64,000 nucleotides of DNA from Trebouxia sp. TZW2008 (lineage: Eukaryota; Chlorophyta; Trebouxiophyceae; Trebouxiales; Trebouxiaceae): assembly GCA_002118135.1 (NCBI GenBank), contig BDIU01000347.1:1-64000 (forward strand), given 5' to 3'. Below the pieces are notes generated by a model, which worked only from the letters and a program-made list of their open reading frames with translations, had not been told where the DNA came from and did not search any database. Position numbers and translations under genes: made by a program. Of this stretch, positions 1-64,000 are shown piece after piece. Numbering within the stretch: position 1 is the first letter of the stretch; each line of letters opens with the position of its first letter.

Positions 1-1800
1 AGGCTGAAAGTAGTGCAGCACACATGACAGCAAAATGCCACAACCTGCACAAGTCTTAAACAGCTTTGCAGATACATTGCAACTCATGTTGCATGTAACA
101 TACAGACATTCAAGCCATCACACGTGCTCAAAAATTCAAAGCAAAGAGCTGCTGTTTGGTGTCAAGGGGAGGTACGTGGCGTTACAGGCATTTGGGGCCG
201 GCGTGCTGCTAAGGACATTCACTACATGAGGAAGTCACGTGTCACCACAGTGTGACATCTGTTCCACAAGGTACCTGCTGGTATCCAATTGATTGGCATC
301 AAGAAGGGGTGCTTGACAGTACAAGCACTTAGGAGCGGCGTGCTGCTGACAGGTGAGGTCTGTGTGATATGGTGCTGCAAAGCACTGCCCACAAAAGTCA
401 TGCTTGCATGCAGCACACCTAAACCTGCAGCACGGCCAGGTGGTTCAGAAGCGGTTCAGTTGTGCAGGCCTGCATGGATCAAATGCTATGTGGGCCTGGT
501 CATGTATCATCAGCACAGATATGTGATGCATCCTTCAAGTTGCAGGACACAAGAGGCGCATGATGTGATATCAAGTTTCTGAGGACAAGCAACACATGTT
601 GCAAAGTTCTAGCGCCCATTGGCGATACAAGGTAAGCTGTACAGGAGGGCACGCTTTGCAGAGTAAATGTACTGCAGTTGACAGCATCAGAAATGACCTG
701 TGATTGGCTTCATGCGCTGCTACTGACTGATGTAAAACTTGATCATCTGCTTGAGCTCCTCCTGCGATCATCAAAATGCATGCTTATCTGTATCTCAAGA
801 GGTCTTTCATGCTGGGGCAAAGGTGAAAGCACTTGGCCATGAGGTGTGGGCTGATGGCATCGAGGCACAATCTGAGGCATACTCCAATGAAATGCATTGC
901 ACATTGCCAGGAAAAGGATTGCCTGCCTTTCAGCAACAGAACACTCTATGTGGTCTGGTGTGCTGCATTTGACAATGCTGCAAGTGATGATGATGCATTT
1001 GCCAATGCAGCATTTACAGACATGGCTGCTGACGCTGCAAAACCTATGTTGCTTGCAAAAATGTTCGACACGAGCTTTCACAGCCGCATAATATACACCT
1101 TCCAGTTTGACATGCAACAACCTCGCATCATTGTTCATGGCAATCATTGCGGCGGCTACTGAAGGGCAGCAAAGGGCAATGTATAATGCGCTCATCACAT
1201 GGGTTAAGGGCAGGCGGCAAGCGTCCAATCAGGGCTGTATAATGAGGGCAGCTAATCAGGCATGCAGGGGCATCTCACTACCATCTCACACCCATTGTAT
1301 CCTGTTACTGCTGGACGCTGAATGGCAATGCAAATGCGCTCACCAGATGATTGAAGGGCAGGCGGCAAGCGTTCAATGAGGGCTGTACAGTGAGGGCAGC
1401 TGATGAGCCCCATGTTCTGGATGCAATGTTCGCTTGCTGCTTTGCAGTATGCCGCATAACCAGACCTGTCCAGATCCTGCAGGACGTACAGTGCGAATGT
1501 AGCTATGACTGCAGAGTGAGAAGGCGAGTATGTAGCGTATAGACATAACACACAGCTGAGCACGTAGCGTACAGCATCTACAAAGTTACAGCTGAGTACA
1601 TAGCACGCAGAAGGTTTGTAGCACACAGCTGTCAGCTTGCAGGCACACTAGAAAAACGTGTGCGCTGCTATGATCGTTCTGTATCTGAACAGGTCAAGCA
1701 ATTGCATGTCATTGCTTGAATGCCTGACATGTATTCTATCTTGCTCAAGGACGAAGCCAGCGGCGTTGACCATGCAGAGCATTTGATTTTGATGTGACAT
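1..1800. other. Left edge, no convincing gene
   Basis: Only short open frames are present and none has recognisable family sequence. Two weak hints of exons exist on the plus strand. One is a segment near 310-350 ending CAG|GTGAGG whose translation contains SGVLLTG, with a similar stretch (GAGVLL) near 190-215. The other is an open stretch near 820-910. They could be 3' exons of a gene starting left of the window, but I cannot join them. Confidence 0.3.
1184..1406. repeat. Two-copy direct repeat (~75 bp, ~148 bp apart)
   Basis: Positions 1184-1258 and 1331-1406 share the run ATGCGCTCA, then AAGGGCAGGCGGCAAGCGT, then AGGGCTGTA and GAGGGCAGCT. The copies differ at scattered bases, so the duplication is not very recent. 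No coding potential is evident. Confidence 0.75.
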
Positions 1801-1806
1801 CAGGAA

Positions 1807-2442
1807 GTGAGGATACTTCCAGACAGAGATCGACAACGCACTTGGAGCAAACTTGGGGACATCGCGGACTCACAGGACTCTGCAGGACACTTGCAGCCGT
1901 CGCCTATGCCAGGCAGAGCCCTGCCAAGCTCCAGACAGCTGATCCCACCTGCGAGGCTTTCACCTGTGTGCAGAGTAGTAGATGCAGACAGATGACGACG
2001 TCTGCGCTGGATGCGGTGCGAGCAGCATTACTCTGACAAGCAATCACCACCTGTGGTCGGCAGGTTTGCCGCTTGCCTTTGCCAAAAGTTGCTAGCACAG
2101 CGTTGCATGCAGCATCTACACACGAGGCACGAACAGCTGCTATCGGGGCCCAGCCAGTCCAACGATTGCTGAACATGACAGCAAGCACACGCAAAAGTTC
2201 CATCAGCGTTCATGGCAGAAACTCCCCGTTTGCCGTGTTTGCAACGACAACAGATGTCACCGCTGCACGATACTGTCGTGGACACGCCGGTCACAGACAG
2301 GCGCACCGCAATATCGCAACAACATGCAAGTCAAGAACTGGACTTGCCCTATCGCTGCATGACACATATTGCAAGAGTCTTGGCAACAAAATCTTGGAAG
2401 TCGCTCAAGCTTCTGAAGGAAGGTCAAGAAGAAGTTGAGTGA
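1807..2442 (+). CDS. Possible terminal exons of an unknown gene
   Basis: Two open segments lie in the same forward frame, 1807-1995 and 2212-2442. Their translations are hydrophilic and rich in Ser, Pro and Gln, and the second ends ...KLLKEGQEEVE before a TGA stop. They look more protein-like than the shadow frames around them and could be separated by an intron. No domain is recognisable and no start is assigned. Treat as a weak prediction. Confidence 0.22.
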
Positions 2443-2950
2443 ACGTAAAACCGGAGCTTTGACGCAGCGCGTGTTCAGGAAGCGTTCGTCTTCTTGACTT
2501 TCGTTTTGTATTGACCCCTTGACCTATCGAGCATCAGCTGCATACCGGCGAGAGGTCTGTTGAGGGTTGAGCGCATCATTGTTTGTCAGTGCATTGCAGC
2601 GTTTGACCGCTGCGCACATAGATTACAGCCGCATCCGGCCTGTGCTTTTGCTCCTCGTACTCCAGCAATCCCTTGATAGGGCAGCTGCAGTGCGTCAGGC
2701 TCAGTGACGACTGACCGCCTGAGCTGAGCTGATAGGACCTCTGTGCAAGTGCAGCAGAGCGGACTTTGCAGCTTGTTTTGCTGCAAGTTTGTTAGCTGCA
2801 GACGCCGACGTAGATCAGTTGCGACAGGTGATAGCAGAGTTGACAATGCTATTTTGCTGGTCCAATCAGTGCAATCGACCTTGCATTGCAACGGCGTATC
2901 TGCATGCAGACAAACGCACTGAGAGGAGTGTCTCGAGATTAAAGCGTGTG

Positions 2951-2971
2951 CTGCTGCTGCTGCTGCTGCTG
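2951..2971 (+). repeat. (CTG)7 microsatellite
   Basis: Seven CTG triplets end two bases before the ATG of the ARM-repeat gene at 2974, so the tract sits in the presumed 5' UTR of that gene. Confidence 0.9.
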
Positions 2972-2973
2972 TC

Positions 2974-5900
2974 ATGGCAGATGTGCAAGTCGTCAAGCAG
3001 CTCATAGACAGACTCAGAACAGAGGAAGCTGCAGCACAGGAAGCTACAGCTGAACAAATCAAGTACGTGTTACACATCACCAGCGCAATGCCCCACACTG
3101 CAGCATTATTCAACCGGCTTCTGTTGCATCTGCAGGGATTTGGCACAAAACAGCTTGGAGTATTGTACAGCATTTGGCCAAAATGGTGCTGTTGAGCCTC
3201 TTGTGGGGTTGCTGGATGACATCAACAAGCCAGTCACTGTCATGGCCGCACAAGCCCTGGGGTACTTGAGTGCTTCAGAGCCCTGCTGTACTCAAATCAG
3301 GTATCTTGAACTGCACATTCCTGAACTTGTCAGCCTTGCTTTCTATCTAGCTTTGCAGTACTAGCGCATGCATGCTTTTCAGAAGTTGCAGTCATGGCGC
3401 ATGCATACTCTACAAATGCTTGGTCAAGTTACGATCCTGCTGCTGAAAAGTTGACAGCGGACCTGTATTTTCCACTTACCACCCCCACCATGTCAAGGAA
3501 GCCATCAGGGGCATTGCCACATGTGCAATGAGACCAGAGTTGTGCCTACATTGTGACTTACTTCCCTTGCCCACATGACCTTTGTAATCAACATACAACA
3601 ATTTCTAGTTTGTTACCAACTCTCATTGCTCACACAACATGTGCAAATGCGCCACAATGATAAAACATCGCCTGCTGTGCTTGCACAGCGTCCTCAAAGC
3701 TGTGTGCGATTGCAGGGAAGCAAAAGCAGTAGCAAGTCTGGTGGCTCAATGACAGCCAGTCACTGCTTGTCCTGCTTACACATGCATAGCTGCTTCAAGA
3801 CTTTGTTTGATTGCAGGCAAGCAGGAGGAGTAGCTCATCTGGGGGCACAATGGACTCTGAGTTGTGACCTGCCCTGCTTACACATGCATAGCTGCTTCAA
3901 GGCTTTGTTCCTTTGCAGGCAAGCAGGAGGAGTAGCTCATCTGGGGCCACAAGAAACTCTGAGTTGCCACCTGTTCTGCTTACACATGCATAGCTGCTCT
4001 CAGACCAACTGCAGTTACGCCGCAATGGTACCTTGTTGCTACCTACTCTGTGTACAAATGCATAGCTGCTGCAAGGATATGTGTGTTTGCAGGGAAGCAG
4101 GGGCAGTTGCAAGTCTGGTCGCATTGCTGCAGTCAGGCCAGGAACTCCCATCAGGTCTTCTCAAGGCTGTGCTCAAGGTGAGACAAGCAGACAAAGATTG
4201 CCCATTTTGTTTTCCTGATTCTGCTTTGTCCTGGCAGCACCACTGCAGATACAAAATCACGTATCTTCATTATAGCGTTGACCATGATGCCTTGACGCAT
4301 TGTTGCATTCTGCCAATGTACACTGAGTGTGCTATTACATTGGCAGCCATCTGGCCTGATGCTTGAGCCAACTCACCATCTGCAGAATAATGCATGATCA
4401 ACAGTCAAATGTGATGAAGCAAGCTGGCCTGGAAGACAACGCTTGCACTCTATATGCCTTGCGCTTGTGCCATGACATGTAACAGCTATCACTTGAGCCA
4501 GTATCAGGCCTATCATGACCACCTGTGCTGTGATCATGATCTTTGCTATTACACTTATTTATCTCCACTAGGAGCAGATTGTCACCATCTCTAGATCTGG
4601 TTTGCAGGTGCTGCTGGGCTTGACTCAAGAACAGGGCAGCTGTGATGCAGTGCAGCAGGCTGGCGGCATCCCACGCATCATCAAACTGCTAGAGTATGCC
4701 AAAGACAAACAGGTGAGCCAGCATTTTCTGCATGGCCACATACATTGGGGTTGATGTTTGCATAATGCCACTTGTGCAGCAATGCCTTGAGAAGTTTCTG
4801 TGTGAAGAGTGCTGTTGTTGAGCCCTTTTTGTATGGCTGAGCCTGCTTCAGCGCAGTGTTTGTTGTATCTTGTACAAAGGATTCTCTGCACTTTGTAGCT
4901 GTGGTACATCAAATCCCACACTGCACTGTTATTACAGTTGTATCGCCTCACAATGAGGTTTCTTGTGACAACACATGTCATGTTCATAGGGTTAGGACGT
5001 CAGCATGGGTGAGACTGACAGGGGATGCTTGTCATCACAATTGTATGCCATCATTGCTGTTGGGTTGTTCTGTGGCTGTGCTGCAACCCTCTGCGGTACA
5101 GGGGCCTGTCCTGATAGCAAACTCTATTCACAGCTTGAGACTTTCAACCCACACAGTCTCACATAGATAGGTGATGCTGGGGACTGGCATGTGCAGACAT
5201 TTGGTGCAGTGTCTGCATGTTGTCTTGTTTGATGCAGGCAACTGAAGTACAACAAAGCGCAGCGCTGCTATTAGGCAGGCTGGCATTGTTCAACAGCTGC
5301 AAAGATGCAATCCGGGGTCAATTTGGCATTGTGACATTACTGAAGATGCTGGAGCGGCCAGGGCTGCCTAGAAGCTCCAAGGAAGTTGTGGTGCGCACGC
5401 TGTCAATCCTGGCAGTTGACAATGAAGTCAACCAAGACCACATGCGGTATGCCTTTCCATCACCTGCAAATGGAATTGCAGTCAGGCCCTTTTTTGCATA
5501 TTTTGGCGCTTAGGTCTCAGGCATCAGTTTGAGCTTGAAGAAACAACAGTTTCTACAAGAGTGTGTAAAGTAAATCCCCTTTGTAAGGACACTTGATGTA
5601 AGGTCAAAGCAATTGGGAGTCAATCAGTACATTCTGACTGCAGAGGTCCCTCCAAGTATGAACAATCTGATGTAAGGACGACTTTCTTGGTAACCAAAGC
5701 AGTCGTTACTAAGAGAACTCAACGTACACACATCTGCACTAGAGTCATGCATGACTATCGTTCAAGCTGATGCAATGCTAGCTGCCCGCAAATGCAGGGA
5801 GCAGTCCTGGTGATGCTGCTGGACACTATATGCTTTGATGGTGGCTGTGGCTGTGCCATGTATACATCACAGCCAAGCTATGATGCTACACTATATGTGT

Positions 5901-8900
5901 GAGCAAGGCAGCTAAAGCTATGCGTGTGTAAGAAGCCAAGCTGATGCAGCTCGAACTGTACCCATATGTAGGGAGCAGTATGCAATCCCAGTCCTGGTGA
6001 AGCTGCTGGAAGCTATGCCATTTGATGGCGTCACAGCTGCAGCAGCAGATGCCCTTAGGGCTCTTGCACTCAACAATGACGGCAACAAGACAGCCATCAG
6101 GGAAGCCTGGGCAGTTCCCTTGCTAGTCAAGCTACTAAGCTCTGAGGTATATGCACTGTCGTTTCTTAATTGGAGTAAACCGTTGTGATGCATACTTCTT
6201 CTTTCCTGATCAAGGGACAATTGAGAATGCATGATGGAGAATGCATAATGAGCAATGAGCAATGAGCAATGAGCAATGAGCAATGAGCAATGAGGGCAAC
6301 AGAACAGCCAGGGAAGCCTAGGCCATTATACCCCTGGTCAGAACACTATGCTGTGAGGTGACACCACCAAAACATTGAGATTTACCATGCTCCTCATGGT
6401 TTTGCAAACTGTGAGTCACAGTCATTGCAGAGTTGAAGACACACCGCGCGGTCCTGTCAGACATCAAGACCATAGCTGAGCTGCCTCCATACAAGCAAAT
6501 GTTTGTCATGCATTTGCTTTGTTGGGCAATTTCCTTGCTGGGCAGTACCCTTGCTGGTCAAGCTGCTGTTTTCTGAGGTCACTGCACCCAACCTCTGAGG
6601 TCAGGAATGAACATGACAGCAACCTTTCATATTGTTCATGCAGTTGTAAATGTTTTGGGCAGCAGACAGGAGAGGCTCTAGTCACTGCAGTCAACCACCA
6701 TGGAGTTGCCTGCCTGCAGATGGAGGCTTTAGTGATTGAGAAGGCAGTGCACTGCCTCAAGGTCCTGACCACTGGCAGTAGGCATTGAAGGGGTGCTGGA
6801 CTGCTTGCAGCTTCTGACCACCATGACTCCATTTAGCGGCAAGGCAGTCATCAATTGGCTGTCACACAGAAGTGACTGCCATGCAGATTGAAGCGTCAGT
6901 CATTGAGAAGGCGGTGGATTGCCTCAATGTCTTGAACACAGCCAATTATTCCGTGCGATGCAAAGGCCACTCATCACTACTTTGATTAGACACTGAAATG
7001 GTTCAGATGCAGGTTGAAGCGTCAGTCAGTGAGAAGGCCGTGGATTGCCTCAAGATGTTGATCACAGCTTATGAGGCCAACAAGGTGGCTCTGCACCAGA
7101 CAATGCAGTTGCGTTCCTTCAGGTTGACACGTCACCCATCAATAAGCTCCTGCATTGAACATCAAGGGGTCACTTATATGCAGGTTGAAGCTTCAGTGAT
7201 TGAGAAGGCAGTTGACTGTCTCAAGATTCTGGCCACAGCTAAGCATTGCCTTGATAAACAACCACAGCTGACAAGTCTGTTGAGATCTACATTGTGCTGG
7301 CACGCAGGTTGAAGCTTCAGTGATTGAGAAGGCAGTCGACTGTCTCAAGATCCTGACCACAGCTAATGAGGCCAACAAGGTGGCTCTGCTGACCAGCGCC
7401 TCTGGGCTGCCCTGCCTCGTGCGCCTCATGGAAACATCTACTGACCAGGTACCCATCTCATCAAACTGTTTTTGTTCAAAAAATAACTCAGTGAGGACAC
7501 AGCCTGCAGTGTCTTCCTCTCTCCAGACCTTTGCATGTGACACACAAAGTTCTGCAGGTCAAAGCCTCAACAAAGCAGCGCTTCCAGGCTGCCGTGCCTC
7601 ATACGCCTCATGGAAACATCCACCAACCAGATGCATTTTACCAAATCTCTTGAGCAAGACTCACAAAACCTGCAGACGGTTGCCTCGTCAGACCATAGTT
7701 GTCCTGTTTTACCGCAGTCCCTGCTCTGTGCGCCTTGTGAAAACCTCAACCGACCAGGTAGCTTCACCTCGCAATGTGACCTTGCTGTATGTGGCCTACA
7801 AAATCTGCTGAAGGCAATCATACCAGCTGGAAGGGCCTCTTTGAACATGTCACACAGAATCCTGAAAAAGCCATGCTGTATAACTGCCTTGCGCGCCGCA
7901 TGGAAATTTCTGTCGACCAGGTATGACCCACCCAGTGTGACTGACAAACCATGCAATGCACCACTTCGTTTTGGTGATTGATGCATCCTCCTTATGTAAT
8001 CTTGCCTGACCAGATTGATTCGCCGTCTGTACAAGTAAACGTTTGTACTTGACTCACAACACTGTGCTGTCTGTGCAGTTGGTGATAGAGCGAGCAGCAG
8101 CAGTAATCGGCAACCTGTCAACCACAGACCATTTCTTCTCAGCAATCAGAGAGGCAGGTGCCATTCAGCGCTTGGTGCGGCTGCTAGACTTTGGACCCAC
8201 TTCACGGACCACTGAAATTGCTGCTAAGACTCTAGCAAACCTTGCTAGTGAGAGCAGCAACAGGAAGGGGATACGGCTAGCTGGTGGAGTGCCACCGCTC
8301 ATGAGGCTGCTTATGGACAAGCCCAGTGAACAGGTTTGCCTCTTGCTTGTTCTCCCCTCTTCAGTCAATGTGAACCTCAATGCTTATGTCTTTTGTGAAT
8401 CAAGAGAAGGAATCAGCCAGCTGGTGGTATGCCTCTGCTCAGGCTGCTTATCGTCGAAAGCCAAGTGAACAGCTGATGACCCTGTCAGGGAGTCTGGCAC
8501 CATTTGCGCACCACAATTTGACCCCTCAGTGGTTCTTGTTCTCCAGTCTCGACAGTGTTGATGCTGATACTGGAAATGTTCATATCGATGGATTGTTGCA
8601 TGGTTGCTGCAGGTCATGCTTGCTAATGACGAAGCTCTCACTGACGTGTTCTTAGCATTTGATTGAACTTCTGTTCCTTGATTGCTGCTGATCAAAGTTT
8701 ATGTGCTTCAGGCCCCAAGGCAGCCAAAGCTCCAGTAGTCTCTGAGAGCAGTATTTGAAGATGGCTTGCTTATTCTCCAGGTCATGATTGCTGTTGATGA
8801 AGCGCTCAGGCGATTAGAGATCTCTGCCCAAGAGCGCAACGCAATCTTGGACGCTTTCCGGTACGCAGACGCTCGCAACGCAGCTGCTCTGGCGGCTGCC

Positions 8901-10571
8901 ATCCAGGCAGCTCAGCAGGAAGCTGCGCAGCAGGCCCAGGAAGCTGCAACTGCGCAACAACAGCAAATTGTACCACTGCCCACTAGCAAACCTTTGACAA
9001 GGTACGATTGTGTGACAACGAAAGCAGTCTTCCTGTGCCTGATGCGTTGCTATCTGAACCTGTCAGGTGCTTAGCCATCCAGCAGCCTCTTTGAGAGCAA
9101 TCATATACACAAAGCAAGTACAAGAGGCAAAAGCTCTGTGGCGGAGGCTGTGCAGCTGCTTTTGGTCAGTAAACCTGAATGATATGATTAAAATCAGATG
9201 CTGACTGCAAATGTCAGTGTTGCAGGTACAGCGTGGCAGAAACTGTGCAGCTGCTATCTGAAATTGGCCTTCGAGACAGCAGCCCCTTTGAGAGCAATGG
9301 CATAACTGGAGGCGACCTGCTAGACCTTGAAGAAGAGGAACTCAGAGAGGACCTGCACCTGTCACATCTTCAGGTTGACCGTTGATGAAATCCTGCAGCG
9401 TGACTGAAATGTTGAAAGCAGAAGGCTAGCATTGCAAACATCCTCCATTGCACATGTCACAACTGCAGATTGATTGTGTTCCACCCATGCAATCCAGACA
9501 TTAGCATGCATGTTGCATAAAAGTGTTTTGATGCATCATGCTGCCATTGTATAATTCTGCGCCAGCGTCCCATTGCTCTTGTCACACCTTATTGAGCTTG
9601 CTTTGCATCCCGCAGCATGCATACAGAACTTATTACACAAGATTAGCATTGCTTCAGTGGGCTGTATCTATGATGTTGCTTTTGGATCTGTGCATCTTTG
9701 CTTGCGCCAGACTTTTGTTCATTTGAACAAGGCCAAGTCATGTCGCATGATTGCTGCTCATGCTTTTGTAACCGCCACCTAGAGTGATTCATCTGCCTTC
9801 ACTAGAAACAGATGCCATGCTAGGGACTCCACCTTCATGCGATGTAGGCAAAGAAGGTGCGAAGAGTACAGAGTGCCTTTGAGCTGTTCAACCGTATGAT
9901 GCAAACACCGGGCAAGTCAGAGCTCACACTCACAGAGCTACGGGTGAGCCAACAAGCATTGCGTCATGATCAACACGGATCGCGATGGCATGTGCTGTGT
10001 TCATGCAGCAGTTGCGATCTGCATGTAGCATTCATGTCGTGCAAATGCCATCATATTGCAGTCAATGCCCATGCTTTCCTCATCTTGGTGTGTAATTTGA
10101 CGCCCAATTCACAGCATGTGAAACAAAAAGAATTGTTGTTACTTGTCTTGACCCTTGCCAGTAGCTCAGTTACACGCATGCCAGGATGCCATGACAACCT
10201 GCTGCTTGATTGGAACCATTTCTGGATTTATGAGTGTCTTTTCTGTGTGAGGGCCATGCTAAATCTTAAAGGACATGTGATTGATCAGTTGAGATGCATT
10301 GCAGAACTTCCTTTCATCATCTGGGCGAGGAGAAGCTGACATAGCAGCCATTGTCAATGGGTTCAAGCAGGGGTTACAGAAACAGACGGTGGCCACCCTC
10401 AACTTTGCTGAGTTTGTACAATGTTATCAGTGGCTGCTCAAAACATTGCACCTGATGGATCAAGCACAAGAGCCTTTTGAGCTGCCACGCGCCAATAGCA
10501 TGCGTGGACTGAGCACCTCATCATCAATAAGCGACGTCACACCACAGAAATTGCCCCAAAATGGCATATAG
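2974..10571 (+). CDS. Armadillo-repeat protein with SAM and EF-hand-like domains
   Basis: Twelve exons join in phase to 651 residues: 2974-3062, 3136-3300, 4093-4177, 4608-4712, 5238-5446, 5972-6146, 7308-7448, 8079-8333, 8781-9001, 9226-9373, 9848-9943, 10305-10571. The first ATG follows a CTG tract. Residues ~1-410 are armadillo-type helical repeats (GAVEPLVGLL, AIPVLVKLLEA, GAIQRLVRLLD, GVPPLMRLLM). Residues ~410-480 form an Ala/Gln-rich helix. Exons 10-11 encode a SAM domain (AETVQLLSEIGL, then GGDLLDLEEEELREDL). The C terminus looks like a degenerate EF-hand pair (LTLTELR, TLNFAEFVQCYQWLL) without clear calcium loops. ARM and SAM both mediate protein contacts, so a scaffold role is inferred. 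SARM1 also combines ARM and SAM, but no TIR is seen here. AATAAA occurs at 10592. Many introns hold partial copies of neighbouring exons, listed separately. Confidence 0.85.
3690..4092 (+). repeat. Tandem partial copies of ARM exon 3 (acceptor + 5' part)
   Basis: Before the intact exon at 4093 come three fragments starting after TGCAG at 3716, 3817 and 3919. Each resembles the start of exon 3 (residues EAGAVASLVA), then decays. The spacer motif CATGCATAGCTGCTTCAAG recurs between the fragments and, altered, before the real exon, so intron plus exon start were duplicated together. Confidence 0.85.
5566..5720 (+). repeat. Dispersed repeat B, copy 1
   Basis: This intron segment contains TAAGGACACTT, later GATGTAAGGA and CTTGGTAACC followed by a GTTA..AAGAGA end. 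The same landmarks in the same order and similar spacing recur at 56845-56998 inside the FAD oxidoreductase gene. No coding potential is seen. A short non-autonomous transposon is one explanation. Confidence 0.6.
5790..6560 (+). repeat. Partial copies of ARM exon 6 on both sides of the exon
   Basis: Upstream, 5796-5845 repeats the acceptor and 5' part of exon 6 (GGGAGCAGTCCTGGTGATGC, compare the exon start at 5972). Downstream, ~6290-6358 and ~6530-6582 repeat its 3' part (GGCAACAGAACAGCCAGGGA; CTGGTCAAGCTGCT then CTGAGGT). A heptamer repeat related to AATGAGC runs through 6247-6293 next to the first downstream copy. Confidence 0.75.
6716..7925 (+). repeat. Nine-member partial-copy array around ARM exon 7
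   Basis: Four fragments upstream start after CAG at 6720, 6887, 7013 and 7184 and repeat the exon's 5' half (EASVIEKAVDCLK with changes). The intact exon is 7308-7448. Three fragments downstream, ~7590-7630, ~7715-7758 and ~7880-7925, repeat its 3' end and donor (CLVRLMETSTDQ with changes). The third upstream copy (7013) also reads through EANKVAL, the others less. Only the central exon joins in phase to both neighbours. Confidence 0.85.
8415..8475 (+). repeat. Partial copy of ARM exon 8 end
   Basis: GCTGGTGGTATGCCTCTGCT followed by CAGGCTGCTTAT and AGCCAAGTGAACAG mirrors the last 50 or so bases of exon 8 (8281-8333). It lies downstream and frameshifts, consistent with a decayed copy carrying the exon's 3' end. 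Confidence 0.75.
9065..9170 (+). repeat. Partial copy of the SAM exon
   Basis: The segment holds CAGCCTCTTTGAGAGCAAT and, after it, GGCTGTGCAGCTGCTT, both matching pieces of exon 10 (9226-9373). It lies upstream of that exon and has no continuous frame. Confidence 0.65.
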
Positions 10572-10597
10572 GTTGTGCAAAACGTTAATCAAATAAA

Positions 10598-11935
10598 GCT
10601 CAGTGTGACAATTGCTGTGTCGGCGTGGGAGTTTAGTGAATTCGTGAGTGACCACATCCGTGAGATCTGATGCACAAGTAATGTTAGATAATTGCCGATG
10701 CAGTGTGGATTGTTGATGGTCATACAGCACTGTTCTATGTAGCTATTTCTGGCAGCTGCCGGCAAATCCAGCTAAGAAGTACTTATTTTCCTTGCATGAT
10801 CAAGATTAGCAAGCATGTGACATGTCTGACGGTGTGCAGCAGTCACTTGATGATGACTCGCCAACATCACAGACTCAGTCACTGTTACTGTCTGCACACG
10901 GCACAGCTTGCGTGCATTCACAGCCAGAGGACCTGACACAGCAAGCTTGAAAAGTTTAATGGTCACTCGATATGCCCCAGACGCAAAGCATACGTATGAT
11001 CACGACTGCGAACACGAACACTGAAAATCACTCATGCATATGTTTCGACTGCACAACTTCTAACACATGCCAACTGGGCGTCAAAACGCTTTTACAAGAG
11101 CTTGCAAAACGTCAGCAATGCTCTTTGCTAAGCTCAAAAACCATAGATCGTTCAGCAAATGAATCATCGCCACGTATCTGGGCGCATGCAGATACAAATT
11201 TAGCAAGGGCAAAAAAAGGCGGCAAAATGGCGCCAAACATGGAGCACACTGTACCAGATCCGGCACACTCTACATATACTTTCATGTGATGGAGTCATGC
11301 ATGTCTGGCCTGCACAACATATGGCATGAAATATCCTCTGCACAAGCTGATAGTAGAGTCCTGCTACGTTTGCAAGGTGCAACATTGCATAGGCCCATTC
11401 TCTTCACGCATGAGCTTACCTGCTTGATGTGATGGCCAGTGACATGATGCAAAATGACAAGGATAAGGCTGTCCGACATTCTGTCTCATGAATCGAACGC
11501 TTTGATCGTGAGACGGCCAAGAATTCCTGAAGAGTTCATTAGGAATCTCAGATTTCAGAAACAGCTGGAACATGGAATGCTATAAGCTTTCTGAGACTGA
11601 ATGACGCCTGATGTTAATGTAGGCTGAGCTGTGGCTGTGCCGTGTTGGCTGTTTAGTTTCTTCTTTTCATGCATATGGCCAGAGGCTCTTGCAATAATCA
11701 CGGCTGGTGCCTTACACATGACATTGACAGTCTGCTGATGGACTTTGGCCAAGCTTCTACATGGTCTCCCAATCAGAATCAGACAGCCCATCAGCCTGCA
11801 CACAATTCAAGAACTTGTATTTATCGTGCATGCACAGAAATCATGGAGGCTTAGTTACTCAGGCTCATCACGACTGCGTACATCATGAGTCAAAGCTTGC
11901 ATCAAGGCCTAAACAGCAAATGCTGCACAATCAAG
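10598..11935. other. Intergenic region between convergent genes
   Basis: This stretch separates the 3' end of the ARM gene from the 3' end of a tentative minus-strand gene. Open frames are short and lack splice-consistent neighbours. I see nothing further in it. Confidence 0.6.
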
Positions 11936-12977
11936 TTACAAAGCACATTTTTGATCAAAAACCACAACATATGACAGATCTGTGCAGCTTGTTGCATTTT
12001 CAAGGCGTTCAGAAGACAAAATGGAGCGCACCAGCTGTGCATCGGCATTTTGTGCTGTAATGAGTGCTGGTGAGGCACTTTGTTGGAGGTGCTGCATGGC
12101 TGGGTGCAATTGCAAACTTGATGCATGCTTGGCCTGAGAGCGCTGAGCAAGTTCTTCATCCTGACCTGCTGGGTCGCTAGAGCCAGGAGCAGCCTGAATG
12201 ACAACAGGAATTAACACTTGTAGACATTTTACCTCCATGCAGCTTCTGCAGGAAAAGCAAAAGCCTTGTTGGTAAAGCATGCCTTTTCCAGCAGTGAGTC
12301 AGCTGAGGACTGCAACATGATCACAATCTTGATTTCATTCCACATGCCACAGTCAATTCATCAACACTTGTATGTGGCGAAGGCCAGCGTAACCTTTTGC
12401 ATGATTGATCATGTACAGCCACTGCTCAGTTCTCTGTAAGTACCTTGAGTGACTCTTTGACCAAGTCTCCAGCATTTTGAACTGAGGTTGGGCTGTTGTG
12501 ACATTTTGAATCAAGCTGTTCTGCGGCCAGCAGCCTCCGTTGCATCTGCAACATGCTTGTCAAAACAAGTAACGCACCAAGAATTAAGATGCCGACTAAC
12601 ACCAAAACGACTATAATGTCATGACTGCTGTTCCCTTGCGAGGCGTCTGCGTGCTGTGTGTTTAATGCTGGTCCTGGTTGCTTGGCACACATGCTTGCAT
12701 TGCCTGCTTGCACAAAGGCAGCAGAGACGATTTCACTACAGCTGAGGGCGACATGCTTGAGCGTACATTGCAAAATTCTGCGATGTGGAAGTGCAAAGTA
12801 AGCTATGCATGCTATAGCTGTCAACACTGCTGAAGCAACGAACCAAATGGAATGCTGCCTGCTGGCATGCTGATTGTATCTTGTGACAGGCTGGGCTGTA
12901 TCTGAATGTTCCTCTGCAAGGTCAATGACATCTTCACTACCTTCTCCTGCAAGGCAGAGGGTGCTCAGGACAAGCAC
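11936..12977 (-). CDS. Hypothetical two-TM membrane protein (3' exons)
   Basis: An exon at about 12977-12444 ends with donor AAG|GTACTT and joins in phase 0 to 12193-11936, which ends in TAA. The first exon encodes two hydrophobic segments, IWFVASAVLTAIACIAYF and IIVVLVLVGILILGALLVL, separated by a Cys-containing loop. The last exon is hydrophilic and Gln-rich. No ATG is in frame near 12977, so a further 5' exon is expected, possibly at 13.4-14.5 kb. No family is recognised. Confidence 0.45.
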
Positions 12978-13485
12978 TGGTGCATGTTCACGGTAGAATG
13001 TGCTTCAAAAAGAACAGATCTCACACCAGCTATGTTTGCATAGGTTGAACTTGTCACCAAACATCAACAGCGATAAACACAAAGGCATTTGCCTCTCATA
13101 TGCTTGATTTGTCCAGAAGATCTACCAGATGCACTTGTATCAGCAATGTCGACCTAAAGCATCAGCACAATGGTTGAGTCAGCAGCCTGAGCTCTGACGG
13201 ACGTGAACAACAAGCACACAAGCAATATACACCTCTGCTGATTGTTAATTGTTGACAGGTTGCAGCAAATCAGCCAGGTGCTGTACAACACGCCAGATAC
13301 CTTGCAACTGGCAGCGTGTACTGTATCCTGACAAGTGCAATGAAATGTATGCAACGTTCAGTTAGTTGTGCAGCAGCTCGTGACTTATGCACAGCCTACA
13401 ACTCTAGAATTATTGGTGCAAAATGCACAATACAGAAGAGATGCTAGTGAAGGTTGCCCTCTGAGTATCTGTGTATACCTGTGCC

Positions 13486-13658
13486 TTCGTCGCAGGCGAT
13501 GTGTCCTTGTATGAAATGCGCACACTACACCGGATCGACACCGGCTCGAGTTCGACCCGCTCCAGTGGCTCACCCAGCACGTCAGCAATTGCTACTCGCA
13601 ATGCCGTCGAGAACGTGCGAGACGTTCCCCGAGGGGATAGCGAAGGCGAGGTTGGCCG
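13486..13658 (-). CDS. Possible internal exon, unknown protein
   Basis: On the minus strand an open stretch runs from AATAG|GGTCGG to a donor ACAG|GTATAC. It encodes FSTALRVAIADVLGEP followed by ERVELEPVSIRC, an alternating pattern typical of a folded domain. The local GC is higher than in the surroundings. It may be an upstream exon of the 11.9-13.0 kb gene or of a separate gene. The rest of 12978-14099 shows nothing I can support. Confidence 0.3.
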
Positions 13659-14099
13659 ACCCTATTTGGAGGTCAACGGCCTCTGCTGTCGGTCCTGTCG
13701 CCAGGACCTACCAGGTCAAAGTCACGACGATTACTGCTGGATGTTTCGCTCTGGCAATAAATGCCTGCGCTGTTGATCTGTACATTGCTTGCAAATGCGT
13801 AGCGGCGTCGCTCAGCAGTTCAGGTGGTCTCGTACTCTTTCAACATTTGAACGCGCGAAGAAGAAGAAACGGACTGTGCTCAGCTTCCTAGGCAAACTTA
13901 GTGGCCTGATTGTAGTTTTCGAGTTGGCAAGGCTTCTCCAGCTGTGTAGGCAGGGTTCAGACGATGAGTGTAGCTCCAAACAGTACCTGACGCAGGAGTC
14001 AGAGCTCCTTGTGCAAGTACTAGTGGCAAGGTGCTCAGACTTGAATGACGCTACCGTAGTCCCTGCACTCTAGATCTGAAGCAACAGCAGCCATGTATT

Positions 14100-14540
14100 T
14101 CATAGCATGCAACATGACAGGACAAAGCTAGTCAGCTGTTTCTCACAGTAACCCCATGAGATTGACAATTGGTGCATCAGTTGCCTTGCAAGTACAGTCA
14201 GTTGACTGTCAGGACTGGTGACACATGTGCATAGCATGTCAGTAGCTTGCTTGGTCTGCTGAACCACAAAGGTACGTGCTTGCTTCGCCGTGACATCTAT
14301 TCTGCCCGTTAGTGTCTGAACAGCTTGTTGCTGAAGATACGCAGCCGTTGTTGCCATAATAGACAAAACGCCTGCTCCAAGTGCGTAACAGAGCATGCTA
14401 ACTTGTGCCTCAACAACATGAGTCATGGCTGCCACAAAATCGCGGCAGATCCTATAAATAATGACTCGTGGGGGCCATGTGCTAACACAAGTGGCGCCTA
14501 ATACTTTATGACTGTATGCTCGCTCCTCTTTGAAGCACAT
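14100..14540 (-). CDS. Hypothetical single-TM protein or exon
   Basis: An uninterrupted frame from ATG at 14540 to a stop at 14100 encodes 146 residues with one strong hydrophobic segment (MLCYALGAGVLSIMATTAAYL) followed by an amphipathic stretch (TLTGRIDVTAKQARTFVVQQ). Its ATG lies 166 bp from the divergently oriented ankyrin gene, an arrangement seen for other pairs here, which mildly supports it. An in-frame ATG at 14426 could instead be the start. No family recognised. Confidence 0.35.
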   Translation of the reverse strand: MCFKEERAYSHKVLGATCVSTWPPRVIIYRICRDFVAAMTHVVEAQVSMLCYALGAGVLSIMATTAAYLQQQAVQTLTGRIDVTAKQARTFVVQQTKQATDMLCTCVTSPDSQLTVLARQLMHQLSISWGYCEKQLTSFVLSCCML

Positions 14541-14706
14541 GCATACTGTCCTTTAGTGCCACTGCGCACAGAGCCTCTCTCGAAGCCATCGCCGCTAGGC
14601 ATTCAATCAAGCGTGCGGCACTGCAGCGACTCGTGATGTGCTGCTACTGACGTGTGGACTGCATCGGGAGCGTGTCGCGCGCGAGACCTGCATTGCATGA
14701 GTCGAA
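14541..14706. promoter_or_regulatory. Putative divergent promoter region
   Basis: This lies between the ATG of the tentative minus gene (14540) and the ankyrin gene (14707). No TATA box or named element is visible. The call rests on geometry only. Confidence 0.3.
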
Positions 14707-17700
14707 ATGAGTCCCGCCGCAAAGCCTCCTGGGCCCGGAACTGTAGATGTTACTCCGGCCGCGATGGCCGCTGCAAAGCTTGGCATGATGGACAAGTTGC
14801 TTGCCGCAATTGAAAAGCAGCCATCGCTTGCACAAGCGCAGGACGCCGAAGGTGAGTCTGGCGGTGCTTGCAAAACACCTCTGAGTACAGCAGATTCAAA
14901 GGTGTGGTGACATCGTTGGTGCAGGGCGCACTTGCTTGCATTACGCAGCAGGCTATGGCCACGAAGAGTGCGTGGAGCGTCTGCTGGAAAAGCGTTTTGA
15001 CCCCTTATTACAAGATCAAAACGGGGACACTGCCCTACATCTGGCAGCCATCCATGGTTGCCCTATGTCAGCTTTCAATCTCACCAAGGCAGCTCCATTG
15101 ACATGTCTCGCTCGAAATCACAAGCAGCAACGTCCAGCGGATGTAGCAAAAGCTTGCGAGAGAGGAGAGGTAGCTTTCTAACTAACACATGCTGCCTTTT
15201 CACCCCTTTGCACCAGCAGCCAGCGCTGCATGGTCTCGTTGCTGTGCATCCCCTGGAGGCAATAGACTACTCAGACCCCAGCAGTGTGCCTGCCGTTTGC
15301 AGGTCCTGAATGCAATGCTCCTTGCTTGCTCTGGGGACTCGACAAACTCCGCTGTTGAAGCCATGCAGTACTTGCTGCAAGAAGGAGCAGTGCCGGACAC
15401 CTGGGCGCCAAATGGAAGCTCTGTAAGCCCCACAAGCCAATTTCAACTGCGCTTTGAAGAATGTTTTCATGTGGCAAGCTATTGCGTGCAGATCTTGAAC
15501 ATCCTTGCATGCAGGCACTGATGCTTGCTGCATCTGTGGATGGAGTTGCTGCCATACAGCTTCTGCTCAAGCATGGCGCCACTATAGAGCTACAGGTGAG
15601 ACTTGCTCAGACAGAACTCCTGACTGTGGATCATATGATCATGACTTCAGGGTGTGAACATCGCTGTCTAAGTTGCTATTTGTCTTCATCTCTCATACTG
15701 TTAGTGCATGACCATTCCAGCTTGTCATTCTGCTAGCGCTGCACCTTAGGCTTTGCTGCTCAACCATGGCACATGTGGCCTCCATGTGGCATCGATCAAT
15801 TTTGTCTTGATACATGCAGGATGCACTGGGCCGGTCAGCGCTAATGTTTGCAGCAGGCAACTGTGCTGAAGCTGCGCTGCTTGCATTATTGGATGCGGGG
15901 GCCACTCTAGGGCTCAGGGATAGGAGGAGCCGCAGCGTGCTGGACTACGCTCCTGAAGGGTCAAAGGTCAAGCAGCAATTGCTGGACAGGTAGGCAATGG
16001 CGTTGCATCGCCATCATGTCGTGCTTGATGCAGTGTAGATGCCACTATTCAATGGCTTTGCACTGATAGTCTGTAATATCTGATACATTGGCAGTACCTA
16101 TGCCACTTGAGTATGCAGCTGTGCTGTGGCATGCTGTCAGAGTCATCAATGCGCTGTGCTGCAATCATTTCAGGTCTACGCTTTATGCAAAGCTGTCTGT
16201 GGTTGAGTTTGAAGCACAAATTCGGCTTGCCATTCTGCTTAGCTGGTTGCAGCAGCCTTGCCTTGTGGTCGGTGCAAGCATTTAAACGCCTATTGGAGGC
16301 ATCATGTGATTGTGGCCATTGATATATGCCTGTTGATGGGATGGCATGCGGTACAGGCTGAAAGAGCTTGAGGCAGCTGCCGAGCAGCTACAGGCAGCTC
16401 TGCTGGCAGAGCTCAATGTGACTTCTCAAGCAGGCAGCTCAGGCTCAAAGAAGAAGAGCAAAATCAAGAAGGGCAAGAAGAAGCAGGTACATGTCACACT
16501 TGGCTGCATGGTCGGCACAGACATCTGTCAAGCAGTTTGTTGGTGGTGTACGCTGCACCAGCAGCTGAAGTCAGCTGGGACAGCGTTCATGGTACATCCT
16601 GTTGCTCAAACTGTGCTGACCAGATCTAAGCATTTCATCTTTGCTCGTGTCCAATCAGTATCAGCTTGTCTGTCGCATCAGCATGATTGCATATTGCAGT
16701 TTGCACCCAATTTAAAGCAGTTGTGTAACCGCAGGCTACTCCTGTAGTTGAGGAAGCTGTGCTTGCCAGTGATCAGCATGTTGCCACCAATGGTCACACA
16801 ACTGGCAGCTCGCATCAACTGCCAACAGCAGCATCAGCAGCTCACAGCATTCAGCTCTTGCCTAGAGATACGGTCGCTTCTGTAGACTTTGCTCAGTGCA
16901 CAGCATCAGTGCAAAGCAGCCATCAGCCAGCACATGTGCAGGATGAGACTGCCTTGACCATATTGAATGAACAAACCCAACAGAGCCCTGTTGTCCACCC
17001 AAATGAACCCATAGCAGCTAGTCTAGGCAATGTCTCAACCAATGCTGGAAGTAGTCAGGTAGTGCAGTCATCAGAGGACGGTTTGCAACACAACTCTACA
17101 TCATGTACAGCACCTAGAGCTCAGTCTGCCAGCAACATGTCAGGACAAATGGACACAGAGCAGCCTGAGCAGCGGACAGGAACACACTCATTAGCACAGT
17201 CATCTTCTGCTGATCCTTTGGCTCACAAGGATCAGCAGGAGGCTGCGCTGTCCCTGCCAGCAGGCGCAGCTGCAGTCCCAGTTTCGACTGTTACTCATGC
17301 TGTGGCGCTCACCTCTCAGCCTGGCTTTGCAGCTGCAGTCCTGGCTTCTCATTTGACTGATGCCGTGACTCATGCCGAGGTGCTCAAATCCCAGCCTGGC
17401 CTTGCTGCTGTCCAAGAAAGCATGGGCATTGAGCCTGATGGCACACACAGCCAAAGATCTGACAGTCGGGAGGCGTCATCATCAGCAGTGCATGCCTTCT
17501 CTCCTCAAGCCGATGAGTCCAGCAGACATATGCTCAACAGCTGTGACATCTATGAAGCTCTCAGGGAGGATGCAAGCACTACTGATGGCTGGCATGTTGT
17601 CAAGCCGCACCGTAAGGGTATGGCTGACCAGCAGCAGCAGCAGCAGCAAGCAGTGTCTAGGAGAGGGCGGGAACAATTGGTTGAGTCATCCACACGTGCA

Positions 17701-20254
17701 AGGGAAAGTGCACAAGAAGGTGCTGAGAACCATGTTTCAGCTGGGCATGGCAGCAAGCGATGCTCATCAGGAGCGTCTGTATCTTCCTCAACCTCAGCAG
17801 AGACAACAGATACTTCTGACAGGTATGTCCCACACTGCAAGATTTGTTAGTTGGTTCATGTGTCATCAAGCATATGCTTGGAGCCTGTAGCGACTGCATC
17901 AGATCATGCACTTTAGGTATAGGCAAGCTTGAATGCTCTAGACAGGTAAGGCGATGTTATCAGAGGTTCTGCACCACATACACACACAGAGACATGCCAG
18001 GCTGTCACAAAGCAGTGCGTCACATGAGATCAGCAAGCCTTGTCGGTCTTTGCTTCATGATGCCGCTGCGTTTCTGGTTGAATTACAAAGACAGCGCTGA
18101 TGACCACATAGCACATCTTTCTTGATGCCTGACTCTATGCCTTCAAGGTGCAGTCATCACATCATGCTTTGGCATGCTTGTGTTTCTTGATTGTCATACT
18201 TTTATTTTCGGCCACAAAACCATTTGTGCAGTGGTAGATAGATTATGCCAAACAGTGACAGGACTGCAAAGCGTCTCTCTACGTCGATTGTTGTTTGTCT
18301 GGCTGTGCATGTATGTCAGACATCATTGTATGCACATCCTGAGGCAGTGTGTTGTGCTCAGGCCTCAAGACCAGCCAGGCCACATCACATTGGCCCAGTT
18401 CCTGAAGCCCTCCCAGATTGCACTACCCTTTAAAGCCCCCCCACCCCCTCCTCCTGGACCCCCACCTGGTCTCAAAGGGCAGCGCCCCGCAGCCCTAACT
18501 CCAGAGCCCCGCCCTAATGCCTGGAATCTGCCCCTAGCTGGCAGCAGCTTAGCAGCTTCAGTAGCACTTCATGCAGAGCCATCAGGGCAGAATGGTAGCG
18601 CTGAAACATGTAATGGGCACAGCACAGATGCCACAAGAGAAATTGTCCCTGCGCATCATGGAGGTGGATCTGCAGTTCATGATCAGCCATCCACAATGTC
18701 AAACAGCAGTCTGGACAGCTCTGCCAGTGGCAATGCCAATGGTAATGGCACTGATGTAATACCATCTGGCGCTTATGCTTTGGAGGCTCAGCATTTGGCG
18801 CAGATCTCCAACTTACAGGTAAACAGGAATTTTTGAATGGTGTTGCAGTTCTAGGAGCTTCCTGATGTGCAGCATGCGTTTTTTGAGCCGTGCTTGTAAC
18901 AAGCATGTTCTCTGCTGCATTGGTTACGTACGCTGCACAGCATCTCTTTGGAGAGAACGCAACAGCAGCTTCCAAGCAGACCAGAGTGTAGCAAGGCTTG
19001 ACCCCGCAAGTAATGTCAGCAAAGTTTGAACTGTCCTTAGGTTTTTGCGCTCATGAACTCATCCACTTCTACGCTATGTCATGCATGAGATGGAATGTGA
19101 GTTTAGACGAACATGCTGCAGGAGGAGGTGGCTGCACTAAGAGGAGATGTGGCTCATCTGTTCTTGGCATTGAAGGCAGCCGAGTCGAGGCACCAGCAAG
19201 AGCTGGCTGGGGTCATCATTGATGCTGCCCAGCATCAGACCAAGGTGTGTCTCATCTTGCATTCTGGCATCCGTTGACTTGGATGGCTCAACACAAGATA
19301 GACCAATGGTGGCGGCTTCCATCTGCAACAGCGGGCTGCAAAAGTCTGATAGCAGCGCCTGTCACACAGTCGTGTTGCATTGCTCAGACATGGGTTTTGT
19401 GTAGCTTGTTTTTGTCTTATTGATGCCAGCAGGGCATGAGTGCTCTCGTCACAAAAGCCACAACTCACGCTGCAAGTCAAGAGTCAAGCTGTGCTGTGTA
19501 GGCAATCGCTGAGGCTGTTGCAAAGGAGCGAGCATCTACAGCCGCTTTGCTGCAAGCAGCAGCTGCAGCTCAACAGCCGGCATCTCAGCACAGACTTATG
19601 CCCTCCTTTGACAGCAGGACAGCACAAGTTTCACGCCCAAGGCATCTGCATAATCAGGCATCAACAGACCAGGAAGTACCTTTCACAAGGTCTAGGCTAG
19701 GCGGTCAGGGGCGCAGGTCACTAGACATGCAGAATTCAAACTCTGCTATGCCTGCTGGGCATGCTGTGCCACGCTTTGCCCACACTCAGAAGAATGGAAA
19801 CATCTCAGAGGCAAGACCTCAAGGGCTGGGACCAGTAGGCAGAATCTCTGAGGGCTTGGTCAGTTCCCAGTCCAGTCACGATTTGCGTGAGGGGTTTAGA
19901 CAAGCTGTGGGTGTAGTGTCAGAAACTCCAAGGCTCTCTCACGCCAAGTCAGATGATTGCTCCATCAATAACGTGCTGCCGCATGTTGCAAGCTGGGGCA
20001 ATCTGAGCAATCACAGCAACAGCAGCAACTCTGGGCTGCACAGCGGTGTACGTGACAATACCAGCAGAGGTTTGCCTACTTTTGAGCCCATATCAACTCC
20101 AGCAGGCTTGTTCAACAGCAACGGGAATACAACTGGTGACAAAGGATCCTTCCCAAGTTATTTGGCATCCATCTGGTCTAGCGATGCCAAGTCAGCCAGT
20201 GGCTCTCCAAATAGCCACTTTGAGCAGCCGTCTTTACTGAATAATCACCAGTAG
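14707..20254 (+). CDS. Ankyrin-repeat protein with long low-complexity tail
   Basis: Ten exons join in phase to 1103 residues: 14707-14851, 14925-15169, 15303-15422, 15515-15595, 15820-15989, 16357-16486, 16735-17822, 18362-18818, 19122-19244, 19502-20254. Ankyrin repeats fill residues ~10-250 (GRTCLHYAAGYGHEECVERLL, NGDTALHLAAIHG, ALMLAASVDGVAAIQLLLKHGA, GRSALMFAAGN). Exon 6 gives a coiled coil then a lysine-rich patch (KKKSKIKKGKKK). Residues ~298-810 are Ser/Gln/Ala-rich and include a polyGln run (17629-17648) and a proline run (APPPPPPGPPPG). Exon 9 encodes a 41-residue coiled coil (EEVAALRGDVAHLFLALKAA). The tail is Asn/Ser-rich. Ankyrins bind partners, and the lysine patch might be a nuclear signal. 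No enzymatic domain is seen. The ATG at 14707 precedes MSPAAKPPGPG and opens the only frame consistent with exon 2. Confidence 0.85.
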
Positions 20255-20762
20255 GCTCAGGATTTGGTTAGGAAGCTGGAGAGGTGTAGGTAACGACCAA
20301 GTGGGTTGGGTTTTTCAACTGAACGCTATCATGCTTGAACCCCATAAGGTTTCCCATGTATACATGTACAATAGGATCAGATGCTCAGCTTTGCTGTGTC
20401 CTTGTTTTTAGCTACCGAAGCGGTTAGGGCTAGCTCCTTTGCTCAAGTAGTTCTGGATCCAGGCTTTCGCCTTGTACACAAAGATCGGTGTCTTGCTTTC
20501 TATTCCCCTGCTTGCTACAGAACAGCGTGTGGTCCGTCCTGTTGGTTTGTTACACACTCGCTTTCAAGCTTGCTTGCTTGTTTAGTTGCATCTCCAGGTT
20601 CTGATTTCTTGGAAATAAGCGTTGTGAATGCTGTTTGCACTGTGGCAAATTGTGTCAAGCTCATAGACCTTTTGGCTTGTGATTTGAAGTGATTCGCAGC
20701 CTTGTGCAAGGACATTTTACACTCACGGTATCCCACACTTGGTGGACTGTGAGGCAAACATC
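20255..20762. other. Spacer between tandem genes
   Basis: This holds the 3' flank of the ankyrin gene and the upstream region of the GST-zeta gene. I see no gene, no clear TATA box and no strong repeat. Confidence 0.6.
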
Positions 20763-21865
20763 ATGCAACAACCTTGTGCACAGCCATCTCTCGTTCAATT
20801 TAACGGTGGCTTCGGAGCATACCTTGATGTTGATGGCATTCGAGTCTGTAAGATTGAGCTGCCGGCTCGCAATTCGCCAAGCGGTATCGACAGAGTTCGC
20901 CTGAAACCGCGATCTGCGGCGATGTCAGAGATTCAGGCCGGAGGCATTCTGCTCTATAGCAGGTCAACCAGCAGCGCATCCTACCGTGTCCGCATAGCGC
21001 TCAACCTCAAGCAGCAGCAGTATGAGCTGCATACCATGAATCTAGAACAGCAGCATCACAAAAGCGGTGAATATCTAGCCCTGAACCCTCAGGGTCTCGT
21101 GCCTCTGCTGATACATCAGGTCGCTGGAGCCGAGATCAAGCTGAGCCAGAGTGTTGCGATCATTCAGTACCTGGATGAAACTTTCCCACGGCAAGGAGCT
21201 GCACTGCTGCCTCAGGATGCAGTTGGCCGAGCAAGAGTCAGGTCTCTTGCACTGCATATAGCATGCGAGATGCAGCCGCTGAACAACAGTGGTGTGGTCA
21301 AGTACCTTCAGACAGACCTGCACAGTGATGCAAGCACAGGCCGACAATGGCAGCTACATTGGGCAGAGAAAGGCCTCAATGGTCTAGAAAAGCAGCTGCA
21401 GTCAGAGCATACGGGGAGATTTTGCCATGGAGACTCCCCAACCCTGGCCGATTGCTGCCTAGTCCCTCAGGTGAGCTACCGGGGTTGGCTAGCTGCACAC
21501 CATGTCCAGTTTGAAACGTGTCTTACACATGCTTTCTGTCAACAATGCTATGTACACTTTCAATACTGCAGCCACTGCAGTGCCATACAAAGTAGCAGTA
21601 TTGTGTGTTGGTGTGAAGCCGTAAAGCATTACACTATATTGTTCAAGCACAATACACTTGCAGACATGCTGTGCCTCTATACTGCTTGTACTGTTGCCAG
21701 GTCTTTCGCTGCACTTTGCCCAGAGTAGGACTGGACCTTGAAAACTATCCCATTATCAAGGCAATCTACAACAACTGCCTATCATTGCCTGAATTCCAGA
21801 AGGCTATGCCACAAAATCAACCAGATGCACCTCTCGAAGAATTTTACACAGCCACCGAAGATTGA
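20763..21865 (+). CDS. GSTZ1: Zeta-class glutathione S-transferase / maleylacetoacetate isomerase
   Basis: Two exons (to 21470, and 21701-21865) join in phase 0. The family isomerises maleylacetoacetate to fumarylacetoacetate in tyrosine breakdown, using glutathione. The N-terminal thioredoxin-like domain shows LYSRSTSSASYRVRIALNL, NPQGLVPLL and LSQSVAIIQYLDE (glutathione site). The helical C-terminal domain has GDSPTLADCCLVPQ and ends LEEFYTATED. The Ser-Ser-Cys active-site signature of plant and animal zeta GSTs reads SSA here, as in many bacterial isomerases. The ATG at 20922 gives 237 residues, close to family length. An earlier in-frame ATG at 20763 adds 53 residues that could be a targeting peptide. 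It converges with the minus-strand gene ending at 22069. Confidence 0.9.
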
Positions 21866-22068
21866 GTTATTTTGACTGATTCATTGCATGACATTATATG
21901 TGAGAGGAGTGAAAGTACACCTTGCAGGATTGTATACAAGACTTGCGCCTTTGAAAATGAGTTTGTATGAAGATGATGAGTGTCTGGGCTCAGCTTGGCA
22001 ACTTATACGTTCACTACATATGCAGAATCGACTTGGCATATATATATATGACATCATGCATACCATTT

Positions 22069-24539
22069 TCATTGTGAAGACTTATCTTGTTGTTCATGAC
22101 CTTTCGTCTGTTGACGTTCTCTTTGACCACCTACAAACATCTGCTTCACACTACTGTACAGGGTACTGACTTGATGTTTGACAAATTGGCGCACAGCTGC
22201 TACAGCAGTTGGTTGTGAATTGACATTCATTGATGACTCCTGATCTATATTGCTGGACGAAGCAGCAGTGTGGCCTGCAGTAGCATCCAGACTTTTGGCT
22301 TCTGACGTTCTGTCTGCTGCATGATCTGCATTAGTTCTCGTGTCAGCATGCGACTTTGCCTGATTTCTGGCGTCAGTATCAGCCTGCACTTCCGCTGGAG
22401 GGTTCTGGTGTAAGCTGGGCTGCTGTGGTGGCACTACCTCTTGTCTAGGCGAATCGCCTCGCTCATTTGCCTGCTGATCTGCTTCTGGCTTTGACTTGGT
22501 GCTGCCATGCTTGCCATCAGCATCTGTAAACGGAAGCATTTTGCTGCCTGCATGAGAAGCATGATGCACATGTCACATTCACGTGTCAAGACGTTACATG
22601 TAAGAAGTGGAGAACGATCAGGTCCCTGAAGTGGAACAGTATGCTGTACCACTTTTGCACTCAAGCGAGCCATTGAGTGGTGGCATGCCCCCGTCAGTCT
22701 CAAATAGCTGCAAATAGCTGCAATCCACACTGTACATACTATGATAGAGCTCAATGCTTGCTGCTGATGTGGACACATGAGCTCAAGCTTGCTGCTCAAG
22801 CTGGGTGCTCAAACGGGTCAAACCTTACCTGATACAGATGTAGCAGCCTCAGCAGCGTCAACTTTAACGACTATACTCTGTGCGGAATTATGCGGGATAT
22901 ACATCAGCTTAGGTGTGAGTGGTATCGCAGATACTCTCACGCCCAAGAGGCTGTTGAGTCTCAAACCTTACCAGTCATGTCCTGTATGAGTTGCCTGACA
23001 TGCATCAATCGCACAGCATGTTCCAGCTCCTCCAGCTTCGCTTGCACCTGCAGCAGCATCGTTCGAAATTTCATCACAACAGATGTAGCAGCCGCTTAAA
23101 AAGTTACAACAAGTACGCTTGGCTGACTTGCCTGGTTCCTATGGATCAATCTGGTCGATCACTTTGCTAAATCATTGCAACATCCATCAAAGGAAGCCAT
23201 CAATCAGTCAAAAGGATCCTCAGACTAGGGTATGCAGCCTGATCAGATCAGGCTCAGCAGGACATCAACGATCAAACATGAGTTGCATAAATAAACTGCA
23301 TATTCAACAGCACTGATGATGTTGTGGCACAGGCGCAAGGCAAATGACTCAAACAGCAGAATGCTGTGTACCTGTTGCTGTTGCTGCCTGTCTTGCTCAA
23401 TCTGGGCATCCTTTTGCACGCGTGCTTTCTGCTTAGCTTGAGCTTTCTGATACTCAGGGTCTTTGGCTTCGCGCTCTTGCTTCTACAAGACATGCACATG
23501 AGTACATATCATCACATGCATGCATGTGCTGTCAACCAGGTCTTGGGTTTGCCGTGAAGCTTTTGCGCATAATAGTATGTAGACGGAAGGCATGACAGCT
23601 GACAATAGTGTTGCTGACATGTAACACTCAATGGCTCGAGGCCCAGCACAGTGCATCACAGCACGGCACAGCACAGCACAGCATGGCAAGGCACAGCAGG
23701 GCAGGGCACGGCACGGCACGGCACGGCACGGCACGGCACGGCACGGCACGGCACGGCACGGCACGGCACAGCACAGCACAGCACAGCACAGCGAGTGCTG
23801 TGTCAAGGGAGACAGTGCATACCCGCTCATTCAGCTTGGCCTCTTGTATTCGCATGTCACGTCTTGCCACGTATGCAAGACCTGCAACCCCTGCAGTGCC
23901 AGTGAGTCAACATATCATGGAATAGGAGAAAATAATATAGCAATGCTCAGCGTCAGTCAGGCCTGCATGACGCAATGCTTGCACACTTAACAGCAGTAGT
24001 GCGGACATGGCACGTAGTCACTGATGCAATTTTATTGGGCTACTGCTTGGTACAAAGAAGCACGTACGATGACTTCCATTGTGAGTGTCTTGCTTGCTTG
24101 GCAGCATGTGACATGAATTTTGTTTGCTTACCAAGTGACGGCAGCAGCATCACGATGATCTGCCACAAATGCCAATCACGCCTGTGTACACAAAAGCGTC
24201 AAGCATGTCAGCAATGTACAGACTTTCGAGCCTGAGTGTGACACAACGTACCTTCCCACAACACCCTTGCGCTGTGGTTCTTCTAGGAGCACTCCGAAGC
24301 TTTTGAGGAAGTTAGAAGTGGTGCTTGACTCCTCTGCTGGTCATTCACAATTGTGAGACAGAGCGGCATGTGTTCACTGCATTGGTTGACGCATTACACA
24401 TTGAAACCATCAGCTTGCCTGGTTTTGTGAGCCTCTGTTGACCAGGTCGGCTGCAAAACTTCTGGTCGATCCGGCTCTTTAGAACAGTCGTGCAAGCAGC
24501 TTTTCTGTTGCAGCCGTTCCCCAAAACACGGCTGAGCAT
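22069..24539 (-). CDS. Unknown single-TM coiled-coil protein, probably organellar
   Basis: Phase-consistent exons are B ~24331-24252, C 24181-24132, D 23890-23823 and E 23482-23372, then a rearranged exon F (22974-23092 and 22855-22902), then G 22547-22069. Exons B-D give FLKSFGVLLEEPQRKGVVGR, then a membrane segment (WQIIVMLLPSLGVAGLAYVA) followed by RRDMRIQEAKLNER. Exon E is a charged coiled coil ending in polyGln, and F adds LLQVQAKLEELEHAVRLMHV. G is a hydrophilic, disordered tail. A frame from ATG 24539 (MLSRVLGNGCNRKAACTTVL) has transit-peptide composition and may be the first exon, but its junction to B is unresolved. A GGCAC satellite lies in the D-E intron. No homologous family is recognised. 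Confidence 0.55.
22845..22990 (-). repeat. Dispersed repeat A copy within exon F region
   Basis: On the minus strand, GGTTTGAGACTCAA, then TTGGGCGTGAGAGTATCT and CACTCACACCTAA precede a short open piece ending TCAG|GTAAGG. The same landmarks recur at 26425-26485, 40145-40290 and 40398-40445 on the plus strand. GTAAGGTTTGA occurs twice here, after each half of exon F. Confidence 0.7.
23659..23795 (+). repeat. GGCAC pentamer microsatellite
   Basis: Some 27 pentamers of (GGCAC)n and variants (AGCAC, GGCAA, GGCAG) run through the intron between exons D and E of the minus-strand gene. The core 23704-23768 is perfect. Because 5 is not a multiple of 3, all frames stay open across it, producing spurious repetitive ORFs on both strands. 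Confidence 0.95.
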
Positions 24540-24748
24540 AGACTGCAAGGCGGCAACGGCACAAACAGAGAATGCAAGGGGCAACGGCTCCTGTTTTGTG
24601 CAACGCGACAAGCAGGTGTGCACAGCAGTCGACAGTTCAGCTCGATAGGTCAAAGTTTCCGAAATTTCGGTCAAACTCGCAGCACATTGTTCGAGTATGC
24701 AAGCATTGACAATGCTGATTGCCAGGCTTGTTGCCTGTGGCCGCTCAG
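24540..24748. promoter_or_regulatory. Putative divergent promoter, TM protein / PIG-M
   Basis: About 209 bp separate the proposed minus-strand ATG (24539) and the PIG-M ATG (24749). No core element is recognisable. The call depends on the uncertain first exon of the minus gene. Confidence 0.3.
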
Positions 24749-26974
24749 ATGCTGATGAAGCTAGGCATAGCTACAAGAGCAGCCCTGCTTGTGTTTGGCG
24801 AGGTGCAAGACAGATTGTCAACTGTGAAATATACTGACATCGACTACGAAGTGTTCACAGACGCAGCAGCGTATATTGTCAAGGGGCATTCGCCATACGA
24901 CAGGAGCACCTACCGATACACTCCCTTGTTGGCGTTGATTTTGACCCCCAATGTAGTTGTCACCAAGATCTGGGGCAAAGTTCTCTTCTGCGCTGCTGAT
25001 CTGTGGGCGGCATGGTAAGACTGATCGCCTTTGCTGTGCGCCTCGAGTCTGCTTCGATGTCCACGGAATGCTTTGCACAGGCTCATGCAAGAGTTGCTGA
25101 CAGCGTTGGGAGCCAATGCCCAGCAGATCAAAACCGGTGTTGCTTGCTGGCTGTTCAATCCCTTCACAGTCACAATTTCCACCAGAGGCAGCGGCGAGGC
25201 ACTAGTGGCTGTTGAAATTCTGCTTATGCTCAAATCCCTTCTTGCAGGCAGGCGCCACCTCTTTCTAGCGCACTTGCCTACTGAGATCCTGTCTCTGCAT
25301 GTCAATACAGAAAAGCAGCTGCTCTGTCAAGCAGTGTTAGCTGCAAACGTCAGGTTTTGCTGTTGTAAGCCTTTCTGGTGATGCACAGGTCAATCCAAAA
25401 AGGCTGCTATGCTGCTGGGACTTGCTACTCACTGGAGGGTCTATCCCATCATCTACAGTCTGCCCATAGTGTTGTGGCTGCCCTCGCATTCACAGGGCTT
25501 ACGGTCAAAGGGGGTATGTAGACCCCATATTGCGCTGTTGCACATAAAATGATGTCTTCATGATGCTACCTTTGAGTACAAAGCCCCAAACGGAGTGAGT
25601 AATAGAAAGTGTGACATGCTGTGAATGCTAATTCAGCACATAAAAAAATGCTTTCATTCCTGTGTCTTTGAGTGCAAGCCCCCAAAAGGTTCATGTATGC
25701 CTCGTTTCAAGCAAGCTTGGTATGCTCTGAGCGCTGAATCCATGCATCATGTTCCAGAGCTGTGGCATCAGCATGTGACTGCTTGTAGGTGTGGACATCA
25801 TGTCCCAGAGCTGTGTCATCAGCATGTGACTGCTTGTAGGTGTGACTGCAGTGGCCAAGCTTTCTCCGCTCCTTTGCATCCCCACAAAGGGTCTGGTTTG
25901 CCATCACAGCAGCCGCGACATTCATTCTGTTGGGAGGAGCATGCTATGCTGCATATGGGCAGCAATTTCTGCAAGAAACATACCTGTACCATAGTGGGCG
26001 GAGAGATCCCAGGCACAACTTCTCCATCTACTTTTACAATGCTTACCTCACGCACCATCAGGATGACCTGATTTCATGGTATGCCTTTGACGTGCCACTT
26101 TTTCTTTGCTGTTTAGCCAACATTGCTGGTTTGTGCAGCTGACGTCACTTGTATGATGAGAGGGTCTGGCTGATGTAAGCAAGCTAACTGCAGAGACCCC
26201 TGTACAGCCATTCGCTACAGCTTGCATCACAGCACACTTGCATGCATTTTGAGACTGTGTTGCCTGCAGGCTAGCCCCCTTCACACAGGTCATCAGCACA
26301 GCTGCCATTGCTGTCAGATATGCCAAGCAGCTGCCCCTCTGCATGATGCTGCAGACAATGGCCTTTGTCACCTTCAACAAGGTGCATGTGCCTGACACTT
26401 GCACCTGTGATTTGCTGCCTTAATTGAGACTCAAAGGTCACTTGGGCATGAGACTATCAGCGACACCACTCACACCTAATCAGTAATTAATTAATGCGTA
26501 TGAGCAGATGCATATGCCACAGAACTTGCTGGCTTCTTGGGCATCAGACAACAGCAATTTGCTGAAGCCTTTTCTGCACTGCGCACAAGCTCTTTTTGGC
26601 GTTCTTGCAATGACACTGACTGCAGCATGATCAACCATGCAGGCTGAATGACCATTTTGTTGCAGGTCTGTACAGCACAGTATTTTGTTTGGTGGTTCAG
26701 TCTATTGCCTCTGGCGTTACCTCAGCTCAACAAGACATGGAGACAAGGTGTCCCGAAAGCTGTCATGATATGGGTGATAGCCCAATTGCATTGGCTTGCA
26801 TGGGCATACTGGCTGGAGTTTCAAGGCTATTCAGTACATCTTGAGGTCTGGATTGCCAGTCTGCTTGTGCTCGTGGCCAATGTGTACCTCATGAGCAGTT
26901 GCATCAGTTGCAGTAGGACTTGGTACTTCAGCAAAGCAGTCAGCACCACTCAGTCTCATCAGAAGTTCAGCTAA
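24749..26974 (+). CDS. PIGM: GPI alpha-1,4-mannosyltransferase I (PIG-M)
   Basis: Six exons join in phase to 401 residues, near the family's ~400-420: 24749-25014, 25081-25247, 25389-25513, 25852-26078, 26270-26381, 26666-26974. PIG-M is the ER multi-pass enzyme (GT-C fold) that adds the first mannose to the GPI anchor, from dolichol-phosphate-mannose. The lumenal DXD motif is D30-I-D32 in YTDIDYEVF. Family blocks follow: SPYDRSTYRYTPLLA, WLFNPFTVTISTRGSGEAL, HWRVYPIIYSLPI, FLQETYLYHSGRRDPRHNFS. The C-terminal half is hydrophobic, as expected for membrane helices. Intron 2 appears to use a GC donor (GCAG|GCAGGC at 25248), the only choice that gives LLAG-QSKKAAMLLGLA in phase. A 55-bp tandem duplication sits just before exon 4. 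Confidence 0.93.
25745..25848 (+). repeat. Two-copy tandem repeat before PIG-M exon 4
   Basis: Two ~52-bp copies share CCAGAGCTGTG, CATCAGCATGTGACTGCTTG and TAGGTGTG. The second runs into the real acceptor (TGACTGCAG at 25851). This again duplicates sequence next to a splice acceptor. Confidence 0.8.
26425..26485 (+). repeat. Dispersed repeat A, partial copy
   Basis: TTGAGACTCAAAGGTCACTT, then GGGCATGAGACTATCAG and CACTCACACCTAA lie in PIG-M intron 5. The order matches the copies near 22.9 kb and 40.2 kb. Confidence 0.75.
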
Positions 26975-27119
26975 ACATACTGAGCACTCGACAACTTGAC
27001 CACAGTACTGGACTTCCTAGTTCTGCTGCTCGCATGCAAACATCTGCCAGTTTCGTTGCTGGTCATGTAGAAGCAGCAAGTACGCTTGTGCGTTGGTTCA
27101 GCTGGACATGTACACTTCT

Positions 27120-28019
27120 TCACAGGCCTTTGACATTGAGTCCAGAGGCTGAAGCCCATGTCTGCAATGATGACACTGCACCCACAAAGGCTTGCTTCGC
27201 TGCCTTAGCATTTCCTGATTCAGCTGAACTGCCAACTTTGCTGATGCTGTCAAATGCTGTGCTCACAGCTGTCTTTGCATCTGCTTTCGTGCTGATTGAT
27301 TCAGCAGCTTTCTGGAACTCTGAGACCCAGGAATCACTGCACAAAAGGACGCAAAGCGGTGGTGAAATATTTGCACACGCATGCAGCACCATGCAAAGCC
27401 ATTGTGCATGCTTGTACACTGCCTGCAGAGAGTGCACGCCCCTTGCTGCAGGCTGTGTGATTTGCATTAGCAGTACGAGCATATGGTGTACAGTGTGTGG
27501 ACTCAAACTTGCCTTGCAAGACTGGCCACGCTTTGCAAGTTGCCAGCTTCCAGTTCGCTGGCAGATTTGGCTAGCTTTTTGACGCCACGCTCAATTGTGA
27601 GCAGCACAATCCCGTTGTAGCCAGCGCTTTTGGCAAAATCTTGCTCAGTGTCTTTTTCCTCTGCCATCTTTTTTGGACGATTTGCCTTGGCTATATTGAC
27701 CAGCTCCTCATCTTCATCGTCATTGGCGGGAATGAGAGCCCTCGCTGCATAGAATGGGCTTTGTCACTTTCGATGCTCACAGCAGACAGGCTAAAGGGAG
27801 TTGTCGTGAGGAGCTCAGGGCACCTTGCTGCGCCACGAGAAGGAGTGGAGCTGCTGTCAGCATTGCAGCCATGTTTCGGCGTCCGTGATTTACATGCTCT
27901 GCTTGCTGAGCACGGCATATGACTGGTCTTTTAGAGCCATGAGCGAAGTATGGTTGCCGTGACCCCGTTCTCTGGCCGAGCGAAGTGCAATTGCATGATC
28001 TCAACAGGCTGCTCTGCAT
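27120..28019 (-). CDS. Thylakoid-lumen protein with Tat-type targeting
   Basis: Three exons join in phase to 214 residues: 28019-27824, 27744-27513, 27336-27120. The start is the ATG opening MQSSLLRSCNCTSLGQRTG. Residues 1-45 look like a chloroplast transit peptide. Then GRRNMAAMLTAAPLLLVAQQ carries a twin arginine (47-48) before a hydrophobic core, the bipartite signal of Tat-imported lumen proteins. The mature part begins near LIPANDDEDEELVNIAKANR and is helical, ending SGLNVKGL. Length and helix pattern recall the plant lumenal TL16.5/MPH2 group linked to photosystem II repair. That match is from memory and moderate. Intron 2 uses a GC donor (GCAAG|GCAAGT, 27512). The gene converges with PIG-M 146 bp away and diverges from FTSH11. 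Confidence 0.72.
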
Positions 28020-28512
28020 CTCGGTCTTCAACCTGAAAGTCCCAAGGACGGATTTCTAGCTTAGACGCGCGCTCTATCAACAGCAAGTATGATGTGGTTC
28101 TGTTGATGCTGAGAAATCTAGCTATTGCAGCATGCACACACTCATAGACGCAGTCACGCACACACTCTCAGACGTCGCCCATGCAGGCGCATAAGGTGTA
28201 CATGACGCTCTGGGACATACCAACGTGATGCAGCGCGAGTTGTCGGTCCGCGCCGCATGATGTTCTTGTCCGCATAGACTGAGCTGGTGCCTGGTGAATC
28301 TCAGCTCTCAAGGTGCCGTCAGGCTGTTTTAGGTCTGTGCTTTGTATAGTCTCTAGCGCACCCGTATTGTCCGTGCACAAATCTGCTTACGTCCTACCCG
28401 ACTTGCTACTGTTGTCGTGTGCAGCAAGCAAGGTCGTGTAGACACGGTGCACGTGACAGACATACTGCTGATCGCAGCCTCAGGCTTGTTCGCTGCATAA
28501 ACGTCGCCTCTC
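28020..28512. promoter_or_regulatory. Putative divergent promoter, lumen protein / FTSH11
   Basis: The two ATGs lie 494 bp apart, head to head. Both products are predicted to be organellar, so shared regulation is plausible but inferred. I do not see a clear TATA box. Confidence 0.35.
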
Positions 28513-31500
28513 ATGACAATGCAAATAAGCATGCAATCCAGAGCCTTTGGCAGCTGCTGGCTGCAAACACCCGCCTGGCAGCGCCCGCATGCACCTCGAT
28601 GTCATGCCGTCAGTTGCAAAGCAGCAGCTTCATATGTGTGGAGGCCAAGGCTGCAGAGCGGCAGCGTCTCCTTGCGCAGCCACTTGCGGTGTAGCCTAGC
28701 GAAACCACGTCGGCAGCAATTCAACAAACATCCAGCACGCTGCCAGGCAGCACAGCCACACTCCGAAGGCCACAGTGCAGGCCAGAGTCCAAGCTCAGAT
28801 ACAGCTTTGCCATTGCCAGCCAGTGATGCATCCGTGGACCCTGCCAGACGAGCCTCCAATGCAGCTGCATCAACTTCAGCTAGTGCATCAGCATCTGTTG
28901 AACAGCAAGGCCCAGACAAAATCAGCTTCATGAGACTCCTCACGAATCCATTAGCGGTGCTGGCAGCGCTCTTCCGCCGTATTGCTTATTTCTTCAAAGG
29001 CATTCCTGCATTTGTAGCAAAGGAGAAGCTGCAACGCTTACACAAAAAAGCCCTAGATGAGCCGAGAAACGCAGAAAGGTGCATTGTCTGCCCTCAACAA
29101 GCTCCCTTGTTGTGGTGTACCTGCAGGATTTGCAGTTCTTTGTGGCTTTTCTCAGGATTCATCAAATGCAGCATATTCCGCTGCTATCAAGGTCCCTTGA
29201 TGCTAGATGTGCTGTACCATTGAAGCCTTCCAGCATGAATCAAACATGGCATTTTACCATTCAAAGAAGTGTGTCATATGCACCTCATGATGCAATTTGT
29301 GCTTACAGCATGGTTTGGTTCATTGCAGGTCACAGCAGTTTTTGGCTGAGCTCAACAAGCGTGACTCTGAGGCTGTCATAAAGCATGTCGACTCGGGCTC
29401 AATGGCTGTCAACTCAGCAGTGATTGTTGAATACATGAAGGCATTGGTCAAGACTGACAAGATCAAACAGTTCAGTGGCGAGAGTGTTGTCAGGTAGTGC
29501 TATGACCTGATGTATGTCTTCATATAGAGCATTCTGGATGTTTTCCGACATAAAGTAAAGAGCCCTTGCCGAGCAGCTTGCCAGACCGGCCTGATCGCAC
29601 AGCAGATAATGATGCTGGCATTTTTTCTGTGCCTAATGAGCAATTGCACGCAGCGTGTAGTGTGTGCCGTGATTATGTCCATGGGTTTCAGCTGTGAACA
29701 AATCATGTGTTTATACAAACAGTGTAATCGTCAGCAGATTTTGCACACAAGGTCTGCGCATAGTTGTCACCTGCCATCTCAAAGTTCTGCTCAACTGCTG
29801 CTGCATGGCACACAGATGTCATTTGTTTTCTTGAGGTTCAATGCATGAAACACTGTGCAAGGAATAGCATGAGTAGTGGTTTTCGGTTGGCACCGTATTG
29901 TAATGTATGTGCCTGTGCTCATACAAACAGCTCATGACGGTCATCCTGACAGCAGTATCAACCACTGCTAGGATGTTCAGCATACATGCTGCATGATTGT
30001 GGTACAGCCATTGTGATGCGTTACCTCACGTCTTTGCATACTGCTTACGTAGGAGTGAAGGGGAGACTAAGACCCTTAGTCAGCTGTTGAAGGATCTTGA
30101 GAGCAGGGCACAGGGTGAAGAGGGTCATGCAGAGCCTGCTGGTGCATCTGTTACCCGCCCCTTGCATGTTGTCATACAGGTCAGTGACAATTGGATCTGG
30201 CCCTCAATGTACTGCAGAGCCTGTTGGTTTCACTGTCATCCGCTCCTTGCATGCAATTCAACAGGTCAGTGACAACTGCATTTGGCCCCTTGGTGTACTG
30301 CAGCCCTGCGTATGTGTAAACCTAAGCTCATACAAAAGTACTGACTTACTCATACACATGCAACCTCCTGTCAAGGAGGGTTTGACGTCACCAGCCCCTT
30401 GGGTGTGAACCTACAGGTCAGTGATGACCAAATTTGGTTCTGAGTGTATTGGAGCCCTGCATATGTGTAAACCTAAGCTCATACAAAGTAGGGCTACTGC
30501 CCGACTTATACGTGCACATCATCCTTGTTAGGAGTGTTTGACGTCACTTCGCCCCTTGCATGTAGTCCTACAGGTGGCATCTGCACCTGGTCACTCCCTT
30601 GAATGCACACATTGCCGTTGACAGCATCAAGCCACAACAATGCATTGCCTGTGGACTTGACAGAATGCGGGGCTGCAAAGCACCAAACAGCCTGAATATA
30701 GCGCCACCAACAGCAATATTTGGCCTGTTCCCCATGAATGGCAGTTCTCACTGTGGCTGCCTTTCATGCAGGAACCAAAAGCAAAAGGCAATTGGGCTGT
30801 GGACATAGTCACGACCGTGCTATCCTCTGCTGCTTCTGTGGTATTTGTGATTTTAATACTCAGCGCTGGGATGCATATGCTGAGAAGGCAGGCAGGAGCA
30901 GGGGCAGGAGATGGGGCGTTTTCAGGCGGCCCTGCTTCTGCCCTCTCATCAGGCTCAACCTTTGCTCCTAAAGAGTACAATAAGGTAGGGCATTCCACAT
31001 GCAGCATGGATTGGTGCTACTTGTTTTTCCCTAACAACAGTGCTCATAGGCTGTTCTGACACCAAACAGCCATGCTGTGGGGGGAGGGGGCGGGGGGTCC
31101 TGGGGGTGCAGGTGCAGGGGGTAGGGCGTTTGCGGGTACAACAAGGTAGCCAGTCAACATGTAGCATGACTTGATGCTAGTGTGATGTTGTTGGCTTGGC
31201 TTGGACCACCATGCTCTGAGGGGGGGAAGAAGGTGCGAGTGGCAGGGGCAGGGGCTTTGACGCTTGCAAACTGCCCTGCTTCTGCCATCACGTGAGGCTC
31301 CATTTTTGCCCTTGCAGAGTACAACAAGGTAGGGTAGTCCCATGCAGCATGAATTGGTGCTTCTGTAAGATTGGTCATAGGCTGTTCTGACATCAAACAG
31401 CCAAGCTGCGATCTGATGCATCGCGCTTAGGCCTGCACAGATTAACTGCATCAGGCAGACCAATTTCTGGCTTTGAAAACACCAGACTCTTGCTTGAATA

Positions 31501-34500
31501 CACAATCTCCTGATGTATTGCAGGAGAATATGCCTGAGAAAAATGCCAAGACCTTCAACGATGTGAAGGGCTGCACAGAGGCCAAGATGGAGCTGGTAGA
31601 GGTGGTCGAGTTTCTGAAGAACCCTGACAAGTTCACCAAGCTTGGTGGCAAGTTGCCCAAGGGTGTCTTGCTCACTGGGGCCCCCGGTGAGTCTTAACAG
31701 ACAATTGCATTACAAGATGACACTTTTTTGCCAAGCTAGGGGGCTCTTCTGGTGTATTGTCTGTACACAGCTTGGTCATGGCTTTGTCGTCTTTGTCTGC
31801 TGTCTTGTCTTGTCTTGTCTTGTCTTGCGCCGTCGCGCTCTACAGCTTTGCATATGCAGCCTGACATGTGGCTCTCACGTGTGAGCCCTGCAATGTCTGC
31901 AACAGCAGAGATGCTTGATTTTACTTTTAGAATGATGGATGGCATGTTTGTTTGACACTGCTGCATGTTTATCAACGTGCACATCCTGTTGGGCTGCATG
32001 CATGCTGCTTAGGGCCTGTGGGGTTTTTAGGTACAGCATACAGCAGCAGTACACTGCCTTCAAGCAACTCTGCCGTAAGGTCCTTCACAATCGTGCATGG
32101 TCATTGGACTCGTGAAGGCTTTTCTGAACTTGAATACTTCAACATGAATAAAACAGCTTGGCTCGTCTTTATGAGCTTCATCACGTTATGATTCAATTAC
32201 TGCTGATCCGTCTGCAGGCACTGGAAAGACTTTACTTGCCAAGGCTGTGGCTGGTGAGGCTGGCGTCCCCTTCTTCTACAGGTAAGCAGAAATAACGTCT
32301 TGTCTTGTTTGACATACTTATAACTTGGCGACGCAGCAATATAGCAGCATTGCAACAAGCAACTGTTGTGTGAGTTCAAGTGCATCTTGCATCAGCCCAG
32401 TCTTTGTTGACACCAGCTTTGTCACAAAGTACTTGCTCTCAAAAGCCTACTGAGCATATATACACGTTTTGTATCTCTTGTGGGATTGCAATATGCGCAG
32501 TCACAACAATGTTTTGTGATCACTTGTTACCTGTGGACTGTAGGCCTGTGATTGAGTTTGAGTAGATGTGTACACGCTTGTATGGCTGGGATCTGTGATA
32601 CTGCAGTCAGCGCAAATCATACCAGATTGGTGTCATTACCATTCCTGTGCATTGCAGGGCCAGCAGTGAATTTGAGGAAATGATTGTGGGAGTGGGTTTG
32701 TGCTGTGTGCGCAGCCTGTTTGCCACAGCCCTCATTACCTGTTGTGATACAGCCTCAATCATCAACAACACCATCCTCATTATTTGTGGTTCGTGTACCG
32801 TAGGGCTGGCAGTGAACTTGAGGAGATGTTTGTGGGAGTGGGGTCGCGCCATGTGCGCAGCCTGTTTGCCACGGCCAAGAAGAAGGCGCCCTACGTTGTG
32901 TTCATTGATGAGATAGACGTGCTCGGAGGTGATCAAGCCAATGTTCACACTACTTGTCCGCTGCAGGGCTGGAAGTGAGTTTGAGGAGATGTTTGTGGGA
33001 GTGGGCTCTCGTCGTGTACGCAGCCTGTTTGCTGCAGCTAAGAAGAAGGCGCCCTGCATCGTGTTCATCGACGAGATAGATGCCATTGGAGGCGACCGCA
33101 AGCAGTGGGAGAACCACACGCGCAAGACATTGAACCAGCTCCTAACTGAGATGGATGGATTTGAGGCCAATGAAGGGGTCATTGTCATTGCTGCTACCAA
33201 CTTTGAGGTGCCTATTTGCGAACTCTGCATTGTCTACATTGTGTTTTTACTGGGTGCAAGCACATGGTGATGTACACATCGTGCATGCATCCTTGAATCT
33301 GCTGCTATTGAGATGGACGGATTTGAAGCCAATGAGGGCCATTGGTCGTGGCTGCTACCAATTTTGAGGTGCTTCCTTGCTCCCATGCACTCCATTGATT
33401 GCACACATTGCTGCTGTTGATGCTCAGTGCAAGCAGCAGGAAAATCACATGCGCAAGATGCTGAAGCAGCTGCTGACTGAAAAGATTGAATTCGATGCCA
33501 ATGAGGGCGTCACTGTCATGGCTGCTACCAACTTTGAGGTGCCTCCTTGCATTCCTTGCATTCCATTCATTGCAAGCAGTGTTAACATGGCTGGGTGCAA
33601 CCACATGGTGATGCACACATCATGTATGCAACCTTGAATCTGCTGCTCACTGAAATGGATGGATTTGAAGCCAATGAGGGCGTCGTTGTCATGGCTGCTA
33701 TCAATGTTGAGGTGCCTCCCTGCAATTCTTTGCACTTGCGTTGCAGCCATCGCTGCTCCTGAGGTTTAGTGTGAGCAGACGGAGAGCATTCTTTGCAGAC
33801 GGCGTTGCTTCTGCGGTTTAATGCAAGCAGACGCACATGTGCCTGTTGTACAGCGATGTACAGAAAGATCTGCTGATCCACTGCTTGCAAGCAATGGCGG
33901 CGCACAGGACTGTTGAGCCAGCTGCACGGAGATGCATGTAAAGTGTGTAATCAGTTCTGGGATCATTGACCTGGCTGCTGCAGTCTCACAAGTACGGCTT
34001 CAGTTGATTGATGGCATACTTAATCAAGTCGGCTCAGAAGCTTTGCCTAAGCTGCATTGCTTTGATGTCAACAAGGACGGTTTGATCCTGCCATCATCAG
34101 CCTCCCATGCTTGGCTTGTTTGCATGTGGGCTAATGCTTTGATGCAGGTTTTGTTTTGTAGTCACTGCACACTCAGTCATTGACTGCAGAACAGATCTCC
34201 GCCAAAGCGTTTGCTTAAGAGGACCCATTCAGATGAACAGATTTACTGTCAGTTGTGGCATGGTTGTCATGCCTTTTGTACATTAAGCATTGGCTTCAGA
34301 GCAGATTGCTATATCATTGGTTCTTCAAGTCTTGCTTTTACATGCCAGTCCCACGGCCCTCGCTTGCTCAATTCTTGATGTCAAATTCTGTACAGCTGAT
34401 TCAGCAGCTTCTGAAATATTTGGTTGAGTCTGAAGCGATGAGCTTGCTTGCTTCAACCTGTGACAGTGATCAAATGAACTGTGCTTTTCAGCCTTCACCA

Positions 34501-37500
34501 GTTCAGAGCAGCAGCTGCCAAGTAAGATGCATGCAGTTGACCTCGGCAAAGCGCCGTTGAACTGCCTTGCCTTCATACGACCTTTCGGTATGATCATGTA
34601 AGCTGTTCTTGTCAGGCTCAGCCAACTCAAAGCAGCAGCTGCCGACTAGATTTGCATGCAGTTGACCTCAGCAAAGCTACCTTAAACTGCCTTGCCTTCA
34701 TACGACCTTTTGGTATGATCATGTGAGCTGTCCCTTTCAGGCTTGGTCAACTCGTAGCAGCAGCTGCCGTCTGAGATGCACGTGATGTCAGCAAAGCTTC
34801 CTTGAGCTGCCTTGCATTCCTGTGTCCTGGCTTGTACTGTACAAGGACACTAGCAGCTTGGTACATGCACACTGACTCTCTCGCTGGCCAATACATGCTT
34901 GTAGTTCAAGCCAAAAGCTGGAATTGCACACGCCAGCATTCAGCCTTGACCTCCACCATGTCAAGTCAGGCGCCCTTTGATGGTCAAAGATGCAAGGAGA
35001 GGGGGCAAGGCAGTTGTAGTTGTTATGGGCTGAGCTTTGGTGGCAGGCAAGCTCAGCAAGGTGGCATCAGGGCTGGGCCTATCACCAGGCGCAGCCGGTC
35101 GTTCTCCCCTAGTATATAGGGGCTTTGATCATGCCTCAGATGTAGCCATCAGGTCACAAAGCCAAGGGTACCACGGCTTGTGTTCCTTTGTCTGTCTATA
35201 CATATTAGTTTCATCGTTTTGCATCACTTTCTTTTTCACAGCATGCCTTGTGGTGCAATATGCATGACTGGGTTGTTTTGACGCATGCAGGAGACGCTTG
35301 ACCCTGCGCTGACCCGGCCCGGGCGGTTTGACCGGCATGTGGCTGTGCCCATGCCAGACATCAGAGGCAGGCTGGAGATCCTGGAACATTATCTACAGGT
35401 GAAGATTGAAGCAGCTTTCTTGCTGTGTGGTACAGCAACGATGAGTATACTATCATTGTGCGGTATATGTTTCAATGCTGTTTGCACGTCGCAGCAAAGG
35501 TGTTCATTGTGTACCAATAGAGCCTGTATTAGACGCCAAGCTGGTTGTCCCTGTTTCATTTCAGCTTTCAACAGCGATATTACACAAGCTTCTTCCTTGT
35601 GAGGCATACGATGACCAGGAGCAGAGCGACAAACCAAAGGATAGCAGAATGAAGGCAGCAATGCTAGCCCCGAGACTCCTGGTTTCTGCGGTGCTGAGCT
35701 CAGTGACTTGGTCAACAAGGCTGCATTGATGACTGCCGAGCACCACAAAATGCATTGATGACGCTGTGTCAATAGACAAAACGCTTTGATGACGCTGTGT
35801 CAATTGATCCAACGGCAAAGTGGTGACTGCAGGATACGCCAAAGGACCGCACGGTAAATGCTGCACCAAATGTGCTCACAATTCCACTGTCTGAAAGCAA
35901 CAACTGAACTAAATGCAGGTCAAGCCAAAGGACAGCACAGCGAATACAGCAATGCTTGCGCGTCAGACTCCTGGTTTCAGCGGCGCTGAGCTGGGCAATC
36001 TGGTCAACGAGGCTGTGCTGATAGCTGCTAAGTACAGCAAAGTGCTTTGATGGTCATGGATGATCATGCTGTGTCAAGTGACCTCAGGACAAGATGCTGA
36101 CTGCAGGACAAACCAAAGGACAGCACAGTCGATGCAGCAATGCTAGCGCGCCAGACTCCTGGCTTCAGCGGTGCAGAGCTAAGTAATTTGGTGAACGAGG
36201 CTGCGTTGATGGCTGCTAAGTACAGCAAGCCCAAGATCTCTGCTGACTTGCTGGACGAGGCTCGAGACAAAGCTATCATGGGCGTTGAAAGAAGGTAAGA
36301 CACCTTGTGTAGAACTCCAAACAAGCAATCAAGGGCATGGACAGCAGGTCACAAAGTCTCAGCGGAGTGAAGCACAAGAGCACTTGCCATAGTCGCAGTC
36401 TTCATGCATCAAGTCAAGCATGGTGACAGCAGGCTTGAGCTGTTGTTGAGTGCAGCTAGTTTTACAGTTGTCCAAGCTGATCTGCTGAATGATGTGATGG
36501 CTTGAGATTAAGCTATCAAGGCTTGAGTAGCGTCACGACGGAAGCACAACAACAAGACGAGAATGCAATAGAACCTGCGCTATTGTGGATCAAAGCATGT
36601 CTAGGGACTACATGGGCTGCTGGGCACACTGGTAATTCAACCTGCTGTCGTGCTGATACAATGCATGTAAGCATTGTCCTTGTCCGGCTGCAATCTTTCA
36701 AGGACACTGTGACAGTCATAATGGATGACATGGATACCGCATATCAACCTGACTTGCCTCATACTGCTTACTTGGTGGTGAGTACAGCAAAAGTGACCTG
36801 GCCAGCTGCAAGTTCTCTCACTGAAACGCCTCAAGCCTTTTGAGTGCGGGTCTCTGGGGCTAGTCAGGCCATTTTGGTTTGTTTGGGTCACAGCAAATGG
36901 CGTGAAGGTCATCTTCTGCGTGTCAGGCAGATAGTTTGCCATTAGCCCATATCTGCTCTATACCAGTTTTTGAGAACAAGTCTTTGAGTAGGTTGCAAGC
37001 ATCTCAGCTGAGGTGATACTGACAGTACACTGGCTATTGGTACTCTGGCTGTTGGTACACTGGCTGTTCAATTCAGCTGCAGCAGGTGTATGAAAGCCCA
37101 TGGTACAGACACAAGAGTCACGCAGGCCAACAGCCTATACTGAGTCAGGGCATGCTCTAGCTGCCATGCACATGGAAGGGGCAGGTCTCATACACAGAGT
37201 TTGCACAAGCGTGGTCACTTTGGCATGCGAGCGCCACAGGATCACATGGTGTTCCTGCTTGGCTGCAACAGTGGCTGCTGTTTGCAGGTCCATGGTACAG
37301 ACACAAGAAGCACGCAGGCTAACAGCCTATCATGAGTCAGGACACGCTCTAGTTGCCATGCACACAGATGGGACAGATCCCATACACAAGGCCACCATTG
37401 TGCCCCGAGGGCATGCCCTTGGCATGGTGTCACAGGTCAGTCTGCGCCTTGGCCTTTGCCAGACCTTTGCTGCATTCTGTACGTCCACCTAGTCTGTGCA

Positions 37501-39743
37501 TGGCTGCTGCAAGATTTGCTTGTTCTCTGGAAGACAGCGTCCTTGCTTGCTGCTGCTCACGGATTCAGTTGATGTGTTCTAGCTGTTCTGTTACCAACAG
37601 TCTTGTCAAGTCAGAAGTGATATGCCAGGCACGTACAAACAGCATGAGCAACAGTTGTATGGTGTACACATCTTGGCTTCATGCTAGGCTGTGAGTGGCT
37701 GTTCAGGTGCCCGACAAGGACGAGTTTAGCCAGAGCAAACGGCAGATGCTGGCTCGCATAGACGTGTGCATGGGCGGCAAAGTCGCCGAGGAACTCATCT
37801 TCGGGCGGGACGCCGTCACGTCGGGCGCGCGCAGCGACCTGAAGCAGGCCACCAGCCTGGCCCGGCACATGGTCACTGAGTGTGGCATGAGCGACGAGCT
37901 AGGTATGCACCAGTAGGCCAACAGGTTTGGTAATCATTGCATCATCCAGAGCAGTCTTGATGATGACTGCAACATCAAGGACAACGCTCATGACAGACAT
38001 GATATTCAAAATCCAAACGACAAGTTTGTGATCTGTCTGTAAGGAGACAATCAACATCATTGTCACACTGGCCAGGCAGAAATACTTCATGTCTGGGTGG
38101 CGTCAGTCGTGTCTTGCCAAGCTGGCTTGTTGTGCCCGTCATAGCCATTAGCAAGACCATCTCAGACAGTGCAAGACAAACATGTCATTCCAGCCCTGCT
38201 GTTCAGTGGATGTCTGCCTAGCCTGCCAGTCCAGGCAACACATAGCAGCCGCAAATCATGTTTTCAAAAATCTTGTCTATCGTCTTAGCCAATTTGTGCT
38301 ACAAGATGACCCAAGCTGCCTCAAGCTGTGCTGTTCAGAGGCTGCAAAGATACAAAAGCTGCCTTTCAGCATCTGTGGTCCAAGCAGTACACCCATGAGC
38401 ATGCAAGTCTGCCCAGCAAGACAGGACTTGTGCCACACACACCTAGCAATGTATGCTAGAAGCTGTAATGCTTATGGGTTTTGTTTCCATGCACGTGATC
38501 AGTGACAGTCTTGGAGGGCTCAAATCCACTGCTTGCCTGTTGGCCACAAGCATATATGGCCTCAGGCATCTGGTGTACATAAGCCATACAAGCTTTGCAA
38601 TTATGTATGTGGGTGTAAAGCATTTACATTGGATGGCTTAGGTTTCTTCTGCAATTTTGGGGTTTTACTGCTTGGCTCATACTTGCTGTTCGTTTTGTGC
38701 CAGCAAAATCTGCACTTGTGGACAGTGACCTTATTCTGTTCACTTCGCACTCCAGGCAGGGGCAGTCTATTCCCTGTCTCTGCTCCAGTATTTGAGCAGA
38801 GACAGGGAATGTGGCTTAATTGTAAACGTTGACCTTGTCATAATGTTATACACTGTCTGTGCAGGGCCAGTCTATCTGAGCAGAGACAGGGAGCGTGACA
38901 CACTGAGCGGTGACACCAGCAGAAGAGTTGATGCAGAGGTGACAAGGATGCTGCGGGAAGCCTACTCGCGCGTCACATCTCTCTTGGTACGGCTTTTTTG
39001 ATCGCATTTCTACCACATACTTTTGCACTCATCTTGGCATGTTATTGCATGACGGTGCACTGCACTCACTGTTGCATTACAGTGCCTGCTGTATTTACCT
39101 GCCATGTCGCACAATCTCCTCTAACTTCGCGTTGTATCAAGGGTACGCGGGTGACACCGCGCTAAACACTGCTTCGGGGCCGCAAGACATCCGGCGACTC
39201 TGCCTGGTGATCTAGTGCTGTTGTCGTTGATGCATATCAGTAGCTGTCAAGAGCACTTACAAGTTTTGCTTAAGTTCATTTTGACGTGGCCAATCTGCTT
39301 GTTGAGGGCTGAGTCAAACATTATGTGAGACTGTATGAGCCAAAGAGTCTGCAAATCGAAAAACAAACACAGAGTCGAACAATGGCTTGCCTGGATACAG
39401 CATGCTGTTCACTGCATACAACCCATGCCTGGCTATAGCAATTTGTCTAGCGCATACAGCCTGCGTTACAGGTGTCGTGCTTGCCCTGCCTGAACCATAT
39501 CAGCGCCTTTACTACCTTGCTGATGAATGTCACTGACTGCAGACTGACAGAGAGGGCGACCTACACACTCTAGCCAAGGCGTTATTGCAGCACGAGACCC
39601 TGACTCAGGCTGAAATTCAGCAAGTGCTAGACGGCACTTTTCGCAGGCAGCCAGTAGCCAGAGAAGCCGCAGAAGCAGAAATCGAACAGCTCCTTGCCAG
39701 TCATATACAGGAGTTGCGGGATGATACTCACAGAAAACGATGA
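28513..39743 (+). CDS. FTSH11: FTSH11-like organellar AAA+ zinc metalloprotease
   Basis: Thirteen exons join in phase to 833 residues: 28513-29078, 29329-29493, 30053-30179, 30772-30984, 31524-31686, 32218-32281, 32967-33207, 35291-35398, 36107-36294, 37288-37435, 37707-37902, 38865-38986, 39543-39743. The family forms hexamers in organelle membranes that unfold and degrade membrane proteins. Residues 1-~90 look like a transit peptide. A membrane helix lies near 295-320 (exon 4). Walker A is GAPGTGKT (409-416), Walker B VFIDEID (465-471), the second region of homology LTRPGRFDR (to 528). The zinc site is HESGH (627-631), with Asp705 in TSGARSD the likely third ligand. [17 protein letters not shown] and [11 protein letters not shown] point to the FTSH11/i-AAA branch. 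All residues needed for activity are present. Introns contain many partial exon copies. Confidence 0.93.
30130..30580 (+). repeat. Copies of FTSH11 exon 3 end with donor
   Basis: Downstream of exon 3 (ends 30179) three fragments, ~30213-30265, ~30380-30417 and ~30538-30575, repeat its last 35-50 bases with the CAG|GT border (CGCCCCTTGCATG...ACAGGT). The intron start (GTCAGTGACAA) is copied too, as is AACCTAAGCTCATACAAA. Confidence 0.85.
31081..31350 (+). repeat. Copies of FTSH11 exon 4 end with donor
   Basis: Two fragments after exon 4 (ends 30984) repeat GCAGG.GCAGG...GGGCGTTT or GGGGCTTT and the end AGTACAACAAGGTAG. The second also keeps CCCTGCTTCTGCC and CATGCAGCATGAATTGGTGC from exon and intron. 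Both lie downstream and include the donor. Confidence 0.85.
31797..31827 (+). repeat. TGTCT microsatellite
   Basis: Five or so TGTCT/CTTGT pentamers occur in FTSH11 intron 5. Confidence 0.85.
32655..33715 (+). repeat. Partial copies on both sides of FTSH11 exon 7 (AAA core)
   Basis: Upstream fragments at 32658-32735 and 32803-32945 repeat the acceptor and 5' part of exon 7. The second reads [20 protein letters not shown] and continues through FIDEID before diverging. The intact exon is 32967-33207. Downstream fragments at ~33300-33370, ~33445-33545 and ~33645-33712 repeat its 3' end and donor ([20 protein letters not shown]). The downstream pieces carry small deletions or substitutions. Confidence 0.9.
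34499..34830 (+). repeat. Three-copy intronic tandem repeat (~125 bp)
   Basis: AGAGCAGCAGCTGCC or a variant, then TGCATGCAGTTGACCTC and ACTGCCTTGCCTTCATACGA recur three times with decay in the third. No exon similarity is apparent, so it differs from the exon-border arrays in the same gene. Confidence 0.85.
35618..36050 (+). repeat. Partial copies of FTSH11 exon 9 upstream of the exon
   Basis: Fragments at ~35626-35735, ~35832-35870 and ~35919-36049 repeat the start of exon 9 (CCAAAGGACAGCACAG, GCAATGCTAGC, AGACTCCTGGTTTC). The intact exon begins at 36107. The last fragment stays in frame longest, to AAGTACAGCAAAG, then meets a TGA. Confidence 0.9.
37083..37200 (+). repeat. Decoy copy of the zinc-site exon (FTSH11 exon 10)
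   Basis: The fragment repeats the acceptor side of exon 10 (CATGGTACAGACACAAGA). Its translation gives [13 protein letters not shown] where the true exon has [13 protein letters not shown]. The first zinc ligand is therefore Thr, and inclusion would give an inactive site. The intact exon is 37288-37435. Confidence 0.88.
38755..38815 (+). repeat. Partial copy of FTSH11 exon 12 start
   Basis: GGGGCAGTCTATTCCCTG and TTGAGCAGAGACAGGGA match the start of exon 12 (38865 onward, GGCCAGTCTATCTGAGCAGA). CTATTCCCTGTCTCTGCTC is inserted in the copy and is the reverse complement of its own GAGCAGAGACAGGGAAT, making a small inverted repeat. Confidence 0.8.
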
Positions 39744-40137
39744 TACTTGACCGATTTGGCCCACCAGTTTTGTCACACCATTGCACAGTACAGCTTGTGC
39801 AGCCAGCAAAGACTCACTCAGTGTAGCATGGCTTTAGCTCAGCGCTAACCTTCTCCTTGTCCATCAAGTGCAGCTTAGCAGCTCAGTTGAACGTTTGCTA
39901 GCTGTTTTCACTGAACAGCAGGTAGCACATGTCAATGTGCTGCACACCATGGTGTTCATGTCAACAGTTGCGGTCCAAGGTCATGAGCATCGGTGGCCTA
40001 GGTCATGCTCTTCCAGATCTAAGTCCGACTTCAGCCTACATTGTCAGTGACGTGACTTGTGCCAGCATCTAGTTCAGGCTTTGTGTGCCAATGCAAGGCC
40101 GCAAAAGCAGCTTCCATTTGGCTTGCCACCTCCTCGT

Positions 40138-40445
40138 GGCCAGCAGGATTCTGTTTGAGATCCAGAGGTCACTTGGGCATGAGAGTATCTATGACACCAA
40201 TTCACACCTAAGGCGATGCTTATGCAGCACAATATCGCACAGAGTAAAGAGTTTACAGTTGCTGCTGCTGCTGCATCTGTGTGATACCGTAGACTGAGCT
40301 GCAGCTGTGCTGTAGCTTGCCGACCCTGAGTGCAGAGCATCAAGCAACAACTGATAGAATTGACTACCGGTTTTCCAGGTACCTGGAAAACAGAAACCAG
40401 GATTCTGTTTGAGACTCAAAGGTCACTTGGGATGAGAGTACTCTG
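40138..40445 (+). repeat. Dispersed repeat A, two copies
   Basis: The copy at 40145-40290 has CAGGATTCTGTTTGAGA, then GAGGTCACTTGGGCATGAGA, CACACCTAA, CACAATATCGCACAGAGT and a GCTGCTGCTGCATCTGTG end. A shorter one starts at 40398 (CAGGATTCTGTTTGAGACTC). Related copies lie in introns near 22.9 and 26.4 kb. Confidence 0.75.
40370..40391. repeat. 22-bp perfect palindrome
   Basis: The arm GTTTTCCAGGT is followed directly by its exact reverse complement, centred on a KpnI-like GGTACC. It sits just before the second copy of dispersed repeat A. It could form a cruciform or be a dimer binding site, but its role is unknown. Confidence 0.9.
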
Positions 40446-40884
40446 TTTGTCAGAAAGCTCCGCATGAGTGGTCTGTGATGTTTGAGAGACAATGGCGGCG
40501 AAATTGTTGCACCCAGATTCCTGGCATGTCATATGCAGCAATTTGCCCAGAGGGACCTGTGCTTGCCAAAATTGGAGGGTTCCTAGTGTCACAGTGTGGA
40601 CCCATCAGCATCTGCATCAGCCAAAAGTTACAATCAATGATTGCTGTCGAAAGCAGAACCTGCAGGTGCCTCATGCAACCTTAAACCATTCCTACATGAT
40701 CTGACCTGCTACAACAGAGTCTCAAAGCCTCGCTGAGGCCAAACACACCTGAGCTACCCGAAAGCTGTTGCTGAGGTCCTGTCAATGCTCGCCACAAGCT
40801 GTGATCAGGCTAAATCGTGCGTACATGAGCTATTGATCTGAGTCGTGCGGGCAGAGTAGGCTTCACGCGTGACTAATGTCTCAC

Positions 40885-41974
40885 TCACTCACAATGTATT
40901 GCGCTCAGCCAAATGTATCTGTTTGGTCCACTTCCATGGGACAAGTGCACACTAGCTGCTTGAAACAACACAAAAGCCTTTCCCACTTGCATCAAAGGCA
41001 TGGGAAGAAAATCATAGCAGACAAGCTGTATGCTTCTCTGTTCTCTGTGTGACGGTTGAAACCTTGCCGCCTGCTTGCCTGAATCAGTCCTGACATTGGG
41101 GTGTGGATGCAGCTGTGCCGCATTTGGATTCAGACTCATGATTTGCTTGACATCAAGCTGTGATTGCAAGATATGACTGTCACTTCTGAAATTGCTGAGC
41201 ATTGCGGCAAAGAAAACATCGTTTTGGAAAATGTCAATCAGCTCATCCATGCAATTCCTTAGTCGTGCCCAATTTTCTGATGTCCAATATGAAGCACGAG
41301 GCATTATCGAGACCATGAAGGCTTGGAAATGGGAAGCAATGATTTGACCAAGATAGACGCATATAGCTGGAAGAGCTAGCTCAATGATGTCTGCAACACA
41401 CAAGTTGGCCGACCCTGGTGTGTGAAGTTCAACTCCAAGTCTTGCGGAGTGAACAAGAGCTCTGAGCTTGTCATTCTGTGGCGCAAACCCAAGCTTTGCT
41501 GGCATTCTGTCAGGCAGGCCAAGGAGATTACATCGGAAGCTGCTATGCAAGTCCAAAATGACCATTCTCAGCTTTGACCAATCGTGCTTTCTGAGAAGGT
41601 TTATATCTGTCAATCGTGTAACTATCACTTTCTGAGTTGAATGGCGGACTAGACTGCGCAACTCCCTGTTGCATGCCAGCAGTGCTGCAAGGGACCCAGA
41701 AGAGAAACAAGCTGCCAGTCTTGGCACTTTTTGCAGAACATCAGCAAGCATGCAGGTTTCAGAAGTGCGGGAGACACCTTGAGCATCTGAGAACAGCCTG
41801 CGCGATGAGGGAGCGTACATATTTTGCAGGCATTAATTTGACTGTGACCACAACACCTTTATCACGACCAAGCGCACAGCTGTTGCAGCAAACGCACCAT
41901 GTTATTTCATCGCGCAGAAGCCTGGACATTAGTCGCTTGAAGCGACAGGTCAGCTTTAACGAGGAGCTCAGCAT
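40885..41974 (-). CDS. F-box-like protein, paralogue 1
   Basis: Two exons, 41974-41898 and 41797-40885, join in phase to 329 residues. Exon 1 is a short basic, hydrophobic start (MLSSSLKLTCRFKRLMSRLL). Exon 2 opens with MLADVLQKVPRLA followed by SLAALLACNRELRSLV, which resembles an F-box (LP..LL..I...L...C+.LR.LV). F-box proteins recruit targets to SCF ubiquitin ligases through SKP1. This family link is tentative because the body (LRKHDWSKLRMVILD, LNPNAAQLH, end YIWLSAIHCE) matches nothing I know. Two paralogues follow on the same strand at 43.1-44.3 and 48.6-49.6 kb with identical exon layout. Reads as intact. Confidence 0.65.
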
Positions 41975-43092
41975 ATTTGACTTGTAGCGGTTTTAAAGAC
42001 TGTGTGAGACTTGACCCTCTACAGCAGAATTGCTACCCGTGATTGTGTCGCAAGCTATGCGGTCTAGACGATCATCACGCAGCTGTGAAACAGCAAAATA
42101 AACGGCGAAACAGCCAGCTCGATTTGCACAGCATAGGGTCTGATCTCGGCCAGTGACCATGACCTAAGCCACAGTGAGCCACCACACCACGATGCAACTC
42201 GCGGTGAGGCGTCCAAATGTTCCAAGCTTGTAGCCTTTGTGTGGCACTTTGCAGGTTGCATGCTGCGCTTGCGGTCAAGTACACGAGCCAGAATCATACA
42301 CAGGCTGCAAGAGGAGGGGGGGTTGGGAGGGGGGGTCACTTTCTGTCAGGAGGGTGGGCAGGAGTCCAGGACTGTTAAACTTTGATGACAAACAAATTGC
42401 GTCAATTCCAGAGGCTTGATCCTGATGCTGTCAGTCCTCCCGTGGCTCAGCCACCATGCAGAGCTTGTTGCTGGTCCTGCACAAGGACTCTGTAGATCAG
42501 GTCTGAAGCCCTTCAAGTTGCGTGCTATGGTTGTGTAATTATGCAGCTGACATCAGCTGCAGAAACCAAATGCAATCGTATGAGCAGACTTGCAGTCCGC
42601 ATGAGACCTTTTCAGTAGTTGGTGAAGCACAGCACTAAGTCACAGCCTTGCCCTGTGACGGGACCCCCCTCCTTCCTTCTGGATCCTTTTGCGCATGATT
42701 CCCAACCAGCATGCCCTGAACATCTCAAGCTCAAATTGCTGCAACACTTTTGGAAAGTCTGTCACAAACTGTTTTCAGCTGCATCTACATACTGCTGCTG
42801 ACCACAAGTCCAAGAGTTGCAACAAGCCAAAGATATTGTGATTATGCCTTGGGGGCAGCTTGTCAATCAGCACTGCACCAGCAAGTTATCACAGTGTCTG
42901 CGATGTGCTTTCTGACAAGAGGGTCGAGCCTGAAAATAAGAGGCTTCTGGTAGCCTAGCTAGTAAGGAAGCCGCTGTCGTCATTTACGCTTGCTACAGGT
43001 TGTGGTCAGGCTATATTGTGCCTGCGTGAGCTGCTTGTCCCAAGCCTTATGCAGGCATCATCTGCCTTCACACATGATTTTCAAAAAGGCAA
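41975..43092. other. Spacer between F-box-like paralogues 1 and 2
   Basis: No gene is seen. The stretch 42364-42470 (AGAGGCTTGATCCTGATGCT) resembles 44605-44700 beyond paralogue 2, and ~42840-43080 resembles flanks of the other paralogues. A G-rich tract lies at 42310-42350. This supports duplication of a unit of about 2.2 kb. Confidence 0.65.
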
Positions 43093-44265
43093 TCACTCCG
43101 AATGCAATGTAATCAGCTGAATGTACCGGTTGTGTCCACTCCCTTTGGTTTCATATCTGATTGCTACTTGAATCAGCATGAAGGTTTGTTGCATCTGATT
43201 GAAGGGCATGGGAAGGCCAAAATAGCTGGACATGTATGAGCCATGTTGCTCAGACCTTGCTTCCTGCTTGTTGGCAAGGTCGGCCCAAAGCAGGTCAGTC
43301 ATTGCAGTTTGGTGCACATAAAGTGGTGCTGCGTTTGGCTTGAGAGACGTGAGTCCCTTTGTGTCAATCTGCGCTTGCAGGAGCTGATGTTTTAGCAAAT
43401 CACGCTTGTAACTGTCTGCCTGACGCGTGCTTGTTCTCCCAATTACTGATGTCAGAAGTGAGTCAGGAGGCATTGCAAAGGAGGCAAATTGAGCCAGGAA
43501 CCAAGCCAGAAAATTACCCAAGTCTGAAAGCTTCATTGCTATTGCGTCATGAAGATGCAGACCAGCTGAGCCTGTTGCATGAAGTATGATCCCATGTCGT
43601 ACAGAGTAAAGGACTTTTCTGCGTCTATCATTTTGTGCTGCAAAGCCCAGCTTTGCTCGCATCATGTAAGTCAGGTCACAAGCATTGAATCTGAAGCTGC
43701 TGTCAGAGTCCAAAATGACCATTGTCAGCTTGGACCAATTGTGCTTTCTGAGAAGGTCTCAATCTGCCACTCTTGTGATTATCACCTTCTTAATTGAATG
43801 GTGGACTAGATGGCGCAACTCCGTGTTGCATGCCAGCAGTGCTGCAAGAGACTCAGCAGGCATGCAAGTGGCAAGCCTTGGCACTTTTTGCATAACCTCA
43901 GCAAGCATGCAGGGCTCAGAAGTGCATGATACACCTTGAGCGTCTGAAAACAGCCTGCACAGTGGGGAAGTGTACATATATTGCAGGCATAAAGTTGGCT
44001 ATGAATCCACAAAACCTTTATCACGACCAAGCGCACAGGTGATGCAGCAAACGCACCACGTCAATCTGTCGCGCAGGAGCCTGGGAATGAATGCAGCGTA
44101 TTCACTGTTCCAGGCATATATTTGGCTGTGAACACCATTGCAGTAATACTTCAAGTATGGCCGGAACCGACATGCACAGGTGATGCAACAAGCGTACCAC
44201 GTCAATCTGCAGCGAATCACTTTAGGAATTAGTCGCTTGATCAGCTTTGATAGGGAGATCAGCAT
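43093..44265 (-). pseudogene. F-box-like paralogue 2 with in-frame TGA
   Basis: Exon 1 (44265-44198, MLISLSKLIKRLIPKVIRCR) and exon 2 (to 43093) align with paralogue 1 throughout. In exon 2 a TGA at 43761-43759 interrupts the frame after VAD, where paralogue 1 has TDIN and paralogue 3 LADLL. The frame stays open on both sides, and downstream LLRKHNWSKLTMVILD is well conserved. A second exon-1-like segment lies at ~44037-44090, so the 5' end is partly duplicated. The simplest reading is a recent pseudogene. Programmed readthrough or a sequencing error are alternatives. Confidence 0.65.
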
Positions 44266-44929
44266 TTTTGACCAGAAGCGGTTCGAACATGTGAAAGTTG
44301 GCCACTTCGCCGCAAGACCACTACCCGCTGTTGTCTGTGAGAAAATTTGGTCAAGACGTTCACCTTCAAGCCGTCAAAACAGTAAAAACAACGGCGAACT
44401 AGTGACTTTGATTCATTGTCAGCAGTTCAACACAGATTTTCATCTCTAAAGGTAAAGACAATCAAAGCAGGGGGGCCACTAAGTCAGAGCGCTCGCTTCT
44501 AAGCTTGTGATTCGCGTGCCAGCGACGTCGTATCGTGCGCCCAATGTTTGGCCTCAAAGCCATGACCATGTGTGGGCTGCAAAAACCCGTGGGGAGAGCA
44601 GGAAAGGGCTGGACTCTTTAAGCACAGACAAAATGCCACAAACCCAGAGGCTTGATCCTGATGCTGTCGGTTATCTCGTGAGTCAGTCAGCATGCAAGGC
44701 ATGACTGCTTTGTCAACTTGGGCTGTGTACGGTAGGTATGCATCAGGGTCAAAGCCCTTGATGTTATGCGCACTTTTTTGAGCAACATGATCATTTGGGG
44801 GTGTTTCACTATGTCATAGATTGCCTGAGTTTCATGGACATATAGTCATTGCCACAGTGTGGCACATGTGATCAGCCTTAGAGCATGTCAAATCGCCTTC
44901 TCGTAGCTTTCTCGGGTTGACTTGGCTGG
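44266..44929. other. Spacer with duplicated F-box-gene flank
   Basis: No gene is seen. 44605-44700 repeats material found at 42364-42470. Confidence 0.6.
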
Positions 44930-46697
44930 TCACGTGGGATAGCGATTGCAATTGGACGCGGCCGTAAAAGACGAACGAACATCTTTGAACGTTTTCCAGC
45001 AGTTTGCGAAAACACATGGGGAACAAAAACTTTCAACCGCATACATGGTGCAACGTGGCAAAAATTTCTGAAACCAGGCATATGATCTTGCTTCATTGCA
45101 AGCAAGGATGACAATATGCAAAACAGACAGAATGTATGATACTATGATAACCAGACAGCTCAAATTCAGGTGGAATCTAGCAAGTCGCAAGGCATCTTGC
45201 ATATCTGCATCTTGCATGTCAGTCAAACATTGTTGTTTCAAAGACACAAACCCTGCTGTTCTTGAACTGCCATGCTTTGATGCAACCTTTGTCAATGAAT
45301 TGTCGCCGTCATTATGCTTGCTTTCTTCATGGTCCATGCTTGGCTCGTCAGGACCTACGTCAGGACCTTTGCGCCCTGTGCCAGGATCCTCTGGGGATTC
45401 AGGTTGATCATCATGTCCCGGGATGTAGCTGCGCATCAATTGATTGTTCAAAGCTATCTGCTTCACCAATTCTGCTAGGTATACTGATGCAGCGAAGATC
45501 TGATCGAAGCCCCAATAAATGCGCTGGTGCGCGTTGAGCTTGCTATTGTGGACGTACATCACCTTGATGTTGCCATCTGTAAGCACTACTGGCACATAAC
45601 GATGTGTTGCAGACTCGAAAGCCACATACTGCATGTACGCCTTGGCCTCAGCAGCTTTCTGCAATAGCAAGGCACTTTCCTTTGGGGGGGCTTCACAACA
45701 AGGATGCTGCTCAAATGCTGTTTGAAAGAGGTCTGCATGTCAAATGCTTTGTGCTTTTGAGACATGCACATGGACCATGCCCAGCATAGGGAGTGCAAGG
45801 TAAGGTATACTAGAGAGTGTCATGAAGCGCAGGCCACTACTGAAGTTGGCATGGTACATAAAGAAGACTGGCCATTACCAATGCCTCTTGACTGAGATTT
45901 GTCTCTGCTACCACTAGTAGAAGCGTATCCTCCAACATGAAGCCGCCTGGGTGCACCATGGCATGTTGCAAGACAATGTCAGACTTTCCTGCAAATAGCA
46001 ACAATTCTTTGTCTCAAGCACTTTTGACTGACGCACTGAGTGCTCCACAACACCAACAAAATGTGATTGTGTGTTTGCCAACAAGCAGGCCAAGCATACA
46101 TGCAAAAGATGCAACGCCAAGAAACCCAGCATATGCAAGCATGTTAAGCTTTTTAGGCATCATACTGCCACAATTGAACCATTCCCAGCAAAGCACAGAT
46201 GCGATGTTTGACTGCTGTTGAGCAAGGATTCAGACACTTGACTCTGAGCAGATGCAGGGTTGATGCTCACCTGAAATCTGTATTCGAGGGGACTCATCTT
46301 CTATGCGCTCATTGAACAGCATCTGCGTGTGTACATCTCGAAATTCCAGATCAGAGGGAAAGTCATCCCAGCCAATAAGGGCTTGCAAGCGCAACTTCAA
46401 ACGCTCTATTTCCTCAGGAGTGTCCTCGTCCCCAGTCCTCACAAACTTGTTGATGCTTGCAGGTGGGGAAAGCTGCTGCCGAATGCATTGTCGCTTAGAT
46501 TGCTCAAACATAGGGGCCAAGCTATGGACAAATTGCACTCCACAGATTCTTTCAACAAGCTTTCGTTTAGCGTCTGTGGCAGAAGAGGTTGCCAGCTTGA
46601 CAGTTGAGTCTTGGGCTTCGCGTCTCTTGATTGCATCATGCATGTAATCGACCTTTGCTTGAAGATCTGTCTGTCCTGCAGTATTTACAAGTGCCAT
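44930..46697 (-). CDS. Unknown membrane protein (multi-exon)
   Basis: Well-formed minus-strand exons are 46675-46271, a piece near 46168-46000, and the last exon 45658-44930. The first is hydrophilic and helical (QTDLQAKVDYMHDAIKRREA; later EEIERLKLRLQALIGWDDF). The middle one carries a membrane segment (MLAYAGFLGVASFACMLGLLVG). The last has a soluble domain (YVAFESATHRYVPVVLTDGN, then KLNAHQRIYWGFDQIFAASV), an acidic low-complexity linker, and a hydrophobic stretch (LSCLVIIVSYILSVLHIVIL). Splice phases between the first and middle pieces do not match, so an exon is missing from my model. The 5' end may extend to 47.4 kb. No known family. Confidence 0.5.
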
Positions 46698-46952
46698 GTA
46701 TCAATAATGAACGACCGTGCTCTATGTGTCACATCAGAACATCTGTCTGGCAACATGAAAAGCTTTGCTGTGCATACTCACGCCAGCCAGCTGCGTCAAC
46801 AAGCCTTGAGCCAAATCACAGAGTGGGCATGCAAAGTGACAAGAGCCCATAAGCCCCTATCTCATGGTTTCATAACCAAACATGTCAACTACTTGCCTTC
46901 TTCTGCCCTTTCCATCTCATGATGCAAAGGAAGAGAGGCTCCATTGACTGTG

Positions 46953-47384
46953 CTATGATGCACAGGCTTTGCACCATGCATGCATATAATTATAAAGGTG
47001 CAAGTGTTGTTGACTCAGGTGTGCGTGAGAGAACATGGCCACCTGGTGGGTGATTGTCTCAACATTTTGCCTTGGATGTTTGCAGATCAGGGGGAGAAGT
47101 GACAAGTAAAGATCTTCAGCTGATGCAGTGTTTGAGTAAAATTCAGCTGACTGTGCAGAAGGAGTTGTACCTGCTGTCATCCCCTCCAAAAACATTGAAA
47201 GAGTGTATCCAAGGAGGGAGTCAGGCACTCCTGTGAACACCGGCAGAGTTGTGTCTGGCTGAGTGTTGATGAGCAGTAGCATCTTCGTCTTCTGTTTGTG
47301 ATTCAGAGTTTTGCAGTGGATGACTTTGGCTCGAGCATCATCTGCTTGAACTGACATCCTACATACAAACATGAGTGGTGGCAA
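46953..47384 (-). CDS. Possible upstream exon of the unknown membrane protein
   Basis: An open segment after a TATGTAG|G acceptor encodes MSVQADDARAKVIHCKTLNH and later PDTTLPVFTGVPDSLLGYTL. A donor GCAG|GTACAA falls after GMTA. Composition is protein-like and the strand matches the gene below, so it may be its 5' part. Joining is unproven. Confidence 0.35.
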   Translation of the reverse strand: MPPLMFVCRMSVQADDARAKVIHCKTLNHKQKTKMLLLINTQPDTTLPVFTGVPDSLLGYTLSMFLEGMTAGTTPSAQSAEFYSNTASAEDLYLSLLPLICKHPRQNVETITHQVAMFSHAHLSQQHLHLYNYMHAWCKACAS

Positions 47385-48591
47385 AAGTGGGTTGGTGATT
47401 AGAACAAGCTGAGCATAACGCTATTGCTTCAGCCGCCCTGACGCTTCTGCTCGCAGCATATATTTGAGAGCTGTGGCAAGCAGGAACTTTGGCTATGGCA
47501 TGAACAACAACATACCAGGCTATGCTTCTCCTCAAACCCCCCCCCCCCACTTTGCAACCTGAACCCCCTTAGAATCCTGTCGACAGACCAAATAACTTTG
47601 GACGTTTCGGCAGTGGTGCTAACGGTGCGTGGCAGTAACGGGCACCAAGAGACAATGTCACCTGACACCGTCAACTGAGCCGCAGCACCAGTCACGAGGG
47701 CGCCTCTGATTGCCGTCTCGCTACTGAACAAGAGCTACAGCCCTGAACTGCACAAACTCAGGCACGCACACGTGTTGCCGCATGACTGACAAGTTGCTGA
47801 GGACCGAGCTCCTGTCGTGCCCCAGAGAGCGCCCCAGAGCGAGCCCAGAGAGCGGCAGCCCCGAAGAGTTCGGGGCTTGCAAAATTACTCTCTCTCCCTC
47901 TCTCTCTCTGATGACTGCTTGTTGACCCCTTCTGCTTCCTATGGATACTTTTCGGGAGCTTCACGCTAACTTGGACAATACAGCAAGTGCTGGCACGTTC
48001 TGCTGCTGAACAGCATGTACTGAATCTCTGAAATTCATCGCATCTGCAGATTTATAGAGAGTTTGCAACACAGAAAAAAAAAAACAAGGAAAAGAAAAAG
48101 AGACATGACTCATATTTGTTGCACAATTAAGTGCCTATTGCAGCTGTATATACATAAAGGTTTTGATCAAACATTAATACTGCTGAACGTCAAAGCGTCT
48201 TGATAACATGCACAGGCCAATAATACTAGCAATATGTGTCAGGGGCACCTAGTCAATCAGCCCTGCACCCCAAAACTGCTCAAGTTTCTGCATGTGCTTT
48301 CTGACAATAGCAGAGCCTGAGGATAGCAAGCCTGATAACACAACAATGCTGAGGTCGTTGCTGTGGGCTGCAATTAGATTACAATGCCCCTGCATGACCT
48401 GTCTGTCTGAAACTTCCTGCTAGTGTCGGGTGTTTGAACCCTGGCTGGTCTCGGTCATCTTCATTCAAAACACATGCTGGACATACTCAGCCGACCCAGC
48501 TAGGTACGTACTGGAGCAATCAACTGTCCCCAACCAGTTCAGTCCTGTGGCAACCTAAACCATTTGTATTGAATATGGAGGGTGACGATGA
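47385..48591. other. Spacer with C-tract, CT repeat and shared flank
   Basis: A run of about a dozen C lies at 47540-47551, a CT-rich microsatellite at 47886-47910 and an A-rich tract at 48072-48103. The 47.6-47.9 kb part is GC-richer and could be a 5' UTR or promoter of the minus-strand gene. 48240-48400 resembles flanks of F-box-like paralogues 1 and 2. Confidence 0.55.
48490..48562 (+). repeat. Dispersed repeat C, copy 1
   Basis: CCCAGCTAGGTACGTACTGG, AGCAATCAA and CCCCAACCAGTTC correspond to 53047-53112 (CCCAACTAGGTGCGTACAGA and on). A weaker copy is at 59929-59985. Confidence 0.65.
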
Positions 48592-49641
48592 TCACTCCCA
48601 ATGCACAGTGCTCAGCCGAATGTATTTGTTCTGTGCAGTCTCACAAAAGAATATCTCTGCCTCACACAACATAAAATCCTTTCCCAGCTGAACCAGAGGC
48701 ATGGGAACGCCATAACTGAGAGTACACTGTGCAGCGTTGTGCTGTACTGATCGCAGCACAGGTGCCTCCTGGCCTATATCAGTCAAAATAGTGTTGTGCA
48801 CATGTAACTGTGCTGCATTTGGCTTGAGAGACATAATTTGCTTTGCACTAAGCCGTGATTGCAGCACACAGTCATACTTCAAGGCGTCTGCCAGGTCTTC
48901 TGCAGAATTGTTCAAGGACGAAAAAATGGAACCTGGGGGAAGCACAAAATGTTCCAGGCAAAGAAGAATGCAAATTGCAGGATAAAAAACAGCTGTTGAA
49001 ACGATATCAAAAGTATCTGCAACATGCAAATTAGCCAACCCTTTTGTGTCAAGATCAATTCCATGACGTATTGAGGAACACAAGATTCTGGGTCTGTCAT
49101 TCTTTTTTTCTTTCACCCTTGCAAAGCCAAAATTGGCCAGCCACCCGTGACTCAGGTCAAAAATATTGGATCTGAAGCTGCTGTCAAAGCACACAAGGAC
49201 CATTGTCAGCTTAGACCAGTCATGCCTTTTGAGGAGCAACAAGTCAGCCAGACTTGTGATGCTTATAGTCAGCACTGAATGGTGAACTGCATGGCGCAGC
49301 GCCCTGTTGCATGCCAGCAACGCTGCGAAGGACGCAAAAGACAGACAACTTGTCATTCTTGGCACCTTACACAGGACGTCAGCAAGCATGCAGGTCTCAG
49401 ACACACAAGGGAGGTCCTTGGCATTTGAGAACAGGCTGCATGACGAGGAATTGTATGTATAGGCATAATATGAGGTGTGAATGCATTCTCTGCGATACCT
49501 TTAATAGGACGCAAGTGCACAGGAGATGCAGCAAACATACCGTGTAATTCTGTGGCGTACAACTCTGGAAACTCGTCGCTTGAAGGCAAAGATCAGCATT
49601 AACAGGCGGATCAGAATTTTTGACCAGAAGCTTTCGACCAT
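48592..49641 (-). CDS. F-box-like protein, paralogue 3
   Basis: Two exons, 49641-49541 and 49435-48592, join in phase to 314 residues. Exon 1 gives MVESFWSKILIRLLMLIFAF then a basic stretch. Exon 2 has SETCMLADVLCKVPRMTSCL, ALLACNRALRHAVHHS, LKRHDWSKLTMVLVCFDSSF, LKPNAAQLHVH and the end NKYIRLSTVHWE. These blocks match paralogue 1 in order. The copy reads as intact. F-box assignment has the same uncertainty as for paralogue 1. Confidence 0.65.
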
Positions 49642-51001
49642 GTAAAAGGTCGACGCTCCTTTGCAGAGCTCGCACAAATTCCTTCGAGCACTGCCTCTCA
49701 AGAAACGCAGTCGGAACAAGCACTACTTTAGCAATCAACCGGTGCCGATCGCGGTCAACTCGAGCAGCTTTCAGCAACCCAGCGTTTAAGTGTAATCTCT
49801 GCTATGCTCGGGCGATCACGGCTTTGCTGTGCCATTCAGCCAAGATGTCAATGTTCAAACTCGTTGCGAAATTGCGCACGTGGCAGCGACGATGCGTGAG
49901 AGGCATGTTGCGCCTGCTGTTCCGTGACAAAGGCATCAACATATGCATGCTGCGAAGAGGGGGGTGGGGGAGGAGGAGGGGTCCCCGTGCCTTGAGGGTA
50001 TCGGTTCAATGGATTGGTTCAAGTGCACATCCACTATCACCCCATCCGGCTTGATGCGCTGCTGAGGAGTCTGACCTTACAAAGCTCACCTAGCATGCAG
50101 AGCATAATTGCTACTTCGATCTTAATTGTTGCATGCATCTGGTCTAAGACCGGCGCCCTGAGGCTTGATTTGCTTGCAAGCAATTTGATGCAGTCCACCT
50201 TTAAATGTGCATGCCGCTGATTGCAGCTATGTTCGGGATCGGCAGCTGAGCACAAAGGCTCACGGCTGTTTGGCAGGGTTTGTGATGTGCATCCACCACA
50301 TTGACTGCTTGCTCATGCCTCCTTCAAAAGCTTCCAGGATCTTCTGCCAAAGGACTGCTGGGACCATGTTTATAATAAAAGATGCTGTTGCTTACCAGTA
50401 CGTTCTGAACCTTCCAGTCCCACTAGGTGTTTGCAACACTTCAGACAACCTGAGATGATTGGCCTTGTGCATTTGCCTACATACACTGCTGCCGGAACTC
50501 GGAGCTGCCAAACAGGAAGCAAGCGATCTTGTTGAACTGTCTTGGTGGGCCCTGTCATGTGGGACTGCCACATAAGCTCCAGTGAGGATCAACAGATTCA
50601 TATATGACACAAAATGCCACAAGAGCCACAAGTGCTGTCACAGCATATGCTGAACCAAAATCCTGCCAGAATTTGCTGGCCAGAACCTTTTCAGCCAGCA
50701 ACAAGAGAGCCACCTTTGATCAATGCAGTATTGTCCCTCACGTGATCTGCATACAGCAGTACAAGTAAGCACGCCTCAGGCATGAGCAATAATCAAGGTT
50801 GGTGTAGTCAGCCTAATGTGAGTTTATCAATACAGCTGTTGAGAGAGAGAGAGAGTAATTTTAGATGCTTTAGCCAGTCAACAAGGCTGATCGCATGGGC
50901 CACACAGTGGCAATGACTACATGTCCATGAGGGTCAGGCAGTCTATGACATTGTGCTTGTCATGAGCTCATTGCCATGTGCTCATTGCCGTGTGCTCACT
51001 G
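49642..51001. other. Intergenic, no firm gene
   Basis: A plus-strand ATG at 49847 opens a basic frame (MSMFKLVAKLRTWQRRCVRG) that recalls the exon-1 style of the F-box-like genes but leads into a G-rich tract (49955-49982) with no supported continuation. A GA microsatellite lies at 50838-50854. Confidence 0.5.
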
Positions 51002-54000
51002 TCATGTGCTGTAGGGTATTGAGGAGAATGTCTGACGAGCTTGCTTGACAAAGCCCTTTGCAGCTGCCATGTGTGCCTCATCCGCCTCGACTGGTAGCAC
51101 TGCCACTTTTGGCTCAAAACCCAGCAGTGCTGATGCCTGCATGCACAGGCTTTGCTTGTGAATGCGACTTTCGAGATGGGCTGTATTCTGTTGAGGCGTA
51201 AGGCAGAGCCGCAACAGATACAAACGTTACACACAAACATCAGCAAAATGGAAAATCAATGGCAGCGCTGCCAAATGTAACTCAACACCTGATAATTGCG
51301 GTCTGCATGCAAACAGCTTGTTAAACACAATCAGGCATCATATTTTGTGAATATGGCAGCTGCAAGCGAACACACCATCAGTACAAAGCGGAAAATCAAT
51401 GCCAACACTGCCAGCTATTGCTCAACAGCTAGCTGGGCTGCTAGCTGCATTCACAGATGTGTTGAAAATTTCTAGTACATCAACATCTGTTGAGATCCTC
51501 AACAGCTATGTCTCACCTGGTTGCCAGCTTGCAAGCCTGTGACGTAAGCCTTCTCTTGACTAAGCCCTTTGGCCCCATGTGTGCCAGGGCCCTGTGCAAG
51601 CCAGTCCCCTGCCATAAACAGCCCTGGCAGGCTGAGAGCTGTTGGGGGCATGCTGTCATGTGACCCTGGACTGAATGCAGTCACTGCTCCAGCAAATCTG
51701 CAATAGACAAAGAACTGCAATGCCTGCTGCCTAAGCATGAGGCCAAGCTGTAGCAACATTGGGGCTTTGCTGGCATATGGATCAGGGCCCTGTGCAAGCC
51801 AGCTCCCTGCCCGTGAACAGCCCTGCCAAGCTAAGGGCTGTTGGGGGCATGCTGTCATGTGACCCTGTACTGAATCCTGTCACTGCTCCAGCAAATCTGC
51901 AACAGATAAAATATTGAGATTGCTGATGGAGGCATGCTGTGAAGCGATATGAGACTTACCGATGTCACCACGTCAGCAAAGTATGCAACATAAAAGTGCT
52001 GGAATGACTGTTGGAGACATGTCAGCAAAGCTGCTGCAGCCAGAATGACTTGGCAATGGATGGTTTGAATGACTGTTGGGGGCATGCTGTCATGTGAGGC
52101 TTGACTGAATGCTGTCACTGCCCCAGCAAACCTGCGACAGACAAAGTGCCAAATTGATTGTTGGAATCAAATATCACAAATCTTGTTTTTTGTAGAAAGA
52201 CAAGCTCAGGGCTGTGGAAGTCAGGCTGTCATTTGACCCTAGACTGAATGCTGTCACTGCACCAGCAAATCTGCAACAAACAAACCTGCAGCAGACCCTT
52301 TGTAAAGGGCAGTGTATTGATGACCTGAGGGCATTACAGTGTTTTGACCTGTTACGGACCGCACACAGATTGGCACGTACAATAGAGCACAACAACAGCG
52401 TAACAACTGTATGACATAAACATGTGATGTGCTGATGAGAGGACCTGAGGACACAGTAGCCGTTGACATTCGTGTATGACATTGGCGATATGCTGGACAT
52501 CGAAACGACAAACTGGACATAAGAAAACTTAGGAAAATAGCAGCACGGCAACACTTTACGTCAAAATGTGATGTGTGCCATCAAGAGCACCTGAGCACGC
52601 TGGAATCCTTGACTTGGCAGAAGCCATAAGCAGGCTGGCAGGTGGCCAGGTAGGTGTGCAGGGTACGCTGTATTAGCTGCTCGTCTGATAAGCCCAATAA
52701 GCTGGTTGCATTGTAGTAATCCACCTCTACTACAGTGCCAGGCTCATTTGCATACTCATCCTGCACGTGACAATAGTGTACAAGTCAGTCACCAATGCAT
52801 GTGCCAGTATAGCAGGTTGCACAGCTGAACACGTCGCAGCACATTTCAATGCATTGGCAGCTTCAGAAATACTTCTCCCCTGCACTGTAACTGCACAGCG
52901 TCAACTTTTCTTTATTCAGTTTAGTCTGCACAACACAACAAGCTAATTGCGCTGCATGCGTTGCTCATCTGTGCGCTTCCCAACAGGCTATCAGTCCTTG
53001 TCATTTCATTCATTCATTATAAACGCAAGCTAGGCAGGCTCAGCAAGCCCAACTAGGTGCGTACAGAAGCAATCAAGCGTCTCCAACCAGTTCGATCATG
53101 TGCTAACCAGTCCTTGTGCTGTCAAACGATTGGGTGCACTGACCTCACAAACTCACAGTCTTCTGCTGCCAACATCGTAAGGAATGGCTTAGAATGCGCA
53201 TCTTGCAAGATAATCATCCAAAGTTTGTCGGACTTACAGAAACAAGATTTCTCTGAGCAGACGCGTTAGGAAGCATGTCTACTGTCAACTAGCAATTTGA
53301 AAAGTGTAAAGAAATGCGTGCTTGCCTGTAGGCTGTTGAGGTCAAAGAAGGTGGCTCCCACATTGTCATCAAACCTTGCCAAAACATTAGAGGCGGTGCC
53401 GGCCTGCACCCTCTTATCTAGCCACAGCCGGACAGCAGCTACATCCACAGTGCCCAAGTTCTTCACCCTAGACAGCTCCTGTCATGCAGCATATGATGTC
53501 CAGTCAGCGTGAAAGCATGAAAGCACAATAACTTTTGCCAATGCTGTGCTCAAATGCTTGTCCTTAGTTCATTCCTGTCTAGCCACAGCTGGACAGCAGC
53601 TGCATCCACAATGCCCAAGTTCTTCACCTTGGCTAGCTCCCGTAAAGACAACCAAGACAATCAATGCAACAGCTGTAGCCAACTTGTGTCAAGACAAGCA
53701 GTGCAACAGCTTCTCACAAAGATCATAATCAGCAGTTTGACCCTGGCCATGGCAGTCGAGGCAGAGCCGACGTGCACCCTCTTATCTGGACAGCAGCTAC
53801 ATCCACAGTGCCCAAGTTTTTCACCTTGGCTAGCTCCTGTGCAGACAACTAGTCAATGTACCGATGCTTGCCAGGTTATTGCATTGATCAACCATTTGCT
53901 GCCAATCAGTTTGTGTGTAAAGCATACGGACTGTGTGTTTGATAAGAGGATGCCAACAGGGCAGGCTGTCAGCTTCTGGTGAAGCTGCAATGGTGGCCTG

Positions 54001-57000
54001 CATCAAGCTTGTGATGATGTGAGTTGAAGCAGGCTTTGGTCAACAAGGGCAGATTGCATGTGACGGCAGGCATACAAAGCCTAATGGGACACTTACAGGG
54101 CAGACACAAAGGTCTGGTAAGGCTACAGTGGTAGCTTACTTCGAGCGACCATGCATCACAACAGAAGCAATTGCAAAGGAACAAGTAAGTTATGTATGAC
54201 AGCATCTAGACATGGCCTAGGCTGCTGTCAACGCTTGCGTCAGACAATATGCATATGTGTAAGCTGAGAGAGTACCTACAGGGAAGGTTGATAGGTCTGA
54301 TGAATTTGCAGTGATGACCTTTCTCAACTTTCCTGACTATGCGCAATAACAGAAGCACTTCTCAAAGAAGACAAGGTCTATGCCACAGCGCCTAGACAAG
54401 ACCCAGGCTGGTGTCAAGGCCAACATTGCTGGTGATGGTCAAAACAGGCAACTTACCAGGGTCTAGATGGGAAAGTTAACTTCAGGGCAGACCAACAGGT
54501 CTGGTGAGGCTGCAGCCATGATTTGCACCAAGCTTGTGTCACTACAGCGTCTGCACATGAGGACGTGATGCATGTCGCAGCAGGGGTTGACAGGCTGAGA
54601 GAATCCCTACAGGGCAGGCTATCAAGTCTGGTGAGGCTGCAGTAATGGCTTTCACAGCCTTTACTCCAGATCATGAGAAAGCCATTAAAGTATGAACGGA
54701 GGGGTACAGAATACGTCAAGGCTGTTGCCAATACTGTTGCACAAAGCAAACCATGTAAAGGCTGAGAGGATACCTACAGGGCAGATTGATAGGTCTGGAG
54801 AGGCTGCGGTGATGGCTTGCATGGCCTTTACCCCAACTGCAAACACCACAGCATCCCCCTCGATCACTTTCTGCTGCCCTGACTTGCTGCTCACAATCAG
54901 CCTGCGCAAAAAGAGAGATTGTTTTGCAGCACTTGTGCAGCCATTGTTGCAAAGTGGTTTAAGCCAACATCTGTGTTGAGCACTGCAAACACCACAAGGT
55001 CCGCCTCTGCCACCTCTTGCTGCTCTGACTTGCTGCTTACAGTCCATCTGCATCAAATTGAGCAGCTGGGATTCAGCTACATATGGTCCAAACATTTGAC
55101 GTGAAGGCATACAGTGACCCCAAGTTTTAGATGTTGTGATAGGTTGAGCAGAAGTGCAGGGCTTGACTGCTGCACACTGTTCACAAAGAAACAGCTAGCA
55201 CAGTGAGCATCCAACCATAAAGCCAAGCAGCAAAATGTGTCATGTTGGTTCAGGCAAGTCTACAGCAGCATAGGTGATTGAGCGTGATCATCTGGCACGT
55301 CAAGTCTGTTCAGCAACATGTGTTTAGAGAAATGTATAATTGAGCAATCTCACCTGGCGCCTTGCAGTTTGCCGTTTGTTTGGATTTGCTGAACTCTTCT
55401 TCCACCCAAAATCTGGCCTCCCATGGCTTCAATTTCTTTGACAAGAGGCTTGAACAGGCGTTCAACTACTGGGCCTTTACACCACCTCACATCAAAATCT
55501 GGCTGCAGAACATACAGTGAGATTAATGATCAACGTCAAGATGCTTGCCAATGAGTTTCCATGACTTTGCATACATGAGCAGGGGACTGCCCCCAAACTA
55601 ATCTGTACATGGTGTGGCTTGCAGCATTAAGCTGTGTGCATAAGTTCAAAATACTTGCTTTGACGAGCAAGCACAAAGCAGTCGAGGGCCGCAGGGACTG
55701 CAGCCACAGATAATATCATGTTGCACTCAGGCTTTCTCTCATGTAGTACTTCATAGCAGCAGGCTGTATGCAAGAGCTCACAGCCATTGCTTGTTGAGCC
55801 AACAAACAGCAAAACCTCAGAGCTTTACCCTGATGTGCCAACACAAAGTAGTACAGGGCTGCAAGGGCTGCAGCTGCAGATACTGTCATGCTAAAACCAG
55901 CATTCATGCATGTGATTTAATTAACACCATCAAGCTGTGTGCAAGAGCTCAGTGCAATTGCTTGATGAGCCAACAAACAGCAAAACCTCAGAGCTTTACC
56001 CTGATGTGCCAACACGAAGTAGTACAGGGCTGCAAGGGCTGCAGCTGCAGACACTGTCATGCTGAAAACAGGCATCCATGCATGTGATGTGATTGACATC
56101 ACCAAAGTGTGTTTACCTGATGAGCCAGCACAAAGTAATAAAGGGCTGCCAGGGCAGCAGCTGCAGATAGTTGGCTGGCTGGGGCAAACAGGGTCACCAG
56201 CAACATGGGCTCCAAGAACTCCCTGGCATCATAGTAACATCTGACATTTGGAACAGTCAATTGCTGCTGTTTGAACCTACTGATACTGCCCGTGAGCCCG
56301 CCTGACGTGCTTTCTCAATGAATTTTTGAATGAAGCACAGCACATGGCCCTCTCAGCAACATGCTTGGTGACTTGCAACTGCTGATGTCAAAGACAATCT
56401 GTGTCTGAGCCAGCGTTGCAAGCTGACACAAAACATGGTTCTGCAAACTGCCCAGCAGAACATAACAACGCTGTCCAGTGCTGTGCATTGCTTTGCTGCA
56501 GTTGATGCTCGAAACTGCACGACATGCATCACTAGCACAAATGAACAAGTCAGAGCAACTCAAGGGTGCAGGGCAACTGCTACAAGGCCAGATACCAGAG
56601 CTCAACTTCATTATGTTGACCAAAGAAGAGCATTAGCATATTTCAGCCAATCATGAGGGGTGCTTTTCAATATGTCAAGTCAAGAAGAGCATTGATATAT
56701 ACCTTAGCAGTCTTGATGACACTCCCTTCTTCTGAAAGAGCTCCAAAGCAGAAACCTGGTCATAATGCCTGCATGTGGGAACATTTCTAAATATATGCCT
56801 GTCACGTGACTGGGCACATCGTCAAAAAAATAATGTAGTCATCTCTTGATAAAAGGACACTTCATACCTTGATCTAAAGACAATGCAAACAGGACCCAAT
56901 CACTGGATGTTGTCTGCAGTGGTGCTTGGGAGTAGCACCACTTTGATGTAAGGAAAGTTTTCCTGGTAACCACAGCATTTGTTATCAAGAAGAGTCACTG

Positions 57001-58497
57001 CACCTGTAAGCCTCTTGGCTGCTGTCAACCTCCAATAAAGGGCCTATCAGCGGCAGAGCAGTCAGCCTGTCCCAGATGGGCAATTTTGTGAAGTATGGGG
57101 AGGTGTACAGAAAACTGCCAAGCGGTGTTGGCAGCCGAGGCTCATGCTGGAAGATTGGCGACTGCACCTGCAAATGTTGCAATGCTGCTTGTGTAATGTG
57201 CTCTGGAACTCCTTCAAGGCAGTTTACTGCTTCCATGTGCGCCTAGCAGGGTTATGGAACCACATTAGCAAGCATAAAATCAGTTGTGTCAAGGTAGGCG
57301 AGGCGTATAGAAATCTGCCCAGAGATGTCGGCAGGCGCAGCTCATGCTGAAAGATTGGTGACTGCACCTGCAAGGGTAGCAATGCCAGCAATTACAATGA
57401 AATACCACATGTTCAAGCACGCATGCTAGGTGTGTGTGACCCAAGTCCCGTCTTGCCAGGCAGGCTTGGAGCGTCATGGTAAGAATATCTGATGCTTGAA
57501 CGCACCTGTAGGTGTAAACATGCTAGTAATGGAATTGAACTCTGCAGCTGTCTGCAGGCAGTCTGCTGCTTCTGTATGCAGCTAGCAGGGTTTTGAAAAC
57601 TCACTAGCAAACAAGTGTGTGAAGTGCAGGGTGTATAGCAAGCTGCCTAGAGTTATTGGCACCCGGCTGCAAGATAAATGACTGCACCTTTTGGTACCGT
57701 ACAATGGCTGACTAGCAACATGCAATGACTGGTCTGATGGCAACATGTTTGCGCTTTGCGTCTTTGCCAGTGCTTGGTGAAGAGTGCACCCTTTGATATG
57801 ATGAGCGAGAGGACTCTTTCAAAAATTTAAGTTCCCGCTTGATAGGACAGTAACACATCACACATCTACTTTGGAGGCGCAGCAGCAAAGTCAGAAGTGA
57901 GGTGAGCACCTGCAGACCATCAGGAGCCCAAAAGCTGCTGCGCGTCCAGTCTGTGAAGGGATCTTCAATTCCAAGAGCATCGACCAAAGCATTGATGTTG
58001 CTGTATTGATACCAGAACCTGCAGTGCACCAGCAGCCAGCGTGTGGTAATTCTCATGCAACAGACTGCTGTGAGCAGCAGACATTCTTATGTGTATTCAG
58101 TACCCTTTAATTCCCGCCTCAACTGAGCGGCCACCAGGTGTTCGCCAGCCTGAGCTCAACCCCCCAGGAGTTTCGCTGGCATCCAACACGGTGACTTTGA
58201 CTCCGGCCTTGAGCAGAGCATATGCAGCGCCAAATCCGCCCCAACCGCCGCCAACCACCACTGCGTGCTTCGCAGCACCTGTGTTGAACAACAATAGCCT
58301 CAACGTGGGAAGAACAGGCAGCACGTGAAGTCACTTGATGCACGGCATGCCGGGTTTTCTGCCCTGTTCCCGCGCGTACCTGCTGGCATAGGCGCTGCTG
58401 TTGTCGCATAGCATTTGAATTGTTTACGAGCCTGTCGTCGGCCTTGTCTGTTATGCTGCACGTAACAGACTCCGGTGCAACGAGAGAGACTGTGCAT
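51002..58497 (-). CDS. Plastid FAD-dependent oxidoreductase, amine-oxidase/carotenoid-desaturase superfamily
   Basis: Twelve exons join in phase to 549 residues: 58497-58380, 58278-58104, 58018-57910, 57167-57004, 56768-56703, 56222-56117, 55502-55354, 54901-54778, 53478-53326, 52760-52591, 51697-51517, 51136-51002. Residues 1-40 are basic and Ser/Thr-rich, like a transit peptide. A dinucleotide-binding fold follows (VVVGGGWGGFGAAYALL, then VLDASETPGG). The substrate region has FWYQYSNINALVDALG and PVVERLFKPLVKEIE. The C-terminal FAD signature is GLFMAGDWLAQGPGTHGAKG. Substrate is unknown; a carotenoid or other isoprenoid is inferred from family. Intron 9 has a GC donor (ACAG|GCAAGC). Most introns hold exon fragments. 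It is head-to-head with the BASS gene. Confidence 0.88.
51750..52275 (-). repeat. Partial copies of FAD exon 11 upstream of the exon
   Basis: On the minus strand, fragments at ~52275-52185, ~52140-52040 and ~51900-51770 repeat the acceptor and start of exon 11 (FAGAVTAFSPGSHDSMPPTA with changes). Fragment 3 continues to LSLAGLF, then diverges. The intact exon follows at 51697. Further scraps lie near 51955. Confidence 0.88.
53047..53112 (+). repeat. Dispersed repeat C, copy 2
   Basis: It matches 48490-48562 over about 60 bp with roughly one change in six. It lies in intron 9 of the FAD gene. Confidence 0.65.
53560..53845 (-). repeat. Two partial copies of FAD exon 9 upstream of the exon
   Basis: Fragments at ~53845-53745 and ~53645-53560 translate as ELAKVKNLGTVDVAAVQ and ELAKVKNLGIVDAAAVQLWL, against ELSRVKNLGTVDVAAVRLWL in the intact exon (53478-53326). 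Both keep a GAGCTAGCC start after an AG. Confidence 0.9.
53950..54665 (-). repeat. Array of FAD exon 8 end copies downstream of the exon
   Basis: At least four to five fragments (around 54665-54590, 54535-54480, 54330-54280, 54135-54085, 54010-53950) repeat ATCACTGCAGCCTCACCAGA-type sequence and the CCTGTAGG border, from exon 8's last 50 bases. Spacing is about 100-200 bp. Intron landmarks such as CTCTCAGCCT recur too. Confidence 0.8.
54985..55060 (-). repeat. Partial copy of FAD exon 8 start upstream of the exon
   Basis: CAGCAAGTCAGAGCAGCAAG and TTGTGGTGTTTGCAGTG (minus strand) mirror the exon 8 start (54901 down). It contains VVFAV but then diverges. Confidence 0.85.
55620..56075 (-). repeat. 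Three copies of FAD exon 6 end downstream of the exon
   Basis: Fragments at ~56075-55970, ~55905-55790 and ~55730-55625 repeat the final part of exon 6. The first two read SAAAALAALYYFVLAHQ exactly as the exon does, and the third is more decayed (SVAAVPAALDCFVLARQ). The TGATGAGC or TGATGTGC spacer is copied with them. Confidence 0.92.
56845..56998 (+). repeat. Dispersed repeat B, copy 2
   Basis: AAAGGACACTT, then GATGTAAGGAAAGTTTTCC and TGGTAACCACAGCA match landmarks of 5566-5720. Here it is antisense to the FAD gene, whereas copy 1 is sense in the ARM gene. Confidence 0.6.
57285..57690 (-). repeat. Two partial copies of FAD exon 4 start upstream of the exon
   Basis: Fragments at ~57690-57620 and ~57370-57290 repeat the GTGCAGTC acceptor side and the CATGAGC..CG..GCCAACA and CTATACACC-type end of exon 4 (57167-57004). 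They frameshift internally. Confidence 0.75.
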
Positions 58498-58897
58498 GCC
58501 GTTCTGTCGATCTGCTACAGACTAGTGCGCCCGCCATAACCCATGCCGCTTGCCAACCAGGTAGCGCTCTTGAAGGCAGTTTGCACATTTTGAGACATGG
58601 CTGACGTGCACATCGTCGCCACGCTCGGCAGAGCGCACCGTTTATCTCGTGACAGCGGTGTTTGAACGAGAGGCAGTCTTCTTCAGCTTTTGCCTCAGCT
58701 TTGGTATTCGCAGTGCGCTTGCAGAGTTGGTGCGCCAGAAGACGACCTGACATAAATTTCAGATCCATTCAAATCAGAAGCGCATTGCACTGACCAGATC
58801 AGCAGCGCTGAGAGCCTGTTGGTCATGTTTGATCATCGATGCCGAGCGTGACTTGTCTTTCGAGACCTTGACCGACGTCCTGATCAGCTCAGAGAAC
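58498..58897. promoter_or_regulatory. Putative divergent promoter, FAD oxidoreductase / BASS
   Basis: The two ATGs are 400 bp apart, head to head, and both proteins begin with transit-like sequence. No core element is recognisable. Confidence 0.35.
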
Positions 58898-61800
58898 ATG
58901 CAGCAGCTTTCAACCATCGGTTGTAGCTACCACTTGTCGCATTCGCCCTCGTCGAGCTCTGCGAACAACAACAGCAGGAGGCTCTGTTCACCTCTTCCAA
59001 CTCCGTCACTGCGGAGAATTAGCTTCACTGCCCGGCACAGACGACCGCAGCTGCCTCACAAGTCGCGGTGCAGCAAACGAAGACAGATGCACACCAGGAA
59101 AACGAGACCCGCAGCTGCCTCGTCGCAGAGTGAGTACCCTGCAAGGATCAGAGGAGCACTATGCATAACGCTTTTCACAATTTTCCAAAGCTCAACACAA
59201 AGCCTGGACAATGCAGGCGATTATCCTCCTGAAGCAGCTGGAGCACGTCCTGAAGCCACCTCCAGTTCAGCCAAGCTGGCAGCGTCGCTCGCAAACTACT
59301 TTCCAGTCTGGGTGGCAATAGCGTGTGTTGCAGCAGTGCTACACCCGCCAAGCTTTCTCTGGTTCAAGAAGGACTACGTGACAGCAGGCCTTGCATTGAC
59401 AATGCTTGCAATGGGCACCACCTTGAGCTTGGAGGTGAGCCTGATTCTGCTGCAAAGTGTACACAATGTATGCCTTAAAATCGTGCGCAAGAGAGTGCTC
59501 CAATCACACAACATGTTAGTCTAACACAATATGTAAAACAATGTTCATGGTACAGTCCATAGCAGCATTTATACACCCATGTATGATGTGCAGCAATGCT
59601 CTGAGTGCATCAATGGTCTAACCACGTGCCAGCATGTGCAGTGCAGGATTTCCAGAATGTCCTGCAAGCTCCTGGCAGGGTGATGCTAGGGACTGTACTA
59701 CAGTATACCATCATGCCCCTCATGGGCTTTGCTGTGTCCAGACTAGCAGGCTTATCCACACCGTTTGCCGTAGGGTATGCACTTTTACTCAGCAGCACAC
59801 TGCAACGTTGCCAATAATGTCGCGCTGCTTCAGAATCTCATATGCTTGAAGTAGTTTTCAGTACTGCGGAAGCACCCACGTCGTCATCTCTTGTGAGCAT
59901 GTCTGCTTGAGGTTCCACAATTTATGCTAACTGGGTACAGAAGCAATGGACTGCCTCGAAACAGTTCTGTCTGAAGGCTTGATCAAACAGTTTGTCCCAA
60001 GCCATTTTATACCTGCCTGTGCCCGTCAAAACATGCTTTTGGGCCTGCAGGATATGCATGATAGCCAGTTGCCCCGGCGGCACAGCCAGCAATGTTGTCA
60101 CCTTTCTGGCCAATGCTGACGTTGCGCTGAGTGTGATGATGACTACAGTCAGCACCTTGGCAGCCGTAGTCATGACCCCAGTGCTGACGAAGACATTAGT
60201 CGGTGCAATGGTGCCGGTGGATGCACAAGCCTTGTTTGTTTCTACCCTACAGGTGGGCACACGATTATCCGCAGGAGATCACAAATTCTGTACATAATCA
60301 TCACATGATTGTTGTCAATCATTGTCAGCATGGCAGCTGCCCACCATGTTGACTAGTGTTGTTGCTGCATGTGTTCTGCTCATGCTGTCTGTGCCTACTC
60401 TTGTTTGCACACTTCATGCAACTGCAACAGCTCATGCGTTCTGCCTGTCAATAATCACGGCTAGTCATCATTAGCACTGGCGTCGTCTGCATGGCGAAAT
60501 GGAGCATTTGCAGCATATGCATGCTGCTTGAGCATAGCTACAATGGGTCAGTCGGCCTGTTATGCCACACACATCATCAGCCAACTTAGCAATTTGGTAT
60601 CTGGCAATTTATTTATACAGCATTTTTACATGTCAATTTAGATATATAGCAATTGTTGATATAGCAATTTGTTGAATGTCATTGTATTGTCTGAGATTTT
60701 GTGCGGTTGTGGCTGCAGGTTGTGCTGGTACCTGTGATCCTGGGAGCAGCCCTGAATCAGAAGTTTCCCAGGGCTGTGAGGACAACTGCCCCCTACATGC
60801 CCTTGGTGGCCGTTGTGGCTGTGGTGCTGATAGTGGCTAGCGTCATGGCTCAGAATGCTGCAGCTGTCACTTTGGCCGGTCCAAGACTCATTGCAGCCAT
60901 ATTGACCCTGCATACAGGTAGGTCTGGACTTTGCCACACAAAGTTAATTTGCAAGCTAGTCTGGCAGACCAAGATGTGTTGAACCTGACATACACAAAAG
61001 AATGTGGCAAATTGCAGTCACTGATATCTGGACTGAGTCTGTCATCATCGTGATTGCCAGCCCTGAGATTACCATCATGAATGACTTGTCAGGAAGTGGC
61101 AAAGTTCACAATCTGTATACGCTGGCATGTCATGCAAAGAATGTTCACAGTTGACTGCTTGAAGTCCGTTGCTTTCGCCTGAATACACCATGATTGCAAT
61201 GCTTGCAGTAGACTGCTGAAGTCAAAGAGAATGGCAGGTGCAACACTAATGGATAGGTGCATGTTGTCTGCAACTGCATCAAATGCTGAGTGAATGCTGG
61301 GCTGTTGCCTACAGGTGGTTTTGTCCTGGGTTATGGTGTGTCGCGCTTGGCTGGACTCCCTGAGAAAGCTGCAAGGACAAACAGTATTGAGGTACGTCTT
61401 GCCTGAAGCTTGAATTTGTCTTGCCCACTGCTTGCAGTGATCCAGTGTGAAGCTTAGTGCCCTGATTACGTCTATGCGCCTCACAAGTGCAATCTGCCAT
61501 CTCAGTGCTCAGTTGCACACTATAGGTATATGGTGGAGCAAAACACTCATTATGTCATGCATGTGCACTCTTGCATATTGCAAGGGACTTTGTCTCTTGG
61601 TGGACAATTGCATGGAATGTTTGCACCATGCATTAACCACAGTGGTGCTGTTGTCTGAGATCAATGTTGTCTGAGGTCGTTGTTGTCCGAGGGCATTGTT
61701 GTCTGAGACGATTAATGTCTGAAAGCATTTTTGTCTGAGCTCATCATGTCAGGCCAGATTGTGCTTGTTTTGGTGCAGTTTTGTGGTACCGCCGACCTGT

Positions 61801-62009
61801 GCTCAGGTTGCTTGGTGCTACTGCAGGTGGGCATGCAGAACAGCGCACTAGGAGCTGTATTGGCTGCAATGCACTTCCAGGACCCGTTGACTGCAGTGCC
61901 CTGTGCTCTCTCTGCATGCCTGCATTCTTTGATGGGGTCTGCCCTGGCAGCGTTTTGGAGATCAAATGACAACACTGCAGAAAAAGCTGAGACCCTAGCT
62001 GCATATTGA
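58898..62009 (+). CDS. Plastid bile acid:sodium symporter (BASS) family carrier
   Basis: Exons 58898-59434, 59647-59774, 60051-60252, 60719-60917, 61315-61391 and 61827-62009 join in phase to 441 residues. An internal GTGAGT..CAG intron (59130-59216, 87 nt) can be removed without shifting frame, giving 412 residues, the usual size. The N terminus is a Ser/Arg-rich transit peptide. Family blocks are ALTMLAMGTTLSLEDF, SCPGGTASNVVTFLANADVA, the run ALSVMMTTVSTLAAVVMTPV, VILGAALNQKF and RTNSIEVGMQNSALG. About nine membrane helices are expected. Plant BASS members carry pyruvate, glucosinolate precursors or glycolate across the plastid envelope with Na+. The substrate here cannot be told. The FAD gene diverges from it. 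Confidence 0.9.
59929..59985 (+). repeat. Dispersed repeat C, weak copy 3
   Basis: CTGGGTACAGAAGCAATGGA and an AACAGTTCTG end resemble copies 1 and 2. It lies in BASS intron 2. Confidence 0.4.
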
Positions 62010-62275
62010 TGGGCGCTTTCTTGAGTGCTCAAACAATGTGGTCCTTCTGCTTGCCTGCATTGTCTGATGGGGTCTGACCTGGCAGCATATAAAAACGACA
62101 TGACAACGTTGCTGAAACCACGGCTGCGTATTGATGGGCACTTGCTTGTGTACAGAAACAGTGTGCTCTGTCTGCCAGCCTGCATTCTGTGATTGGGCTT
62201 GGCCTGGCAGCGTTCTTGAGGTTGCATGACAACAGTGCAACTCAAGCTGAGACCATTGATGAGCACCTGTCCACA
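62010..62275 (+). repeat. Two copies of the BASS last-exon end
   Basis: After the stop at 62009, ~62040-62140 and ~62160-62270 repeat CTGCATTCT.TGAT.GGGTCT.CCCTGGCAGC and ATGACAAC..TGC, then GCTGAGACC, from the end of exon 6. They must lie in the 3' UTR or beyond. The second copy retains SACLHS-like codons but no frame. Confidence 0.88.
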
Positions 62276-62486
62276 ACAAAATGCAAGCAGCTGATGGGCA
62301 CTGGACAGATTCTGGTGCAACTGCATAGCTGCGAGATCTTCCTTGCAATATTTAAATGCATATGGCCTGTGATGACAACAGCAATGAGTATGGAGGTGTA
62401 AACTGTTTCGACGGTAGCCGATCAAAGTCCTTCAAAAGCTGCACACAATACTGAATTGCGCATATTGCTGTCTTTAAGATCTTTGT
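62276..62486. other. Short spacer between convergent genes
   Basis: This separates the BASS tail copies from the end of a tentative minus-strand gene. Nothing else is seen. Confidence 0.5.
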
Positions 62487-63734
62487 TTATGAGTTAACTG
62501 TTACAGCAGCTGTTGCTCCACAATCTGGAAGAGCAGGCACTGACGATATCATACCTCCTGTTTGAGAGAAAAGACAAGCATTGCCTATACTCTTAGGCAT
62601 CATCATGGTAGAAGCAGTGTGACAGTCATACTTGTCACAATGCTGTGACTGGTGCAGCACATTGGCTGTATTGCATAAGCAGTGCACAGAACTGTGCCTT
62701 CTTGTCCAATTGCATGTGTAAACTAAATGTGTAGCAACCGATTGATTGTCAGTGCAAGCACAAAGCTGCAACAACCAAATATACAATGCACCAGCTCATA
62801 TGTCCAGCAGTATACTACAAAACCAAACAGAGTTTGTGTCCTTTGTGAAGGTGTGGATAACACACCATCAAAAGCCGGTAATCAAAACCAGCATGGCCAT
62901 CTTGGCCACTTGCCAAAGCAAGCGTTACCAGGATGCAGGACGAGGACGTGTGGCCATAAGCATCCCACTGTTGGGCAGTGGTAGGCAAGATTGGGCAGTG
63001 GTGGTCAACAGGGGCAAAGTTGGGCAGACGTAGGCAAGATTGGGCAGTGGTGGTCAACAGGGGCAAAGTTGGGCAGAGGTAGGCAAGGTTGGGCAGTGGT
63101 AGGCAACAGGATAGGCAGGGTTGAGCCATGATAGGCAGATTGTGCAGTGGTAAGCCAGCATTGAGCTATGGTAAGCAGGTCAGGTGGGTAGGAGGTTGCA
63201 AGAGGAGTTGGATTGTAGTGGGCAACTGGGAGGCTCTGTGTAGGGCAAGTGCAGGGCAGAAGCAGGCATAGGTAGGCAGCATTGGGACATGGTAGGCAAA
63301 GCTAGGCAGCAAAAGGGCACTGGTAGGCAGAAGTGGGCAGAAATGAGAAACAATGGGCAGTAGTAGGTAGAAGTGAGCAGGGCTGGGCAGAGGTAGGCAA
63401 GACTGGACAGGAATAGGCAGCAAACGGCAATGGTGAGTAGTGGTCGGCTGTGAAAGGCTATGGTAAGCCAGCAACAGGCTAGTGGTAGGCAAGGGCAGAC
63501 AGGTAGGCACATTTGGACACTGCTGGGCCAGCAGAGAAGTAGGCAATGGTATGCAGTGGTGGGCAACAGTAGGTAGCCTACCTGATAACGAGGTACACCA
63601 CCGACGCGGTCTAAGGTGCTAGGCCACTTTCGCCAGACGAAGACTGGATTGAAGGTGTACGGAAGCTGAATCACCGGCGACGTAGCTGAAGTCCAGGCTG
63701 CTCCGAAAGAAGAGACTTGGACAGCTGGCTGCAT
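62487..63734 (-). CDS. Tentative small gene, unknown function
   Basis: The clearest piece is a first exon 63734-63582 with ATG, 51 codons and a good donor CAG|GTAGGC (MQPAVQVSSFGAAWTSATSP, later NPVFVWRKWPSTLDRVGG). A 39-nt exon at 62967-62929 (WDAYGHTSSSCIL, ACAG acceptor, GTAACG donor) fits in phase. A last exon ending at 62487 would encode KYDCHTASTMMMPKSIG and ALPDCGATAAVTVNS. The first intron holds a minisatellite. No family is recognised, and later exons are weak. Confidence 0.35.
62970..63570 (+). repeat. Degenerate GGGCAG-TGGTAGGCA minisatellite
   Basis: Units built from TTGGGCAG, TGGTAGGCAA and AGGTAGGCAA repeat about 30 times over 600 bp with variable spacing of 15-35 bp. Early units are regular (GGGGCAAAGTTGGGCAG twice) and later ones decay. 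The strand bias in G produces a long spurious Leu/Pro/Thr-rich frame on the minus strand. Confidence 0.9.
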
Positions 63735-64000
63735 GCCGTTGCAAACCTTGCCAAGCTGCGCTGAAAGTGTTGAGACCTAGCAACGGTGTGATCCTGCAGA
63801 GAGGAACAATTCAAACCAAGTGACTGTTGCTAAGCAAAGCACATCTTACCAATACTACCTGGCTGTGACAGCTAGTTCTCATGCTGCTGCAACGTGAAGC
63901 TCGCCAACAGACAAGACGTGTCAAGCTGCGACTGACGCAATTTCTGTCAAGAAAACACAGGTAGTGCTAGACCGTTGATCCTGTTTCAAAACACACTGCA
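63735..64000. other. Right edge
   Basis: Presumed upstream region of the tentative minus-strand gene. No gene is seen. Confidence 0.5.

Follow-up and report, generated by a model that had tools for sequence, protein, structure and literature searches.

The window, by which we mean the whole stretch of 64,000 nucleotides analysed here, contains an ARM gene, a FTSH11 gene, a gene with a PIG-M mannosyltransferase domain (PF05007, E 8.2e-19) that had been described as an unknown TM gene, a FAD/amine-oxidase-like gene (FAD) and a BASS gene. The homology-guided model of FTSH11 has 13 exons (28531-39713, with the last exon carried to the open-frame end at 39740), and that of FAD has 12 exons on the minus strand (58497-51008). 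The last exon of the BASS model (61827-62009) includes the stop codon. Partial exon copies and one intron-only array lie as listed below; those of FTSH11, FAD and BASS were placed by self-comparison and in part from the models, and the ARM copies by self-comparison and reading of the sequence.

3682..4122, plus strand: ARM, array of copies with TGCAG acceptors
6707-6772, 6881-6942, 7007-7069, 7180-7242, plus strand: ARM, upstream copies (GCAG acceptor and 5' part) of the exon starting near 7304
7576-7630, 7719-7760, 7884-7923, plus strand: ARM, downstream copies of an exon 3' part that ends near 7448
30213..30575, plus strand: FTSH11 exon 3 (30053-30179), downstream copies of the 3' part with donor
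31242..31408, plus strand: FTSH11 exon 4 (30772-30984), downstream copy that still matches over 93 nt of intron sequence
32653..32917, plus strand: FTSH11 exon 7 (32967-33207), two upstream copies of acceptor and 5' part
33293..33778, plus strand: FTSH11 exon 7, three downstream copies of the 3' part with donor
34467..34819, plus strand: FTSH11 intron 7, tandem array confined to the intron, unit 124
35628..36040, plus strand: FTSH11 exon 9 (36107-36294), two upstream copies
37087..37196, plus strand: FTSH11 exon 10 (37288-37435), one upstream copy
51783-51910, 52073-52146, 52201-52284, minus strand: FAD exon 11 (51517-51697), three upstream copies
53578..53840, minus strand: FAD exon 9 (53326-53478), two upstream copies
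53945..54668, minus strand: FAD exon 8 (54778-54901), downstream copies with donor
54982..55044, minus strand: FAD exon 8, upstream copy
55661..56112, minus strand: FAD exon 6 (56117-56222), downstream array with donor
57281..57385, minus strand: FAD exon 4 (57004-57167), upstream copy
62037..62254, plus strand: BASS last exon (61827-62009), downstream copies of the 3' part, past the stop codon

The initial annotation had reported decayed exon copies in all five genes. At the DNA level they were confirmed for FTSH11 exons 3, 4, 7, 9 and 10 and for FAD exons 4, 6, 8, 9 and 11, and that of FTSH11 exon 12 was detected weakly (46 bp, 34.6 bits). FAD exon 12 has a weak copy as well. The ARM arrays were recovered by coordinates (3682-4122, 6707-7366 and 7394-7923), the exon numbers being those of the initial annotation; the copies at 7719-7760 and 7884-7923 are weak (36.5 and 37.4 bits). 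The copies of the BASS last exon are real, but they lie downstream of the stop codon and are not intronic. The copy of an exon F reported for the PIG-M-domain gene was not seen at its 51-bp tandem repeat (25745-25844), which appears to be intronic and precedes an acceptor.

The border survey covered eight modelled genes, three in the window and five elsewhere, with families counted at 40 bits or more and intron-side ends at 50 bits. Thirty-one repeat families touch an exon border, three lie inside an exon span and nine are intron-only. Border families make up 78% of the border and intron-only families (31/40) against 34% under random placement (p 2e-8; with all families, 34/43, p 2e-9). Copies adjoin 32 of the 142 internal borders, more than one fifth of the exon edges, and whole-exon families are absent from these genes (0/43). 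The aligned pieces are mostly 60-160 bp, with a median offset of 165 bp among exon-related pairs at most 260 bp apart. Tiled self-comparison of the window gave 82 direct and 2 inverted pairs within 2 kb; two shuffled controls yielded no direct pairs, and 0 and 1 inverted ones respectively. A sample of 200 kb from elsewhere (three contigs first met in the Arm search, not a random draw) contained 174 direct and 9 inverted short-range pairs, and direct repeats occupy about 11% of it. Border-crossing partial copies in direct orientation are real and, as had been proposed, pervasive: they extend beyond the window to genes on several contigs.

An oriented rule had also been proposed, with 5' exon parts upstream and 3' parts downstream. 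The upstream pairs include the acceptor in 31 of 35 cases, start within the exon in the other 4 and never include the donor, and the downstream pairs reach the exon 3' end in 31 of 33 cases, fail to do so in the other 2 and never include the acceptor. None is reversed, and none of the 68 one-sided pairs extends to the opposite exon border. The pattern itself stands, but it is not an independent rule, since a local duplication that crosses one border and spares the exon can only leave a 5' part on the upstream side and a 3' part on the downstream side. The orientation is thus largely the geometry of border-crossing local duplication.

Fifty-two copies were listed, two FTSH11 entries being misplaced (exon 9 at 7804 and exon 7 at 4825). 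Changes private to copies are distributed over the codon positions as 71/64/83, without codon preference, and those private to parent exons as 6/4/48, indicating constraint (counts omitting only the entry at 7804). In 47 of the 52 copies, which were also used for single-change codons, 6 of the 60 indels have a length divisible by three and 54 do not. The copies are noncoding relics that decay free of codon constraint, and the reading frame of a functional alternative exon is not kept in them. The decoy sites that had been proposed are mostly retained, with AG in 22/25 upstream and GT in 21/24 downstream copies; both misplaced entries and BASS are omitted from these counts and from the Fisher and TGCAG counts below. 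Two database proteins, apparently transcript-derived, follow the parent borders exactly: P0126 (305 residues) consists of FAD exons 1-8 joined to exon 9 at its parent acceptor, 53478, and P0242 (250 residues) of BASS exons 3-7. Few copies are young: only 2 of 313 pairs, after removal of low-complexity pairs and offsets under 40, are at least 95% identical, which suggests that copying was mainly past and burst-like.

At acceptors, the homology usually ends 0-21 nt beyond the exon, and the outer flank of the copy shows no relation to the spacer that precedes the parent. Homology extends to about -15 only (28/32 families) in a profile that omits three FTSH11 entries (the two misplaced ones and exon 10) and copies that fell short of a 17-of-25 match. 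By our own classing, 3/17 acceptor and 8-10/16 donor families share intron sequence past the splice signal, a soft contrast (Fisher p 0.013 by these classes, 0.07 by homology length alone; random controls reached z 2 in 4/28). An annotation-free scan of repeat edges counted YGCAG 75 times in the first ten bases inside the edges, 23-49 times per ten bases outside and 41-60 further inside. The flanks and spacers of 32 families match mainly local sequence in the DNA compared; the outer flank at FAD exon 4 carries an interspersed repeat.

Several accounts were rejected. Decay alone as the source of the sharp intron edge is contradicted by simulation, in which flanks diverging at the copies' own rate retain z near 9-15. 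For gene conversion in tracts, neither clustering nor a gradient was seen, divergence being flat inside the copies. Nor does the spacer look like exon sequence that ran on and then decayed (mean z 0.58, se 0.18, 28 families), although the FtsH exon 3 spacer does match the exon in part. Reverse transcription halting at the branch point finds no fixed end and a weak branch consensus. Microhomology at TGCAG is common, yet it is not over-represented (179 seen, 201 expected).

The explanation that we favour, giving it about an even chance, is local copying filtered by splicing, in which partial copies that bring a single splice site are silent. Local copying of DNA in direct orientation would have hit the genome, mainly in the past, and copies crossing one exon border would persist in the intron because each brings one splice site only and, having no partner site at exon distance, is ignored by exon definition. 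Acceptor copies would survive mainly without the branch-point zone and would be silent from birth, since this zone is mostly missing from them and the parent keeps its own. Later the copies would make the intron longer and, as they decay neutrally, leave decoy sites behind. We infer that exon definition is the filter and that viability at birth is the reason for the missing branch-point zone. Apart from the softness of the acceptor/donor contrast, two observations count against this explanation: exon-internal starts, expected to be at least as frequent as acceptor starts, occur only in the 4 upstream pairs above, and parent third positions are altered beyond the expectation for equal age (251 synonymous versus 21 other single-change codons at position 3, besides the parental 6/4/48). 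The excess of synonymous differences would follow if the copies came from diverged alleles, but the divergence implied seems too small for unalignable introns.

Plain head-to-tail tandem duplication with random ends and neutral decay, which would make exon parts conspicuous only because the parent exon is unchanged, is unlikely as a general account. It fits fully, with homology through the intron part, in ClpB exon 11, BASS and FTSH11 exons 3 and 4, as well as on the donor side of FtsH exon 3 and in HSP70b exons 2 and 4. The proposed tandem duplication across borders suits the acceptor and donor families that share intron sequence but not the rest. Among acceptor families having a value, head-to-tail families left out, 14/15 fall below z 2. 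Inner spacers align in 4/8 arrays (z 3.7-14) and fail in FTSH11 7 and 9 and FAD 9 and 11, and intron-side ends are not evenly scattered (KS D 0.74 upstream, 0.55 downstream; the pairs are not independent).

It is doubtful that copying was instead targeted to splice signals, with the acceptor or donor setting one end through splicing, exon chromatin or RNA-templated repair. The end lies within 21 nt of the exon in 17/21 upstream pairs and within 24 nt in 14/20 downstream pairs, and the limit near -15, the flat divergence and the high-identity arrays in L027, which begin 4-5 nt before CAG, all agree with targeting. However, the end is not fixed at the weakly conserved branch motif, several donor families match deep into the intron, and we know of no mechanism for such targeting. 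In its fullest form, similarly doubtful, splicing-linked copying would have set the intron-side end at the splice signal, usually 0-21 nt past the acceptor or 3-24 nt past the donor, and pasted the pieces in direct orientation, some tens of bases away from the parent, during a burst across the genome by which introns grew from copies of their own exon edges. Gene conversion or unequal exchange that acts only on the constrained exon block, keeping old copies similar to the parent, is improbable, although the sharp ends fall where constraint ends and copies of one array show similar divergence. An assembly artefact from mixed strains or haplotypes is hardly credible: overlapping diverged contig ends can mimic partial repeats, and an assembly may hide young ones, but the copies are frameshifted and codon-neutral, spacers match within arrays in half of the tested cases, and the parents are identical letter for letter to two proteins from other sources.

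Tandem exon duplication likewise repeats exon sequence nearby in direct orientation, but it involves whole exons with both splice sites, often alternatively used, and no such family occurs here. Short intragenic duplications, some of which cross exon-intron borders, reportedly change intron content. They have in common with the present copies gene-internal copying, border crossing and altered intron content; here, the modelled genes retain their exons, the extra piece is intronic and homology usually breaks off at the splice signal. In the Rogers 1989 model of intron gain by tandem duplication of an AGGT segment, as presented in PMC4974935 and PMC2891723, splice sites come from tandem exon-derived copies and the copy stands at the ends of the intron it creates, whereas the copies read here sit inside existing introns and do not appear to form the ends of new ones. 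Introners (PMC9860276) change intron content genome-wide by spreading one element across many genes; here each copy derives from its own adjacent exon, and no single element was found in many unrelated introns among the 32 families. Searches of one library of open-licence full texts yielded no description of splice-bounded copying tied to splicing or exon chromatin.

These loci offer a rich natural record of the tolerance of genes to local duplication, the copies being absorbed in introns. Given the share of sequence in direct repeats, it is plausible that the copies enlarged the introns, which bears on intron growth, and also on gene prediction, because the decoys look like real exons. For splice-site choice, the prediction is that a lone decoy site is ignored and that a decoy acceptor with a branch-point zone is not tolerated. 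Splice-bounded ends, if they hold in young copies, would point to copying linked to splicing or exon chromatin.

Self-comparison of the window yielded 82 direct and 2 inverted repeat pairs within 2 kb, and shuffled controls of the window yielded no direct pairs. The excess of direct pairs, in line with the pervasive copies claimed in the initial annotation, also holds outside the window: three other contigs of this genome (68.5 Mb, 527 contigs), sampled as 20 stretches of 10 kb each, contained 174 direct versus 9 inverted pairs, which were present in 18 of the stretches and covered 21,984 of 200,000 bases (sum of rows). In whole-genome protein searches, exons of FtsH, HSP70, ClpB, and Cpn60 had neighbours that partially matched the query region already covered by the exon. 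In our assessment, 12 of 13 such neighbours fit the pattern, with the 5' part upstream and the 3' part downstream, and one was unclear. Five genes showing neighbouring partial matches were taken from elsewhere in the genome and modelled.

Gene models of FTSH11, FAD, and BASS in the window were built by splice-aware protein-to-DNA alignment, which gave 13 exons for FTSH11 and 12 for the FAD gene. Protein comparison placed the nearest named relatives in Trebouxia sp. C0010 for FTSH11 (65%), Trebouxia C0009 for FAD (79%), and Trebouxia C0010 for BASS (84% across 82% of the query). The medians of internal exons and introns were 167 and 480 bp, respectively. In 71 introns of the eight genes, acceptors read TGCAG, A was scarce at -8 to -14, and the branch-site motif was weak. 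On the basis of its Pfam match (PF05007), the 'unknown TM gene' of the initial annotation (24719-26971) is now assigned to the GPI mannosyltransferases of PIG-M type.

In the eight genes, the copy lay upstream of the exon in 35 pairs, downstream in 33, and between two exons in 1, while 62 pairs were without an exon and 10 were inverted. The acceptor was included in 31 of the 35 upstream pairs, 4 started inside the exon, and none reached the donor. Likewise, 31 of the 33 downstream pairs reached the exon 3' end, 2 ended inside, and none reached the acceptor. The proposed orientation rule is thus seen as a pattern with no reversed case, but it follows from geometry: when DNA spanning a single border is duplicated next to itself and the exon is kept whole, an acceptor piece lies only upstream and a donor piece only downstream. 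Orientation therefore shows local direct duplications and is no further rule. Random placement, named at the outset as the case against the proposal, was not observed: among families of at least 40 bits, 31 touched a border, 3 were confined to the exon interior, and 9 were intron-only, whereas under random placement of same-size units 32% would touch one border, 61% would be intron-only, 4% would lie inside an exon, and 3% would contain a whole exon. Copies were borne by 17 acceptors and 16 donor-side ends. One of the latter closes the last BASS exon, so that the internal borders with a copy number 32 of 142.

The copies ended sharply. Identity of the outermost upstream copies to their parents (13 families) was 0.78-0.88 within the first 40 bases of the exon. 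It fell to 0.54-0.56 between -7 and -15, and further out, starting at -16, it was that of background (0.25-0.32 versus 0.24-0.27 for unrelated acceptors). Identity of the outermost downstream copies (15 families) was 0.82 at +4 to +6 and then 0.33-0.51. Intron-side extensions had medians of 14 nt upstream (at most 21 nt in 17 of 21) and 12.5 nt downstream (at most 24 nt in 14 of 20). The spacer between copy and parent (24-108 bp for the 14 nearest copies) was mostly unrelated to the outer flank of the copy. Their comparison gave z below 2 in 14 of the 15 acceptor-side families with a value and in 7 of 12 donor-side families, and simulation at the copies' own rate predicts z near 9-15. Since z of 2 was reached in 4 of 28 random controls, the weak donor-side matches are uncertain. 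Flank homology was assigned to 3 of 17 acceptor versus 10 of 16 donor families under our own classification (p 0.013), and to 3 versus 8 by length alone (p 0.07). The ends, the unrelated spacers, and the acceptor/donor contrast are non-trivial features beyond geometry.

Differences between 47 copies and their parents (4,326 bases) amounted to 10.8, 9.0, and 23.7% at codon positions 1, 2, and 3, and 6 of 60 indels in these copies were multiples of three. In 16 families with at least two copies, changes private to one copy numbered 71, 64, and 83 at the three positions versus 6, 4, and 48 private to the parent, so the copies evolve without coding constraint and the parents are constrained exons. 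Parent third positions showed more change than equal age would give. Most of 313 pairs were 70-90% identical and only two reached 95%, which suggests that duplication came in an earlier burst; the small number of young copies may also reflect recent repeats that collapsed during assembly.

The database proteins P0126 and P0242, which match FAD and BASS, derive from contigs of 1900 and 1179 bases that carry the label 'lgn' and were taken for public read assemblies. P0126 (305 residues) matched FAD letter for letter over the last part of exon 1 and all of exons 2-8, used the exon 8 donor 4 nt further on, and continued at 53478, the parental exon 9 acceptor. P0242 (250 residues) equalled BASS exons 3-7 letter for letter. 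These exact matches argue, indirectly but precisely, that splicing uses the borders of the parents and that the copies around FAD exons 4, 6, 8, and 9 are skipped in the P0126 transcript, in line with the earlier view that copied pieces stay intronic. The two donors of FAD exon 8 are separated by 4 nt (54774-54778, minus strand); P0126 takes the second, and its frame is shifted into exon 9 and ends in a stop.

Other repeats and open frames were as follows.
40885-41832, 43093-43758, and 48592-49500, minus strand: three long open frames related to one another, parts of which share 67-79% DNA identity
38393-38461 and 57412-57479, opposite orientation: interspersed repeat, also matched in three other stretches (L014, L015, L020)
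22834-22966, 26424-26479, and 40144-40440, both orientations: another dispersed repeat
23657-23789: CACGG short tandem repeat
3475-3881 of another stretch, L036: intron array, blocks of 64-66 bp, gaps of about 74 bp
A Pfam scan of two of the three open frames gave no match. One copy of the interspersed repeat lies immediately upstream of the duplicated piece of FAD exon 4. The L036 array resembles the exon families but is without an exon, and is perhaps intron-encoded RNA.

Sections of PMC4974935 and PMC2891723 present tandem duplication as an origin of new introns. For the related alga Asterochloris, PMC6652019 gives nine introns per gene, and a search of its main text gave no word starting with 'exon'. 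Full-text searches of one open-licence library found no description of the partial exon-border copy pattern.

Our preferred account, held at about even confidence, is local copying whose products are then filtered by splicing; it does not account for the rarity of interior starts among the copies. The alternative is a preference of the copying itself for splice signals, which we consider improbable. Exon definition requires two splice sites at exon distance, as Reed and Maniatis reportedly showed in experiments with duplicated splice sites. A partial copy brings a single site. Donor copies would be tolerated with or without flank because the donor signal is short, and an acceptor copy carrying its own branch-point zone would act as a functional decoy. 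Local copying with a splicing filter would thus give rise to the one-site content of the copies, their neutrality, and the contrast between acceptors and donors.
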